Source: Bacteroidaceae bacterium (GTDB taxonomy: Bacteria; Bacteroidota; Bacteroidia; Bacteroidales; Bacteroidaceae). From it: DNA of 46,891 nucleotides. Below, piece after piece: positions 1 through 46,891 of the stretch (the stretch's first letter is position 1; each line of letters starts with the position of its first letter). The notes beneath the pieces were generated by a model that saw only the letters and a list, made by a program, of their open reading frames with translations, had not been told where the DNA came from and did not search any database. The stretch is taken from the NCBI GenBank assembly GCA_024688885.1, contig JAILDV010000052.1:1-46891 (forward strand). The letters run 5' to 3'. A program made the translations under genes and the position numbers.

Positions 1-387
1 GAAGACATCATTGCTGTTGCACTTCGCATTCGGGAAGAAGACACACGTCAGGTAAAGGTGCGCCCATGGAAATCGCGCCATCGCACGGCTTGGTACATAG
101 CCATTCCTGCCGCCTGTCTCGTGAGTTTCTTTTTGGGGTACCTCTTGAAAGCCTCCAACGAAGCACCGCAAGGTATGGCTTCCGCCGCTACCGACACCGT
201 CATTGTGCATGAGGTGGTGTATGACACCATCTATCAGACCACCGATGTACACAAGCCTGTTCGTCCTCGTCCCATCACGGCATCGACTCAATCTGCTTCG
301 TCAGAGTCAAGGAAGATTGGTGTGTCTGTACTTGAGGATGACATCCGCTACGACCTGTTAGCTTCGAACAGCGACATGTATTATTGA
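1..387 (+). CDS. Membrane protein of unknown function, 5' end outside window
   Basis: The reading frame is open from base 1, so the gene starts upstream of the window and only its last 128 residues are seen. They hold a charged stretch (REEDTRQ, then WKSRHR), one hydrophobic membrane segment at visible residues about 30-48 (YIAIPAACLVSFFLGYLL) and a C-terminal tail of about 80 residues rich in Thr, Val and Pro. A charged cytoplasmic part, one membrane pass and an outside tail fit an anti-sigma-like or sensor membrane protein, but no family is recognised. A GTG at 58 is a possible internal start and unlikely to be the true one because the frame continues upstream. The stop precedes the blaI promoter by about 70 bases. 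Confidence 0.6.
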   Translation, partial: EDIIAVALRIREEDTRQVKVRPWKSRHRTAWYIAIPAACLVSFFLGYLLKASNEAPQGMASAATDTVIVHEVVYDTIYQTTDVHKPVRPRPITASTQSASSESRKIGVSVLEDDIRYDLLASNSDMYY

Positions 388-421
388 GCCTCCTCCCTCT
401 ATTTCTACGAATAGATGTTAA

Positions 422-477
422 ATCTGCCCCAATCTCGTCATTTTTCGATTTCTAAAGTTTGCGAGATTGGAGCAGAT
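422..477. promoter_or_regulatory. 16-bp inverted repeat overlapping the blaI promoter (candidate operator)
   Basis: Left arm 422-437 and right arm 462-477 are reverse complements at 15 of 16 positions, separated by 24 bases. The right arm fills most of the spacer between the -33 TTTG and the -7 box of the blaI promoter, where a bound dimer would block RNA polymerase. BlaI/MecI repressors usually bind dyads at their own promoter, so autoregulation is the natural inference. It lacks the TACA/TGTA core of classical bla/mec operators and has no T-run, so a terminator of the upstream gene is less likely. Confidence 0.5.
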
Positions 478-489
478 GCTGTTACTTTG
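458..489 (+). promoter_or_regulatory. Bacteroidetes-type promoter for the blaI operon
   Basis: TTTG at 458-461, 20 bases, then TTACTTTG at 482-489, one mismatch from the TAnnTTTG box. The blaI ATG follows about 34 bases downstream. Confidence 0.6.
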
Positions 490-523
490 CCGTCGAAAAC
501 AAACAGTAACACCTAATCAAACA

Positions 524-928
524 ATGAAGAAAAAAGAGAACACGCTCACGAAAGTGGAGTTTCAGGTGATGAGTATCCTGTGGGACATCAACCACTCTGC
601 TTGTGCTTGGGACATCATAGAGCGGTGGGAGGAACCCAAACCTGCCTACACCACCATTGCCACCTATCTGAAGATGCTCTACGAGAGGGGCTATGTGGAT
701 TTTTTCAAGAACAAAGGCGAGGGCAAAACCCATATGTATGTGGCAAAGATAGGTCGTGCCGAATACACACGCAAGACAATGCAGGAAGTGAAGAAGAATT
801 TCTTCGATGGCAGCGTCAAGTCGATGTTGAGTTTCTTTGTGAAGGAGGAAAACCTCACGGCAAAGGACATTCAGGAGATGCTGCAACTCATCGAAGAGGA
901 AGATGGAAGTGGAGGGTTTAGAGTTTAG
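524..928 (+). CDS. BlaI/MecI/CopY-family transcriptional repressor
   Basis: A 134-residue repressor. The N-terminal half (residues about 8-75) is the penicillinase-repressor winged helix: LTKVEFQVMSILWDI, then the recognition region PAYTTIATYLKMLYERGYV, then the wing with KGEGKTHMY. The C-terminal half is the helical dimerisation region where the partner protease cuts in known BlaI proteins. The ATG at 524 is chosen because the upstream extension to 467 would start inside the promoter. It is followed after 42 bases by an M56 peptidase gene, the classic BlaI-BlaR1 pair; in Bacteroidetes these pairs often control genes other than beta-lactamases. Its last five codons and TAG stop (GGFRV, 926-928) lie in a 7-bp repeat array, so the C-terminus is probably repeat-derived. 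Confidence 0.9.
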   Translation: MKKKENTLTKVEFQVMSILWDINHSACAWDIIERWEEPKPAYTTIATYLKMLYERGYVDFFKNKGEGKTHMYVAKIGRAEYTRKTMQEVKKNFFDGSVKSMLSFFVKEENLTAKDIQEMLQLIEEEDGSGGFRV

Positions 929-962
929 GGTTTAGAGTTTAGAGTTAAGGGTTTAGAGTTTA
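914..962. repeat. Heptamer tandem array GGGTTTA/GAGTTTA, seven units
   Basis: Seven consecutive 7-bp units alternate GGGTTTA and GAGTTTA, with one GAGTTAA. The array starts inside the end of blaI, supplies its stop codon and ends 8 bases before the next start codon. It resembles telomere-like repeats but is one of many heptamer arrays in this window. Confidence 0.85.
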
Positions 963-970
963 GAGATAAT

Positions 971-2017
971 ATGATGACCACTTTATTCTTGTATTCCATC
1001 AAATCGGCTTTTGTGCTGGCATTGCTATATGTGCCATACACGCTGATGCTGCGCAAGGAGAGTTTCTTCCGTCTCAACCGCTTCACGTTGCTGACGATAC
1101 TGGGGCTGTCGTTACTCTTGCCCTTGTGCAATTTCCCTTCGCTGGCAGAAGAGAAGCAACCCGTCACCCATGCTGTGAATCAGCAAGTGGTGGCATGGGA
1201 GAAACCTGTGGAACAGCAGACGAGAACAACAACACCGGTGCCTCCTTCAGTACGTGAAAAGGTGACGCCTGCCGCTTCTCATCATTTCGCATGGTCTTGG
1301 TATTCTGTGCTATGCATTCTCTGCATCGTCGGCATGTTTTCGGCTCTTTTGTTCCGCTTGTGGCAGTTCGTCCGTATGGGCTTTCTGATGCGTCGAGGCT
1401 GTCTGTGGAAAGACCAAGTGGATGGCTTCATCATCTACTGCCACTCCGATGAAATCGCTCCATGCAGTTGGATGAATCGCATTGTCATCAGCCAGAAGGA
1501 TTACAGCGAACATCGCCATGAGATTCTCCTGCACGAAAAGGGTCACATTCTCCATCACCATTCCCTCGATATTCTCTTACTCACCTTTGTTCAGGTGGTG
1601 CAATGGTGGAATCCCTTTGTCTATCTGCTGGGGACGAGTCTTCGCGATGTCCACGAATATGAGGCAGACCATCATGTGCTGCAACAGGGAGTGAGGCTTT
1701 CTCAATATCAGAACCTGCTCATCCGCAAGGCCATCGACACCAGTTCCATCTCCCTTGCCAACGGCTTCAGCCACAGCCTTGTGAGACGTCGCATAGCGAT
1801 GATGCACAAGACTTCCAATCCCTGGATGCAGATGAAAGTGCTCTACATCCTTCCCCTGATCATTGTCGCGCTGAGTGCCTTTGCCACACCAGCGATGAAG
1901 AAGCCAGTGGAGGAAAGCATTTCCTCCCTCGAATATCGCTTCATCAATATGGAAGCTATCCAATCACTCCATCAAAACAACGAACAATCACTTCATTATA
2001 ATAACGAAGAATTATGA
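971..2017 (+). CDS. M56 family (BlaR1/MecR1-like) membrane metalloprotease
   Basis: A 348-residue protein of the BlaR1 antirepressor family, expected to sit in the inner membrane and cut the BlaI-type repressor. Membrane helices lie near residues 5-22, 35-55 and 108-130. The zinc site HEKGH is at residues 188-192, followed by LDILLLTFVQVVQWWNPF and the downstream ligand region HEYEADHH near 227-234, all typical of M56. A last membrane helix (VLYILPLIIVALSAFA) is near 295-311. Unlike BlaR1 it has no C-terminal penicillin-binding sensor domain, only about 35 residues after the last helix. Its stop overlaps the next start in ATGA, so it is translationally coupled to the lipoprotein gene behind it. 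Confidence 0.88.
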   Translation: MMTTLFLYSIKSAFVLALLYVPYTLMLRKESFFRLNRFTLLTILGLSLLLPLCNFPSLAEEKQPVTHAVNQQVVAWEKPVEQQTRTTTPVPPSVREKVTPAASHHFAWSWYSVLCILCIVGMFSALLFRLWQFVRMGFLMRRGCLWKDQVDGFIIYCHSDEIAPCSWMNRIVISQKDYSEHRHEILLHEKGHILHHHSLDILLLTFVQVVQWWNPFVYLLGTSLRDVHEYEADHHVLQQGVRLSQYQNLLIRKAIDTSSISLANGFSHSLVRRRIAMMHKTSNPWMQMKVLYILPLIIVALSAFATPAMKKPVEESISSLEYRFINMEAIQSLHQNNEQSLHYNNEEL

Positions 2018-3411
2018 AAAGAACTTCTTTGAAGGCAACACTCGCCTTACTTGTCGTGGCAACTGCTACCTCGTGCTATAACCTTGTTCCAGAAAACACG
2101 GGAGCACTCACCTCTGCCGGCATCTATAGAGGCGAGGGGAATGTGCTGAAGATAGACAGCTTAGTGGAATACATAAGGTCTATCGACTTAGAGCACCACA
2201 CGAATTACAGCCCATCGACATGGGGTCTTGTGGAAACAGAATACCGGTACAATGGTAAACACACCAAACGGGTTCGCATCGATTGCGACCTATATAGAAA
2301 ACCTGAAATGGATTACCTCCAAATAGGAAACTCCACAGATTCTCTTCTTCATGAATGGTACGAATATCAGCAAGAAAGAGAAAAACGAGCACAACATGTA
2401 TATGATGTTTTGGTGAACTTGTGCAAATCGTTGTCTCATGAGGTGGATGCCTCCAACAGCAGTATGTGGGAATCTCACCATGATGGTATAGACAGCATAC
2501 AGTACAACATTGCCCTGCGGGAATATCCTCAGGGAGACACGCTGACAAGATGGAATGGACGCAGAGGCACATCCTTTTCTCAAGCCCCCGAAATCATCAG
2601 ATTCTATTATGACGATGATTTACCAACTCGGTATAACGGATTAGACCCCGAGAAAACAGCGATGTTAGCAACGAAAGGGTTTGGTACATTTTTCTATACT
2701 TACACGCCCGACAGCGTCCCAGACGAAACGCACGAGCTCATCAACAAGAAAGAGTTTGCCAAACTCATCAAGCCTATCCTCAATCAAAAAGGCATTGAGA
2801 AGCGTGACATCTATATCAGGCGTGACATCAATTGTCCCGTAGGTCCCGAAATGGGAAACTACAGCTACACACGGGTGGGATACAGAACATATAACCAACT
2901 GACGACTGATTCTGAAACAAAAGGAACGGTTTACAAGCTGCAATCCGTAGAACAAGCCGAAGAAGTGATTCACCTGTTGAACGAGGTGATTTGGAAATAT
3001 CTTGACCAGCATCCCCATCTGTTCTACTCGTTCCATCCCGACGTCACGATGCCTAGATGGGGTCGGTATTCTTCTGGAAGTGGATACTATGAACCCTACT
3101 TCACCATGGAGCAGCATACCACCATTCAGGAAGATTGCACCATTCTCATACATAATTATCTCACGGACTATTACCTCTTAGTGCTTAATACGGTAGGCGA
3201 CCTATGGCTGCCCAGAGAATGGCCGTTCATGAAGAGTTGGGAAAACGGGCAGATTATCTATGAAAAGAAAGACAAACTCAGCCCCTTTGTTCAGGATGAA
3301 GACAAGAAACTTGTCACACCTTTGGATTATGTTGGTTTCGGAGCATCGGATCAATACACCCTTGGACATTGGACAGAGTTTGACAAGCCTCAAAAGAAGA
3401 ACAAGAAATAA
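2014..3411 (+). CDS. Predicted lipoprotein, first of a tandem paralogous pair
   Basis: A 465-residue protein with a lipoprotein signal: KR, a hydrophobic stretch (LALLVVATAT) and a lipobox cysteine at residue 21 (TATSC). It is closely related to the next gene. Both begin SCYNL.PENTGALTS, share a central THEL..K.FAKLIKPIL..KGIE block, share GTVY..QS.EQ and the IW.YL..HPH...FHPD motif, and end identically in WTEFDKPQKKNKK. The family is not recognised. It overlaps the M56 protease gene by four bases (ATGA), so it belongs to the BlaI-controlled operon and could be the regulated output or a sensor partner for the protease, which lacks a sensor domain. That role is an inference. Confidence 0.8.
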   Translation: MKRTSLKATLALLVVATATSCYNLVPENTGALTSAGIYRGEGNVLKIDSLVEYIRSIDLEHHTNYSPSTWGLVETEYRYNGKHTKRVRIDCDLYRKPEMDYLQIGNSTDSLLHEWYEYQQEREKRAQHVYDVLVNLCKSLSHEVDASNSSMWESHHDGIDSIQYNIALREYPQGDTLTRWNGRRGTSFSQAPEIIRFYYDDDLPTRYNGLDPEKTAMLATKGFGTFFYTYTPDSVPDETHELINKKEFAKLIKPILNQKGIEKRDIYIRRDINCPVGPEMGNYSYTRVGYRTYNQLTTDSETKGTVYKLQSVEQAEEVIHLLNEVIWKYLDQHPHLFYSFHPDVTMPRWGRYSSGSGYYEPYFTMEQHTTIQEDCTILIHNYLTDYYLLVLNTVGDLWLPREWPFMKSWENGQIIYEKKDKLSPFVQDEDKKLVTPLDYVGFGASDQYTLGHWTEFDKPQKKNKK

Positions 3412-3415
3412 TAAT

Positions 3416-4777
3416 ATGAAAAGAACTTATTTGAAGGCAATACCTGCTTTATTGATTGTGGCAACAGCCACATCATGCTACAACCTTGCCCCAGAGAACA
3501 CGGGTGCACTCACCTCCACTGACATCTACAGCGGTGTGGGGAACGTGTTGAACATTGACAGTTTGGTCAGTTATGTGAGAGAAATCACAAAAGATGAGGA
3601 CGTGGAGTATTACAGGTCGTCAGGCGATGTGGTGCAGACCCAATACAAATATGATGGGAAGCACCATAAGGAGGTCCGCATAGACTGTAATCTTTACGAT
3701 CTTCCCGTCATGGAGGAAACGGGTGATGAGCAAAAGGATTCCACAATGCGCACACTTCAAGCCTACTATCAGCGGAAGCAGGCAAAGGCACAACAAGTGT
3801 ATGATGCTGTTGTCAGTACCTGCAAATCTCTTTCAAATCTGGTCGAACCTTCACGCACCAATATGTGGGAGCACCAGGACAGCGTTTGGTACAATATTGA
3901 ATTGGGAAACTATCAGACAGGGGACGTACGGTTGGATACCATCGGTGCAGAACCTATTGAAGAGGCATCAGAAAAAGTCGATTTCCATCATTACCCATTC
4001 CAAATCCCAGGGATACCCGCCTCGGCATTTCGTACCAAAGGATACGGCTCATTTGACTATGAATTAACTCCCGACAGTGTTTGGAACAAGACACATGAAC
4101 TGCTGGACAGGAAAGATTTCGCTAAACTCATCAAACCGATTCTGTCGAAGAAAGGGATAGAACGCCGTTCTTTCTACATCAGCCACGATGCAGCGTGTCA
4201 GGTGAAGCCCACCTACCAATATGGCGAGAACAACATGTGCATTTGGCGTGAGGCGACACCGACGGACATCTTTGTTGATTTGCCCGATTCGGTGCCCCCT
4301 GCCGGTCAACCCTATTCGGAGACCCAAGGCACGGTCTATACCATGCAATCGAGAGAACAGATGCAGTCCGTGCTTCGCCAATTGACGGATGCGATATGGC
4401 AGTATCTTGCCCGTCACCCCCACACGTTCCACGAGTTTCATCCCGACCAGATTGTGCCCGAGCAATTCTCCAGAGGTGTGTACAAAACTTACTTCGTAAT
4501 GAACCAAAACACTCACCTTCATGAGGACATCTCTCTCTTCATCCACAATTGTCGGGATGACTACAACCTTCTGGTGCTTGACACGAAGGGCGACATGTGG
4601 CTCCCTGTGGAATGGCCCTCCATGAAGAGTTGGAAGAATGGTCAGGTGGTCTATGACAAGAAGGTGCAACTGACCCCTCAACAGATGAAGGACTATGCAG
4701 GCACTTGCATGAGCATGCAAGAATATTATGATGCCTGGACAGAGTTCGACAAGCCTCAAAAGAAGAACAAGAAATAA
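3416..4777 (+). CDS. Predicted lipoprotein, second of a tandem paralogous pair
   Basis: A 453-residue paralogue of the preceding gene, starting four bases after its stop. The ATG at 3416 is chosen because it restores the same signal peptide (MKRTYLKAIPALLIVATATSC, cysteine at 21); the frame stays open upstream to 3260 but only inside the previous gene. Compared with the first copy, the central block THELLDRKDFAKLIKPIL and the last 13 residues are conserved while the region around residues 90-200 has diverged, so the duplication is not recent. No domain is recognised. It is the last clear gene of the BlaI-M56 operon. Confidence 0.8.
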   Translation: MKRTYLKAIPALLIVATATSCYNLAPENTGALTSTDIYSGVGNVLNIDSLVSYVREITKDEDVEYYRSSGDVVQTQYKYDGKHHKEVRIDCNLYDLPVMEETGDEQKDSTMRTLQAYYQRKQAKAQQVYDAVVSTCKSLSNLVEPSRTNMWEHQDSVWYNIELGNYQTGDVRLDTIGAEPIEEASEKVDFHHYPFQIPGIPASAFRTKGYGSFDYELTPDSVWNKTHELLDRKDFAKLIKPILSKKGIERRSFYISHDAACQVKPTYQYGENNMCIWREATPTDIFVDLPDSVPPAGQPYSETQGTVYTMQSREQMQSVLRQLTDAIWQYLARHPHTFHEFHPDQIVPEQFSRGVYKTYFVMNQNTHLHEDISLFIHNCRDDYNLLVLDTKGDMWLPVEWPSMKSWKNGQVVYDKKVQLTPQQMKDYAGTCMSMQEYYDAWTEFDKPQKKNKK

Positions 4778-4789
4778 CAGGTTTTCTTC

Positions 4790-4936
4790 ATGGCAAATAG
4801 TAGATTAATAAAAGATTTAGAAAGGAAGAATATTCCATCATTGGTAATGCAGGGCTGGGAAGTCCTGCATCGCCACAGCTTTGAACAAAATAGACAATAT
4901 AAAGAAATGATACAACTCCAGAAGAATACGGAATAG
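4790..4936 (+). CDS. Possible small protein, 48 residues
   Basis: An ATG-to-TAG frame encodes a charged peptide starting MANSRLIKDLERKNIP and ending QYKEMIQLQKNTE. It begins 12 bases after the second lipoprotein stop and is transcribed the same way. No Shine-Dalgarno, no signal peptide and no recognised family. Its amphipathic helical look is the only support, so it may be chance. Confidence 0.25.
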   Translation: MANSRLIKDLERKNIPSLVMQGWEVLHRHSFEQNRQYKEMIQLQKNTE

Positions 4937-4980
4937 TACTGATTATACAAAAATGCGTAACGCAAATTTGTATAATTAAA

Positions 4981-5044
4981 TTTTTGTCATTTTGTCATTT
5001 TGTCATTTTCGTTGCGAAGGGAGTTGAGGGGAATGCCTACTTTT
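4981..5044. repeat. TTTTGTCA octamer array plus unique tail, copy A of a direct repeat
   Basis: Three TTTTGTCA units run into a tail (CGTTGC.AAGGGAGTTGAGG, then GGAATGCCTAC). The same array and tail recur in the same orientation at 8292-8364, so the two copies flank the outer-membrane protein gene. The tail reversed reads GTAGGCATTCC, related to the core of the element at 16012-16041. Confidence 0.8.
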
Positions 5045-5054
5045 GTAGAGCTAT

Positions 5055-5092
5055 TGTCCAGAAGTGGACACTTGACTGTCCAAAAGTGGACA
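5055..5092. promoter_or_regulatory. Two TGTCCA-N4-TGGACA dyads spaced by 22 bp (candidate activator sites)
   Basis: Perfect palindromes at 5055-5070 and 5077-5092 have identical 6-bp arms and differ only in the 4-base centre (GAAG, AAAG). The start-to-start distance of 22 bp is two helical turns, so two dimers would lie on the same DNA face. They sit about 45-80 bases upstream of a sigma-54-like promoter, the usual place for enhancer-binding activators. Confidence 0.65.
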
Positions 5093-5135
5093 CTTGCGTT
5101 AATCGTGGGGACTCATTTTCAGATGGTTATGTGTC

Positions 5136-5150
5136 TGGCACAATTTTTGT
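5136..5150 (+). promoter_or_regulatory. Sigma-54-like promoter (-24/-12)
   Basis: TGGCAC at 5136-5141, five bases, then TTGT at 5147-5150. This matches the consensus TGGCAC-N5-TTGC with one mismatch at the last base, and the GG-to-G spacing is exact. No TAnnTTTG box is visible before the downstream gene, whose ATG is 76 bases away. Confidence 0.55.
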
Positions 5151-5225
5151 AAGAAAATAAATTGTGTTTTTTGCAACAAAAGTGAGTTTATCCTCGTATA
5201 TATATATAGAAGGTAAAAGGAATAA

Positions 5226-8200
5226 ATGAAAACAAAGATTTTAATGGCAATGCTTGCCCTTGTCGGTTTGTCGGCGATGGCGCAAGAGAACGATACCGTG
5301 TCGGTGCAGGTGAATGACAGCACGGCACAGGTGGAGAAGGCAGATTCTGTCAAGAAGAACGTGATGGTGTTGTGGGTGAACGCCGAAGTGAGGGACCACT
5401 TGACGCACGACATCATCAAGGGGCTGAAGGGAGTGAAACTGAACGCTGCCGACAGCACCTTTGTCGATAGCATTTACGGAGGCTACTACGACGAGAACGG
5501 ATACAAGAGTTCCTACATCTCTTGTGGCATTATGAAGCCAGGCAAGTACCTTATCAAGGTTGAGGCCGAGGGCTATCAGACGGCGTATGTGCCGCTTGAC
5601 ATCAAGAAGCTCTATAAGCGGGAAAGCAATCGTTCAATCAAGCCCATCTATCTGAAGCGGATGCCGAAACGCAACGAGGTGGAACTGGGCGAAGTGGTTG
5701 TGAAGGCAACAAAGCTGAAGTTCTACATGAATGGAGACACGCTCGTCTATGATGCCGATGCCTTCAATCTGGCAGAAGGCTCGATGCTCAACGAACTCAT
5801 CAAGAAACTGCCGGGCGTGACGATGGAAAAGGGCGGTGTCATCAATGTGAATGGGAAACCCATCGACACGATGCTGCTGAACGGGAAAGACTTCTTCAAC
5901 AGCGACCGCGAACTGCTGTTGGAGAACATGCCTGCCTATATGGTGAAGCACGTGACGAGTTATGAGCGGGTGCCGGACAATGTGAAGGGAAAGCCCGAGG
6001 AGAAGTCGGCGAAGAAGCAGCTGGTGATGGATGTGAGGCTGAAGAAGGAGTATGCACGGGGATGGATAGCCAATGCTGAAGGGGGTGGGGGACTCACGTT
6101 CCACCGGAATGAGGAGGGCAAACATGACGGAAAGTTTCTTGGCAGACTCTTCGGCATGCGATTTGACGACCATTCGCGACTGGTGCTCTTTGCCAATGCC
6201 AACAACCTGAACGACTACCGCACACCTGGCGAGAAGGGCGAGTGGACGCCCCTGCAGCAGTCGGAGGGCCTGCGAACCACCTACAAGCTGGGTGGCAATT
6301 ATATGAAGGAACGCGAAGAACGCTACCGCTATCAAGGCAGCATGGAGACCACTTACAGCGAGACAGAAGACAGACGGAACTCCAACAGCGCCACATTCCT
6401 GGAAGGAGGCGACACCTACGGCAGGTCGTTCAACACGCGGAAGAGTTATGGATGGGACATCAACACCCGGCATTATCTGAATCTTCAGCATGACGAACCC
6501 ATAGGCGATTTCATCAAGGGACTGTATGTCTATATCCAACCCTCGGTGAACTACCGGAAGTGGAACCATCTTGGAGACAATGCCAGCACAACCCTGTCTG
6601 AAGATGTGGCAAGCCAGTTGGGCAAGGCATGGATGGACAGCATCATGGCACCCGATGCAGGCGGACTGCTGAGAAAGTACGCCATCAACCGCACACGTTC
6701 GAGCAGCAAGAACCAGGGACATAGCACGGACACCTATTTTGACTCCGACCTCAACTTCCGTCCTGCCCACAACGACTACATCCGGTTCAGTCTCAACCTT
6801 TCCCACAATTACAGCGATTATCTGTCGAAAGGCTATGATCATTACCTGCTGGATTATCCCAGTTCCACCACCATGCCGGCTGACTTCCGCAACCGATACA
6901 CCCCCATGAAAAACAGGCAGCAGACGCTTAACGTGTCTCCTGGGGTTACTTTCAGTCTTGGCAAGAAGCGTCAATTCGACTTGGTCGTCTCCTACAACTT
7001 CAACTACAATGACCAGAAAAGCAACAATCCACTCTATCTGCTCAACAAACTGGAGGGCTGGGACAAGGCGGACAGTCACGCACTGGGCACTTTGCCATCA
7101 GTGGATGAAATGCTGAGCACCCTCGATGCCGACAACAGTTCCAATGACAAGACCACGAGGACCACTCACGAACCAACCATCTCTATCAACAGGACCTTTT
7201 GGGGACATGTCAAAGATAAAGACGGGAAAGAAATAGAAGACGAAAGTTGGTATGCCTATTTTAATGCACGATTCCGTGTGCCATTCGCACACGAGAAAAT
7301 GGACTATCAGCGCGGCACGCAAGTGGATACGCTGATGACACGGAACACCGCACTCTTCAGAATGGATGTGACAGGTTATTATTCATTGTTCAAACGGGGA
7401 AGAAGTGTTAATTTCAATTACAGCCTGGATAGTTCTGCCCCTATGATGACCAACCTGCTGAATATCCGCGATGACAGCAATCCGCTCTACGTCACATTGG
7501 GCAATCCCCACATGAAGAACACGCACCGCCACTCCTTCTACGTGCAATACAGTGACAAGTTCGGCAAGACGATGTTCAATGCCAATGCCAATGTGGGCAT
7601 CGTGCAGAACGCAGAGGCGATGGGCTACATATATAATAAGGAGACGGGCGTGAGAACCGTGACACCCGACAATGTGGATGGAAACTGGAACATGAATGCC
7701 AGTTCGGGCATCGACTTCCCGCTGACGAAGAATGACAAGTGGCGGGTGAAGGAGAATGCCAACTACAGCTATAACCACAGCGTCGATTTGAACGGCACTA
7801 ACGAAACCCTCGTCGCCACCCGTTCGGTGGTGAGAACCCACAATGTGACGGAAGACCTCTCGCTGACTTGGCGACCTACGGACAAGATGGAGTTTGGTGC
7901 TGGCGGTAAACTGACCTACCAGCATTCCACCAGCGACCGCGAGTATTTCACCAACATCAACGCCTTCACCTTCCAGTATGGCGTGACAGGACAGATAGAC
8001 TTGCCTTGGAACATGCAGGTGGGCACCGACGTGACTATGTATAGCCGCAGAGGATACAGCGAAGCGTCCATGAACACGAACGAACTGGTGTGGAATGCCC
8101 GCGTCTCCAAACGTCTGCCCAAACAGAACCTGACCATCCTCTTCGACGGTTTCGACCTGCTGGGCAACCTCTCCAACGTGCGCCGCTATGTCAATGCCCA

Positions 8201-8291
8201 AGGGCGTACGGAAACCTTCTACAACGTCATCCCCTCCTATGGTCTCTTGCATGTCATCTACCGCTTCAATAAGGAACCGAAGAAAAAGTAA
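5226..8291 (+). CDS. Outer-membrane beta-barrel protein, TonB-receptor-like (OMP_b-brl_3 type)
   Basis: A 1021-residue outer-membrane protein. A signal peptide (MKTKILMAMLALVGLSAMAQ) is followed by an Asp/Val-rich linker, a carboxypeptidase-regulatory-like beta domain (residues about 40-145, ending YVPLDIKKLYKRES) and a plug-like domain opened by LGEVVVKATKLKFYMNGDTL, with the family hallmark LNELIKKLPGV near 193-203 and NGKPIDTMLLNGKDFF. The rest alternates in barrel strands and ends LLHVIYRFNKEPKKK. These proteins resemble TonB-dependent receptors but their substrates are mostly unknown, and there is no SusD partner here. AAGGTAAAAGG lies before the ATG. Sigma-54 control is proposed from the upstream sites. 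It is flanked by direct repeats and stands alone. Confidence 0.85.
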   Translation: MKTKILMAMLALVGLSAMAQENDTVSVQVNDSTAQVEKADSVKKNVMVLWVNAEVRDHLTHDIIKGLKGVKLNAADSTFVDSIYGGYYDENGYKSSYISCGIMKPGKYLIKVEAEGYQTAYVPLDIKKLYKRESNRSIKPIYLKRMPKRNEVELGEVVVKATKLKFYMNGDTLVYDADAFNLAEGSMLNELIKKLPGVTMEKGGVINVNGKPIDTMLLNGKDFFNSDRELLLENMPAYMVKHVTSYERVPDNVKGKPEEKSAKKQLVMDVRLKKEYARGWIANAEGGGGLTFHRNEEGKHDGKFLGRLFGMRFDDHSRLVLFANANNLNDYRTPGEKGEWTPLQQSEGLRTTYKLGGNYMKEREERYRYQGSMETTYSETEDRRNSNSATFLEGGDTYGRSFNTRKSYGWDINTRHYLNLQHDEPIGDFIKGLYVYIQPSVNYRKWNHLGDNASTTLSEDVASQLGKAWMDSIMAPDAGGLLRKYAINRTRSSSKNQGHSTDTYFDSDLNFRPAHNDYIRFSLNLSHNYSDYLSKGYDHYLLDYPSSTTMPADFRNRYTPMKNRQQTLNVSPGVTFSLGKKRQFDLVVSYNFNYNDQKSNNPLYLLNKLEGWDKADSHALGTLPSVDEMLSTLDADNSSNDKTTRTTHEPTISINRTFWGHVKDKDGKEIEDESWYAYFNARFRVPFAHEKMDYQRGTQVDTLMTRNTALFRMDVTGYYSLFKRGRSVNFNYSLDSSAPMMTNLLNIRDDSNPLYVTLGNPHMKNTHRHSFYVQYSDKFGKTMFNANANVGIVQNAEAMGYIYNKETGVRTVTPDNVDGNWNMNASSGIDFPLTKNDKWRVKENANYSYNHSVDLNGTNETLVATRSVVRTHNVTEDLSLTWRPTDKMEFGAGGKLTYQHSTSDREYFTNINAFTFQYGVTGQIDLPWNMQVGTDVTMYSRRGYSEASMNTNELVWNARVSKRLPKQNLTILFDGFDLLGNLSNVRRYVNAQGRTETFYNVIPSYGLLHVIYRFNKEPKKK

Positions 8292-8364
8292 TTTTGTCAT
8301 TTTGTCATTTTGTCATTTTTGTCATTTTCGTTGCTAAGGGAGTTGAGGGGAATGCCTGCCTTTT
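8292..8364. repeat. TTTTGTCA octamer array plus unique tail, copy B
   Basis: Starts at the base after the outer-membrane gene's stop. Like copy A (4981-5044) it has TTTTGTCA units and the CGTTGC-AAGGGAGTTGAGG-GGAATGCCT tail, with small differences (CTAAGGG for CGAAGGG). Confidence 0.8.
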
Positions 8365-8370
8365 GGAGTT

Positions 8371-8395
8371 TTAACTCCTTAGCGCAGCGATAACT
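8371..8395. repeat. Fragment of the 125-bp dispersed element
   Basis: TTAACTCCTTAGCGCAGCGA followed by TAACT matches the corresponding part of the element at 40925-41052 with two mismatches in 25 bases. Only this end is present. Confidence 0.65.
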
Positions 8396-8427
8396 TCTGA
8401 AAGTTGAGATGATTTTTGTCACTAAGT

Positions 8428-8459
8428 TTGGAATATCGTGGATAAAAGTGTAACTTTGC
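8428..8459 (+). promoter_or_regulatory. Bacteroidetes-type promoter, near-perfect
   Basis: TTTG at 8428-8431, 20 bases, TAACTTTG at 8452-8459. The expected transcription start leaves a leader of only about 10-12 bases before the GTG at 8477. Confidence 0.8.
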
Positions 8460-8476
8460 AAGGGAAATAAGAGCAA

Positions 8477-9169
8477 GTGACCAACAAGGATAGAGCGGAA
8501 CAGCTGATTGGTGTGCGCGACTGGGAGGGACTGGCGCGAATGCTGGGGAGTCTGAGCAACATGGAGTTCAGGCAGATGGAGCGTGTGATGAGGGAGGAGG
8601 TGCTGACGGAACTGGAGAATGGGCTGTTTTGGGAAACATTGTTGCAGGTCATCATGTTTAAGAGGGCTGCGTTCTTGAGTGGGGCGGCAGCGGTGGAACA
8701 TCTGGCAAAGGAAGGCACGCTGGACTTTGAAGCGGAGAGTGTGGGGAGGTTGTATGAGCATCTGAAGGAGAGCAACGCGGAGTCGGTGGTGAAGATTTGC
8801 AATATCATGTTGCCGGCGATGCGGACAGTGGAGCAGGTGATGGCGATGCTGGAGGCGTTTCATGTGGAGAATGAGGTGACGCGCCTGTCGATGTTGTTGA
8901 AGGTGGACTCTGACCTCTCTTATTATCTGATTTTCAAGACACTTAAATTGGTAGAGGATAAGGTCATTGCACGGAAGTGCTGCATGGCACTCATCAAACG
9001 ACAGGATGACCGGGCTTTCAATGCGGTGTGTCTCATCAAGGCGTATTTCGGACTGGATGACCTGCCTGCACGGTTCTCGCTGACGATTGAGCAGTATGAA
9101 CTGAGCCATATCGACCGGGACTTTGAGACGTTTGTGCATGTGCTGAACGGAAAAAGACCGAAAGTGTGA
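8477..9169 (+). CDS. Hypothetical helical protein upstream of exonuclease VII
   Basis: A 230-residue protein with no signal peptide or membrane segment, largely alpha-helical by its pattern of Leu, Glu and Met. Short repeated helical units such as WEGLARMLGSLSNMEFRQME resemble an armadillo/HEAT-like repeat, but no family is recognised. The GTG start at 8477 (MTNKDRAEQLIG) is supported by the strong promoter just upstream, which leaves no room for an earlier start. It is followed, after a 14-bp tandem array, by xseA and xseB on the same strand and may share their transcript; a nucleic-acid role is possible only by that context. Confidence 0.75.
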   Translation: MTNKDRAEQLIGVRDWEGLARMLGSLSNMEFRQMERVMREEVLTELENGLFWETLLQVIMFKRAAFLSGAAAVEHLAKEGTLDFEAESVGRLYEHLKESNAESVVKICNIMLPAMRTVEQVMAMLEAFHVENEVTRLSMLLKVDSDLSYYLIFKTLKLVEDKVIARKCCMALIKRQDDRAFNAVCLIKAYFGLDDLPARFSLTIEQYELSHIDRDFETFVHVLNGKRPKV

Positions 9170-9178
9170 GATGGATTA

Positions 9179-9276
9179 GGGTTGAGAGTTTAGGGTTGAG
9201 AGTTTAGGGTTGAGAGTTTAGGGTTAAGAGTTTAGGGTTGAGAGTTTAGGGTTAAGAGTTTAGGGTTAAGAGTTTA
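9179..9276. repeat. Seven perfect-length 14-bp tandem units (GGGTTGAGAGTTTA)
   Basis: Seven head-to-tail 14-bp units (2 x 7 bp); units 4, 6 and 7 have GGGTTAAG in place of GGGTTGAG. The array ends three bases before the xseA ATG, so the leader of xseA is essentially made of repeat. Confidence 0.95.
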
Positions 9277-9279
9277 GAG

Positions 9280-10581
9280 ATGGAGGCATTGACACTATAT
9301 GAGTTGAACGGATTGGTGAGGGAGACGTTGGAGTTGACCCTCAGCGATGCGTATTGGGTGAAAGCGGAAATCAGCGAGTTGCGCGTGAACCGCCACTGCT
9401 ATATGGAACTGGTGCAGAAGGATGCACGGGGAAATGGCATCGTGGCGAAAGCGAGGGCGCAGGTGTGGGCGCAGGTGTGGGCTTTCATCCGACCGATGTT
9501 TGAACAAACGACAGGACAGGCGCTGGCGGCTGGAATGCAGGTGCTGGTGAAGGTGGAGGTGACATTCCATGAGTTGTATGGGTATTCGCTGAACGTGACG
9601 GACATTGATCCTGCCTACACGTTGGGCGACATTGCACAAAGACTTCTGGAAATCTTGCAACGGCTGAAGGATGAGGGCATTGACACAATGAACAAGGAGT
9701 TGCCGCTTCCTCGACTTCTGCAACGCATCGCGGTCATCTCGTCTGCTTCGGCGGCAGGGTATGGTGACTTCTGCAACCAGCTGAATAACAACCAGCGAGG
9801 CTTGGCATTCAAAACCGAACTGTTTGCCGCTGCCATGCAAGGAAATGAGGTGGAGAACAGTGTGATAGCCGCCTTGAACCGCATCGCGGAGAGAGTGGAT
9901 GAGTGGGATGTGGTGGTCATCATCCGAGGGGGTGGGGCTACGTCGGATTTGCAGGGTTTCGACTCGTTGCTGTTGGCAGAGAATGTGGCGCAGTTTCCGT
10001 TGCCGGTTATCACTGGTATCGGACATGAACGTGACGACACGGTGATTGACATGATTTCCCACACCCGTGTGAAAACGCCCACAGCGGCAGCGGAATTTCT
10101 GATTCACCATCAGGAGGAGGAACTGGATGCGTTGGAGGATTTGTCGGCACGCTTGACAGGGCAGGTGACTTGGTTGCTGCAAAATGAGACGAGTCGCCTG
10201 AAGTTGCTTGCCAGCAAGATTCCGATGCTCTTCACTGCGGTGAGGGCGAGGGAGGAGATGCGCATGCACAGGCTCTCGGCATCGTTGGCAAACAACAGCA
10301 TACAGAACATCGAACAAGCCAAGGGAAAGGTGACGCTGCTGGACAAGCAGATGGGGCTTTACGCGTCGTTGCTCTTGCAGAATGAGCGAAAGCGCATTGA
10401 ACTGACAGAGAGCAAGTTGGAGAGTGCCCACCCGAACAGGATTCTGCGTCTTGGTTTCAGCATCACCCGTGTGGACGGCAAGGCTGTGAGGGGTGTGGAT
10501 GAAGTGAAAGAGGGTGACGAGATAGAGACTACATTGGCATCAGGAACATTCAAATCGACAATAACATGGAAACAGAAATGA
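9280..10581 (+). CDS. xseA: Exodeoxyribonuclease VII large subunit
   Basis: XseA, 433 residues, the catalytic subunit of exonuclease VII, which degrades single-stranded DNA from both ends into short oligonucleotides. The N-terminal OB-fold (residues about 5-110) holds LTLSDAYWVKAEISELR. The catalytic domain has VISSASAAGYGDF (about 150-162), IIRGGGATSDLQGFDS (about 212-227) and GIGHERDDTVIDMISHTRVKTPTAAAEFL, all family signatures. A coiled-coil stretch follows and the C-terminus has NRILRLGFSITR. Length is normal. The start follows the 14-bp array directly, with no Shine-Dalgarno, which is usual in Bacteroidetes. It overlaps xseB. Confidence 0.97.
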   Translation: MEALTLYELNGLVRETLELTLSDAYWVKAEISELRVNRHCYMELVQKDARGNGIVAKARAQVWAQVWAFIRPMFEQTTGQALAAGMQVLVKVEVTFHELYGYSLNVTDIDPAYTLGDIAQRLLEILQRLKDEGIDTMNKELPLPRLLQRIAVISSASAAGYGDFCNQLNNNQRGLAFKTELFAAAMQGNEVENSVIAALNRIAERVDEWDVVVIIRGGGATSDLQGFDSLLLAENVAQFPLPVITGIGHERDDTVIDMISHTRVKTPTAAAEFLIHHQEEELDALEDLSARLTGQVTWLLQNETSRLKLLASKIPMLFTAVRAREEMRMHRLSASLANNSIQNIEQAKGKVTLLDKQMGLYASLLLQNERKRIELTESKLESAHPNRILRLGFSITRVDGKAVRGVDEVKEGDEIETTLASGTFKSTITWKQK

Positions 10582-10754
10582 CTTATGAAAAGGCAATGAA
10601 ACGCCTGGAGGAAATTGTGAAGAAGATTGAGGGTGGAGAGATGGACATCGACTCGTTGGCTGCCAATTTGAAGGAGGCAAAGGGCTTGGTGGAGTATTGC
10701 AAAGAGAAGTTGACAAATGTGGAGGCAGAAGTGAATAAATGTCTCAATATGTGA
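10566..10754 (+). CDS. xseB: Exodeoxyribonuclease VII small subunit
   Basis: XseB, 62 residues, the small helical subunit bound in several copies to XseA. The family pattern is clear: YEKAMKRLEEIVKKIEGGEM, then DIDSLAANLKEAKGLVEYC and KLTNVEAEVN. Two starts are possible: 10566 (METEMTYEKAM) or 10578, which would give the ATGA overlap with the xseA stop. Either way the two genes are translationally coupled, which suits a complex with fixed stoichiometry. Confidence 0.95.
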   Translation: METEMTYEKAMKRLEEIVKKIEGGEMDIDSLAANLKEAKGLVEYCKEKLTNVEAEVNKCLNM

Positions 10755-10781
10755 AAAAAGTGTAATTTATTGTATTTCTTC

Positions 10782-10812
10782 TTGTGAGAGCCATTTTTTT
10801 TTCGTACCTTTG
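10782..10812 (+). promoter_or_regulatory. Bacteroidetes-type promoter for ndk
   Basis: TTG at 10782-10784, 20 bases, TACCTTTG at 10805-10812. The transcript would carry a leader of about 90 bases before the ndk ATG. Confidence 0.7.
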
Positions 10813-10911
10813 CATCGAATTTGAGGTTCTCGTACGATTGTACCACTGTTTTGGGCAAGGGGACATCGTTCGTGAAACTCTAAAAAAGAAAAAAGAGATA
10901 ATCGGAAAACA

Positions 10912-11373
10912 ATGGAGAAAACTCTTGTAATCTTGAAGCCAGGTGCAGTTCAGCGCGCACTCGTAGGAGAGGTGACTGCCCGCTTTGAGCGTAAAGGTCT
11001 GCGTTTGGCAGGCATGAAGATGATGCAACTGACGGATGAACTGCTGAACGAACACTATGCACACCTTGCTGGCAAACCTTTCTTTCAACGTATCAAGAAC
11101 TCCATGATGGCTTCTCCAGTGGTTTGTTGCTGCTATGAGGGTGTTGATGCGGTGGAAACCGTGCGTTCGATGACAGGCAGCACGAACTCAAGAAAAGCAG
11201 CACCGGGCACCATTCGTGGTGACTTCGGTATGAGTTTCCAGGAGAACATCATCCACACTTCCGACTCTCCCGAGAATGCGGTGATTGAACTCAACCGCTT
11301 CTTCAAGCCAGAGGAAATCTTCGATTACACTCCTGGCGTCTTCCAGTACTTGTATGCTAATGACGAGTACTAA
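10912..11373 (+). CDS. ndk: Nucleoside diphosphate kinase
   Basis: NDK transfers the gamma phosphate of ATP to nucleoside diphosphates through a phosphohistidine, balancing NTP and dNTP pools. The 153 residues begin MEKTLVILKPGAVQR and carry the active-site histidine at residue 115 in the signature NIIHTSDSPENA. TIRGDFG precedes it as in the family. It is about ten residues longer than E. coli Ndk, with a C-terminal Y-rich end (YTPGVFQYLYANDEY). It has its own promoter and is followed after 45 bases by an M23 peptidase gene. Confidence 0.97.
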   Translation: MEKTLVILKPGAVQRALVGEVTARFERKGLRLAGMKMMQLTDELLNEHYAHLAGKPFFQRIKNSMMASPVVCCCYEGVDAVETVRSMTGSTNSRKAAPGTIRGDFGMSFQENIIHTSDSPENAVIELNRFFKPEEIFDYTPGVFQYLYANDEY

Positions 11374-11418
11374 AAAATCATTTTTTACTTAACTTCAAAC
11401 CTCTAAAAACCAAACATC

Positions 11419-12177
11419 GTGAATTTCTCAACAATTAAAAAGACAGTCGGCATTTTCGTTCTTTCAATGGTAGCAGTGAGTGGCTTCGCTCAGGACATCA
11501 TCGCAAGACAGGCTCCTTCCGACAAAAGACTTAAGGACATTCGCAACGTAAAACTCAACAATACAGCGGCTATCTCCGCTGACCTCAACAACCCCGCAGC
11601 AAATATCTACACGGACTGGACTGACAACCTCAGAAGTTGTAATGGTGCTGTTCCTGCAAACTATAAGATTGACTTGAGAGGCTTCTGCATGCCTACTCCA
11701 AGCCGCAAAATCAACTCTAAATTCGGTCCTCGTTGGGGACGCCAGCATGAAGGTCTGGACGTGAAGGTGTACATTGGTGACACTATCCGTGCTGCTTTCG
11801 ACGGCAAGGTGCGCATCTGTAAGTACAACGGTGGTGGTTATGGCTACTACATCGTGATTCGTCACCCCAATGGTCTTGAAACGCTCTATGGTCACTTGAG
11901 CAAGCAGATTGTGAAGAAGGATCAGGTTGTTCGCGCTGGTGAGCCTATCGGCTTGGGTGGTAACACAGGTAAGTCTTCCGGTTCTCACCTCCACTTCGAA
12001 ACCCGCGTGCTTGGTCAGCCTATCGACCCTGCATTGCTGTTTGACTTTGAGCATCAGGATATCGTGAGCGACTACTTCGTTCTTCAGAACGGCATCTCTA
12101 AGGGCAACGGTGCACAGAGCGCCAGCACCATCAGTACAGGCAGCGCTCAGGGTGCAAACAGAACTGCCCGCAGATAA
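11419..12177 (+). CDS. M23 (LytM/lysostaphin-type) peptidase, secreted
   Basis: A 252-residue predicted peptidoglycan endopeptidase. A signal peptide (TVGIFVLSMVAVSGFAQ) follows the start. The M23 domain covers about residues 95-205: zinc ligands H110 and D114 in RQHEGLDVKV, the conserved GYGYYIVIRHPNGLETLYGHL stretch, and H190/H192 in SHLHFETR. All catalytic positions are present, so it is probably active rather than an EnvC-like activator. The start is a GTG at 11419; the nearest ATG (11468) would remove most of the signal peptide. The C-terminal 45 residues are Ser/Gly/Ala-rich and probably disordered. A strong terminator follows. Confidence 0.92.
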   Translation: MNFSTIKKTVGIFVLSMVAVSGFAQDIIARQAPSDKRLKDIRNVKLNNTAAISADLNNPAANIYTDWTDNLRSCNGAVPANYKIDLRGFCMPTPSRKINSKFGPRWGRQHEGLDVKVYIGDTIRAAFDGKVRICKYNGGGYGYYIVIRHPNGLETLYGHLSKQIVKKDQVVRAGEPIGLGGNTGKSSGSHLHFETRVLGQPIDPALLFDFEHQDIVSDYFVLQNGISKGNGAQSASTISTGSAQGANRTARR

Positions 12178-12212
12178 TCTCTGAAAGTGGATTTTTACAT
12201 CAACTATCATAT

Positions 12213-12248
12213 ACGCCAAGCAATACCATGTTGCTTGGCGTCTTTTTT
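12213..12248 (+). terminator. Rho-independent terminator
   Basis: Perfect 11-bp stem ACGCCAAGCAA / TTGCTTGGCGT (12213-12223 and 12231-12241), 7-base loop, then CTTTTTT. Ends the ndk-M23 transcript. Confidence 0.92.
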
Positions 12249-12260
12249 CTTACAAAACAC

Positions 12261-12298
12261 TAATAATTCCTAATTCCTAATTTCTAATTCCTAATTTA
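12261..12298. repeat. Heptamer array (TAATTCC-type)
   Basis: Units of TAATTCC/TAATTTC repeat with 7-bp period and end five bases before the -7 box of the next promoter, so the array occupies the -33 region. Confidence 0.8.
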
Positions 12299-12302
12299 TT
12301 CG

Positions 12303-12310
12303 TACCTTTG
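12303..12310 (+). promoter_or_regulatory. -7 box TACCTTTG of the DUF1599 operon promoter
   Basis: TACCTTTG, 21 bases before the ATG. No TTTG is seen at the expected upstream distance; the repeat array lies there instead. Confidence 0.6.
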
Positions 12311-12330
12311 CACATCTTTTAAAAAGAACA

Positions 12331-12885
12331 ATGGATACTCAGCAACAATTCAAGCAAGCCATGGCGGGCTGTCGCGACATTTTCAAGAAGAAACTGCACG
12401 ACTATGGGGCTGCATGGCGCATCATGAGACCTTCATCGGTGACTGACCAAATCTTCATCAAGGCAAACCGCATCCGTAGCCTTGAAGTGAAGGGCGTGTC
12501 GCTGGTGGGAGAGGGCATCTATCCTGAGTTTCAGGCCATCGTGAACTATGGCATCGTGGGACTCATTCAGCTGGAATTGGGTTATGCTGAGACGGAGGAT
12601 ATGGATGCGACGAAGGCAATGGAGTATTACGACAAGTATGCGCAGGATGCCCTCGAATTGATGCTCCGCAAGAATCACGACTACGACGAGGCTTGGCGCT
12701 CGATGAGAGTGAGCAGTTACACCGACTTGATTCTCATGAAACTCAACCGCACGAAGCAGATTGAGGGACATGACGGGCAGACACTCATCTCGGAGGGTAT
12801 TGATGCCAACTACCTCGACATGATCAACTATTCTGTCTTCGGACTCATTAAACTTGCAGAGGCGCAAGATGGACTCGAAGGTTAA
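12331..12885 (+). CDS. DUF1599 domain protein, internally duplicated
   Basis: A 184-residue cytosolic protein built of two similar halves. DIFKKKLHDYGAAWRIMRPS (residues about 16-35) matches LMLRKNHDYDEAWRSMRVSS (about 110-129); each half continues with a D.I..K.NR segment, a GI/EGI turn and a Y(G/S)(I/V).GLI.L helix. The architecture is the DUF1599 family, related in outline to all-alpha NTP-pyrophosphohydrolase-like folds, but the function is not established. It heads the conserved Bacteroidales run DUF1599, DoxX-like, tpiA, SPOR, folE, and overlaps the next gene by 17 bases. Confidence 0.85.
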   Translation: MDTQQQFKQAMAGCRDIFKKKLHDYGAAWRIMRPSSVTDQIFIKANRIRSLEVKGVSLVGEGIYPEFQAIVNYGIVGLIQLELGYAETEDMDATKAMEYYDKYAQDALELMLRKNHDYDEAWRSMRVSSYTDLILMKLNRTKQIEGHDGQTLISEGIDANYLDMINYSVFGLIKLAEAQDGLEG

Positions 12886-13999
12886 GTCTCAGCTTCTGAC
12901 CGTTGTTGTGAATGTGTGTCGTCTGCTTTTGGCGGGAACATTCATCTTCAGTGGTTTCGTCAAGGCGAATGACCCGCTCGGGACAGTTTATAAGTTGGAG
13001 GATTACATGCATGCGATGGCATGGTTTACCGTGCCTGACACCTTCTTGCTGGGATGTGCAGTGTTGCTTGCCATCTTCGAGTTTACGTTGGGTGTGTATC
13101 TCCTCTTCGGAATGAAAAGAAAGGCCACGTCGGGCATCGCGCTCGCCTTCATGGTGTTGATGACGTTGCTGACGGTCTATATAGCCATTGCCAATCCTGT
13201 GGAAGACTGCGGGTGTTTTGGCGATGTGCTGATACTGAGCAATGGGGCTACGCTGGCAAAGAACATCGTACTGTTGGGTGCAGCAGTGATGGTCAGCCGC
13301 TACTACCGACTGCAAAAGGAGTTTCTTGGTTCGACAACGAAATGGCTCATTGCCTTCGTGACGCTCTGTCTGATTGTCGGTTATGCCATCTACTGCATTG
13401 TCTACTTGCCTGCGCTGGATTTCCGTCCTTATAAGGTGGGCACGAACTTGCGGGAGGCAGTGATGTCAAGTCAGCAGAAGTTTGAGGTGAAGATTGTGTA
13501 TGAGAAGGACGGGAAGACCATGGAGTTGAGTGCGGAGGATGAAGACCCCGATTCCACGTGGACTTATGTGGAGACACGCCGTACCCCCATCGAGACGCAG
13601 AATCTTGCTACGGCAGACTTCTATGTGGCAGATGCAGACGGGGAAGACGTGACGGAGGACATTCTGCTGGCGGATGATTATACGCTCTTGCTCATCATCC
13701 CCAATTTGATGAATGCTGATGAGGGGTGTGTGGACAGAGTGAACGAGGTGTATGACTATGCACAGGAGAAAGGGTTGGGCTTCTATTGTCTGACATCGTC
13801 GGAAGACCAAGAGGCTCAGACGTACTGGAGTGACCACACAGGGGCTGAATATGGCTACTATATCGCGGAGGAGAGGATGTTGAAGACGGTGGTGCGTGGA
13901 CAACCGGGGTTGGTGCTGCTCCATGAGGGTGTCATCGTGAAGAAATGGGGCAATTACAACCTGCCCAATGAGGAGGAATTGAAACAACTGATTCGATAA
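12869..13999 (+). CDS. DoxX-like membrane protein with C-terminal thioredoxin-like domain (BT_3928 family)
   Basis: A 376-residue membrane protein. The N-terminal half has four membrane helices typical of DoxX: LLLAGTFIFSGFVKANDPLG (residues about 17-36), a helix near 65-85, LAFMVLMTLLTVYIAIANPV near 95-113 with EDCGCFGD just after, and one near 125-140. A fifth helix lies near 155-178. The C-terminal 150 residues look like a thioredoxin fold without CXXC (DDYTLLLIIPNLM, QPGLVLLHEGVIVKKW). The ATG at 12869 is chosen; a TTG five codons earlier is unlikely. An envelope redox role is suggested by the family, not shown. It overlaps DUF1599 and precedes tpiA. Confidence 0.82.
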   Translation: MDSKVKSQLLTVVVNVCRLLLAGTFIFSGFVKANDPLGTVYKLEDYMHAMAWFTVPDTFLLGCAVLLAIFEFTLGVYLLFGMKRKATSGIALAFMVLMTLLTVYIAIANPVEDCGCFGDVLILSNGATLAKNIVLLGAAVMVSRYYRLQKEFLGSTTKWLIAFVTLCLIVGYAIYCIVYLPALDFRPYKVGTNLREAVMSSQQKFEVKIVYEKDGKTMELSAEDEDPDSTWTYVETRRTPIETQNLATADFYVADADGEDVTEDILLADDYTLLLIIPNLMNADEGCVDRVNEVYDYAQEKGLGFYCLTSSEDQEAQTYWSDHTGAEYGYYIAEERMLKTVVRGQPGLVLLHEGVIVKKWGNYNLPNEEELKQLIR

Positions 14000-14049
14000 A
14001 ATATATACAATCATAAAGGTTTAACTCAAATAAAAAGACAAACAAAACT

Positions 14050-14808
14050 ATGGCAAAGAAAATTGTTGCTGGAAACTGGAAGATGAACAAGAATCTCCAG
14101 GAAGGTATTGAACTTGCAAAGGGTCTCAACGAAGCATTGGCTGCTGACAAGCCAAACTGCGGTGTCATCATCTGCACTCCATTCATCCACTTGGCAAAGG
14201 TGTCTGAAATCATCGACCATAAGGTGATTGGTCTTGGCGCAGAGAACTGTGCAGACAAGGCTTCTGGTGCTTACACTGGTGAGGTTTCTGCTGAGATGGT
14301 GAAGTCAACAGGTGCTGAGTATGTGATTCTTGGTCACTCAGAGCGTCGTGAGTACTACAACGAGACTCCTGAAATCTTGAAGGAGAAGGTTGAGCTTGCT
14401 CTCGCTAATGGCTTGAAGGTGATTTTCTGCATCGGTGAGTCTTTGGCACAGCGCGAGGCTAACGAGCAGAATGCTGTTGTGAAGGCAGAACTTGAGGGTA
14501 GTGTGTTCCACCTTTCTGCTGAGCAGTTCAAGAACATCGTGATTGCATACGAACCTATCTGGGCTATCGGTACAGGTAAGACTGCTACTGCTGACCAGGC
14601 AGAAGAAATCCACGCTTACATCCGCTCTGTCATTGCTGAGAAGTATGGCAAGGAGGTGGCTGCTGAGACTTCTATCCTTTACGGTGGTTCATGCAAGGCT
14701 TCAAACGCTCCTGAACTCTTCGCAAAGCCTGACATCGACGGTGGTCTTATTGGTGGCGCATCTCTCAAGGTGGCTGACTTCAAGGGCATCATCGACGCTT
14801 GGAAATAA
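14050..14808 (+). CDS. tpiA: Triosephosphate isomerase
   Basis: TpiA interconverts dihydroxyacetone phosphate and glyceraldehyde-3-phosphate. All catalytic residues are seen: K11 in AGNWKMNK, H96 in LGHSERR, E168 in [14 protein letters not shown]. The phosphate-binding ends YGGSCKASN and GGLIGGASL are present. Length is 252, normal. Codon use is visibly biased to a few codons (GGT, GCT, AAG), unlike its neighbours, consistent with high expression. It lies 50 bases after the DoxX-like gene. Confidence 0.98.
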
Positions 14809-14814
14809 TTAACA

Positions 14815-14913
14815 AATTGATAATTGATGATTGATAATTGACAATTTGGCTAATGTGATGAACGTAATGACAAAACAAGCCGAATGGCAATTATCAATTG
14901 TCAATTATCAATT
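14815..14913. repeat. Inverted heptamer element with conserved core (element C)
   Basis: Left arm 14815-14847 is AATTGAT/GATTGAT/AATTGAC heptamers, right arm 14889-14913 is the inverted version (AATTATC/AATTGTC). Between them is a 41-base core which reversed begins GCCATTCGGCTTGT and ends CATTAGCC, matching the core of 16012-16041. The arms could form a long hairpin between tpiA and the SPOR gene. Confidence 0.8.
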
Positions 14914-14935
14914 AACTAAATCCTTCGACTCAAAA

Positions 14936-15424
14936 ATGAAAAGACTTCTTTCAATCACGCTGACAATCCTTTTGTGTACTATCACCATGTCTGCGCAAGA
15001 CTTTACTGACCATATCCAGAAACCGGAAATGGGGCAAGGCACAGTGACAATACACCAAGACTCTCTCCTCGAAGACCTTGTGAACGGGAAGAAGCAGTTC
15101 GTCCCTGAGAAGAAGGTGGAGCAACGTGACCTTCCGGGTATTCCACGAGGCAAGAAAACCAAAGCTCGTGGTTACCGCATACAAGTGTATTGGGGAGGAA
15201 GCACACGTGCAGACCAAACCAATGCACAGCGTGCAGGCAACAGAGTGGCTACCGTCTTTCCAGAACTTCGTATCTATACCACGTTTGAATCACCTAACTG
15301 GCGATGCCGTGTGGGCGATTTTGTCACACGCAGGGAAGCGGATGACTATCTCAACAAACTGAAGAGTGCGCGGTTGGCACAAGGTGCCATCATTGTCAAG
15401 AGTGAAGTGTATGTCTATCAATAA
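14936..15424 (+). CDS. SPOR domain protein, secreted
   Basis: A 162-residue protein with signal peptide MKRLLSITLTILLCTITMSA and a C-terminal SPOR domain (residues about 75-160): GYRIQVYWGG, then VATVFPELRIYTTFESPNWRC and VGDFVTRREADDYLNKLK. SPOR domains bind denuded peptidoglycan glycans, so a periplasmic cell-wall role is likely. The ATG at 14936 is chosen because the longer frame from 14831 would begin in the heptamer element and bury the signal peptide. It precedes folE by 15 bases. Confidence 0.88.
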   Translation: MKRLLSITLTILLCTITMSAQDFTDHIQKPEMGQGTVTIHQDSLLEDLVNGKKQFVPEKKVEQRDLPGIPRGKKTKARGYRIQVYWGGSTRADQTNAQRAGNRVATVFPELRIYTTFESPNWRCRVGDFVTRREADDYLNKLKSARLAQGAIIVKSEVYVYQ

Positions 15425-15439
15425 TATACTAAGAACGAA

Positions 15440-16006
15440 ATGAATAGAGAAGAAAAGATAGAACTTCTGAAAGACACTTGTAAGAAAAGCCTTGAAGCAA
15501 TTGGTGAGGACCCTCAGCGTGAGGGGCTGCAACGCACTCCTGAACGTCTGGCACGCACTTTTCTGGAATTGACACGAGGTTATGCGATGGATCCTGTCGC
15601 TACACTCCAATCTGCCGTGTTCCATGAAGAATACGATCAGATGGTGGTGGTGAAGGACATTGAGTTCTACTCCCTTTGTGAACATCATATCTTGCCTTTC
15701 TTCGGAAAGGTGCATGTGGCATACATTCCCAATGGCAATATTGTAGGGCTCAGCAAGATTCCTCGTATGGTGGACATCTTCTCCCACCGCCTGCAAGTGC
15801 AGGAACACCTCACCAAACAGATTTGTGATTGTCTTCAGCAGGCACTTAATCCTCTCGGTGCTATTGTGGTGGTTGAGGCACAGCATATGTGCATCCAGAT
15901 GCGTGGCATTGAAAAGCAGGGTTCTGTCACTCAAACAATGTATTACACTGGTGTATTCGAGAATACCGAGAAACGCAAGGAATTCTTAAGTTTAATTAGG
16001 AATTAG
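15440..16006 (+). CDS. folE: GTP cyclohydrolase I
   Basis: FolE converts GTP to dihydroneopterin triphosphate, the first step of folate and pterin synthesis. The 188 residues carry zinc ligands C80 and H83 in [19 protein letters not shown] and C151 in [13 protein letters not shown], and the family block [20 protein letters not shown]. Length is normal for the short bacterial form. The last codons (LIRN) and stop TAG are written in AATTAGG heptamers of the following element. Confidence 0.97.
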
Positions 16007-16093
16007 GAGTTGGCTAACGCGATGCCTACATCCCGCATGGCAATTCCTAATTCCTCACTCCTAATTCCTAATTTCTCACTCCTCACTTCTCAC
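15994..16093. repeat. Inverted heptamer element with conserved core (element D)
   Basis: Left arm AATTAGG units begin inside folE at 15994. The core 16012-16041 reversed reads GCCATGCGGGATGTAGGCAT and ends GTTAGCC. The right arm 16042-16093 has seven heptamers (AATTCCT, CACTCCT, CACTTCT types) and stops five bases before the dnaG ATG. Confidence 0.85.
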
Positions 16094-16097
16094 CCTT

Positions 16098-18176
16098 ATG
16101 ATACCACAATCCACCATTGACAGAATCGTTGACGCCGCCAACATTGTTGATGTCGTTTCCGATTACGTCACGCTTCGCCGCGCTGGCGCAAGCTACAAGG
16201 GATTGTGTCCTTTCCACGACGATAAAACGCCCTCTTTTTCCGTCTCTCCTGCCCGTGGAGTGTGCAAGTGCTTCAGCTGCGGCAAGGGTGGCAACTCTGT
16301 CCATTTCATCATGGAGATGGAACAGATGAGCTATGTGGAGGCGCTGAAACATCTGGCAAAGAAATACGGCATTCCTGTTGAGGAAGAGGAGATGACTGAC
16401 GAGCAGCGTCAGAAGATGAATGAGCGTGAGAGTATGTTTGCTGTCAACGAATGGGCTGCCAAGTATTTCAGTCAAACCATGATGAATAATCAGGATGGTC
16501 GTGCCATCGGTTTGGCATATTTCCGTAGTCGTGGTTTTCGTGACGACATCATTGCCAAGTTCCGTCTCGGTTTCTGTTTGGACAGTTCTGATGCGATGCT
16601 GAAGGAGGCGAAGGCAAAGGGGTATAATGAAAAATATCTGGTGGATACAGGTTTGTGTGTGAAGCGTGATAATGGCACCCTCTATGACCGTTTCCGTGGA
16701 CGTGCGATGTTCCCGTGGGTGGCTGTCAACGGTAAGGTGGTCGCTTTCGGTGGTCGTGTGCTGGATGCCCGTACCAAAGGTGTGAATCAGAAGTACGTCA
16801 ATTCTCCTGATTCCATCATCTATCATAAAGCCAACGAACTCTATGGCATTTTCCAAGCTAAGAAGCAGATAGCTAAGGAGGATATGGTGTATATGGTGGA
16901 AGGTTACACGGATGTGCTTGCCATGCACCAATGTGGCATTGAGAATGTGGTGGCGAACTCTGGTACTGCTCTCAACGAGGCACAAATCCATCTCCTTCAC
17001 CGTTTCACCAACAACATCACCCTTCTCTACGATGGTGATGAAGCGGGCATTCATGCTGCCACACGCAGCACAGACATGCTCCTTGCTGAAGGTATGAATG
17101 TGAAGATACTGCTTCTGCCTGATGGGGATGACCCTGATAGTTTTTCCCGTAAGCATAATGCACAGGAGTTCAAGGAGTATGTGGCTGCCCATCAGACAGA
17201 CTTTATTCTCTTCAAGACCAATCTCCTGCTGAAAGATGCTGAAAGAGACCCCATCAAGCGTGCCCAACTCACCGAGGACATCGTGAAGAGCATCGCTGTC
17301 ATCCCTGATGAAATCATCCGCTCCACTTATGTGCATGAATGCGCAGAAATCCTCAATATGGATGAGGCCGTTCTGATGCGTGGCGCCAACAAGAATCGTG
17401 CAGCCATCCTTGAGAACTTGAAGAAGGAGGCACAGCGAGAACGCGAAAGACAAGCTCGTTTGTTGGAAGCAGGGAAGGAAAATGGGAACGAGGTTGATGA
17501 GTCCCGAGCGGGTGAGGTTAAGGATGTGAAAGACGCCGCAGATGATTCTTTTGCTTCCCTTACAAGCGAATCAGACACCACTCAACCACCTGCCGACATC
17601 CAGCCCATCGCGACCAAACAAAGTCTTTCTGAACAACGTTTTATCGGGCTTGAACGTATGATGATGACGCTCATCACACGCTATGGTGAGCAACTCATAG
17701 ATGGAGAGAACGGAGACGGCACACCCTCCAAGACCTCCTTGGCGGAGTATGTTCAGGGTGACCTCGAATATGATGGAATCACGCTTCGCTCACCCCTATA
17801 TGCCAAAATGCTCAGTCTTGTCTGTCAACATGCCCACGACGAAGGATTTGTTGCCTCCAAATTCCTCATCAACAATCAGGATGAGGACGTCAGTCGTGAA
17901 GCGGCAGACCTCATCAGTGACCGCTATCAGCTCAGCAAGGGCAACCAGATGGCGCAAACGGAAGAGGAACTCAAGGTGACTTATCTCTCACGACTTCTGC
18001 TTGACTACAAGAATGCCATCATCGAAGAAGAGATGAAAGAGTGCAATGCCGACCTCACACGTCCTGAAGTGAAAAGTGACATCGAACTGACACTTAAGAC
18101 GATGCGGCGAATCAAGGAACTCGGAGACATTCAACGACAACTTGCCAAAATGCTTGGAGACAGGGTGGTGAAGTAA
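16098..18176 (+). CDS. dnaG: DNA primase
   Basis: DnaG makes RNA primers at the replication fork. The zinc-binding CHC2 domain has C37, H40, C58 and C61 (CPFHDD ... CKCFSC). The catalytic core follows, with the TOPRIM domain opening at YMVEGYTDVLAMHQ (residues about 256-269) and the acidic YDGDEAG motif near 311-317. The C-terminal 200 residues, which would bind the replicative helicase, are diverged; a charged linker (about 440-510) separates them. Total length 692 is within the Bacteroidales range. The ATG sits directly after a heptamer array without Shine-Dalgarno. Confidence 0.97.
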   Translation: MIPQSTIDRIVDAANIVDVVSDYVTLRRAGASYKGLCPFHDDKTPSFSVSPARGVCKCFSCGKGGNSVHFIMEMEQMSYVEALKHLAKKYGIPVEEEEMTDEQRQKMNERESMFAVNEWAAKYFSQTMMNNQDGRAIGLAYFRSRGFRDDIIAKFRLGFCLDSSDAMLKEAKAKGYNEKYLVDTGLCVKRDNGTLYDRFRGRAMFPWVAVNGKVVAFGGRVLDARTKGVNQKYVNSPDSIIYHKANELYGIFQAKKQIAKEDMVYMVEGYTDVLAMHQCGIENVVANSGTALNEAQIHLLHRFTNNITLLYDGDEAGIHAATRSTDMLLAEGMNVKILLLPDGDDPDSFSRKHNAQEFKEYVAAHQTDFILFKTNLLLKDAERDPIKRAQLTEDIVKSIAVIPDEIIRSTYVHECAEILNMDEAVLMRGANKNRAAILENLKKEAQRERERQARLLEAGKENGNEVDESRAGEVKDVKDAADDSFASLTSESDTTQPPADIQPIATKQSLSEQRFIGLERMMMTLITRYGEQLIDGENGDGTPSKTSLAEYVQGDLEYDGITLRSPLYAKMLSLVCQHAHDEGFVASKFLINNQDEDVSREAADLISDRYQLSKGNQMAQTEEELKVTYLSRLLLDYKNAIIEEEMKECNADLTRPEVKSDIELTLKTMRRIKELGDIQRQLAKMLGDRVVK

Positions 18177-18222
18177 TTCGTTTTTCAACTTTCGGAAGTG
18201 ACGAAGTAATCGAAGCTACTCC

Positions 18223-18287
18223 GAATTAGGAATGAGGAGTTAGGAATTAGGAATGGAATCTGTCAACTGTCAATTGTCAACTGTCAA
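18223..18287. repeat. Heptamer arrays at the recG start
   Basis: GAATTAG/GAATGAG/GAGTTAG units (18223-18257) are followed by CTGTCAA/TTGTCAA units (18260-18287). The recG ATG (18253) falls inside one unit, and the second array is translated. Confidence 0.85.
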
Positions 18288-20484
18288 CTACACAAAGGCT
18301 ATTTTGAACATACTGACCCAAGACATCAAGTACCTGCAGGGAGTGGGACCCAATCGCGCCACCTTGCTTGCCAACGACCTCAACATCAAAACCGTTGGTG
18401 ACCTCCTTGCGTACTATCCTTATAAGTATGTTGACCGTAGCCGCATCTACAAAATCAATGAAATAGATGGCACGATGCCTTATGTGCAATTGTGTGGCCA
18501 GATTTTCTCGTTCGACAGCATAGGTGAGGGACGAAACAAACGACTGATTGCCCATTTTGCGGATGGTACAGGCACCATAGACTTGGTATGGTTCCAGGGA
18601 ATCAAGTATGTGGCGAAGAATTATGACTGTCGTAAACCGTACATCGTGTTCGGAAAACCGACAGTGTTTAACGGACATGTACAAATTGCGCACCCAGAGA
18701 TAGAACCGGCACCAGAGCATTTGAAAACACAGGCACGAACCACTGGAAATCTCTTTGAGGAGGGTGCATTGAATGCGAATCTGCAGGAAACGGAGATGGA
18801 AGCACAACCGACGATGTTCAAAGGGTTGTGTCCTTCTTATAACACCTCTGAGAAGATGAAAAGGAGTGGTCTCACTTCTGCCAGCATGGCGAAACTGACC
18901 GCCAACATGTTCAAGTTACTCAAAGAGTCACTTCCCGAAACACTCCCTTCCTATATTACTGCACAGCATCATCTGATGTCTTATGATGATGCCATCCGTA
19001 ACATCCATTATCCCAGTTCTCCAGAGGCGTTACGCCATGCACAGCTGCGCCTTAAGTTTGAGGAACTCTTTTATGTGCAACTGAACATCCTGCGCTATGT
19101 AAAGGATAGACAATTGCGTTATAAAGGCATTGTGATGGGGACAGTGGGTGAACAATTCAACAATTTTTTCTACCAGCATCTGCCTTTCCAACTTACAGAG
19201 GCACAGAAACGTGTCATTCGCGAAATCCGTGCCGACATGAAGTCTGGACGTCAGATGAACAGACTCCTTCAGGGTGATGTGGGTAGCGGAAAGACGCTTG
19301 TGGCATTGATGGTGGCACTCATTGCCATTGACAATGGCTGTCAAGCCTGTATTATGGCACCCACTGAGATTCTTGCAGAACAGCATCTTGATACCCTTCG
19401 CGAGTTTCTTGGTGACATGCCTGTTCGAGTGGAACTATTGACAGGCTCTGTGAAGGGCAAACGGCGTACTGAAGTGTTCCGGGATTTGGTGGCTGGAGAA
19501 ATAGATGTTCTTGTCGGTACACATGCCGTTATTGAAGATAACGTGCTTTTTCACAAACTCGGATTGGTTGTCATTGATGAACAACATCGCTTTGGAGTGG
19601 CACAGCGCGCTAAGCTGTGGATGAAGAACTCTGTTCCTCCTCACGTGCTTGTCATGACTGCAACGCCCATTCCTCGCACGCTTGCCATGACCCTCTATGG
19701 TGACCTTGATGTTTCCATTATTGACGAATTGCCTCCTGGCCGCAAACCTATTCGAACTGTCCATATGTTTGATGCCCACCGTCTGCGCATTTACGAACTG
19801 ATGAATCGGGAATTGGCGCTTGGTCGCCAGATATACATTGTTTATCCACTCATCAAAGAGACGGAGAAGATGGATCTCAAAGACCTTGAGGCTGGCTTTG
19901 AGGAAATCAGTCGTGCTTTCCCCAACTATCAGGTCAGCAAGGTGCATGGCAAAATGAAATCAGCTGACAAGGATGCGGAGATGCAGCGTTTTGCCAACCA
20001 TGAGACACATATTCTCGTATCGACTACCGTCATAGAGGTGGGTGTCAATGTACCCAATGCTTCTGTCATGATTATCGAAAACGCCGAGCGGTTTGGACTT
20101 AGCCAATTGCACCAGTTGCGTGGTAGAGTAGGGCGTGGTGCTGACCAAAGCTATTGTGTGTTGGTGACCAAACATGAGATAGGTGAGAGCACTCGCAAGC
20201 GCATTCAGGTGATGGTGGACACCACAGATGGTTTTGAGATTGCAGAGCAAGACTTGAAACTGAGGGGACCTGGCGACCTTGAGGGAACTCAGCAGTCGGG
20301 CATGGCATTTGACTTGAAAATTGCCAACCTTGCCCGTGATGGTCAGATTCTCACCATTGCACGAGATACAGCCCAATCCGTCATCACCTCAGACCCCGAA
20401 GAACGAAATCCGCAGAATGACATCCTTTGGCGAAGACTCCGAGAACTGAGGAAAAGCAATATTAATTGGGGCGCAATCAGCTAA
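18253..20484 (+). CDS. recG: ATP-dependent DNA helicase RecG
   Basis: RecG reverses stalled replication forks and branch-migrates Holliday junctions. The wedge/OB region opens DIKYLQGVGPNRATLLANDL (residues about 24-43) and includes CGQIFSFDSIGEGRNKRL. The helicase core has Walker A GDVGSGKT near 340-347, DEQHRFG near 444-450, MTATPIPRTLAMTLYGDLD and the RGRVGRG motif. Length is 743. The N-terminal dozen residues (ESVNCQLSTVNY) are encoded by heptamer repeats and are not part of the family; a TTG at 18304 (giving NILTQDIKYL) is an alternative start that would avoid them. Confidence 0.97.
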   Translation: MESVNCQLSTVNYTKAILNILTQDIKYLQGVGPNRATLLANDLNIKTVGDLLAYYPYKYVDRSRIYKINEIDGTMPYVQLCGQIFSFDSIGEGRNKRLIAHFADGTGTIDLVWFQGIKYVAKNYDCRKPYIVFGKPTVFNGHVQIAHPEIEPAPEHLKTQARTTGNLFEEGALNANLQETEMEAQPTMFKGLCPSYNTSEKMKRSGLTSASMAKLTANMFKLLKESLPETLPSYITAQHHLMSYDDAIRNIHYPSSPEALRHAQLRLKFEELFYVQLNILRYVKDRQLRYKGIVMGTVGEQFNNFFYQHLPFQLTEAQKRVIREIRADMKSGRQMNRLLQGDVGSGKTLVALMVALIAIDNGCQACIMAPTEILAEQHLDTLREFLGDMPVRVELLTGSVKGKRRTEVFRDLVAGEIDVLVGTHAVIEDNVLFHKLGLVVIDEQHRFGVAQRAKLWMKNSVPPHVLVMTATPIPRTLAMTLYGDLDVSIIDELPPGRKPIRTVHMFDAHRLRIYELMNRELALGRQIYIVYPLIKETEKMDLKDLEAGFEEISRAFPNYQVSKVHGKMKSADKDAEMQRFANHETHILVSTTVIEVGVNVPNASVMIIENAERFGLSQLHQLRGRVGRGADQSYCVLVTKHEIGESTRKRIQVMVDTTDGFEIAEQDLKLRGPGDLEGTQQSGMAFDLKIANLARDGQILTIARDTAQSVITSDPEERNPQNDILWRRLRELRKSNINWGAIS

Positions 20485-20500
20485 AAAACCTACAACTTAT

Positions 20501-22297
20501 ATGATAAACGGAAAGTTAAGACTCATTACTCTGTGGCTCACCTTTTTCTGTGCAATGGTCACTTTTAGCCAAGAAACACAAGAGGAAGCTGTGGAATCGC
20601 TCTCAGCTATTGATTCCTTGAAAGCGGTGAATGACTCGATTGTGGGCGAACTGCAGCATCAGTTGCAAGAACTGAAGTTGCAGAGCATTATGATGCAGGA
20701 GCAGTTGGAGATGACAGGAAAGAGCGCGAAAGAGGATTCATTAAGGCAAGCCGAACGCAAGGCGCGTGTGGATTCGTTGCGCAATGTGACTCCTGGCGCC
20801 CCCTTAGTGGTAGAAGGTGACACCTTGTTCGTTATCTATGCCCGGAAGGGTGGTATGTTGCCAGCAGCTCGTGTAAGTGCTGTGAGGAGTAAAATCTATG
20901 AGGTGGGCAAGCGACTGACCATGTTTGTTGATTCCATCTATGTGTTTGACAGCGAGATGTCTTCAGATGTGATGGTGGGCGAAGACGTCATTCTGAGTGT
21001 GACAGACCTTGATGCCTTATGGATGGGTGTGGAACGTGTGGACTTGGCTGAGAGTTATTGTGAGGTTATCAGCAAAAAGGTGAATCAGTTGCATGATGCC
21101 TATGGTTTGCAGCAGAAATTGCAGAGTTTGGGATGGGTGGCACTCATCATTGCCATTCAAGTGTTGCTTATCTGGGGCATTGTGTGGCTCTTCCGTCTTT
21201 GGAAGTTCAGTGTCACGCGCAAGTTGTTGCGACGCATCAAGTCGGTGATTATCAAGAATTACCCTTTGCTCGACACGCATCGCTTGGGTATTGCCATCAT
21301 CTTTGTCTTTAACTTGGTGCGTTTATTGATTATTCTATTGGTGCTGCTTGTGGGACTTGGTTTCATGTTCTCTTTCTTCCCTGAAACAAAGACACTCACA
21401 TATACGGCTCTGGCTTTCATCTGGAATCCTCTCAGCGACATCCTGAAGTCGGTGGTGGCATATCTTCCTAAACTCTTTAAAATTATTGTCATCATAATCT
21501 GTTTCCACTATCTGCTGAAACTCATCCGTTACTTTACGAATGAGATTTCCTGTGGACGATTGAAGATCAATGGTTTTTATGCAGACTGGGCTATGCCTAC
21601 ATATACGATTCTGCGCATTCTGCTCTACTCGTTCATGTTGGTGATGATATGGCCGTTGCTTCCTAATTCTGATTCAGAAGTCTTCCAAGGTGTGTCGGTC
21701 TTTATCGGTGTGGTTGTTTCGTTGGGCTCCACTTCGTTGGTGGGCAATGTGATGTCAGGATTGGTGATGACCTATATGCGTCCCTTCCGCATTGGAGATT
21801 TCATTCGCTTTGGTGATACGGAAGGGGAGGTCATTGAGAAGAGCATGCTGGTCACCCGTATCCGCACACGTAAGAATGATGTTGTGACCATCCCTAATTC
21901 CAACCTGATGAGTTCGCAGACATCGAACTACACATTCTCTGCTCAGCGGTACGGTATCATTGTGCACACGAAAATCACGATTGGTTACGATGAATCTTGG
22001 AAGAAGATTGAGGCACTCCTCGTGCAAGCGGCAGAAAATACGGACGGTATCAAACATCACCCCAAACCTTTTGTTCGTATCACGGCTCTTGACGATTTCT
22101 ATGTGGAGTATGAAATTAATGGCATAACAGATCGTGCAAAGACCCTCTCCACTGTCTATTCATCGCTTCATCAACATATTCTTGACACCATGCATGGGGC
22201 AGGTGTGGAGATTATGTCACCACATATTGAAGCACGACGTGATGATTTGCCACTACAGATACCACACCAAGATGAAGATTCTATAAAGCATAGTTGA
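20501..22297 (+). CDS. Large MscS-family mechanosensitive channel
   Basis: A 598-residue inner-membrane channel protein. A signal-like hydrophobic start (LRLITLWLTFFCAMVTFSQ) is followed by a periplasmic coiled-coil stretch (QLQELKLQSIMMQEQLEM, residues about 49-66), then about five membrane helices between 205 and 415. The MscS core has VVVSLGSTSLVGNVMSGLVM (pore-lining TM3 region, about 406-425) and FRIGDFIRFGDTEGEVIEKS, then the cytoplasmic beta domain with TIPNSNLMSSQ. This architecture fits the larger MscS/MscK-like homologues that release solutes on osmotic downshock. It starts 17 bases after recG and its end overlaps the DUF3943 gene on the other strand by 17 bp. Confidence 0.92.
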   Translation: MINGKLRLITLWLTFFCAMVTFSQETQEEAVESLSAIDSLKAVNDSIVGELQHQLQELKLQSIMMQEQLEMTGKSAKEDSLRQAERKARVDSLRNVTPGAPLVVEGDTLFVIYARKGGMLPAARVSAVRSKIYEVGKRLTMFVDSIYVFDSEMSSDVMVGEDVILSVTDLDALWMGVERVDLAESYCEVISKKVNQLHDAYGLQQKLQSLGWVALIIAIQVLLIWGIVWLFRLWKFSVTRKLLRRIKSVIIKNYPLLDTHRLGIAIIFVFNLVRLLIILLVLLVGLGFMFSFFPETKTLTYTALAFIWNPLSDILKSVVAYLPKLFKIIVIIICFHYLLKLIRYFTNEISCGRLKINGFYADWAMPTYTILRILLYSFMLVMIWPLLPNSDSEVFQGVSVFIGVVVSLGSTSLVGNVMSGLVMTYMRPFRIGDFIRFGDTEGEVIEKSMLVTRIRTRKNDVVTIPNSNLMSSQTSNYTFSAQRYGIIVHTKITIGYDESWKKIEALLVQAAENTDGIKHHPKPFVRITALDDFYVEYEINGITDRAKTLSTVYSSLHQHILDTMHGAGVEIMSPHIEARRDDLPLQIPHQDEDSIKHS

Positions 22298-23885
22298 GCC
22301 CCAACTTCCATTCGTGACTCTTTCCTGTAATGGAGGGATAGTAGCGGTAGTTGCCGTGGCGTAGGTAAAATTCATGCTGGAAATTCAGGTGAAGATTGCG
22401 ATAGAGGTGAACGTTGAGAAAAAGGCGATTTTGGAAAATGCTTTGTTCTCCCTTGTCACCCCATGCATTGATGCCCTCTAACAATGCCTCTTGATGAAGG
22501 TCTTCATCTTCTGTGTAGCGTTCCAATTCGTTGGGGTGATACCCTTTTAGAATGAAAAGCCGCATAAAATAGAAATCATCACCCACAGAGAGATGACGGT
22601 TCAAGTCGTATTGGAAACGGTAGCGGATTGAAGCTCCCGTACCGAAATTGTAGCGGCGGAAAGGATAATAGTCGGCTGTGCTTCCTCCCAGCGGTACGGT
22701 TGAGAACATGAAGTCGTGGGTAAGTGTACTGGTGCGTCCTTGCCGTTCAAAATAGAGTCCGATGCCAAAACTGGCTGCTTCGGAGATGATGGCGAGGTTG
22801 CCGGGTTCTTCGTCGCCTTCTTTACTGTAGTGGTCGATGTATTTGACGTTTTGGTAGAAGCCGAGATCGAGTTTCCACTGATGAGGCATTTGGTACTGAC
22901 GGGAGCCGATGCGTCCACGAATGTCAAGTTCGCCCACGGTGGGTTGGTCGGGTGCAAAATTGACGAGGGAGTAGAGTTCGAAGTAATCGTAGGCTCGGGG
23001 ACTTTTCCCCTCCTCCAGATGGTTGAAGTGGTTGCCGTAGATGAAGCGGAAATCGAGGTAGGGGATGGCTTCATAATAACGTGCGCCTGTCCGTGGGTGG
23101 ATGGGGGCACGGTCATAGATGTAGCGTCCGCCTGTACCAATTTGGAAGGTGTAAGGCATGGGCTCCTCTTTCTTCCCTGCATTGGAATGGTTGACGCGAA
23201 ACATCTCTCCCGACATGATGCGGTGGAGACCTCGAACGGGGTTGAGAAGGGAACCGATGATTTCGCGGACAACACGTTGGGGACCTTGCTTGGTGTTGTC
23301 GAAGAATATGTCGGACATGCGGTGGGTGACTTCACCGATAGCAGCACCACCAACACCCGTGGAAAGAAGATCATTGATGGCTGGACGGTTGGTCTCGCAT
23401 AAGAGTTCCCACGTGACGGAACCTGCCACGGGATAGAGGAGGGAGACACCATAAGAGAGTCCATGCTCACGGGCTGCATTGTAGAACATGCTGCCATGAT
23501 AGGGATGAGAAAATTGGTTGCCTGAGAAACTGTCATTGTCCCACACCCATCCTCCTGAGAGGTTCCTATGCAAGGTGGCGCTCGTGACACGTGCCCAATC
23601 GCGGTCAGTCACGAAGTGGTTCCAACTGAACACCAAAGCATTGATACTCAAGTCTTCGATGAGCGCCTGAAGTCCGGGGTGTTTGGGCATCCCATTGGCT
23701 TTCTTTCCAAAGAAATGCAAGGAACAAGTGTAGGGGGTTAGTGTGTCGGGACATTGCAGATGGGTGCGGATGCCCGTGATGGAGTCGTGCCAGATGGAGT
23801 CAGGGTGTGCAACCTCTGTGGCATGCAACGGACTGATGCAGCACAAGATGTAAAGAAGAACGAGGAGGTTGCGACTGAAATTCAT
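22281..23885 (-). CDS. DUF3943 domain outer-membrane-associated protein
   Basis: A 534-residue exported protein. The ATG at 23885 is chosen: it gives signal peptide NFSRNLLVLLYILCCISPLHA and lies behind a TATCTTTGC promoter; the longer frame to 24119 crosses into the radA gene. The DUF3943 region covers about residues 75-190 with NALVFSWNHFV, SGGWVWDNDSFSGNQFSHPY and GSMFYNAAREHGLSY. The C-terminal half is rich in alternating aromatic strands (KLDLGFYQNV, YNFGTGASIRYRFQYDL) ending in WKLGLNYAL, which suggests a beta-barrel. Function is unknown. Convergent with mscS, divergent from radA. Confidence 0.82.
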   Translation of the reverse strand: MNFSRNLLVLLYILCCISPLHATEVAHPDSIWHDSITGIRTHLQCPDTLTPYTCSLHFFGKKANGMPKHPGLQALIEDLSINALVFSWNHFVTDRDWARVTSATLHRNLSGGWVWDNDSFSGNQFSHPYHGSMFYNAAREHGLSYGVSLLYPVAGSVTWELLCETNRPAINDLLSTGVGGAAIGEVTHRMSDIFFDNTKQGPQRVVREIIGSLLNPVRGLHRIMSGEMFRVNHSNAGKKEEPMPYTFQIGTGGRYIYDRAPIHPRTGARYYEAIPYLDFRFIYGNHFNHLEEGKSPRAYDYFELYSLVNFAPDQPTVGELDIRGRIGSRQYQMPHQWKLDLGFYQNVKYIDHYSKEGDEEPGNLAIISEAASFGIGLYFERQGRTSTLTHDFMFSTVPLGGSTADYYPFRRYNFGTGASIRYRFQYDLNRHLSVGDDFYFMRLFILKGYHPNELERYTEDEDLHQEALLEGINAWGDKGEQSIFQNRLFLNVHLYRNLHLNFQHEFYLRHGNYRYYPSITGKSHEWKLGLNYAL

Positions 23886-23918
23886 CTGGGAGTAAAAAAC
23901 GTTTGTATGAAAAACTGT

Positions 23919-23999
23919 GCAAAGATACTCTTTTTTTATTGATAATTGATGATTGGGGTTGATAATTGCCCGTTTTATCAATATTTTCTTGTAACTTTG
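23919..23999. promoter_or_regulatory. Divergent promoter region, DUF3943 and radA
   Basis: On the minus strand TATCTTTG (with following C) is at 23927-23919, 34 bases before the DUF3943 ATG. On the plus strand TAACTTTG is at 23992-23999, 19 bases before the radA ATG. Neither has a clear TTTG at -33. A short GATAATT/GATGATT heptamer stretch (23941-23967) lies between them. Confidence 0.65.
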
Positions 24000-24017
24000 T
24001 GGACAAAATGAAAGCAT

Positions 24018-25418
24018 ATGGCAAAAGATAAGGTTGCATACGTTTGTAGCTCGTGTGGTTATGACAGCCCGAAGTGGATTGGCAAGTGTCCTGCATGTGG
24101 CGAATGGAATACGTTCCAAGAGTATCGTGTGGGGAAGAAGACACCTTCTACGGCTACTTCTGAGTTTAGACTGGATGTGAAGTCAAGTCCAATCTCGATG
24201 TCGAAGATTGAGACAGAAGATGAACCACGCATTAATATGCAGGATGGGGAGTTGAATCGTGTGTTGGGTGGTGGATTAGTACCAGGTAGCATGACGCTTT
24301 TGGGTGGTGAACCTGGTATTGGGAAATCGACACTTATTCTTCAAACGGTGATGAGGCTCAAAGGGATGAAAGTGCTGTATGTGAGTGGGGAGGAGAGTGC
24401 AAGGCAGTTGAAACTCAGGGCAGATAGGATAGGAGGTAACTCTCAACTCTCAACTCTCAACTGTCAACTCTCAACTGTCATGGTGGTTTGTGAGGCGATG
24501 ATAGAAATTGTGTTTGAGCACATCAAGACTGTTGCACCTGATTTGGTGGTGATAGATTCCATTCAGACAATGGCTACAGAGGCTGTTGAGTCATCGCCTG
24601 GCAGTGTGACACAAATTCGTGAATGTGCGGCGATGTTGCTGAAATATGCCAAGGAGTCCAACACACCCGTCATCGTGATAGGACACATTAATAAGGAGGG
24701 TACGATTGCAGGACCTAAGATATTGGAACATATGGTGGATACCGTGTTGCAGTTTGAGGGGGATCAGCATTATATGTACCGCATTGTGCGTGCCATCAAG
24801 AATCGTTTTGGTTCAACTGCGGAGTTAGGTATTTATGAGATGGTGCAGAATGGATTGCGTCCGGTGGAGAACCCCTCAGAACTCCTGTTGAGCGATGTGA
24901 AGGATGGTGAAGAATTGAGTGGCGTGGCGGTGGCTTGTTCTATCGAAGGTGTGCGCCCCTTGTTGATAGAGACACAGGCTTTGGTGAGCACAGCGGCGTA
25001 TGGTACTCCGCAGCGTTCTGCAACAGGTTTTGACTTGCGTAGATTGAACATGCTTTTGGCTGTTTTGGAGAAACGTGTGGGTTTCAAACTCCCTCAGCGC
25101 GATGTGTTTCTCAATATTGCTGGAGGTATCCGTGTGACGGATCCTGCTATTGACTTGAGTGTGATTGCTGCCGTGTTGTCAAGCAATGTCGATACAGGCA
25201 TCCCAAGAGATATCTGTTTTGCAGGTGAGGTGGGATTGAGTGGTGAGGTGCGTCCAGTGAGCCGCATTGTGCAACGTGTAGCGGAAGCGGACAAGCTGGG
25301 TTTCCAAAAAATCATCATTCCTAAAGCGAACATGAATGGCATTGAGGCGAAGAAGTTCAAGATAAAGATTGTGCCGGTGAGAAAGGTGGAAGAGGCTTTG
25401 CGGGAATTGTTTGGATAA
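24018..25418 (+). CDS. radA: DNA repair protein RadA (Sms), with repeat-encoded insertion
   Basis: RadA is a RecA-like ATPase that promotes branch migration in recombination. The zinc finger is C10, C13, C24 and C27 (CSSC ... CPAC). The ATPase has Walker A GGEPGIGKST near 95-104 and the RadA motif KNRFGSTAELGIYEM near 261-275. The C-terminal Lon-like domain has DVFLNIAGGIRVTDPAIDLSV and GEVGLSGEVRPV. Length is 466. Residues about 142-154 (NSQLSTLNCQLST) come from six in-frame heptamers, placed just after the GEESARQLKLRADRI helix; related RadA proteins have a short turn there. Motifs on both sides are intact, so the protein is probably functional. Confidence 0.97.
   Translation: MAKDKVAYVCSSCGYDSPKWIGKCPACGEWNTFQEYRVGKKTPSTATSEFRLDVKSSPISMSKIETEDEPRINMQDGELNRVLGGGLVPGSMTLLGGEPGIGKSTLILQTVMRLKGMKVLYVSGEESARQLKLRADRIGGNSQLSTLNCQLSTVMVVCEAMIEIVFEHIKTVAPDLVVIDSIQTMATEAVESSPGSVTQIRECAAMLLKYAKESNTPVIVIGHINKEGTIAGPKILEHMVDTVLQFEGDQHYMYRIVRAIKNRFGSTAELGIYEMVQNGLRPVENPSELLLSDVKDGEELSGVAVACSIEGVRPLLIETQALVSTAAYGTPQRSATGFDLRRLNMLLAVLEKRVGFKLPQRDVFLNIAGGIRVTDPAIDLSVIAAVLSSNVDTGIPRDICFAGEVGLSGEVRPVSRIVQRVAEADKLGFQKIIIPKANMNGIEAKKFKIKIVPVRKVEEALRELFG
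24440..24481. repeat. Heptamer array CTCTCAA/CTGTCAA inside radA
   Basis: Six units, 42 bases, translated in frame. Unit pattern is CTCTCAA three times, CTGTCAA, CTCTCAA, CTGTCAT. It is the same unit type as at 18260-18287 and 40827-40882. Confidence 0.95.
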
Positions 25419-25428
25419 TTTAACAATC

Positions 25429-25494
25429 TTTGTGCACCTTGTAAATAGCTGATTTATATCTGTTTGTACATTTTGTTTGAAAAGTTGTGCACAA
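25429..25494. promoter_or_regulatory. TTGTGCAC-type palindrome before the tetR promoter (candidate operator)
   Basis: TTGTGCACAA at 25485-25494 is a perfect 10-bp palindrome ending five bases before the -33 box. TTTGTGCAC at 25429-25437 repeats the core upstream. This placement fits autoregulation by the TetR-family product encoded next. Confidence 0.4.
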
Positions 25495-25499
25495 AATCC

Positions 25500-25530
25500 T
25501 TTGTCCTTTCAGTTTTTTTCTGTACCTTTG
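25500..25530 (+). promoter_or_regulatory. Bacteroidetes-type promoter for tetR-fabG
   Basis: TTTG at 25500-25503, 19 bases, TACCTTTG at 25523-25530. The ATG follows 57 bases later. Confidence 0.8.
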
Positions 25531-25587
25531 CACTCAAATCCAGTTCATGTGCTGGGCACAACCCAAAAATAAAAACACTCAAAGATT

Positions 25588-26187
25588 ATGTCGGTTCAGA
25601 AGACAAGGGCACTTCTGGTGGACGTGGCTCGTCAACTCTTTGCCAAGAATGGTTTCGAAGACACGTCAATGAACGATATTGCAGTCGCAGCTAACAGAGG
25701 TCGTCGCACACTTTACACCTATTTTAACAGCAAGGAAGAAATCTATCTGGCAGTCATCCAGACAGAGTTGGAACGTCTGTTCGAACGTATGGAAGAGGTG
25801 GCTCGCAAGAACATTTCTCCCGAAGAGAAGTTGGTGCAGCTCATCTTTGCCCATCTCGATGTGATGAAGGAGGCTGTTTATCGTAATGGTAACTTGCGCG
25901 CAGAATTCTTCCGTGATGTGTGGAAGGTGGAGTCTGTGCGAAAGACGTTTGACAAGAACGAAATCAACCTCTTCCGTCGCATTATGAATGAAGGCATTGA
26001 CAAAGGACTCTTCGAGATTCGTAATGTGCGCCTTGCTGCTGAAATCATGCACTATTGTCTGAAGGGGTGTGAGGTGCCTTATATCTATGGCCGATATGCA
26101 GCACAGAATGCAGAAGAGCTGTATCCGTATGTGCGCAGCATGGTGTTCAAGCATTTTTGCCGTACACCGAGATATGGGAAATACTGA
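25588..26187 (+). CDS. TetR/AcrR-family transcriptional regulator
   Basis: A 199-residue regulator. The N-terminal HTH spans about residues 5-50: ALLVDVARQLFAKNGFEDTS, then MNDIAVAANRGRRTLYTYFNSKEEIYLAV, a textbook TetR pattern. The C-terminal ligand and dimer domain is alpha-helical and diverged, so the ligand is unknown. It is followed after 26 bases by fabG in the same direction, making a lipid-related signal plausible. A palindrome at its promoter is a candidate operator. Confidence 0.93.
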   Translation: MSVQKTRALLVDVARQLFAKNGFEDTSMNDIAVAANRGRRTLYTYFNSKEEIYLAVIQTELERLFERMEEVARKNISPEEKLVQLIFAHLDVMKEAVYRNGNLRAEFFRDVWKVESVRKTFDKNEINLFRRIMNEGIDKGLFEIRNVRLAAEIMHYCLKGCEVPYIYGRYAAQNAEELYPYVRSMVFKHFCRTPRYGKY

Positions 26188-26213
26188 TTCATTATTTATA
26201 AATAAAAAATAAT

Positions 26214-26972
26214 ATGGGACTTTTAAGTGGTAAGACAGCCCTGGTAACAGGTGCTGCACGCGGCATCGGTAAAGCTGTCGCTATGAAGTTTGCTCAGGAA
26301 GGTGCGAACATCGCATTTACTGATTTGGTGTTGAACGATGATATGGCTGCAGGTCTCGAAGCTACCCGCAAGGAGATTGAGGCTTTGGGCGTAACATGTC
26401 GTGCTTATGCTGGCAATGCAGCAGACTTTGCTGAAACGGAGGCTGTGGTGAAGAAGATTCACGAGGATTTTGGTTCTATCGACGTATTGGTCAACAACGC
26501 TGGTATCACCAAGGATGGCTTGATGCTCCGTATGACTGAGCAGCAGTGGGATGCTGTTTTGAATGTGAACTTGAAGTCAGCTTTCAACTTCATCCATGCA
26601 TGTGCTCCTATCATGCTTCGTCAGCGTGGTGGTTCTATCATCAACATGTCTTCAGTGGTAGGTGTTCACGGAAATGCAGGTCAGTGCAACTATTCAGCGT
26701 CTAAGGCTGGTATGATTGGTTTGGCTAAGTCTATCGCTCAGGAACTTGGTCCTAAGGGTGTACGTGCCAATGCTGTTGCTCCAGGTTTCATCGAGACAGC
26801 TATGACAGCCCAGTTGCCAGAAGAGATCCGTGCTGACTGGATGAAGAAGATTCCACTTCGTCGTGGTGGTCAGGTAGAGGACATCGCTAATGTGTGTCTT
26901 TTCCTCGCTTCTGACATGTCCAGCTACGTGTCTGGTCAGGTCATCCAGATTGACGGTGGCATGAACATGTAA
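26214..26972 (+). CDS. fabG: 3-oxoacyl-ACP reductase
   Basis: FabG reduces 3-oxoacyl-ACP with NADPH in fatty-acid elongation. It is a 252-residue short-chain dehydrogenase: cofactor loop TGAARGIGKAVA (about 12-23), NNAG in the fourth strand, catalytic S147, Y160 and K164 (NYSASK), and the C-terminal SGQVIQIDGGMNM. The start ATGGGACTTTTAAG gives MGLLSGKTALVTG. Co-directional with the TetR regulator; its TAA shares a base with the next gene's ATG (TAATG). Confidence 0.96.
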   Translation: MGLLSGKTALVTGAARGIGKAVAMKFAQEGANIAFTDLVLNDDMAAGLEATRKEIEALGVTCRAYAGNAADFAETEAVVKKIHEDFGSIDVLVNNAGITKDGLMLRMTEQQWDAVLNVNLKSAFNFIHACAPIMLRQRGGSIINMSSVVGVHGNAGQCNYSASKAGMIGLAKSIAQELGPKGVRANAVAPGFIETAMTAQLPEEIRADWMKKIPLRRGGQVEDIANVCLFLASDMSSYVSGQVIQIDGGMNM

Positions 26973-27640
26973 TGGAAGTAATTTACGAAGATAATCACAT
27001 CATCATTGTTTCGAAGACGACAGGGGAAATTGTACAAGGTGACAAGACTGGTGACAAGCCTCTGAGCGAAACAGTGAAGCAATACATCAAGGAAGCGTAC
27101 GCCAAACCGGGCGACGTCTTCCTTGGTGTTGTTCATCGTCTTGATCGTCCTGTGTTCGGACTTGTCTTGTTTGCGCGTACTTCTAAGGCATTGGCACGTC
27201 TCAATGCCATGTTTGCAAACGGCGAAGTGAAGAAAAAGTATTGGGCGATTGTGAAAGATGCTCCTGCAGAGTCGGAAGGTACACTCACTCATTGGCTTGT
27301 GCGTAACGAGAAACAGAATAAGTCTTATGCCTACGACCACGAAGTGCCTCGCAGCAAGAAAGCCATTCTTCACTATCAAGTCATTGGTAAGTCAGACAAC
27401 TATTATCTTCTGGAGGTGGATTTGAAGACGGGGCGCCATCACCAAATACGTTGTCAGTTGGCAAAGATAGGTTGCCCCATCAAAGGTGACCTCAAATATG
27501 GTGCCAAACGCTCAAACCCTGATGGCAGCATCTCCTTGCTGAGCCGCTCTATGCAGTTCATTCATCCTGTCAGCAAAAAAGAAATTGCCGTCGAAGCACC
27601 ACTGCCCGACGACAATCTATGGAAATCCTTCTCTGTATAG
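26972..27640 (+). CDS. RluA-family pseudouridine synthase
   Basis: A 222-residue enzyme converting uridine to pseudouridine in RNA. VIYEDNHIIIVSKTTGEIVQG opens the catalytic domain, and the catalytic aspartate lies in VHRLDRPVFGLVLFART near residues 55-71. LKTGRHHQIRCQLA is the second family motif. There is no S4 domain, so it is a short RluA/TruC-like form; the RNA target cannot be told from sequence. It overlaps the fabG stop by one base (TAATG), so the two are coupled. Convergent with the cyclophilin gene. Confidence 0.92.
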   Translation: MEVIYEDNHIIIVSKTTGEIVQGDKTGDKPLSETVKQYIKEAYAKPGDVFLGVVHRLDRPVFGLVLFARTSKALARLNAMFANGEVKKKYWAIVKDAPAESEGTLTHWLVRNEKQNKSYAYDHEVPRSKKAILHYQVIGKSDNYYLLEVDLKTGRHHQIRCQLAKIGCPIKGDLKYGAKRSNPDGSISLLSRSMQFIHPVSKKEIAVEAPLPDDNLWKSFSV

Positions 27641-27673
27641 CTCAGAACTTAGAGTTTAGAGAATCTCATTTTT

Positions 27674-28498
27674 TCATTCTTTTACGTATGCCTTGACGAT
27701 GCGTACCTCCTTTAAAGGTACCTCTTGTGCATTCGTCTTGATTTTCTGGATGGTTTCCACCACCTTCATTCCTTCCACCACTTCACCAAAGACGGTGTAT
27801 TCATTGTCCAACCAAGGAGCACCTCCATGAATGCCGTAACTGCGGCGCAGGTCGTGTGGATACGTGATAGGTGGATTCTCAGAAACCTCCCATTTCGCTT
27901 CGTCAAGCAGCTTTTCCAGCAGATTGCTCACCCCTTCGCGGTCACGTGCTTGACGCAGCGCCTCCAGCTTCTCCTTATTTGCCAGTTGCTTTTTCATATA
28001 GAGAATCTCTGTGTCGCGCTGCACCCTTGCTTGTTCGAATGCATCCATATCTGCATCCTGACACGTTCTGCCCGTCACGATGTAGAACTGGAACTTGTCA
28101 CTTGCTCTATCAGGATTCTCCTCGTCACCATCCCTCGCGGCAGCCAGAACACCACGCTTGTTGAAATGCTTTGGCCACACAATCTCCGCAGGAATTCGCT
28201 CCGTGATGGTGTCACCTTCAGGAGTCAGTTTCACCTTATATCCTTCTGGACGTGTCTTTGGGTCACCCGTCTGAATCATGAAGTCACGCACCACACGATG
28301 AAATGTCACGCCTGTGTACATCCCGTCCTTCACATTCTTTACAAAGTTGTCCCGATGTCCGGGTGTGTCATCGTAGAGTTTCACACGAATCTCACCTGCT
28401 GTAGTTTCCAACACCACCTCCGTTTCTTGCCCTCCTTCGGTGCATCCCATGCACACCATACAGCAAGTCCACAGCAATATGGCAATAATATTCTTCAT
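27674..28498 (-). CDS. Cyclophilin-type peptidyl-prolyl isomerase, lipoprotein
   Basis: A 274-residue envelope cyclophilin. The start at 28498 gives a lipoprotein signal (NIIAILLWTCCMVCMGC, cysteine about 20). The PPIase domain has EIRVKLYDDTPGHRDNFVKNV, GVTFHRVVRDFMIQTGD and DKFQFYIVTG, and ends GEVVEGMKVVETIQKIKTN. A charged helical insertion of about 60 residues (YMKKQLANKEKLEALRQARD and following) interrupts the fold, a form common in Bacteroidales. The longer frame to 28612 is rejected because it runs through a heptamer array (FNFQFSILNY). It helps fold exported proteins. Confidence 0.92.
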   Translation of the reverse strand: MKNIIAILLWTCCMVCMGCTEGGQETEVVLETTAGEIRVKLYDDTPGHRDNFVKNVKDGMYTGVTFHRVVRDFMIQTGDPKTRPEGYKVKLTPEGDTITERIPAEIVWPKHFNKRGVLAAARDGDEENPDRASDKFQFYIVTGRTCQDADMDAFEQARVQRDTEILYMKKQLANKEKLEALRQARDREGVSNLLEKLLDEAKWEVSENPPITYPHDLRRSYGIHGGAPWLDNEYTVFGEVVEGMKVVETIQKIKTNAQEVPLKEVRIVKAYVKE

Positions 28499-28529
28499 TT
28501 CTATTGTAAGGTTTTTTTGTTTCTGCAGA

Positions 28530-28537
28530 CAAAGGTA
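28530..28537 (-). promoter_or_regulatory. -7 box TACCTTTG of the cyclophilin gene
   Basis: TACCTTTG read on the minus strand, 31 bases before the ATG. The heptamer array lies where the -33 box should be, and no TTTG is seen. Confidence 0.6.
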
Positions 28538-28545
28538 CGAAAAAT

Positions 28546-28688
28546 AATTGAGAATTGAGAATTGAAAATTGAAAATTAGCCTTGCGGGGTGTTTCTGGCA
28601 GCCTTTCCGCATGTCAAACAGTGTACTCTAAGTTAAAAAACGAAGAAAAAAGAAAAATTTTCAATTTTCAATTATCAATTATCAATTA
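28546..28688. repeat. Inverted heptamer element with conserved core (element E)
   Basis: Left arm 28546-28578 has AATTGAG and AATTGAA units, right arm 28656-28688 has AATTTTC and AATTATC units. The inner 18 bases of the arms (28560-28577 and 28656-28673) are perfect reverse complements. The core begins GCCTTGCGGGGTGT at 28579. It lies between the divergent cyclophilin gene and tRNA-Pro. Confidence 0.85.
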
Positions 28689-28695
28689 AAAGTGT

Positions 28696-28703
28696 TACCT
28701 TTG
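28696..28703 (+). promoter_or_regulatory. -7 box TACCTTTG of the tRNA-Pro promoter
   Basis: TACCTTTG ends 17 bases before the tRNA 5' end. The upstream half is repeat arm. Confidence 0.65.
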
Positions 28704-28720
28704 CAGTCGATTTGAAAAAT

Positions 28721-28794
28721 CGGGAAGTAGCGCAGTTGGTTAGCGTACACGTCTGGGGGGCGTGTGGTCGCCAGTTCGAGTCTGGTCTTCCCGA
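28721..28794 (+). tRNA. tRNA-Pro (anticodon GGG)
   Basis: 74 bases fold into a full cloverleaf. Acceptor stem CGGGAAG/CTTCCCG, D-stem GCGC/GCGT, anticodon stem CACGT/GCGTG with loop CTGGGGG (anticodon GGG at 28755-28757), T-stem GCCAG/CTGGT with loop TTCGAGT, discriminator A. It reads CCC (and CCU). No CCA is encoded, as is common in this phylum. Confidence 0.95.
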
Positions 28795-28805
28795 CAAGAA
28801 AAGGG

Positions 28806-28839
28806 CAAGAGTGGTGTTTTAGGATACCACTCTTGTTTT
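28806..28839 (+). terminator. Rho-independent terminator after tRNA-Pro
   Basis: Perfect 10-bp stem CAAGAGTGGT / ACCACTCTTG (28806-28815, 28826-28835), 10-base loop, then TTTT. Confidence 0.85.
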
Positions 28840-28871
28840 AGTTATTTAAGTTTCGCAAGCTCAACTTCTTT

Positions 28872-28993
28872 GGAGTTAAGGAGTTAAAGGAGTTATCGCT
28901 ACGCTTAGGAGTTAAGCCATTACCTGTTTCAGGGCGTTTCCCACTAGCCTGAGTATCGGCTTAACTACTGACTACTTAACTACTTCAGAAAGT
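28872..28993. repeat. Dispersed 125-bp element, copy 1
   Basis: GGAGTTAAGGAGTTAAAGGAG at one end, GCCATTACC and AGCCTGAGTATCGGC in the middle, TTAACTACTTCAGAAAG at the other end. The same sequence occurs inverted at 40925-41052; only a middle stretch of about 20 bases and a 7-base unit differ. It precedes the radical SAM gene by 25 bases. Confidence 0.9.
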
Positions 28994-29018
28994 CGAGTTA
29001 GTTATATACGATAAGGAG

Positions 29019-30320
29019 ATGCTGACAGAAAAGACCTTGGAAAAATTGCGCATATTGGCTGAATCGGCGAAATACGATGTGTCGTGTTCGTCGAGTGGCA
29101 CCGTGCGTGGTGGTAAGCAAGGTATGGTGGGAAACACGGTGGGTGGTGTCGGCATCTGTCACTCTTTTGCAGACGACGGACGTTGTATCTCGCTGCTGAA
29201 AGTGATGTTGACCAATTATTGTATGTATGATTGTGCCTATTGCATCAATAGGCGAAGTAACGACATCAAGCGTGCCACCTTGGCAGTGCATGAATTGGAA
29301 GAGATTGTGATGGAGTTCTATCGGAGAAATTACATCGAGGGGCTCTTCCTGAGCAGCGGGGTGGTGCGGAATCCCGACTACACGATGGAGCGCTTGGTGG
29401 CTATTGCCAAGGACTTGCGCACGGTGCATCACTTCAATGGCTACATCCACCTGAAGAGCATTCCAGGGGCAAGTCGTGAGTTGATGAGTGAGGCGGGGCG
29501 CTATGCCGACCGCATGAGCGTGAACATTGAGATTCCGAACGAGACCTCGCTCAAGATGTTGGCACCAGAGAAAGACCATCAGAGCGTCTTCACGCCCATG
29601 AAGTTTATCCAACAAGGAGTGTTGGAGAATAAGGAAGACAGGAAACACTTGCGTCATGTCCCCCGTTTCGTGCCAGCGGGACAGAGCACCCAGATGATTG
29701 TGGGGGCAACGAATGAGACTGACCGTGACATCCTGCACATGTCATCAGCCATGTATGGACAACCCACCATGCGACGTGTCTATTATTCGGGTTATGTGAG
29801 TGTGAACACCTACGACCCTCGCTTGCCCGTCTTGAAACAACCTCCTTTGGTACGTGAGAACCGACTCTATCAGGCAGATTGGCTCATGCGTTTCTATCAG
29901 TTCAAGGTGGAGGAGATAGTGGATGAAGCCAATGCCAACCTCGACTTGGAAGTTGACCCTAAACTGGCGTGGGCATTGAGGCATCCGGAGCAATTCCCTG
30001 TAGATATCAACCGCGATGACTACGAAAAGATTCTCCGTGTGCCAGGCATCGGCGTGAAATCTGCCATGCTCATTGTCAATTCCCGCCGCTTCAATCGCAT
30101 CACCTCCTATCACCTGAAAAAGATGGGGGTGGTGATGAAGAAAGCCAAGTATTTCATCACGTGTCACGAACTCACCGATGGCTATGCCAATCCCATCGTT
30201 GGCATTAACGAACTTCATCCAGAACGCCTCAAGCCCCTTCTCATCTCGAAAGCCCAACAAAAGAAAGCGGCAGCAGAACTGCAACTGACGCTTGACTTTG
30301 AAGAGGAGAAGAAAGGATAA
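29019..30320 (+). CDS. Putative DNA modification/repair radical SAM protein (TIGR03916 type)
   Basis: A 433-residue radical SAM enzyme. The cluster motif CMYDCAYC holds C68, C72 and C75, which would bind the 4Fe-4S cluster. The conserved start KLRILAESAKYDVSCSSSGT and the stretch ISLLKVMLTNYCMYDC are family hallmarks. A helix-hairpin-helix-like segment lies near residues 335-355 (YEKILRVPGIGVKSAMLIVN), suggesting DNA binding. The family is always paired with the next gene's family, and a role in DNA repair is predicted rather than shown. The ATG directly follows AAGGAG, too close to be a normal Shine-Dalgarno. Confidence 0.9.
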   Translation: MLTEKTLEKLRILAESAKYDVSCSSSGTVRGGKQGMVGNTVGGVGICHSFADDGRCISLLKVMLTNYCMYDCAYCINRRSNDIKRATLAVHELEEIVMEFYRRNYIEGLFLSSGVVRNPDYTMERLVAIAKDLRTVHHFNGYIHLKSIPGASRELMSEAGRYADRMSVNIEIPNETSLKMLAPEKDHQSVFTPMKFIQQGVLENKEDRKHLRHVPRFVPAGQSTQMIVGATNETDRDILHMSSAMYGQPTMRRVYYSGYVSVNTYDPRLPVLKQPPLVRENRLYQADWLMRFYQFKVEEIVDEANANLDLEVDPKLAWALRHPEQFPVDINRDDYEKILRVPGIGVKSAMLIVNSRRFNRITSYHLKKMGVVMKKAKYFITCHELTDGYANPIVGINELHPERLKPLLISKAQQKKAAAELQLTLDFEEEKKG

Positions 30321-30335
30321 ATTGTACATGAAAAG

Positions 30336-31121
30336 ATGCTCATATACACAATAGACAGAACTCTTGACGGGGTGCTCTCTGCCGTCTTCGATGCATTCTC
30401 GCTGCATCAACAGCCCGATGCCTTGGTGGGGAAGGAAGAACCCTTGCCGTTATTCTGCGATGAGGTGCATGAAGTGATGACTGCAGATGACCGAGCTCAA
30501 CGTGTGTGGACAGGATTGGAGAAGCGGGTGACGAAGGAGGCAATGAGGTTGATGTCAGTGAGTTTCTTGTCTGAAATGCCAGAACTGCACACACCTTTAT
30601 TTAATTATATATGTAAGGTGTTTCGTCAACCAGAAGGAGCCAGAAGTATCGAACGGAACTTTTCTGACCCCGATGTGCTGACGGTGACGAATATCTTCCG
30701 AAAGGTGATGCATGAGCGGTTGCGGATGATGCAATTTGTACGTTTTCAGAAAGCGAAAGATGGGACTTACTTGGGTGTTGTGTCGCCCGACCACAATGTG
30801 TTGCCTTTGGTGGTGAGTCATTTCAAAGACCGTTTTGGCGACCAGCCTTGGCTTCTGTACGATGCAAAACGGCGATATGGTTTCTATTACGACCTGCAGG
30901 AAGTGACACGTGTCACGTTTCAGGGAGAAGATGCTCTGCCTTTTGACCTTGATAGTGGAAAGTTGAATGACGAAGTGCTGAGTGAGGATGATAAACTCTT
31001 TCAAGACCTGTGGCGTACTTACTTCAAGGCAATCTGCATTCGGGAACGTATGAATCCGAAGAAGCAGCTCAGCGATATGCCCCGACGCTACTGGAAATAT
31101 ATGACGGAGAAGAACCTTTAG
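30336..31121 (+). CDS. TIGR03915-family putative DNA repair protein, partner of the radical SAM gene
   Basis: A 261-residue cytosolic protein. It begins LIYTIDRTLDGVLSAVFDAF, typical of the family that accompanies the TIGR03916 radical SAM proteins. A DUF4130-like body follows with VLTVTNIFRKVMHERLRMMQFVRFQ near 125-150, DHNVLPLVVSHFKDRFGDQPWLLYD and RYGFYYDL. It ends at PRRYWKYMTEK. The catalytic activity is unknown; part of the family is fused to uracil-DNA glycosylase domains, here it is not. It starts 15 bases after the radical SAM stop, so they form an operon. Confidence 0.88.
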   Translation: MLIYTIDRTLDGVLSAVFDAFSLHQQPDALVGKEEPLPLFCDEVHEVMTADDRAQRVWTGLEKRVTKEAMRLMSVSFLSEMPELHTPLFNYICKVFRQPEGARSIERNFSDPDVLTVTNIFRKVMHERLRMMQFVRFQKAKDGTYLGVVSPDHNVLPLVVSHFKDRFGDQPWLLYDAKRRYGFYYDLQEVTRVTFQGEDALPFDLDSGKLNDEVLSEDDKLFQDLWRTYFKAICIRERMNPKKQLSDMPRRYWKYMTEKNL

Positions 31122-31153
31122 TATAGTTTAGGGTTTAGAGTATAAGGACAATT

Positions 31154-31651
31154 ATGGCAGACAAGATGACACCCCAGCAGCGCAGCAATTGTATGCGCAG
31201 AATTAGGTCGAAGAACACGCGACCTGAGATGCTTGTGCGTCGTTTCTTGTTCAGTCATGGTTTCCGCTATCGCATTCATGCAAGGAACTTGCCAGGCACA
31301 CCCGATTTGACGATTGTAGGTCTTCGTACCTGCATCTTCATCAATGGCTGTTTCTGGCACGGACACGAAGGGTGCTCTATGTATAAGATACCACAAACCC
31401 ACGTGGATTTCTGGACACACAAAATCCTGCGTAATAAAGAGCGGGACCACGAAAACCTTTTGGCACTCAAGGCAAAAGGCTGGCACACCATCGAGATATG
31501 GGAATGTCAGCTTAAACCCCATGAACGTGAACAAACCCTGCAAGGACTTCTTCGTACCCTTAACTACATTGCTTTGGAGAATCAAGGGGCAAAGGTGACC
31601 TACAACTTTGATTTGGAGGAAGAAAGAAGCGTGGCTGCCGAAGAGGAATGA
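31154..31651 (+). CDS. vsr: Very short patch repair endonuclease (Vsr)
   Basis: Vsr nicks at T:G mismatches left by deamination of 5-methylcytosine. The 165 residues start DKMTPQQRSNCMRRIRSKNT and carry PEMLVRRFLF, GTPDLTIVGLRTCIFINGCFWHGHEGC with the catalytic aspartate in PDL and the zinc/His region WHGHEGC, and WTHKILRNKERD. Length is normal for the family. No Dcm-type cytosine methyltransferase lies beside it here, although one is the usual partner. It follows the TIGR03915 gene by 32 bases through a short TTTAGGG-like repeat. Confidence 0.93.
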   Translation: MADKMTPQQRSNCMRRIRSKNTRPEMLVRRFLFSHGFRYRIHARNLPGTPDLTIVGLRTCIFINGCFWHGHEGCSMYKIPQTHVDFWTHKILRNKERDHENLLALKAKGWHTIEIWECQLKPHEREQTLQGLLRTLNYIALENQGAKVTYNFDLEEERSVAAEEE

Positions 31652-31682
31652 AGACGGCGGGGGCTGTTTTTGTGTTTTTTTA

Positions 31683-31712
31683 TTGATAATACAGATTTTT
31701 TCCCTACCTTTG
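31683..31712 (+). promoter_or_regulatory. Bacteroidetes-type promoter for the gtr cluster
   Basis: TTG at 31683-31685, 19 bases, TACCTTTG at 31705-31712. Confidence 0.7.
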
Positions 31713-31780
31713 TATTTGTTTATGTAGTTCATGTAATGGACAAGAGAGAGAAGTGCCGAATGATGACTTAAAAAAGCGCA

Positions 31781-32227
31781 TTGAAGGTGTTCAGGTGGAT
31801 AATAGAGTTATATAATCGACATTCCAGAATGGCTCAGTTTTTTCGATTCTGCGTGAATGGCGGTGTGTCAGCTGGCATCCATTATGGGGTGTATGTGTTG
31901 ATGATGCAGTTCATACAGATAGATATTGCTTATTCCATCGGTTATGTTGTGTCGTTTGTCTATAATTTTTTCCTTACGTGCTACTGGACTTTTCATGCTC
32001 GTCCCACTTGGACGCGCCTTTTGGGATTTAGTGGCAGTCATGTGGTGAACTACTTGATACATGTAGTGCTCTTCCACCTTCTGACCGTATGGGGCGTTCA
32101 TCGTCTGATAGCCCCTGTGTTGGTGCTCATGGTGGCTGTGCCCACGAATTTCTTGATTTTGCGTTTCGTGTATAGAAATAAGAATAGAGATGAAAAAGGT
32201 GACGATTCTGCTTCCAGCCTACAATGA
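31781..32227 (+). CDS. GtrA-family membrane protein
   Basis: A 148-residue protein with four membrane helices, matching GtrA: FFRFCVNGGVSAGIHYGVYVL near residues 19-39, IAYSIGYVVSFVYNFFLTCYWTF near 49-71, then two more. GtrA proteins are thought to flip polyprenyl-linked sugars made by the GT2 partner. The start is uncertain. A TTG at 31781 gives MKVFRWII; ATG at 31829 (MAQFFRFCVNGG) is the nearest ATG that keeps the domain. An in-frame TAA at 31769 blocks longer forms, leaving a 11-codon ORF (31736-31771) upstream in the same frame. It overlaps the GT2 gene by 38 bases. Confidence 0.85.
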   Translation: MKVFRWIIELYNRHSRMAQFFRFCVNGGVSAGIHYGVYVLMMQFIQIDIAYSIGYVVSFVYNFFLTCYWTFHARPTWTRLLGFSGSHVVNYLIHVVLFHLLTVWGVHRLIAPVLVLMVAVPTNFLILRFVYRNKNRDEKGDDSASSLQ

Positions 32228-33155
32228 GGAAGCATCTTTTCCCGTTCTGGAGCAATGCATGCAACGGGTTTTGAAGGAGAATCCTGGCTATGATTGGGAG
32301 TTTCTGATGGTGAATGATGGTTCCACCGATAACACCTTGCAGCAGATGGTTCGTCTGCGTTAGGAAGACCCTGCGCATTGGAACTATAGCAATCTGTCGC
32401 GCAATTATGGAAAGGAATTGGCGATGATGGCAGGTTTTGACTATGCCAAGGGTGATGCATTGATTATCATGGATTTTGACATGCATCATCCTGTCGATGT
32501 AATACCTGAGATGTTGAAGTGGTGGGAAGAAGGATATGACGATGTGTATGCCACCCGTCAAGGCTCTACAGAGAAGTGGTTCAAGCGCAAGTCATCCCAG
32601 TGGTACTACAAGGTGTTGCAGATGTTCACTCGAGTGCCCATCCAACAGAACACGGGCGATTCCCGCCTCTTAGACCGTTCTTGCATAGAAGCGTTGAGGC
32701 AGATGCGTGAGGTGGAGCGCAACACAAAAGGCATGTATTCGTGGATAGGTTTCCGTAAGAAAGGCATCTACTATCAGCAGCAGGAGCGACAGGCAGGTGC
32801 TTCCAAATGGAGCAACCGGGCGTTGCTGAATCTTGCGTTGAATGGTATCATGGCATACACCACTGCTCCGTTGCGACTTGCCAGCATCTTGGGAGTACTG
32901 ATTTCCCTCTGTGCCTTCCTCTATCTCGTCTACATCATTATTGTGACTAACCTCTACGGCGACCCTGTAGCGGGTTATCCTACCATCATGGTGACGGTGC
33001 TCTTCTTGGGTGGTGCACAGATGATTTGCATCGGTGTGATAGGAGAGTATTTGGCAAGAGTGTTCAACGGATCCAAGCATCGCCCTGGTTATTTCATAAG
33101 TAGCTATAACGGAGAAAGAAATGTAAAACGTGAAGACCATGAAAAGCAAGATTGA
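32190..33155 (+). pseudogene. GT2 polyprenyl-phosphate glycosyltransferase (GtrB/DPM1-like) with in-frame amber codon
   Basis: The frame from ATG 32190 encodes the GT-A donor fold (VTILLPAYNEE, FLMVNDGSTDNT), meets TAG at 32361-32363, then continues unbroken in the same frame to 33155 (NYSNLSRNYGKELAMMAGFD, DALIIMDFDMHHP, then two C-terminal membrane helices near residues 225-250 and 262-285). Relatives have Lys, Gln or Glu where the stop lies (LR-x-EDP), so one base change explains it. The full product would be 321 residues. A restart at 32418 would lack the nucleotide-sugar binding half and should be inactive. Neighbouring genes gtrA and GT87 are intact. Sequencing error or recent mutation are both possible. 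Confidence 0.85.
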
Positions 33156-34314
33156 AAAGTTTTTCCAACAGCCTTGGCTGAGTGATTACCGCACACTGGC
33201 AGTGCTTTGGGGATTGCTGACATTGTTCTGCATCTACAAGATTATACATGGTGGTCACCCCGACTACGATTATCTCATTTTTACCCATTCGTTCGACCAC
33301 GCTTGGGCAAATATGCCGCTCTACCCGTTGTATGAGGAAGACACGAACTATTTCCTTTATGGTCCTACATTTGCTGCCCTCATTGCTCCCTTTGCATGGA
33401 TGCCCGATTGGGTGGGGCAGGTGATATGGGAATTCTTCATCACCTTCTTCTTGTTTTTCACCGTCCGTGTCTCATGGCTCACGAAATACCAGCAGATATT
33501 CATTTTCTGGTTTTGCATTCAGGAAGTCCTGAACTGTGTGTTGGATGCCGAACTGAATACGTTGGTTGTGTCGGGTATCATGCTCAGTTTCCTCATGGTG
33601 GAGAAGGAGAAGGACCATTGGGCGACATTTTTCATTGCCATGGGAACGATGACCAAACTCTTCGGCATCGTGGGCTTGTTATTCTTCTTTTTCTCGAAAC
33701 ATAAGGGACGTTTTATATGGACATGGGTGGTATGGATGGCTCTCTTTGCTGTACTTCCCATGCTGATGTTTGGTTTTGACTACACCTGCAACGAGTATGT
33801 GGAGTGGATGAAGGCGTTAGCGGTGAAAAATGACCACAATCTTCTCTTCGAGACCAAGCAGAATATCTCGCTGCTGGGTTTGGTGCGTAACTTCAGCGGT
33901 TGTACAACCTATTCAGACATCTGGGTGTTTGCACCCTGTGCATTGCTGTTCTTCACTCCTCTGCTCAGGACGAAACAATACCGCTACATCGCTTTTAGAG
34001 AGACCATGCTGTCCTCTGCTCTTATTTGCATCTGCATCCTTAGCACCAGCACGGAAGTCTATGGCTACATCATCGCAATGCTGGGTGTGGTGATTTGGTA
34101 CACGGCTGCTCCTTGGAAACGAGGCAAGTGGGCAATTGCATTGATGGTGTTTGCCTTTGTGCTGACCAGCTTGACTTCCACAGACATCTTCCCCAAGGAT
34201 TTCCGCATGGTCATTATGCCTCGCTATGCCCTCAAAGCATTGCCTGTCACCCTCATCTGGTTTGTGGAGATGTGGGAGCTGCTTACCCGTGACTATCGGA
34301 AAGTGACTGTCTGA
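33139..34314 (+). CDS. GT87-family (DUF2029) polyprenyl-sugar transferase, membrane
   Basis: A 391-residue integral membrane protein with about ten hydrophobic segments, of the DUF2029/GT87 family that uses polyprenyl-phosphate-linked sugars on the outer face of the membrane. The loop DYDYLIFTHSFDHAWANMPLY near residues 40-58 and the acidic EEDTNYFLYGPTFA fit the conserved first extracytoplasmic loop with catalytic carboxylates. ATG 33139 is preferred over GTG 33130. It overlaps the GT2 gene by 17 bases. Role: attachment of the sugar made by the GT2 enzyme to a surface glycan. With GT2 broken it may be without substrate. Confidence 0.83.
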   Translation: MKSKIEKFFQQPWLSDYRTLAVLWGLLTLFCIYKIIHGGHPDYDYLIFTHSFDHAWANMPLYPLYEEDTNYFLYGPTFAALIAPFAWMPDWVGQVIWEFFITFFLFFTVRVSWLTKYQQIFIFWFCIQEVLNCVLDAELNTLVVSGIMLSFLMVEKEKDHWATFFIAMGTMTKLFGIVGLLFFFFSKHKGRFIWTWVVWMALFAVLPMLMFGFDYTCNEYVEWMKALAVKNDHNLLFETKQNISLLGLVRNFSGCTTYSDIWVFAPCALLFFTPLLRTKQYRYIAFRETMLSSALICICILSTSTEVYGYIIAMLGVVIWYTAAPWKRGKWAIALMVFAFVLTSLTSTDIFPKDFRMVIMPRYALKALPVTLIWFVEMWELLTRDYRKVTV

Positions 34315-34335
34315 TATGCTGTTAAATAAGAATAC

Positions 34336-34364
34336 AAAAAGGAGAGGCTGAACCTCTCCTTTTT
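34336..34364. terminator. Bidirectional terminator
   Basis: Perfect 12-bp stem AAAAAGGAGAGG / CCTCTCCTTTTT with a 5-base loop. The A- and T-runs serve both the GT87 transcript (+) and the tRNA-Lys transcript (-). Confidence 0.92.
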
Positions 34365-34367
34365 CTG

Positions 34368-34440
34368 TGATCCGCTTGGGGCTCGAACCCAAGACCCCAA
34401 CATTAAAAGTGTTGTGCTCTACCGACTGAGCTAGCGGATC
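34368..34440 (-). tRNA. tRNA-Lys (anticodon TTT)
   Basis: 73 bases fold fully. Acceptor GATCCGC/GCGGATC, D-stem GCTC/GAGC, anticodon stem CAACA/TGTTG with loop CTTTTAA, T-stem TTGGG/CCCAA, discriminator A. No encoded CCA. Confidence 0.95.
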
Positions 34441-34450
34441 TACCTAAAAA

Positions 34451-34530
34451 GCTTACGACAAAACGAAATGAATTACTGTTGTGTTGCAAAAAGAATTGAC
34501 AGGGTTTTGTGCCTGTCTTTTGTCGTAAGC
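34451..34530 (-). other. Nested hairpin leader upstream of tRNA-Lys
   Basis: Perfect 13-bp inverted repeat (34451-34463 and 34518-34530, GCTTACGACAAAA and its reverse complement) encloses 54 bases containing a second 6-bp hairpin GACAGG/CCTGTC (34498-34503, 34512-34517). It lies between the tRNA promoter and the tRNA, so the whole transcript leader could fold into one structure. Confidence 0.75.
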
Positions 34531-34535
34531 GGGTG

Positions 34536-34566
34536 CAAAGGTAGTGCATTTTTTAGACACTACCAA
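34536..34566 (-). promoter_or_regulatory. Bacteroidetes-type promoter for tRNA-Lys
   Basis: On the minus strand TTG at 34566-34564, 20 bases, TACCTTTG at 34543-34536. Confidence 0.7.
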
Positions 34567-34597
34567 TTATTTTTCGAGTTTTTTTTATTTTTAGGGG

Positions 34598-35818
34598 TTA
34601 ATTGGTGACGCGATGCCGTTTCTTGAGCCAAAAGGCGAAAGCGGCAATGACGATGTAGCAGAGCATCGGTACGATGAAGGCAGGACGCATGTTGCCGGTT
34701 GTGTCTGCGATGTATCCCATCAAGACAGGAGCAACCGCACCACCGACGATACTCATGATAAGGTAAGAGGAAGCCTGTTTGGTGTGGATGCCTACACCGC
34801 GGATGGCAAGGGCAAAGATGGTGGGGAACATGATGCTCTCGCAGAGGTAGCAGAGGAAGAGGGCGCCGATGCCGATGGTGCCTGAAGCAAAGAGCAGCAG
34901 CACCATGGAGAGTGTGGCACCTATCGCGCAGATGCCCAATAAGAATTCAGGGCGAAGTTTGCTCATTGCCCAACTTCCACCCATGCGACCGAGCATGAAG
35001 AGTCCCATGCAGACAAAACCGAGCAGCAGGGATGCCGTAGCAGGGGTGATGCCTGCATTCTCTGTGGCAAAGTTGATGAAGAAACTGTTAAGTCCCGTCT
35101 GTGCTGCCACATACAGGAAGAGGGAGATAAGTCCGAAAATGAAATGCTTGTGTTTCCACAGGGAAATGCTGACTTCCGGTGTGCTTCCCCCGTCTGTCGC
35201 CGTTTCTGCTATTTCAGGTAGCTTGATGCGAGAAAAGACAAAGGCGATGATGAGAACGATGACACCGATGATGGCATAAGGAATGGATAGGGTGGCAGAT
35301 GAGTTGGTTTCATCACCATCAAAGAGCAGCATACCTCCGATGAGGGGACCGACAATCCATCCAAGTCCGTTGAGTGACTGAGAGAGATTGATGCGTTGTT
35401 CCGCCGATTCGGGGTCACCCAGCACAGTCACATAGGGGTTTGCTGCCGTTTCGAGGCAGGTTAGTCCGCAACCGATGATGAAGAGGCACAAGAGGAAAAA
35501 CTCGAAGGTGAGAATCTGTGCACCCGGTATGAAGAGCAGAGCACCGATGCCGTAAAGCAGCAATCCTGTGATGACACCTGCACGATAGCCATATCGGGAG
35601 ATGATTTTCCCAGCAGGTATTGCCATGAGGAAATAGCCGCCATACACGACAGCCTGTATGAGTGCTGACCCCGTCTTGCTGATGGACAGGGAATCTTGGA
35701 AATGCTTATTGAGCACATCGAGAATACTATGCGCAAAACCCCACAGAAAGAAAAGTGAGGTGATGAGAATGAAGGGAAGAAGAAATGATTTCCCGTCTTT
35801 GGTTTTAATAAGAGACAT
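34598..35818 (-). CDS. FucP-type sugar:H+ symporter, MFS
   Basis: A 406-residue MFS transporter with twelve predicted helices, of the fucose/glucose/galactose permease group. PFILITSLFFLWGFAHSILDVL opens the protein and LNKHFQDSL, YGGYFLMAIPAGKIISRYGY and CLETAANPYVTVLGDPESA are group signatures. The fkp gene just upstream on the same strand makes L-fucose a likely substrate, but glucose or galactose permeases of this group look alike. The gene is separated from fkp by a 190-base repeat region. Stop TAA, then tRNA-Lys. Confidence 0.9.
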   Translation of the reverse strand: MSLIKTKDGKSFLLPFILITSLFFLWGFAHSILDVLNKHFQDSLSISKTGSALIQAVVYGGYFLMAIPAGKIISRYGYRAGVITGLLLYGIGALLFIPGAQILTFEFFLLCLFIIGCGLTCLETAANPYVTVLGDPESAEQRINLSQSLNGLGWIVGPLIGGMLLFDGDETNSSATLSIPYAIIGVIVLIIAFVFSRIKLPEIAETATDGGSTPEVSISLWKHKHFIFGLISLFLYVAAQTGLNSFFINFATENAGITPATASLLLGFVCMGLFMLGRMGGSWAMSKLRPEFLLGICAIGATLSMVLLLFASGTIGIGALFLCYLCESIMFPTIFALAIRGVGIHTKQASSYLIMSIVGGAVAPVLMGYIADTTGNMRPAFIVPMLCYIVIAAFAFWLKKRHRVTN

Positions 35819-35825
35819 ATTGGAT

Positions 35826-35978
35826 GAGAGTTGAGAGTTTAGAGTTTAGGGTTTAGAGTTTAGAGTTTGAAAGTTAAAAACTAAAAGTTAGGAGTTAGGA
35901 GTTAGGAGTTGCCATGCGGCGTGTTGGAATCCTGTTTACTATGGATACTTTCACTTTTCGTTTTTAGTTTTTAACTTT
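35826..35978. repeat. Composite heptamer element with conserved core (element F)
   Basis: GAGTTTA/GGGTTTA units (about 35826-35868), AGTTAGG units (35886-35910), then core GCCATGCGGCGTGTTGGAAT beginning at 35911. AAAGTTAAAAACTAAAA at 35870-35886 is the exact reverse complement of 35962-35978, giving inverted arms around the core. It fills the gap between fkp and the sugar transporter. Confidence 0.85.
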
Positions 35979-36007
35979 GGCTTCTCCGAAGCCTTTTAAC
36001 AAAGCTT

Positions 36008-38845
36008 CTAACTTCTTGAAATTTGGAGTCCTTTTTGTGAAAGAGTCATGTCCACGAAGCGCGAAGAGTCCGTGAGTGGGTTTTGCCCAAGCATGTCGCG
36101 TATTCGTCCTGCCGCTTCAGGGTCTTTCGCCACCATGTAGAGATAACCGCCGCCACCAGCTCCTGGAAGCTTGTAGCCGAGACAGAGGTCGTCAATCTGT
36201 TGGCAGAGTTTCGCAATGACAGGTGGCTCGGTTCCTGCATCCAATGCCTTGTTTTGTTGCCAAGTCTTGCGGATGAGTTTGCCGTACTGCTGGAAATTGC
36301 CCAGTTGGATGGCGTCGAAAAGTTCAAGTGCATGCTGCTTCATCTGTGCAAGGATGTCAAGATGCTCGGCAGAATTGAGGAACATGCCCTGCACGATTTC
36401 TGCCAAAATCTGTTTGGCTGTGCGGGTTACACCTGTATAGTAGAGCAGGTGGCACATCTGTTCATCGGGTTGGCGGAAGAACGTGTCGGGCAGCCAACGC
36501 ACGACAGGTCGTTGATTGAAACCCTGTTCCGTCTGCAGGAGTTTGATGCCTGGCAAGATACCCCCGTATTGGTCTTGCCAACCACCACCCGTAGTGAGCA
36601 ATTGTTCAAGAATGAGGGTGCGGTTGCCAATCTCGAACTTGTCCCATCCAAGTCCGCAGAAGTCTGCCAATGCTCCGATGACGGTAGATGCCAAGATGGA
36701 GCTGGTGCCCAATCCTGACCCTGCCGGGATAGCAGAGAGGAGGGTGATTTCGATGCCCGAACCGAATGCCGAGAGTTGCTGATGGAGTGATGCGTATTTC
36801 TCTGTACAGAACTGTGGCAGGAAACCGCACAATGCCAATGCTGCCTTCGGAATGGAGAAAGGAGAACCCACCTTGTTGTATTGAGCGATTTCGTCATAGG
36901 AGGTCAGTGTCTCCACGGCACCGAGGTCAATCGAGCGGCACTTGATGTGCAGTTCCTTTGTTGGCTTCACATACACCTGCAGAGGTTGCTGTCCGTTCAG
37001 TTCGATGGCGAGGTTGACCACATTCCCGCCTCGCAGAAGACAGTGGGGTGGGGTGTCTGTCCATCCACCCGCAATGTCGATGCGTACAGCCGAACGTCCC
37101 CATACAATCTGGTCTTTATAGGCATTCAGACGTGGAGACTGGGGGTGCTGTATGGCTGTGCCGACAATCTCTTCTCGCAGAATGGAGAAAGCCCTCTGTT
37201 CATTCTCCTCGCATGCCTCTCCTCGCAGTTTCTGCATCTGTGCACGGAACATGGCATCATGAATCCGTTGCATCGGCATCGCCTCCTTCGCGAGGCATGA
37301 AGGCATGTCTATCTGCTGTTTCACGCATTTCTCGGCAATGTCCTTCAAGTCAATTTGGTAAAAGACTGACTTCTGGTAGTTGCGGGCGAGGTTGGGAATG
37401 TTCTCGGCAAGGAAATCCTCCCGTTGGCGGCTCTGCCGTTCCAGATTTGCTTGGGCGGCAATATCGTCAGCCGAGAGGCGTGGGAGGCTTGCCCATTCTC
37501 CGCTCATGTCCTCCAGAGGTTGTGGAGAGAGCATCCATGCAAGCAGGCGTCCCATCTGCCCGATGTCGTCACACACGGGAAAGAGGCGGGCAGCTTGCAG
37601 GTCGATGCATGTGCTTTCCGCTGATGGGTCCATGACGCTGACGTCTATGTTGTGCTGTTTGAACCATTCGGTGACAGGCTGACCGAGGAACACCGTTTCA
37701 GCCTTGGTGGTGTCGCCGCGCATGGCATCCCGATAGCCGTATGGCCGGAGCACATAAGAAGATGCTCCGATGGCTTGGATGTCCACACATTGTCCCACTT
37801 GCAGGGTGATGTTCCAGTCGTTTCGTGGAATGCCCGTAACGACATTCTGTGACGACACTTTCCATGATGCAGGCACATGTGCATTCTCAATCCATATTTC
37901 AGAATTCTGCTCGGAGAGTTCCGTCTCCACGATGGCATTTTGCACGAACACAGCAGGATGCTTCTTCACGTTCTTCTGAATAATCATGCGCTGGTCGAGC
38001 ACAAGGTTCTGCAAGGTGAGCGTCGAGGAAATCATCTCGGGGGTGGTGCCGTAGTGGTAGAATTCACCTCCTTCAAGGGGTAGGATGGCGATTCGCAGGG
38101 CATTGAGGTCTGCATCTGTGGAAGTGGGGTGCTGTCCCAATGCTGTGCCAAATTCAGAATATAGGTCATAAGGTCGGTCAGACCTCTCCTTCAGCAGTTT
38201 CACGGCACGGTCATTCAGTAGCCAGATGCCGATGTCCATCAAGGCAAGGTGTGTTTGCGACAATTCCGCCAACCGTCCTGTAGAAGGTTTTTGTAGTACG
38301 AAGTCGAGTTGGTCGGGAGTGTGGCGGTTCATGAAGAATACCCCGTGATTCTTGGCAAGCGAAGGGTCAACCCACAAGCCGTAGCACACCACGTCAGCTT
38401 CCGGAATGGGTTGCAGCGGACGGCTCGAACGGATGAAAACATCGCCCGACACAATCAGCGTGTGCAGCGATTCAGGGGCTTGACGCATGATTCGCTCGTA
38501 AAGTGGCAGCTGTAAGTCCATCAAGGTTTGGTCAATTCTTTGTCCCCTTATCCATCGGAACACAGGAATGGGAATGGATGTCTTTCCGCTTGCTGCATAG
38601 GCAGGCAGACGTCGTGATTGTCCTCCTGCATGCACAAGGATGCGTTTTTCCTGAGATAGCCATGTGTCAAACGACGAGGCTTGTTCATGGGCGGCAGCTT
38701 GTTCCAGCAGCCATGTGGTGCCACCACCGCTGCCCAACTTGTGCCCTACGGGGTCGGATGTACAGAAATACTCCTCTTCCGATAAGTGATGGATGTTCAG
38801 ATATTGCCCGACAGCATTGGGTGGCAATGACAACAATTTCTTCAT
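36008..38845 (-). CDS. fkp: Bifunctional L-fucokinase / fucose-1-phosphate guanylyltransferase
   Basis: Fkp makes GDP-L-fucose from fucose, ATP and GTP, feeding surface glycans. The 945 residues match the Bacteroides enzyme in length and both ends (start KKLLSLPPN, end GLQISRS). The N-terminal guanylyltransferase has SDPVGHKLGSGGGTTWLLE and LVHAGGQSRRLPAYA near 72-86. The C-terminal GHMP kinase has WGRSAVRIDIAGGWTDTPPH, the ATP loop AIPAGSGLGTSS near 700-715 and KLPGAGGGGYLYMV. ATG 38845 is preferred to 38881, which would overlap the upstream gene and add residues lacking in relatives. Downstream of the AI-2E gene and upstream of the sugar transporter, so uptake and activation of fucose are probably linked. 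Confidence 0.96.
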   Translation of the reverse strand: MKKLLSLPPNAVGQYLNIHHLSEEEYFCTSDPVGHKLGSGGGTTWLLEQAAAHEQASSFDTWLSQEKRILVHAGGQSRRLPAYAASGKTSIPIPVFRWIRGQRIDQTLMDLQLPLYERIMRQAPESLHTLIVSGDVFIRSSRPLQPIPEADVVCYGLWVDPSLAKNHGVFFMNRHTPDQLDFVLQKPSTGRLAELSQTHLALMDIGIWLLNDRAVKLLKERSDRPYDLYSEFGTALGQHPTSTDADLNALRIAILPLEGGEFYHYGTTPEMISSTLTLQNLVLDQRMIIQKNVKKHPAVFVQNAIVETELSEQNSEIWIENAHVPASWKVSSQNVVTGIPRNDWNITLQVGQCVDIQAIGASSYVLRPYGYRDAMRGDTTKAETVFLGQPVTEWFKQHNIDVSVMDPSAESTCIDLQAARLFPVCDDIGQMGRLLAWMLSPQPLEDMSGEWASLPRLSADDIAAQANLERQSRQREDFLAENIPNLARNYQKSVFYQIDLKDIAEKCVKQQIDMPSCLAKEAMPMQRIHDAMFRAQMQKLRGEACEENEQRAFSILREEIVGTAIQHPQSPRLNAYKDQIVWGRSAVRIDIAGGWTDTPPHCLLRGGNVVNLAIELNGQQPLQVYVKPTKELHIKCRSIDLGAVETLTSYDEIAQYNKVGSPFSIPKAALALCGFLPQFCTEKYASLHQQLSAFGSGIEITLLSAIPAGSGLGTSSILASTVIGALADFCGLGWDKFEIGNRTLILEQLLTTGGGWQDQYGGILPGIKLLQTEQGFNQRPVVRWLPDTFFRQPDEQMCHLLYYTGVTRTAKQILAEIVQGMFLNSAEHLDILAQMKQHALELFDAIQLGNFQQYGKLIRKTWQQNKALDAGTEPPVIAKLCQQIDDLCLGYKLPGAGGGGYLYMVAKDPEAAGRIRDMLGQNPLTDSSRFVDMTLSQKGLQISRS

Positions 38846-38873
38846 GATGCAGTTGTTTTTCTTTCCTCCCACT

Positions 38874-39986
38874 TCATGCATTATCCTTCGTCCCCTTCAC
38901 TTCCTCCTGTTCCTCCGTCTCTTCCAGCACATATCTCTTATAATAAGACACAATGAGGGTGGTGAGTGGCAGGGCAACGATGAGTCCAACAAAGCCGAGC
39001 AGGCTGCCCCACACCGACAGTGCCAGGAGGATGACGGCAGCGTTGAGCCCCGTCACCTTACCCATGATGCGGGGAGTGAGCACCCAGTCCTGAATGGCTT
39101 GCACCACAGCGAATACGATGATGGCAGACAGGATGATGCCCCAGAAACTCTGTCCTGTGTCGTAGGCTTTCAGCAATGCCAGCACGATGGTGGGGAAGAA
39201 ACCGATAACTTGCAAGTAAGGCACCAAATTGAGGAACCCGATGAAGAGTCCCAGCGGAATGGCTAAGGGGAACCCGATGATGAGGAAGCCGATGGAGAAG
39301 AGGATGCCCACACACAAGGCGATGATGGCTTGTCCACGGAAATAGCCGTTCATGCCCTTCTGCAAATCCATCATGATGTCCTGCACGATGCTGCGCTTAC
39401 CCTTAGGCACCAGCTTGAAAAGCCCCTCAGCCATCAGTTCGTAATCCACCAAGATGAAGAACAGGTAGATGATGGCGATGAGCGAGGCGATGAAGCCCAC
39501 AATGGCACTCACACTGCTGCTCACGATGGAGAAGACCTGCGGCACCTTCTCTTCGAGGAACTGCGATACATCCTGCACCGTCAGCGCCTTCGTTATCTCG
39601 TTCAGGTCGATGTTGCGCTTGATGTAGTTCTGCACCTCTTCCGACACGGAAGCCACCGTCGAGTCTGTCGTCACATACTCCACGATGATGTCCTTCAGAT
39701 GCGCCATCTCCTGAAGGATGGGCGGAATGATGAGATAACACCCACCCACGATGATACCCACGATGAGCAGCACCGTGATGATGATGCTGAGCACACGCGA
39801 CTTCACGTGGCACTTGTATTGGATGAACGTAACGATAGGGTAGAGCAGGTAGGCGATGAGCCATGCCACCAGAAAGGGGATGAGCACGCCGCTGAGCCGC
39901 TGAATCAGCAGATAGGCACCAATCAGGATGGCGATGCTGATGAGGATGCGCACCACGCGGTCAAAAGTGAATGTCTTGGTCTTCAT
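38874..39986 (-). CDS. AI-2E family transporter (PerM-like)
   Basis: A 370-residue membrane protein of the AI-2E/PerM family. Helices include VRILISIAILIGAYLLIQRL, VLIPFLVAWLIAYLLYPIV, IIITVLLIVGIIVGGCYLII and the C-terminal pair around VILLALSVWGSLLGFVGLIV and ALPLTTLIV; the conserved GFLNLVPYLQ motif lies near residue 250. The family exports varied small solutes or ions; autoinducer transport is shown only for a few members, so no substrate is proposed. It ends in a charged tail. The stop lies 28 bases from the fkp ATG, so the two are likely co-transcribed. A weak TATCTTCG box is upstream at 40021-40014 on the minus strand. Confidence 0.85.
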   Translation of the reverse strand: MKTKTFTFDRVVRILISIAILIGAYLLIQRLSGVLIPFLVAWLIAYLLYPIVTFIQYKCHVKSRVLSIIITVLLIVGIIVGGCYLIIPPILQEMAHLKDIIVEYVTTDSTVASVSEEVQNYIKRNIDLNEITKALTVQDVSQFLEEKVPQVFSIVSSSVSAIVGFIASLIAIIYLFFILVDYELMAEGLFKLVPKGKRSIVQDIMMDLQKGMNGYFRGQAIIALCVGILFSIGFLIIGFPLAIPLGLFIGFLNLVPYLQVIGFFPTIVLALLKAYDTGQSFWGIILSAIIVFAVVQAIQDWVLTPRIMGKVTGLNAAVILLALSVWGSLLGFVGLIVALPLTTLIVSYYKRYVLEETEEQEEVKGTKDNA

Positions 39987-40116
39987 TGTCGAAAGAAATG
40001 AAAAATTTAGCTACGAAGATACGTAAAAAATAGTTGTTTCATTATTGATAATGTGAAAAAAAGTTGTTTTTCGTGGATTTTTCCACATTTCACTTTTCAC
40101 TTTTCACTTTTGTTCC

Positions 40117-40124
40117 TACTTTTG
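40117..40124 (+). promoter_or_regulatory. -7 box TACTTTTG of the rsmI promoter, behind CACTTTT heptamers
   Basis: TACTTTTG fits TAnnTTTG. A CACTTTT heptamer run (40091-40111) covers the region of the -33 box. The GTG start is 20 bases downstream. Confidence 0.55.
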
Positions 40125-40143
40125 CACACAAAAAGAACGAACC

Positions 40144-40920
40144 GTGGGAATGCTCTACGTTGTGCCGACACCTGTGGGAAATCTCGAAGATATGACCTTC
40201 AGGGCGGTGCGAGTGCTGAAAGAGGCTGATTTCATATTGGCAGAAGACACCCGCACCTCCAGCGTGTTGCTGCAACATTACGACATCCACGGGGAACTGC
40301 TCTCCCACCACAAGTTCAACGAACACGAAACCGTGCAACAGGTGGTCAGACGCCTTGAAGGAGGAGAGACAGCCGCACTTATCAGCGATGCAGGAACACC
40401 CGGCATCAGCGACCCGGGATTCCTCTTGGTGCGCGAGTGCGTGAAACAGGGCATAGAGGTGCAAACCCTTCCGGGTGCCACCGCCTTCGTTCCAGCCCTT
40501 GTGAGCAGCGGACTTCCCTGCGACAAATTCTGCTTCGAAGGGTTCCTGCCACAGAAGAAAGGACGGCAGACACGCTTGGAAACACTCAAAGACGAGCCCC
40601 GCAGCATCGTTTTCTACGAGTCACCCCGACGGTTGGTCAAGACACTCCAACAGTTCTGTGAAGTCTTTGGCAAAGAGCGGCAAGTGAGTGTGGCACGCGA
40701 AATCTCCAAACTGCACGAACAGCACGTCAGAGGCACCCTCCAAGAAGTGCTCACTCACTTCGAGAAGACAGAGCCACTCGGGGAAATCGTCATCATCCTC
40801 GCAGGCAACACCCCCAAAGATGATGCCAACTCCCAACCCCCAACTGTCAACTCTCAACTGTCAACTGTCAACACTCAACTCCTCATGGGAACAGGAAAGA
40901 AAAAGAACAAATATAAATAA
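40144..40920 (+). CDS. rsmI: 16S rRNA 2'-O-ribose C1402 methyltransferase
   Basis: RsmI methylates the ribose of C1402 at the ribosomal decoding site with SAM. The 258 residues begin GMLYVVPTPVGNLEDMTFRA and have AEDTRTS, ALISDAGTPGISDPG near 79-93 and ATAFVPALVSSGLPCDKFCFEGFLP, all family motifs. The GTG at 40144 is preferred to ATG 40150 because it gives the MGxLYVV start usual in relatives. The last 30 residues (from NSQPPTVNSQLSTV) are written in heptamer repeats and replace the normal end; the catalytic domain is complete before them. Confidence 0.95.
   Translation: MGMLYVVPTPVGNLEDMTFRAVRVLKEADFILAEDTRTSSVLLQHYDIHGELLSHHKFNEHETVQQVVRRLEGGETAALISDAGTPGISDPGFLLVRECVKQGIEVQTLPGATAFVPALVSSGLPCDKFCFEGFLPQKKGRQTRLETLKDEPRSIVFYESPRRLVKTLQQFCEVFGKERQVSVAREISKLHEQHVRGTLQEVLTHFEKTEPLGEIVIILAGNTPKDDANSQPPTVNSQLSTVNTQLLMGTGKKKNKYK
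40827..40882. repeat. Heptamer array CAACTGT/CAACTCT at the 3' end of rsmI
   Basis: Eight 7-bp units, same family as the arrays inside radA and at the recG start. It is translated as NSQPPTV-NSQLSTV-NTQLL. Confidence 0.95.
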
Positions 40921-40924
40921 CTCA

Positions 40925-41052
40925 CTTTGGGAAGTAGTTAAGTAGTCAGTAGTTAAGTAGTTAAGCCGATACTCAGGCTGGTGGAAATCTCATTTGCAAG
41001 GTAATGGCTTAACTCCTGAGCGAAGCGATAACTCCTTTAACTCCTTAACTCC
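40925..41052. repeat. Dispersed 125-bp element, copy 2 (inverted)
   Basis: Inverted copy of 28872-28993. It has one extra TTAACTAC-type unit and a different stretch of about 20 bases in the middle. It lies 36 bases before the lipoprotein ATG. Confidence 0.9.
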
Positions 41053-41088
41053 CCCCAAAATGAGCAATTAAAAAAATATTTTAAGGAA

Positions 41089-41937
41089 ATGAAAAAGATT
41101 ATTTTTATGGCAGCTCTTGTGTCTATGCTTGCCAGCTGTATTGACGGATTCAAGAGCGACAACAACGCTGATCGCGAACGTGACTCTCTGCGCAATGTGA
41201 TTGACCAGAAGGATAGCGAAATCAACGACCTGATGGGCACCTTCAACGAAATCCAGCAAGGTTTCGACCTCATCAACGAGGCAGAAGGTCGTGTCAACAT
41301 GATGCGTATGGGCGCTGAAAATAACAACTCTGCCGAGAACATCCGCGAGAACATGCAGTTCATTCAGGAAACTCTCGACGAGAACAAGCGCAAGATTGAG
41401 GAACTGCAGAGCAAACTCAAGACCAGCTCCATCAATTCTTCCAAACTGAAAGAAGCCATCAACAGCCTCACACAGCAGCTCAACGAGAAGAATGCCGAAT
41501 TGGAAACCCTGCGTGCGCAACTCGCTGAGAAGGAAGTGAAGATTGAAGAGCTGACAGGCACAGTCACCAACCTGCAAACCGAAAACGAGCAGGTGAAGCA
41601 GCAGCGCGACGAAACGGCACAGATTGCCCGTAATCAAGATGCACAGCTCAACACCGCTTGGTATGTCTTCGGCACCAGCAAGGAACTCAAGGCAGAAGGT
41701 ATCCTCAGCAAGGGCGAAGTGCTGCAGGGCAACTACAACAAGAACTACTTCACCCAGATTGACATCCGTAGGGTGAGCGTCATCCCATTGGAGTCAAAGT
41801 CAGCCTCCATCCTCACCAACCATCCCGCAGGCTCCTACACCTTGCTCAAAGACAGCAAAGGACAGTACACCCTCCGCATCACCGATGCCGCCAAGTTCTG
41901 GAGTGTCAGCAAATATCTGGTTGTGAAAGTGAAGTAA
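41089..41937 (+). CDS. Coiled-coil lipoprotein (Bacteroidales conserved, Cbp1-like)
   Basis: A 282-residue predicted lipoprotein. Signal MKKIIFMAALVSMLASC with cysteine at 17, an acidic start, then a long coiled coil (residues about 30-180) with heptads such as KRKIEELQSKLK and NEKNAELETLRAQLAEKEVK. The C-terminal 85 residues form a small globular domain (NTAWYVFGTSKELKAEGIL, then ILTNHPAGSYTLL) and end ITDAAKFWSVSKYLVVKVK. The arrangement resembles the Bacteroidales family some annotate as Cbp1-like collagen-binding adhesins; binding of collagen is not shown for this protein. It sits alone downstream of a repeat element. Confidence 0.75.
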   Translation: MKKIIFMAALVSMLASCIDGFKSDNNADRERDSLRNVIDQKDSEINDLMGTFNEIQQGFDLINEAEGRVNMMRMGAENNNSAENIRENMQFIQETLDENKRKIEELQSKLKTSSINSSKLKEAINSLTQQLNEKNAELETLRAQLAEKEVKIEELTGTVTNLQTENEQVKQQRDETAQIARNQDAQLNTAWYVFGTSKELKAEGILSKGEVLQGNYNKNYFTQIDIRRVSVIPLESKSASILTNHPAGSYTLLKDSKGQYTLRITDAAKFWSVSKYLVVKVK

Positions 41938-41988
41938 ATTCCTCATTCGGAACAACTGTCAAGCCTTTAGCATTCGTTTTTTCAATAT

Positions 41989-42021
41989 GCAAGAGCAGAG
42001 CCCATGAGACTCTGCTCTTGC
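41989..42021 (+). terminator. Stem-loop after the coiled-coil lipoprotein
   Basis: Perfect 12-bp stem GCAAGAGCAGAG / CTCTGCTCTTGC, 9-base loop. The following TGTTATAATAA has few Ts, so it may act as an RNA-stabilising hairpin instead of a strict terminator. Confidence 0.6.
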
Positions 42022-42075
42022 TGTTATAATAACGTGAATTCTGCAGTTCCTCGTCTGCTCGCCCACAGCTGTTGA

Positions 42076-42167
42076 GGTATCTTACCCATACAGGTGTTGG
42101 TATCTTACCCATACAGGTGTTGGTGTCTTACCCATACAGGTGTCGGTGTCTCACCCATACACACAAT
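42076..42167. repeat. Four 23-bp tandem units (CTTACCCATACAGGTGT)
   Basis: Units start at 42076, 42099, 42122 and 42145; the first two are identical (GGTATCTTACCCATACAGG, then TGTT), the later ones drift. Together with the next array this fills a gene-free stretch of about 1 kb (41938-42987). An open frame (42072-42548) covers both arrays but looks like low-complexity translation. Confidence 0.9.
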
Positions 42168-42222
42168 GAGGTCTCACTCATAGAACTTTCCGCAAATCTG
42201 GGCGTCGCCTCTTCCCTCTCAA

Positions 42223-42498
42223 CATCATCTCACAAGACTCCCTTTCGTCATCTCCGCTCACGCTTGCTCGTATCTACCACTTCCTCGCACTCGTCATCAC
42301 CGCCTCGTCCCTTTCGTCATCTCCGCTTACGCTTGCTCGTATCCACCACAGCCTCATACTCGTCATCTCCGCTTCGTCCCTTTCGTCATCTCTTCGTTCT
42401 CCCTTCCGTCATCTCCCAGCTCTGTCACTCGTCATCTCCCAGCTCTGACGCTCGTCATCTCCAAGCTCTGAGGCTCGTCATCTCCCGAGAGATAACGA
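42223..42498. repeat. 23-bp-period array with CGTCATCTCC boxes, twelve units
   Basis: A box CGTCATCTCC (variants CGTATCTACC, CGTATCCACC, CGTCATCACC) recurs every 23 bp at 42246, 42269, 42292 and so on to 42476, with a degenerate first unit at 42223. The 13 bases between boxes vary. Units 42240-42308 and 42309-42377 also repeat as 69 bp (three units each). On the minus strand the box is GGAGATGACG. Confidence 0.9.
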
Positions 42499-42775
42499 CT
42501 GAGGCGCCGGAGAAAACATCTTTGAGCCTCTTATGTGGATGCAAGTGAGCACAAGAAGCGTGTGCCTCCCTCCTCCCTCCTAAATCTTATCTCTTAATTC
42601 CGACTCATCACTCTTCAAATGATTTGTTCTCTTCCGATAGTTCCTTTCGAATTTTGCTTTTGTGCAACACATCGATAGCACATCTATCCCGTCTTCAATT
42701 CTTAACACTCTTTAAGAATTGCGCTTAAACTAGTTTGAGAAATACAGGGGCGACTTCATTTTTCTGCTGATTTTC

Positions 42776-42806
42776 TTTGTTTACCGAAAGGAAAGAACTA
42801 ACTTTG
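42776..42806 (+). promoter_or_regulatory. Strong Bacteroidetes-type promoter with long leader
   Basis: TTTG at 42776-42779, 19 bases, TAACTTTG at 42799-42806. The next gene starts 182 bases later. In the leader a 8-codon ORF (42817-42843) and a weak AACACAC/GTGTGTT hairpin are seen. No terminator or known riboswitch is recognised. Confidence 0.65.
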
Positions 42807-42933
42807 CCGTGCACAATGTTAAAAACACACCCTTTACCTTAAAAAAGATGTGTGTTCATTATACATTTTCCTAAAAAGGGGTAATATGTGAATAGAAAAC
42901 AATAACAATCAAAAAAAACTATCTTTTTTTGTT

Positions 42934-42941
42934 TAACTTTG
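42934..42941 (+). promoter_or_regulatory. Second -7 box TAACTTTG, 46 bases before the CTD-protein ATG
   Basis: TAACTTTG is a consensus -7 box without a clear TTTG upstream. It may be the main start site of the next gene. Confidence 0.5.
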
Positions 42942-42987
42942 CCTCTCTTTTTCGTTATATAGATAGAAACAAATAAAATCAAAACCT

Positions 42988-44133
42988 ATGAGAACAAAGA
43001 CATTTATCGGAATAGTGGTCATCCTGATGGCATTTGTTGGTGTGACTGCGTATGGCAATGAGAGTAATGCCAACCCTGCGGAATCGTTGTATGGTGAATG
43101 GTGGCTGGTGGGATGGAACGACAAGGGAACATGGTCAGAGGTTGACACCAACTATGTCAGCCACAAACATCTAAGTATCGAAATACCCAAAGAGGGAGTT
43201 GCTGTTGCCTATTCAATGGTCAACGAAATTATGCTTGGCGAACTTGCCGTCAAGGGATATGAAATGATTTTCAGTGGTGAGATGCGCGGCAGTTCCACGA
43301 AAGTTTATTGTAACATCGCGGAGAATCTATTTTTTGAAGACCATATCGGTGAAATCAAGTCCCATCAGTTGGACGGTGATCTGTTAAGGTTATATTATAC
43401 GGATGACGATTACTACGTATTCACCAAAGATTTCGATGACAGCGAGGAATATGGCTATGAATGGAAAAAAGGACCAATTGATCCCTTTATTGGAGAAGTG
43501 ACTTCTTTAGATGACGGAACGGCTGAGGTGAAAATCATCCATAGTCCATCGTACGTGGTCTTTTATTCCCGTACCATGCCTCCTGTGGGTAATCATGAAG
43601 TCGGCCGTTTTGTGGCATCTGATATCGCTGGTCAATCGCTTGAAGTTGGTGATAAGGTGGCTTTCCGGATTGTCGAGTTCAAGAGACTAAAGGTTGAGAA
43701 TGGCAGAGAGTATCAACTGAAAGTCGAGCCATGTAAGGGCTCTGAGCGTATTGCCAACAGGGTGGGCACAATACATAACGACCAGCGGATGGGATGGATT
43801 ATCATTGACGATGCAATGAATGACAAGCATGGAGGAATCTACTATTACCCATTGACCTTGGCTGAAAAGTTTCTGGCAGAAGGTGTGTCTGTGGTTTTCT
43901 CAGGGGAACTCTATACGACATTGATGATGCCATGGGATAATAAGGGCAATCCCGATTGTTATTATTTGGACATTGATGTTATTGAATCTTTACAGCACAC
44001 CCCCGTTCGAAGTATCACCCCGGCAAAGGTGGAAGAACCTTCTGAGATATACGATTTGCTTGGTCGTAGGCAAACATCAAAACAGGTAAGTGGAATTTAT
44101 ATCAAGAATGGTAAGAAGGTAATCGTGAAGTAA
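42988..44133 (+). CDS. Secreted protein with C-terminal sorting-like tail
   Basis: A 381-residue exported protein. Signal peptide TFIGIVVILMAFVGVTAYG, then a beta-rich start (ESLYGEWWLVGWNDKGTWS, residues about 31-49) that resembles lipocalin-like domains of Bacteroidales. A second part (about 165-345) has two similar segments around IGEVTSLDDG and VGTIHNDQRMG. The last 30 residues (SEIYDLLGRRQTSKQVSG, then IYIKNGKKVIVK) match the C-terminal tail found on many Prevotella proteins, akin to type A sorting domains of the type IX secretion system. Whether such a system exists here cannot be told. Function unknown. Confidence 0.78.
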   Translation: MRTKTFIGIVVILMAFVGVTAYGNESNANPAESLYGEWWLVGWNDKGTWSEVDTNYVSHKHLSIEIPKEGVAVAYSMVNEIMLGELAVKGYEMIFSGEMRGSSTKVYCNIAENLFFEDHIGEIKSHQLDGDLLRLYYTDDDYYVFTKDFDDSEEYGYEWKKGPIDPFIGEVTSLDDGTAEVKIIHSPSYVVFYSRTMPPVGNHEVGRFVASDIAGQSLEVGDKVAFRIVEFKRLKVENGREYQLKVEPCKGSERIANRVGTIHNDQRMGWIIIDDAMNDKHGGIYYYPLTLAEKFLAEGVSVVFSGELYTTLMMPWDNKGNPDCYYLDIDVIESLQHTPVRSITPAKVEEPSEIYDLLGRRQTSKQVSGIYIKNGKKVIVK

Positions 44134-44241
44134 CCCTTCCATATCCTGTCATAACGTGAGTTCCGACACAAGAGATTGCGGCAAACCGATGTCGACGATG
44201 TCGATTTTGGGGTTGTTCGTGTAAGTTTTTGGCGACCATGT

Positions 44242-44273
44242 GTTGCGGAAGTCAGGTTCTTTTCGTATCTTTG
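44242..44273 (+). promoter_or_regulatory. Bacteroidetes-type promoter before the SEL1 gene
   Basis: TTG at 44242-44244, 21 bases, TATCTTTG at 44266-44273. The leader to the ATG is about 100 bases. Confidence 0.6.
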
Positions 44274-44379
44274 CATGGAAAAATGGGGAAAACAATATTT
44301 GTGTTTATTTTATGTAACTTAACCTGAGTTCGATAGTATCTTTAACACGAAAAACGAAACGGTCTGTTTCCTAAATCAA

Positions 44380-45651
44380 ATGTCAATCATGAAAAAGGAT
44401 ATTATGTTTTTGCTGAAGATGTTGCCACTCTTTTGCCTGGCATTAAATCTTCACGCTCAAGGTGTTGCCAAGACAAAACCATCCACCAGTACACAGCATC
44501 TCACCGCAATTCCGTCAAGGAGTAATGTCGCCAACCGTTTGAAAGCAAATGAGTATATCAAAAAGGGTATGGAATATTACCGTGCCAAAAATTATACTCA
44601 GGCAGCCAGCTATCTTGAGAAAGCGGCTAATTTGGGAGAATTTTCCTCGCAATCCGTACTGGGTTCCATGTATATGAAAGGTGAGGGAGTACCTCAGGAC
44701 TATCAGAAAGCCAAGTATTGGCTGGAAAAGTCTGCCAACCAACAATTTGCGCCAGCCCAATTCGGGCTTGGTCTCATGTATTATCAAGGGTTAGGTATGG
44801 CTAAAGATGACAAGAAGGCTTTTTTCTGGGTGGAGAAGGCTGCCACACAGGGAAATGGATATGAACAAGCGAGATTGAAGCTTGGTGAGATGTATCTCAG
44901 AGGTGAGGGAGTGTCTCAGGATTATCAGAAAGCCTCCTCCCTGTTGGAGAAAATAGCCACAGACAAAAATTCCCTCCCTGATAATGCCATACAGGCTATG
45001 CTCGACCTTTCTGTGATGTATATGAAAGGTGAGGGAGTTCAGGATCATCAGAAAGCCCTGCTCTGGGCGGAGAAGGCAGCCAACTTGGGAAGTCCCGTCG
45101 CAAAAGAAGTTCTTAGTCACCTGCAAGCGGAAAGCGTAACGGACTATCTGAAAGTGGGGAACACGTTGCAGTTTAATAAAGAGACGTATTATCTTGGGTG
45201 GAGTTCACATCCGACAGACATTTATTACATACAGGAGTATTTCCCCAAGGATGAGAAGGCGGAATCATATCATCAGATGTTCTCCGTTTCCATTCTGTAT
45301 GGGGATGCACTCACTCCCAAGGTGGGAGCGGATACAAAAGTGGCTGAACTTGAATTGCGCAAATCAACAGATGCATGCTGCAATTACAAGGTCTTGAATA
45401 ACGGTGACAGCTATATGGTTGACTTCTTGGTAAGTCAGAAAGATGAGAAGAACCCTGAGTTGCTTTCGGTAGTGGAGTTTAATTTGTATCTCTATCGGCA
45501 GGTCACCATCAATGGGAAGAAGGCTCTCGAACTTGACTTCTATAGTCGCCGTGCGTATGGCGAGGAAATCATTCCTTTCCTCCAAACCCTCACAGAAACA
45601 CGGAAAGAAGCATTTGCTGAGATGACGAAGACAGATATTCAATGCCACTAA
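44380..45651 (+). CDS. SEL1-like repeat protein, exported
   Basis: A 423-residue protein. Signal peptide (IMFLLKMLPLFCLALNLHAQ) is followed from about residue 57 by a tetratricopeptide-like helix and then SEL1 repeats: SVLGSMYMKGEGVPQDYQKA, FGLGLMYYQGLGMAKDDKKA, LKLGEMYLRGEGVSQDYQKA, LDLSVMYMKGEGVQDHQKA. These fold as paired helices that bind partner proteins. The final 170 residues are a different, beta-rich domain (starting YLKVGNTLQFNKETYYLGW) that is not recognised. Start 44380 or 44389 (MKKDIMFLL) are both possible. It precedes a membrane protein gene by 29 bases, so the two may be functionally linked. Confidence 0.85.
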   Translation: MSIMKKDIMFLLKMLPLFCLALNLHAQGVAKTKPSTSTQHLTAIPSRSNVANRLKANEYIKKGMEYYRAKNYTQAASYLEKAANLGEFSSQSVLGSMYMKGEGVPQDYQKAKYWLEKSANQQFAPAQFGLGLMYYQGLGMAKDDKKAFFWVEKAATQGNGYEQARLKLGEMYLRGEGVSQDYQKASSLLEKIATDKNSLPDNAIQAMLDLSVMYMKGEGVQDHQKALLWAEKAANLGSPVAKEVLSHLQAESVTDYLKVGNTLQFNKETYYLGWSSHPTDIYYIQEYFPKDEKAESYHQMFSVSILYGDALTPKVGADTKVAELELRKSTDACCNYKVLNNGDSYMVDFLVSQKDEKNPELLSVVEFNLYLYRQVTINGKKALELDFYSRRAYGEEIIPFLQTLTETRKEAFAEMTKTDIQCH

Positions 45652-45680
45652 CTTGAATCAGCTCTATTAAGACGCAGAAG

Positions 45681-46697
45681 ATGAATGGCATGAAAGCTAA
45701 ACAGATTTCCGATTATGCAGTAACCATCAGCGTGTTGCTCTACGTGGTCGCCTGTTTTTTACCAACAGGGGTGGGCTACGGCAATGAGAAAAGCATGGGA
45801 TGTAGAGGCATCGTGTGTTTGTTAATGGGATGGTTTGGTGCTTTTAGCGAGTACACCCTGCTTGGGGGTGGATGGATGCAGATGGTTGGTGATAAATGGT
45901 CCTTTTTCCTGACATCACTGTTGACAGCCCCTGCCATACTTTGGGCGTGGCTCTCTAACCTGCTCTATTTCAAGGCAATGTTCGATTTATTTCGAGAACG
46001 GAAAGCCAAACGCTCGCTCATCCTTTGTGCTATAGCCTTCGCGGCCGCTCTTGCCTTTCTCCTTATTTATTATTCCCTTCGACTTAAGAGATTTCCGCTG
46101 GTCGGTTGCTATTTATGGGTGGCAAGCTATTTGACTGCACTTGTCGGGGCTGTCTGTTTCTGGTTCAGCAAGAAAGGAGAGGAGGAAAAGACTGTTGTTA
46201 ATCCCGTATACGAGAGAAAACAGAGCGAGCCATCAACCATCATCCCTTACGAGGAGGAACAACCGACCGCAATCACGATGCAAGAAAAGAAATTGAAGAA
46301 GAACAAATGGCTGACAGCAAGTCTCGTCTTTTTCTGTTTGGCTTGCATCTGCCCGATGGTGGCACACAATTACGGAGAATACGGTGCGCCTGGCTTTATG
46401 TGCATCGTACTTGGATGGATGGGGGTTTTAGGCTCCTTCAATGTGTGGCTGATATGGTTTACAAGTTTCTTCTATTATGCAGGGCTATGGATGGCTTTCA
46501 AAAAACCAACACCCAGTCCTGGTCCTGTAGTGCTTACAATGCTGACTTTCCTCACTACCATTGTCAATCTCATCGCTACATTCATGACTCAAATCTCCGG
46601 CCATGAAGAGGTCTTGCATATCGGCTACTACTTCTGGATTGCTGCTAACTTCACATTATTTGTTAGCACCATGCGACGATGGTGGAATACAAAATAG
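45681..46697 (+). CDS. Internally duplicated multi-pass membrane protein, unknown
   Basis: A 338-residue inner-membrane protein made of two related halves of four helices. SVLLYVVACFLPTGVGYGNE followed by GCRGIVCLLMGWFGAF (first half) parallels SLVFFCLACICPMVAHNYGE followed by GAPGFMCIVLGWMGVL (second half). A charged linker (residues about 170-210, KKGEEEKTVV to KKLKKNK) joins them and would be cytoplasmic if both ends are. No family is recognised. It follows the SEL1 gene in the same direction and probably shares its transcript. Confidence 0.75.
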   Translation: MNGMKAKQISDYAVTISVLLYVVACFLPTGVGYGNEKSMGCRGIVCLLMGWFGAFSEYTLLGGGWMQMVGDKWSFFLTSLLTAPAILWAWLSNLLYFKAMFDLFRERKAKRSLILCAIAFAAALAFLLIYYSLRLKRFPLVGCYLWVASYLTALVGAVCFWFSKKGEEEKTVVNPVYERKQSEPSTIIPYEEEQPTAITMQEKKLKKNKWLTASLVFFCLACICPMVAHNYGEYGAPGFMCIVLGWMGVLGSFNVWLIWFTSFFYYAGLWMAFKKPTPSPGPVVLTMLTFLTTIVNLIATFMTQISGHEEVLHIGYYFWIAANFTLFVSTMRRWWNTK

Positions 46698-46846
46698 GAG
46701 ACTTAGAAGCCACCCATCTTTACAAATGTATTAGAAAAAGCATATATTAAATCACTAGTGTCTCTTAAAATTATTTAAATTAGAAATTAAAATTCTCATG
46801 CACAACGTTTTAGCCCTCCGATACCCTGTCCGGGTTTTGAAATGCC

Positions 46847-46854
46847 TACCTTTG
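46847..46854 (+). promoter_or_regulatory. -7 box TACCTTTG for a gene leaving the window
   Basis: TACCTTTG, followed after 16 bases by GGAGCAG and an ATG at 46880. No TTTG lies at the expected -33 position. Confidence 0.5.
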
Positions 46855-46879
46855 CATCCGATTCTAAATCGGAGCAGAT

Positions 46880-46891
46880 ATGCATATAGGG
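46880..46891 (+). CDS. Possible start of a gene cut by the window end
   Basis: ATG at 46880 with GGAG eight bases upstream and a promoter box before it. Only four codons (MHIG) are visible, so nothing can be said of the product. The 180 bases between the preceding gene and this point show AT-rich sequence and the promoter only. Confidence 0.3.

Follow-up and report, generated by a model that had tools for sequence, protein, structure and literature searches.

Arrays of tandem heptamers have been described in other bacteria. In Xanthomonas, GGGAATC arrays form inverted-repeat pairs that are mostly intergenic, with 70 and 75 convergent inverted pairs per genome (PMC4692102), and direct repeats of the heptamer TAACTGA are reported from Beggiatoaceae, Cyanobacteria and five Bacteroidetes (PMC4679880). 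We analysed a 46,891-nt stretch of DNA (the window) from the genome of a Bacteroidaceae bacterium (G000), which has mostly rumen bacteria among its named relatives. An initial annotation had described four intergenic elements in the window, each with heptamer arms mirrored around a core with a common start. All four elements and the four cores that it quoted were found where it had placed them.

Element 1 lies immediately 3' of the tpi gene. Its left arm of AATTGAT-type heptamers (14815..14846, plus strand) is mirrored by the right arm (14889..14913, plus strand), and the 41-nt core or loop between them (14848..14888) reads GCCATTCGGCTTGT...TTAGCC on the minus strand. The ortholog in the sister species G029 has one extra heptamer, in the right arm only. 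The left arm of element 2, of AATTAGG heptamers (15994..16011, plus strand), overlaps the folE stop codon, and its right arm, also of heptamers (16042..16093, plus strand), reaches the dnaG start. The 30-nt core of this element (16012..16041, minus strand) shares the far end TTAGCC with element 1, as had been noticed, and is exactly inverted in the sister species G029 and also in G030. Element 3 has a left arm of AATTGAG/AATTGAA heptamers (28546..28577), a long loop (28579..28655) with the core GCCTTGCGGGGTGT at its start (28579-28592) and a mirrored right arm (28656..28688), all on the plus strand, with a tRNA gene (28721-28794) just downstream. Element 4, likewise on the plus strand, is built differently. 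An outer GTTTAGA array (35827..35868) is followed by the left half of a 17-bp mirrored stem (35870..35886), an inner AGTTAGG array (35886..35910), the core GCCATGCGGCGTGT (35911..35924) and the right half of the stem (35962..35978). Element 4 is mirrored over these 17 bp only, and neither of its arrays has a mirrored partner. In G029 the left arrays of element 4 are retained, while the core and everything after it are replaced. Gene names (tpi, SPOR, folE, dnaG and others) were read from the translations, without a family search.

Tandem Repeats Finder independently detected period-7 arrays at all four elements. RNA folding, which the annotation had proposed, gave z-scores of -9.45, -6.54, -4.35 and -3.92 for elements 1-4, where element 4 was folded as the minus strand of 35868-35978 only. 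One of 200 shuffles folded as well as element 4, and none as well as elements 1-3. Within the window itself, matches to the core pattern barely exceeded chance: 19 at up to two mismatches, versus a mean of 12.0, with 4 of 100 shuffles reaching 19.

Over the whole genome the family is evident. The core GCCWTKCGGNNTGT has 49 exact matches in G000 versus 2 for the reversed control, and a slightly narrower pattern, GCCATKCGGNNTGT, has 414 versus 13 over 45 genomes of the genus, 15 of which carry at least 10 copies. Outside the genus, high copy number was found in one genome, G287, which belongs to another genus and by eye has a like element design; high copy number is a mark of the genus, plus G287. 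According to the annotation, the family would be refuted if the core did not recur beside heptamer arrays elsewhere in the genome; it does recur there. For the arms we used 129 loci from six genomes, after removal of duplicates and of loci too close to the ends of their stretches (48 of 49 in G000, 37 of 37 in G029, 19 of 43 in G007, 8 of 19 in G011, 2 of 15 in G015 and 15 of 21 in G014). Ten of them lie inside a called gene, and the six in G000, placed there by a crude gene caller, may be chance matches. The core elements are thus short, non-coding and present in many dispersed copies, as is expected of MITEs. No match to the long core was found in viral contigs. Rfam, searched with the whole window at the gathering score, returned two tRNAs only and no family on the elements; eight other core loci gave tRNAs and sub-threshold miRNA matches only.

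The arms around the core mirror each other in 76 of the 129 loci, which supports the description of scattered elements that share a core and frequently have mirrored arms. In G000 the arms pair better than all 30 shuffles in 17 of 48 loci, against shuffles that preserve left-arm base composition but not period; the other 31 lack mirrored arms, and by eye most of these sit in mosaics or adjoin a single array. Period 7 dominates tandem DNA in six G000 contigs, with 2402 non-coding bases versus 153 at period 8, no other period between 4 and 12 exceeding 62, and as intergenic tandem heptamers the arrays qualify as STRR or heptanucleotide SSRs. However, the proposal that unit length and core are invariant was too strong. 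The core also occurs in palindromes of the non-heptamer GGGGGAG type, and further arms seen on it include ACGGATT, ACGAATT, and CACTTTT around a fixed inner stem. Across copies the arms keep their inversion but not their sequence, and only the inner core is common, so the constant terminal repeats of a MITE are lacking. Within an element, variant units follow a common order in both arms (1183 identities versus 918 expected, counted over 43 elements whose gap-free arms had three or more units). In G014, 14 of 16 loci displayed have AGTTAAA arms beside the core, and these lie at roughly a dozen sites; the number of cores in G014 may be inflated (contamination 7; two contigs with identical core spacing). 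Like arms and core recur together at these sites, so that arms and core spread as a unit.

We also compared G000 with its sister G029, which is ~95% identical. By our own reading of the comparison, an orthologous core is present in G029 for only 11 of the 48 cores of G000, and turnover of the core elements is fast. At 26971..26977 (plus strand), a stop/start border, G000 has AATGGAA and no element, whereas G029 has a core element with AATGGAA on both flanks. The empty site in G000 may instead reflect a precise deletion, as G023 and G032 also have a core element there, with different arms. Over 62 elements, direct repeats outside the mirrored arms were not more frequent than expected: 7-bp repeats numbered two versus 1.0 expected, and the two are one locus, in G000 and in G029. 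Of 55 indels of at least 35 bp between the sisters, 32 contain heptamers or octamers, a strong stem, or an 8-nt motif resembling the core. The pairs G023/G032, G041/G007 and G041/G043 yielded 5, 6 and 4 indels, with no clean core event among those displayed. At the same gene borders, different clades have core elements with different arms (by eye); 30 of 42 FolE-bearing genomes were sampled. At C67:20940 the core is retained in both G000 and G029 while the flanks differ, a GGGGGAG module versus heptamers.

The initial annotation had suggested that a process maintains the structure, and the data bear this out only in part. One of 55 orthologous hairpins, with the element 2 core between folE and dnaG, has an inverted loop, and together with the common unit order this points to a DNA-level process acting at birth or occasionally later. 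Fast maintenance was not seen. Among 58 orthologous hairpins, 35 stem pairs carry a one-sided change and no pair changed in concert, a test with low power for rare events in which zero is also the expectation for independent mutation (about 0.4 concerted changes). Hairpins with aligned stretches differing by >40 bp were excluded, and stems were required to pair in G000. Per base, the stems differ less than the loops (35 in 812 pairs versus 111 in 2938), but pairs broken in G000 are uncounted, and hence no constraint is claimed.

We favor, with a probability of about 0.58, the view that these are non-autonomous, palindromic, MITE-like mobile elements that evolve locally after insertion and whose hairpins are occasionally co-opted. 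A typical copy would consist of a loop with the core at its start, enclosed by a pair of inverted arms that are often made of tandem heptamers. Arms and core would insert jointly, mostly into intergenic DNA, with joint spread shown by the G014 copies, and a protein presumably recognizes the core. Heptamers would be gained and lost by slippage, consistent with the one-unit difference at element 1, and the arms would diverge by the point mutations seen between the sisters. The loop would occasionally flip, probably by a template switch of DNA polymerase between the arms. Copies would be quickly lost and replaced, including by nesting with other palindrome families. Counted against this reading are the lack of a transposase (inspection by eye of the ORFs listed for core-bearing loci revealed none), the absence of a direct-repeat excess and the 31 G000 copies without mirrored arms. 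The C67:20940 locus is also unexplained by simple insertion. In this genus, intergenic DNA is reshaped between species ~95% alike by palindromes that have a loop in common and whose arms, often made of heptamers, can be exchanged. They provide a natural test bed for the birth, flipping and decay of palindromes and for why heptamers are favored.

The elements could instead be RNA structures, namely gene 3'-end hairpins (terminators or protectors of mRNA ends) under selection for RNA pairing, with the core as an RNA or protein-binding loop. The tpi-SPOR gap speaks for this reading. Its stem is better than all 60 shuffles in 29 of 30 genomes (species) and begins 9-29 nt past the last tpi sense codon, although the stem sequences appear largely unrelated between clades. 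Strong stems in gaps of 50-300 bp are also more frequent between convergent genes (23 of 43) than between co-directional (37 of 196) or divergent ones (13 of 48; p 9e-6 and 0.018), where gene calls are crude and orthologous contigs were counted separately. However, core orientation relative to co-directional genes is random (the same direction in 36 cases, the opposite in 40), which fits a DNA element, and core copies occur in divergent gaps too. By eye the element stems are rich in A+T, and on the plus strand elements 1 and 2 have no T run after them. A terminator scan of 14000-29500 gave no match on elements 1-3, but it accepts loops of 3-8 only, so these elements could not be flagged. Sense-strand stem mismatches (A-C versus G-T 46:17, 22:12 and 9:13 in three sets, the first two overlapping) show no consistent G-U excess; the A-C excess of 46:17 (p 0.0003) was dropped as a signal, being inflated by related copies. 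Since orientation is random, a G-U signature is lacking and stem changes are one-sided (at low power), RNA selection and fast upkeep of symmetry are unsupported, and we consider RNA function unlikely as the explanation of the elements. On the mobile-element reading the hairpin at some gene ends would probably have been recruited to form the 3' end of the mRNA or to stabilize it, as tpi suggests; there a gene-end hairpin persists as a structure while its sequence is replaced.

Quite unlikely, in our judgment, is birth in place without transposition, in which heptamer arrays grow by slippage and fold-back template switching copies an arm around a pre-existing core. The dominance of period 7 and the common unit order would follow from it, loop inversion and arm homogenization are a known signature of template switching (PMC8604942), and by eye the same sites carry different arms between clades and once, at C67:20940, between sisters. 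Spreading is nevertheless needed for a conserved core of 14 nt to occupy dozens of unrelated sites, the G014 sites repeat arms and core together, and concerted arm changes are absent, with the low power given above. A further, doubtful reading is that the core moves or persists alone and rebuilds its arms, fold-back synthesis next to it mirroring whatever flank is present, often a slippage-grown heptamer array. This predicts different arms at the same borders, the differing flanks at C67:20940 and unlike kinds of arm on one core, all of them seen by eye; one loop would then be dressed successively in different palindromic arms. Mobilization as REP/REPIN-type repeats by RAYT (Y1) transposases is highly improbable: the elements are palindromic, intergenic and mosaic-forming, and G000 has a 388-aa RAYT-like gene (Pfam match below cut-off) with matches in 37 of 45 genus genomes, but RAYT match counts, fragments included, do not correlate with core counts (Spearman 0.14, p 0.36, 45 genomes), G014 has 21 cores and no RAYT match, G004 has 8 RAYT matches and no core, and no core lies within 3.9 kb of the RAYT-like matches in G000.

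RAYT was rejected as the mobilizer on that lack of correlation, and two other candidates were set aside. A DUF559 nuclease beside a core (L010, L048) is the only match in G000 and was read as ordinary linkage. By eye, the DUF559 gene adjoins an apparent argininosuccinate synthase in both species. The weaker Y1 match (L067) lies in a frame resembling cytidylate kinase (by eye).

The initial annotation knew of no description of the design of core plus arms in Bacteroidales, and among the matches listed for Bacteroidales or Prevotella no description of it was found. The heptamer arms on their own do have precedent, in Xanthomonas and Bacteroidetes repeats. Like the elements here, the Xanthomonas arrays are tandem heptamers, mostly intergenic and variable in length between species, but they are G-rich and use a single consensus heptamer where many are found here, and in the available text no conserved core is described between the paired arrays (PMC4692102). 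The TAACTGA repeats are also intergenic tandem heptamers and also found in Bacteroidetes, but the part of the report at hand gives one heptamer in direct orientation, with a single inverted case, and describes no core (PMC4679880). REP/REPIN sequences share the dispersed palindromes, the grouping of copies and the frequent position close to gene ends; in the available sections they have stems of 5-13 bp, a GTAG or CGTC tag and, for GTAG types, a RAYT link (PMC3733652), whereas the stems here are longer and variable and a RAYT link was not seen. Template switching at inverted repeats predicts both arm homogenization and loop inversion, but it is a mutation mechanism (PMC8604942, PMC8794818), whereas the elements here form a dispersed family. 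BrickBuilt and other MITEs of Porphyromonas gingivalis are, like the present elements, intergenic and non-autonomous in a member of the Bacteroidales; BrickBuilt has 23-bp units in direct orientation and IS5-like terminal repeats, without heptamer arms, and shares with the elements described here tandem repeats within an inverted-repeat element and doubtful target duplications (PMC4596501).

The four elements annotated initially, each with arms around a shared core, were found with their cores at window 14815-14913, 15994-16093, 28546-28688 and 35826-35978 (elements 1 to 4), and Tandem Repeats Finder reported period-7 arrays at all of them. Mirroring of the arms, proposed for every element, spans only 17 bp in element 4. 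The z-scores of the RNA folds, relative to shuffles, were -9.45, -6.54, -4.35 and -3.92 for elements 1 to 4, respectively, and the fold of the fourth was matched by 1 of 200 shuffles. Within the window alone, the core pattern with two mismatches occurs at a frequency near chance (19 matches against a shuffle mean of 12.0, with at least 19 in 4 of 100 shuffles). Throughout the genome that holds the window (G000), GCCWTKCGGNNTGT was matched 25 times forward and 24 times in reverse, while the same pattern read backwards gave 1 + 1 matches. These 49 matches versus 2 for the control bear out the expectation that the core would be present elsewhere in the genome.

Arm mirroring exceeded all 30 composition shuffles at 76 of 129 core loci in six genomes. 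The mirrored loci were 17/48 in G000, 20/37 in its ∼95% identical sister species (G029), and 16/19, 8/8, 2/2 and 13/15 in the genus relatives G007, G011, G015 and G014, for which the loci are partial samples or sets with duplicates removed. The order of units also tends to be alike in both arms (1183 identities versus 918 after unit permutation, 43 elements); the CACTTTT subfamily, with its fixed inner stem, and non-heptamer arms supply part of this excess, and several heptamer elements lack it. Among non-coding tandem DNA of periods 4-12 on six G000 contigs, period 7 accounts for 2402 bases, period 8 for 153 and each other period for at most 62. The core is also found at the inner end of GGGGGAG-type, ACGGATT-arm and ACGAATT-arm palindromes. 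Two forms are frequent: one is a core of ∼30 nt with the end GCATCGCGTTAGCC, and in the other AAGGTAACTT comes after the core and matches AAGTTACCTT ahead of it. In some related genomes, as at locus L046, the core stands at both loop ends, inverted. In G014, AGTTAAA arms lie beside the core in 14 of 16 listed loci, which occupy roughly a dozen places and mostly have cores of 26-34 nt, and 18 of 21 core matches are GCCATGCGGAGTGT. These copies point to arms and core being mobile together; two contigs there have a common spacing pattern, so some copies are possibly counted twice. Heptamer arrays without a core occur at window 916-965, 9176-9277, 12264-12296, 18223-18289, 24438-24480, 40080-40111 and 40826-40880. 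The last lies inside an open reading frame, at its 3′ end, and the gap that holds the array at 9176-9277 is shorter by 70 bp in G029.

Across 45 genus genomes, mostly incomplete assemblies, there were 414 core matches versus 13 for the control. Single genomes had between 0 and 48; a match was present in 39 of them, and 15 had at least 10. When the search covered 299 genomes of the family with a completeness of at least 85%, high copy number was confined to the genus with the sole exception of G287, a member of another genus (16 versus 1 control), whose loci appear by eye to have the same design with different arms. Next outside the genus were G107 (7 versus 1) and G113 (5 versus 1). A search of named genomes with a longer core returned nine stretches, each from an uncultured member of the Prevotellaceae, Bacteroidaceae or Bacteroidales. 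Among the isolate names are RUG204, RUG242, RUG14395 and UBA4359, along with samples from a goat reticulum and a roe deer rumen. Viral contigs gave 0 matches.

Read by eye, the comparison with G029 gave an orthologous core for 11 of 48 G000 cores, a count that includes one locus resembling coding sequence (L023) and from which contig absence possibly hides some orthologs. Where the two genomes are collinear (∼200 kb), they differ by 55 indels of 35 bp or more: heptamers, octamers, a strong stem or an 8-nt motif resembling the core occur in 32, 20 lack such features and 3 exceed 700 bp. At the stop/start border at 26972 the window has no element, while G029 has arms and core with AATGGAA on either side, and the relatives G023 and G032 carry a core element whose arms are unlike those of G029. 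The difference may reflect insertion in G029 or precise loss in G000. Over 62 elements no excess of direct repeats was found outside the arms, which leaves target duplication unproven as a general feature. Element 1 differs between the two genomes in its right arm alone, by a single heptamer; at 35826, G029 retains the left arrays with the core and following sequence replaced; and at G000 C67:20940 the core is retained but one flank differs, with heptamers in G029 where G000 has a GGGGGAG module. At the site of array 12264, G029 (C44:12544-12903 of a joined stretch) has a module GGCTTCGCCGAAGATGCTCACGCTCGGC...TTGACC inside the heptamer array.

Template switching between inverted repeats is known to homogenise arms and invert the spacer (PMC8604942). 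Element 2, between folE and dnaG, has a 30-nt core in G000 that G029 and the relative G030 carry as its exact reverse complement, with arms alike. When 55 hairpin loops of G000 were set against their counterparts in G029, orientation was kept in 48, inverted in 1 and ambiguous in 6. The stem pairs of 58 orthologous hairpins included 777 unchanged, 35 with one-sided changes, 7 in gaps and 0 with two-sided changes, a test of low power with ∼0.4 expected under independent mutation. Mirror symmetry is thus not visibly renewed at the time scale of sister species, and more likely arose when each copy was born or inserted. In the folE-dnaG gap, G029 (L076) and G030 (L087) share an identical run of ∼80 nt over the element, with adjoining 150-bp bins 13-23% different. 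This run suggests that the intergenic tract was recently exchanged between the two species.

Core orientation relative to co-directional genes was random (36 same, 40 opposite, p 0.73), and mismatches in sense-strand stems showed no consistent G-U excess (A-C/G-T 46/17, 22/12 and 9/13 in three sets), which together favour an element acting at the DNA level. In 29 of 30 genus genomes the tpi-SPOR gap (L075-L104), where element 1 lies, has a stem 3′ of tpi that beats all 60 shuffles; the order tpi-SPOR-folE-dnaG is kept in all 30, and the arm sequences appear by eye largely unrelated between clades. By contrast, the folE-dnaG gap is only 2-22 bp and has no element in 18 of the 30. Convergent gaps hold a strong stem most often (23/43, compared with 37/196 co-directional and 13/48 divergent). 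Retention of the tpi hairpin and the stems in convergent gaps indicate that gene-end hairpins are probably useful, with core elements as one source of them.

The window also holds an octamer-arm cousin family (28872-28985 and 40932-41052) with arms AGTTAAGT / GGAGTTAA and a different core, GCCGATACTCAGGCT...GGTAATGGC. The copy at 40932 is missing from the corresponding place in G029, whose own copy, at another site, lies between 23-nt direct repeats that differ at one position. Octamer arms also appear by eye to enclose heptamer elements, as nesting. Minisatellites of 23 bp at 42076-42486, within or close to an open frame, have the unit GGTATCTTACCCATACAGGTGTT and further units around TCCCTTTCGTCATCTCCGCT; their lengths differ in G029.

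RAYT-like matches did not correlate with core counts (Spearman 0.14). One 388-aa RAYT-like gene (L066, G000:C49:58129-59292) is matched in 37 of the 45 genus genomes and lies at least 3.9 kb from the nearest core. REP families differ from the core elements in stem length and in their link to RAYT (PMC3733652). A search of openly licensed papers, limited to top-ranked results, found no published description of a heptamer-armed, shared-core design. Published cases comprise TAACTGA direct repeats from five Bacteroidetes (PMC4679880), the Porphyromonas BrickBuilt element, a MITE that contains tandem repeats (PMC4596501), and 70 and 75 convergent pairs of GGGAATC arrays in Xanthomonas (PMC4692102), a precedent for the arms of the core elements. 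In view of these precedents and the outcome of the search, the elements are best read as MITE-like palindromes in which the arms, often built of heptamers, are exchangeable and the loop is shared.
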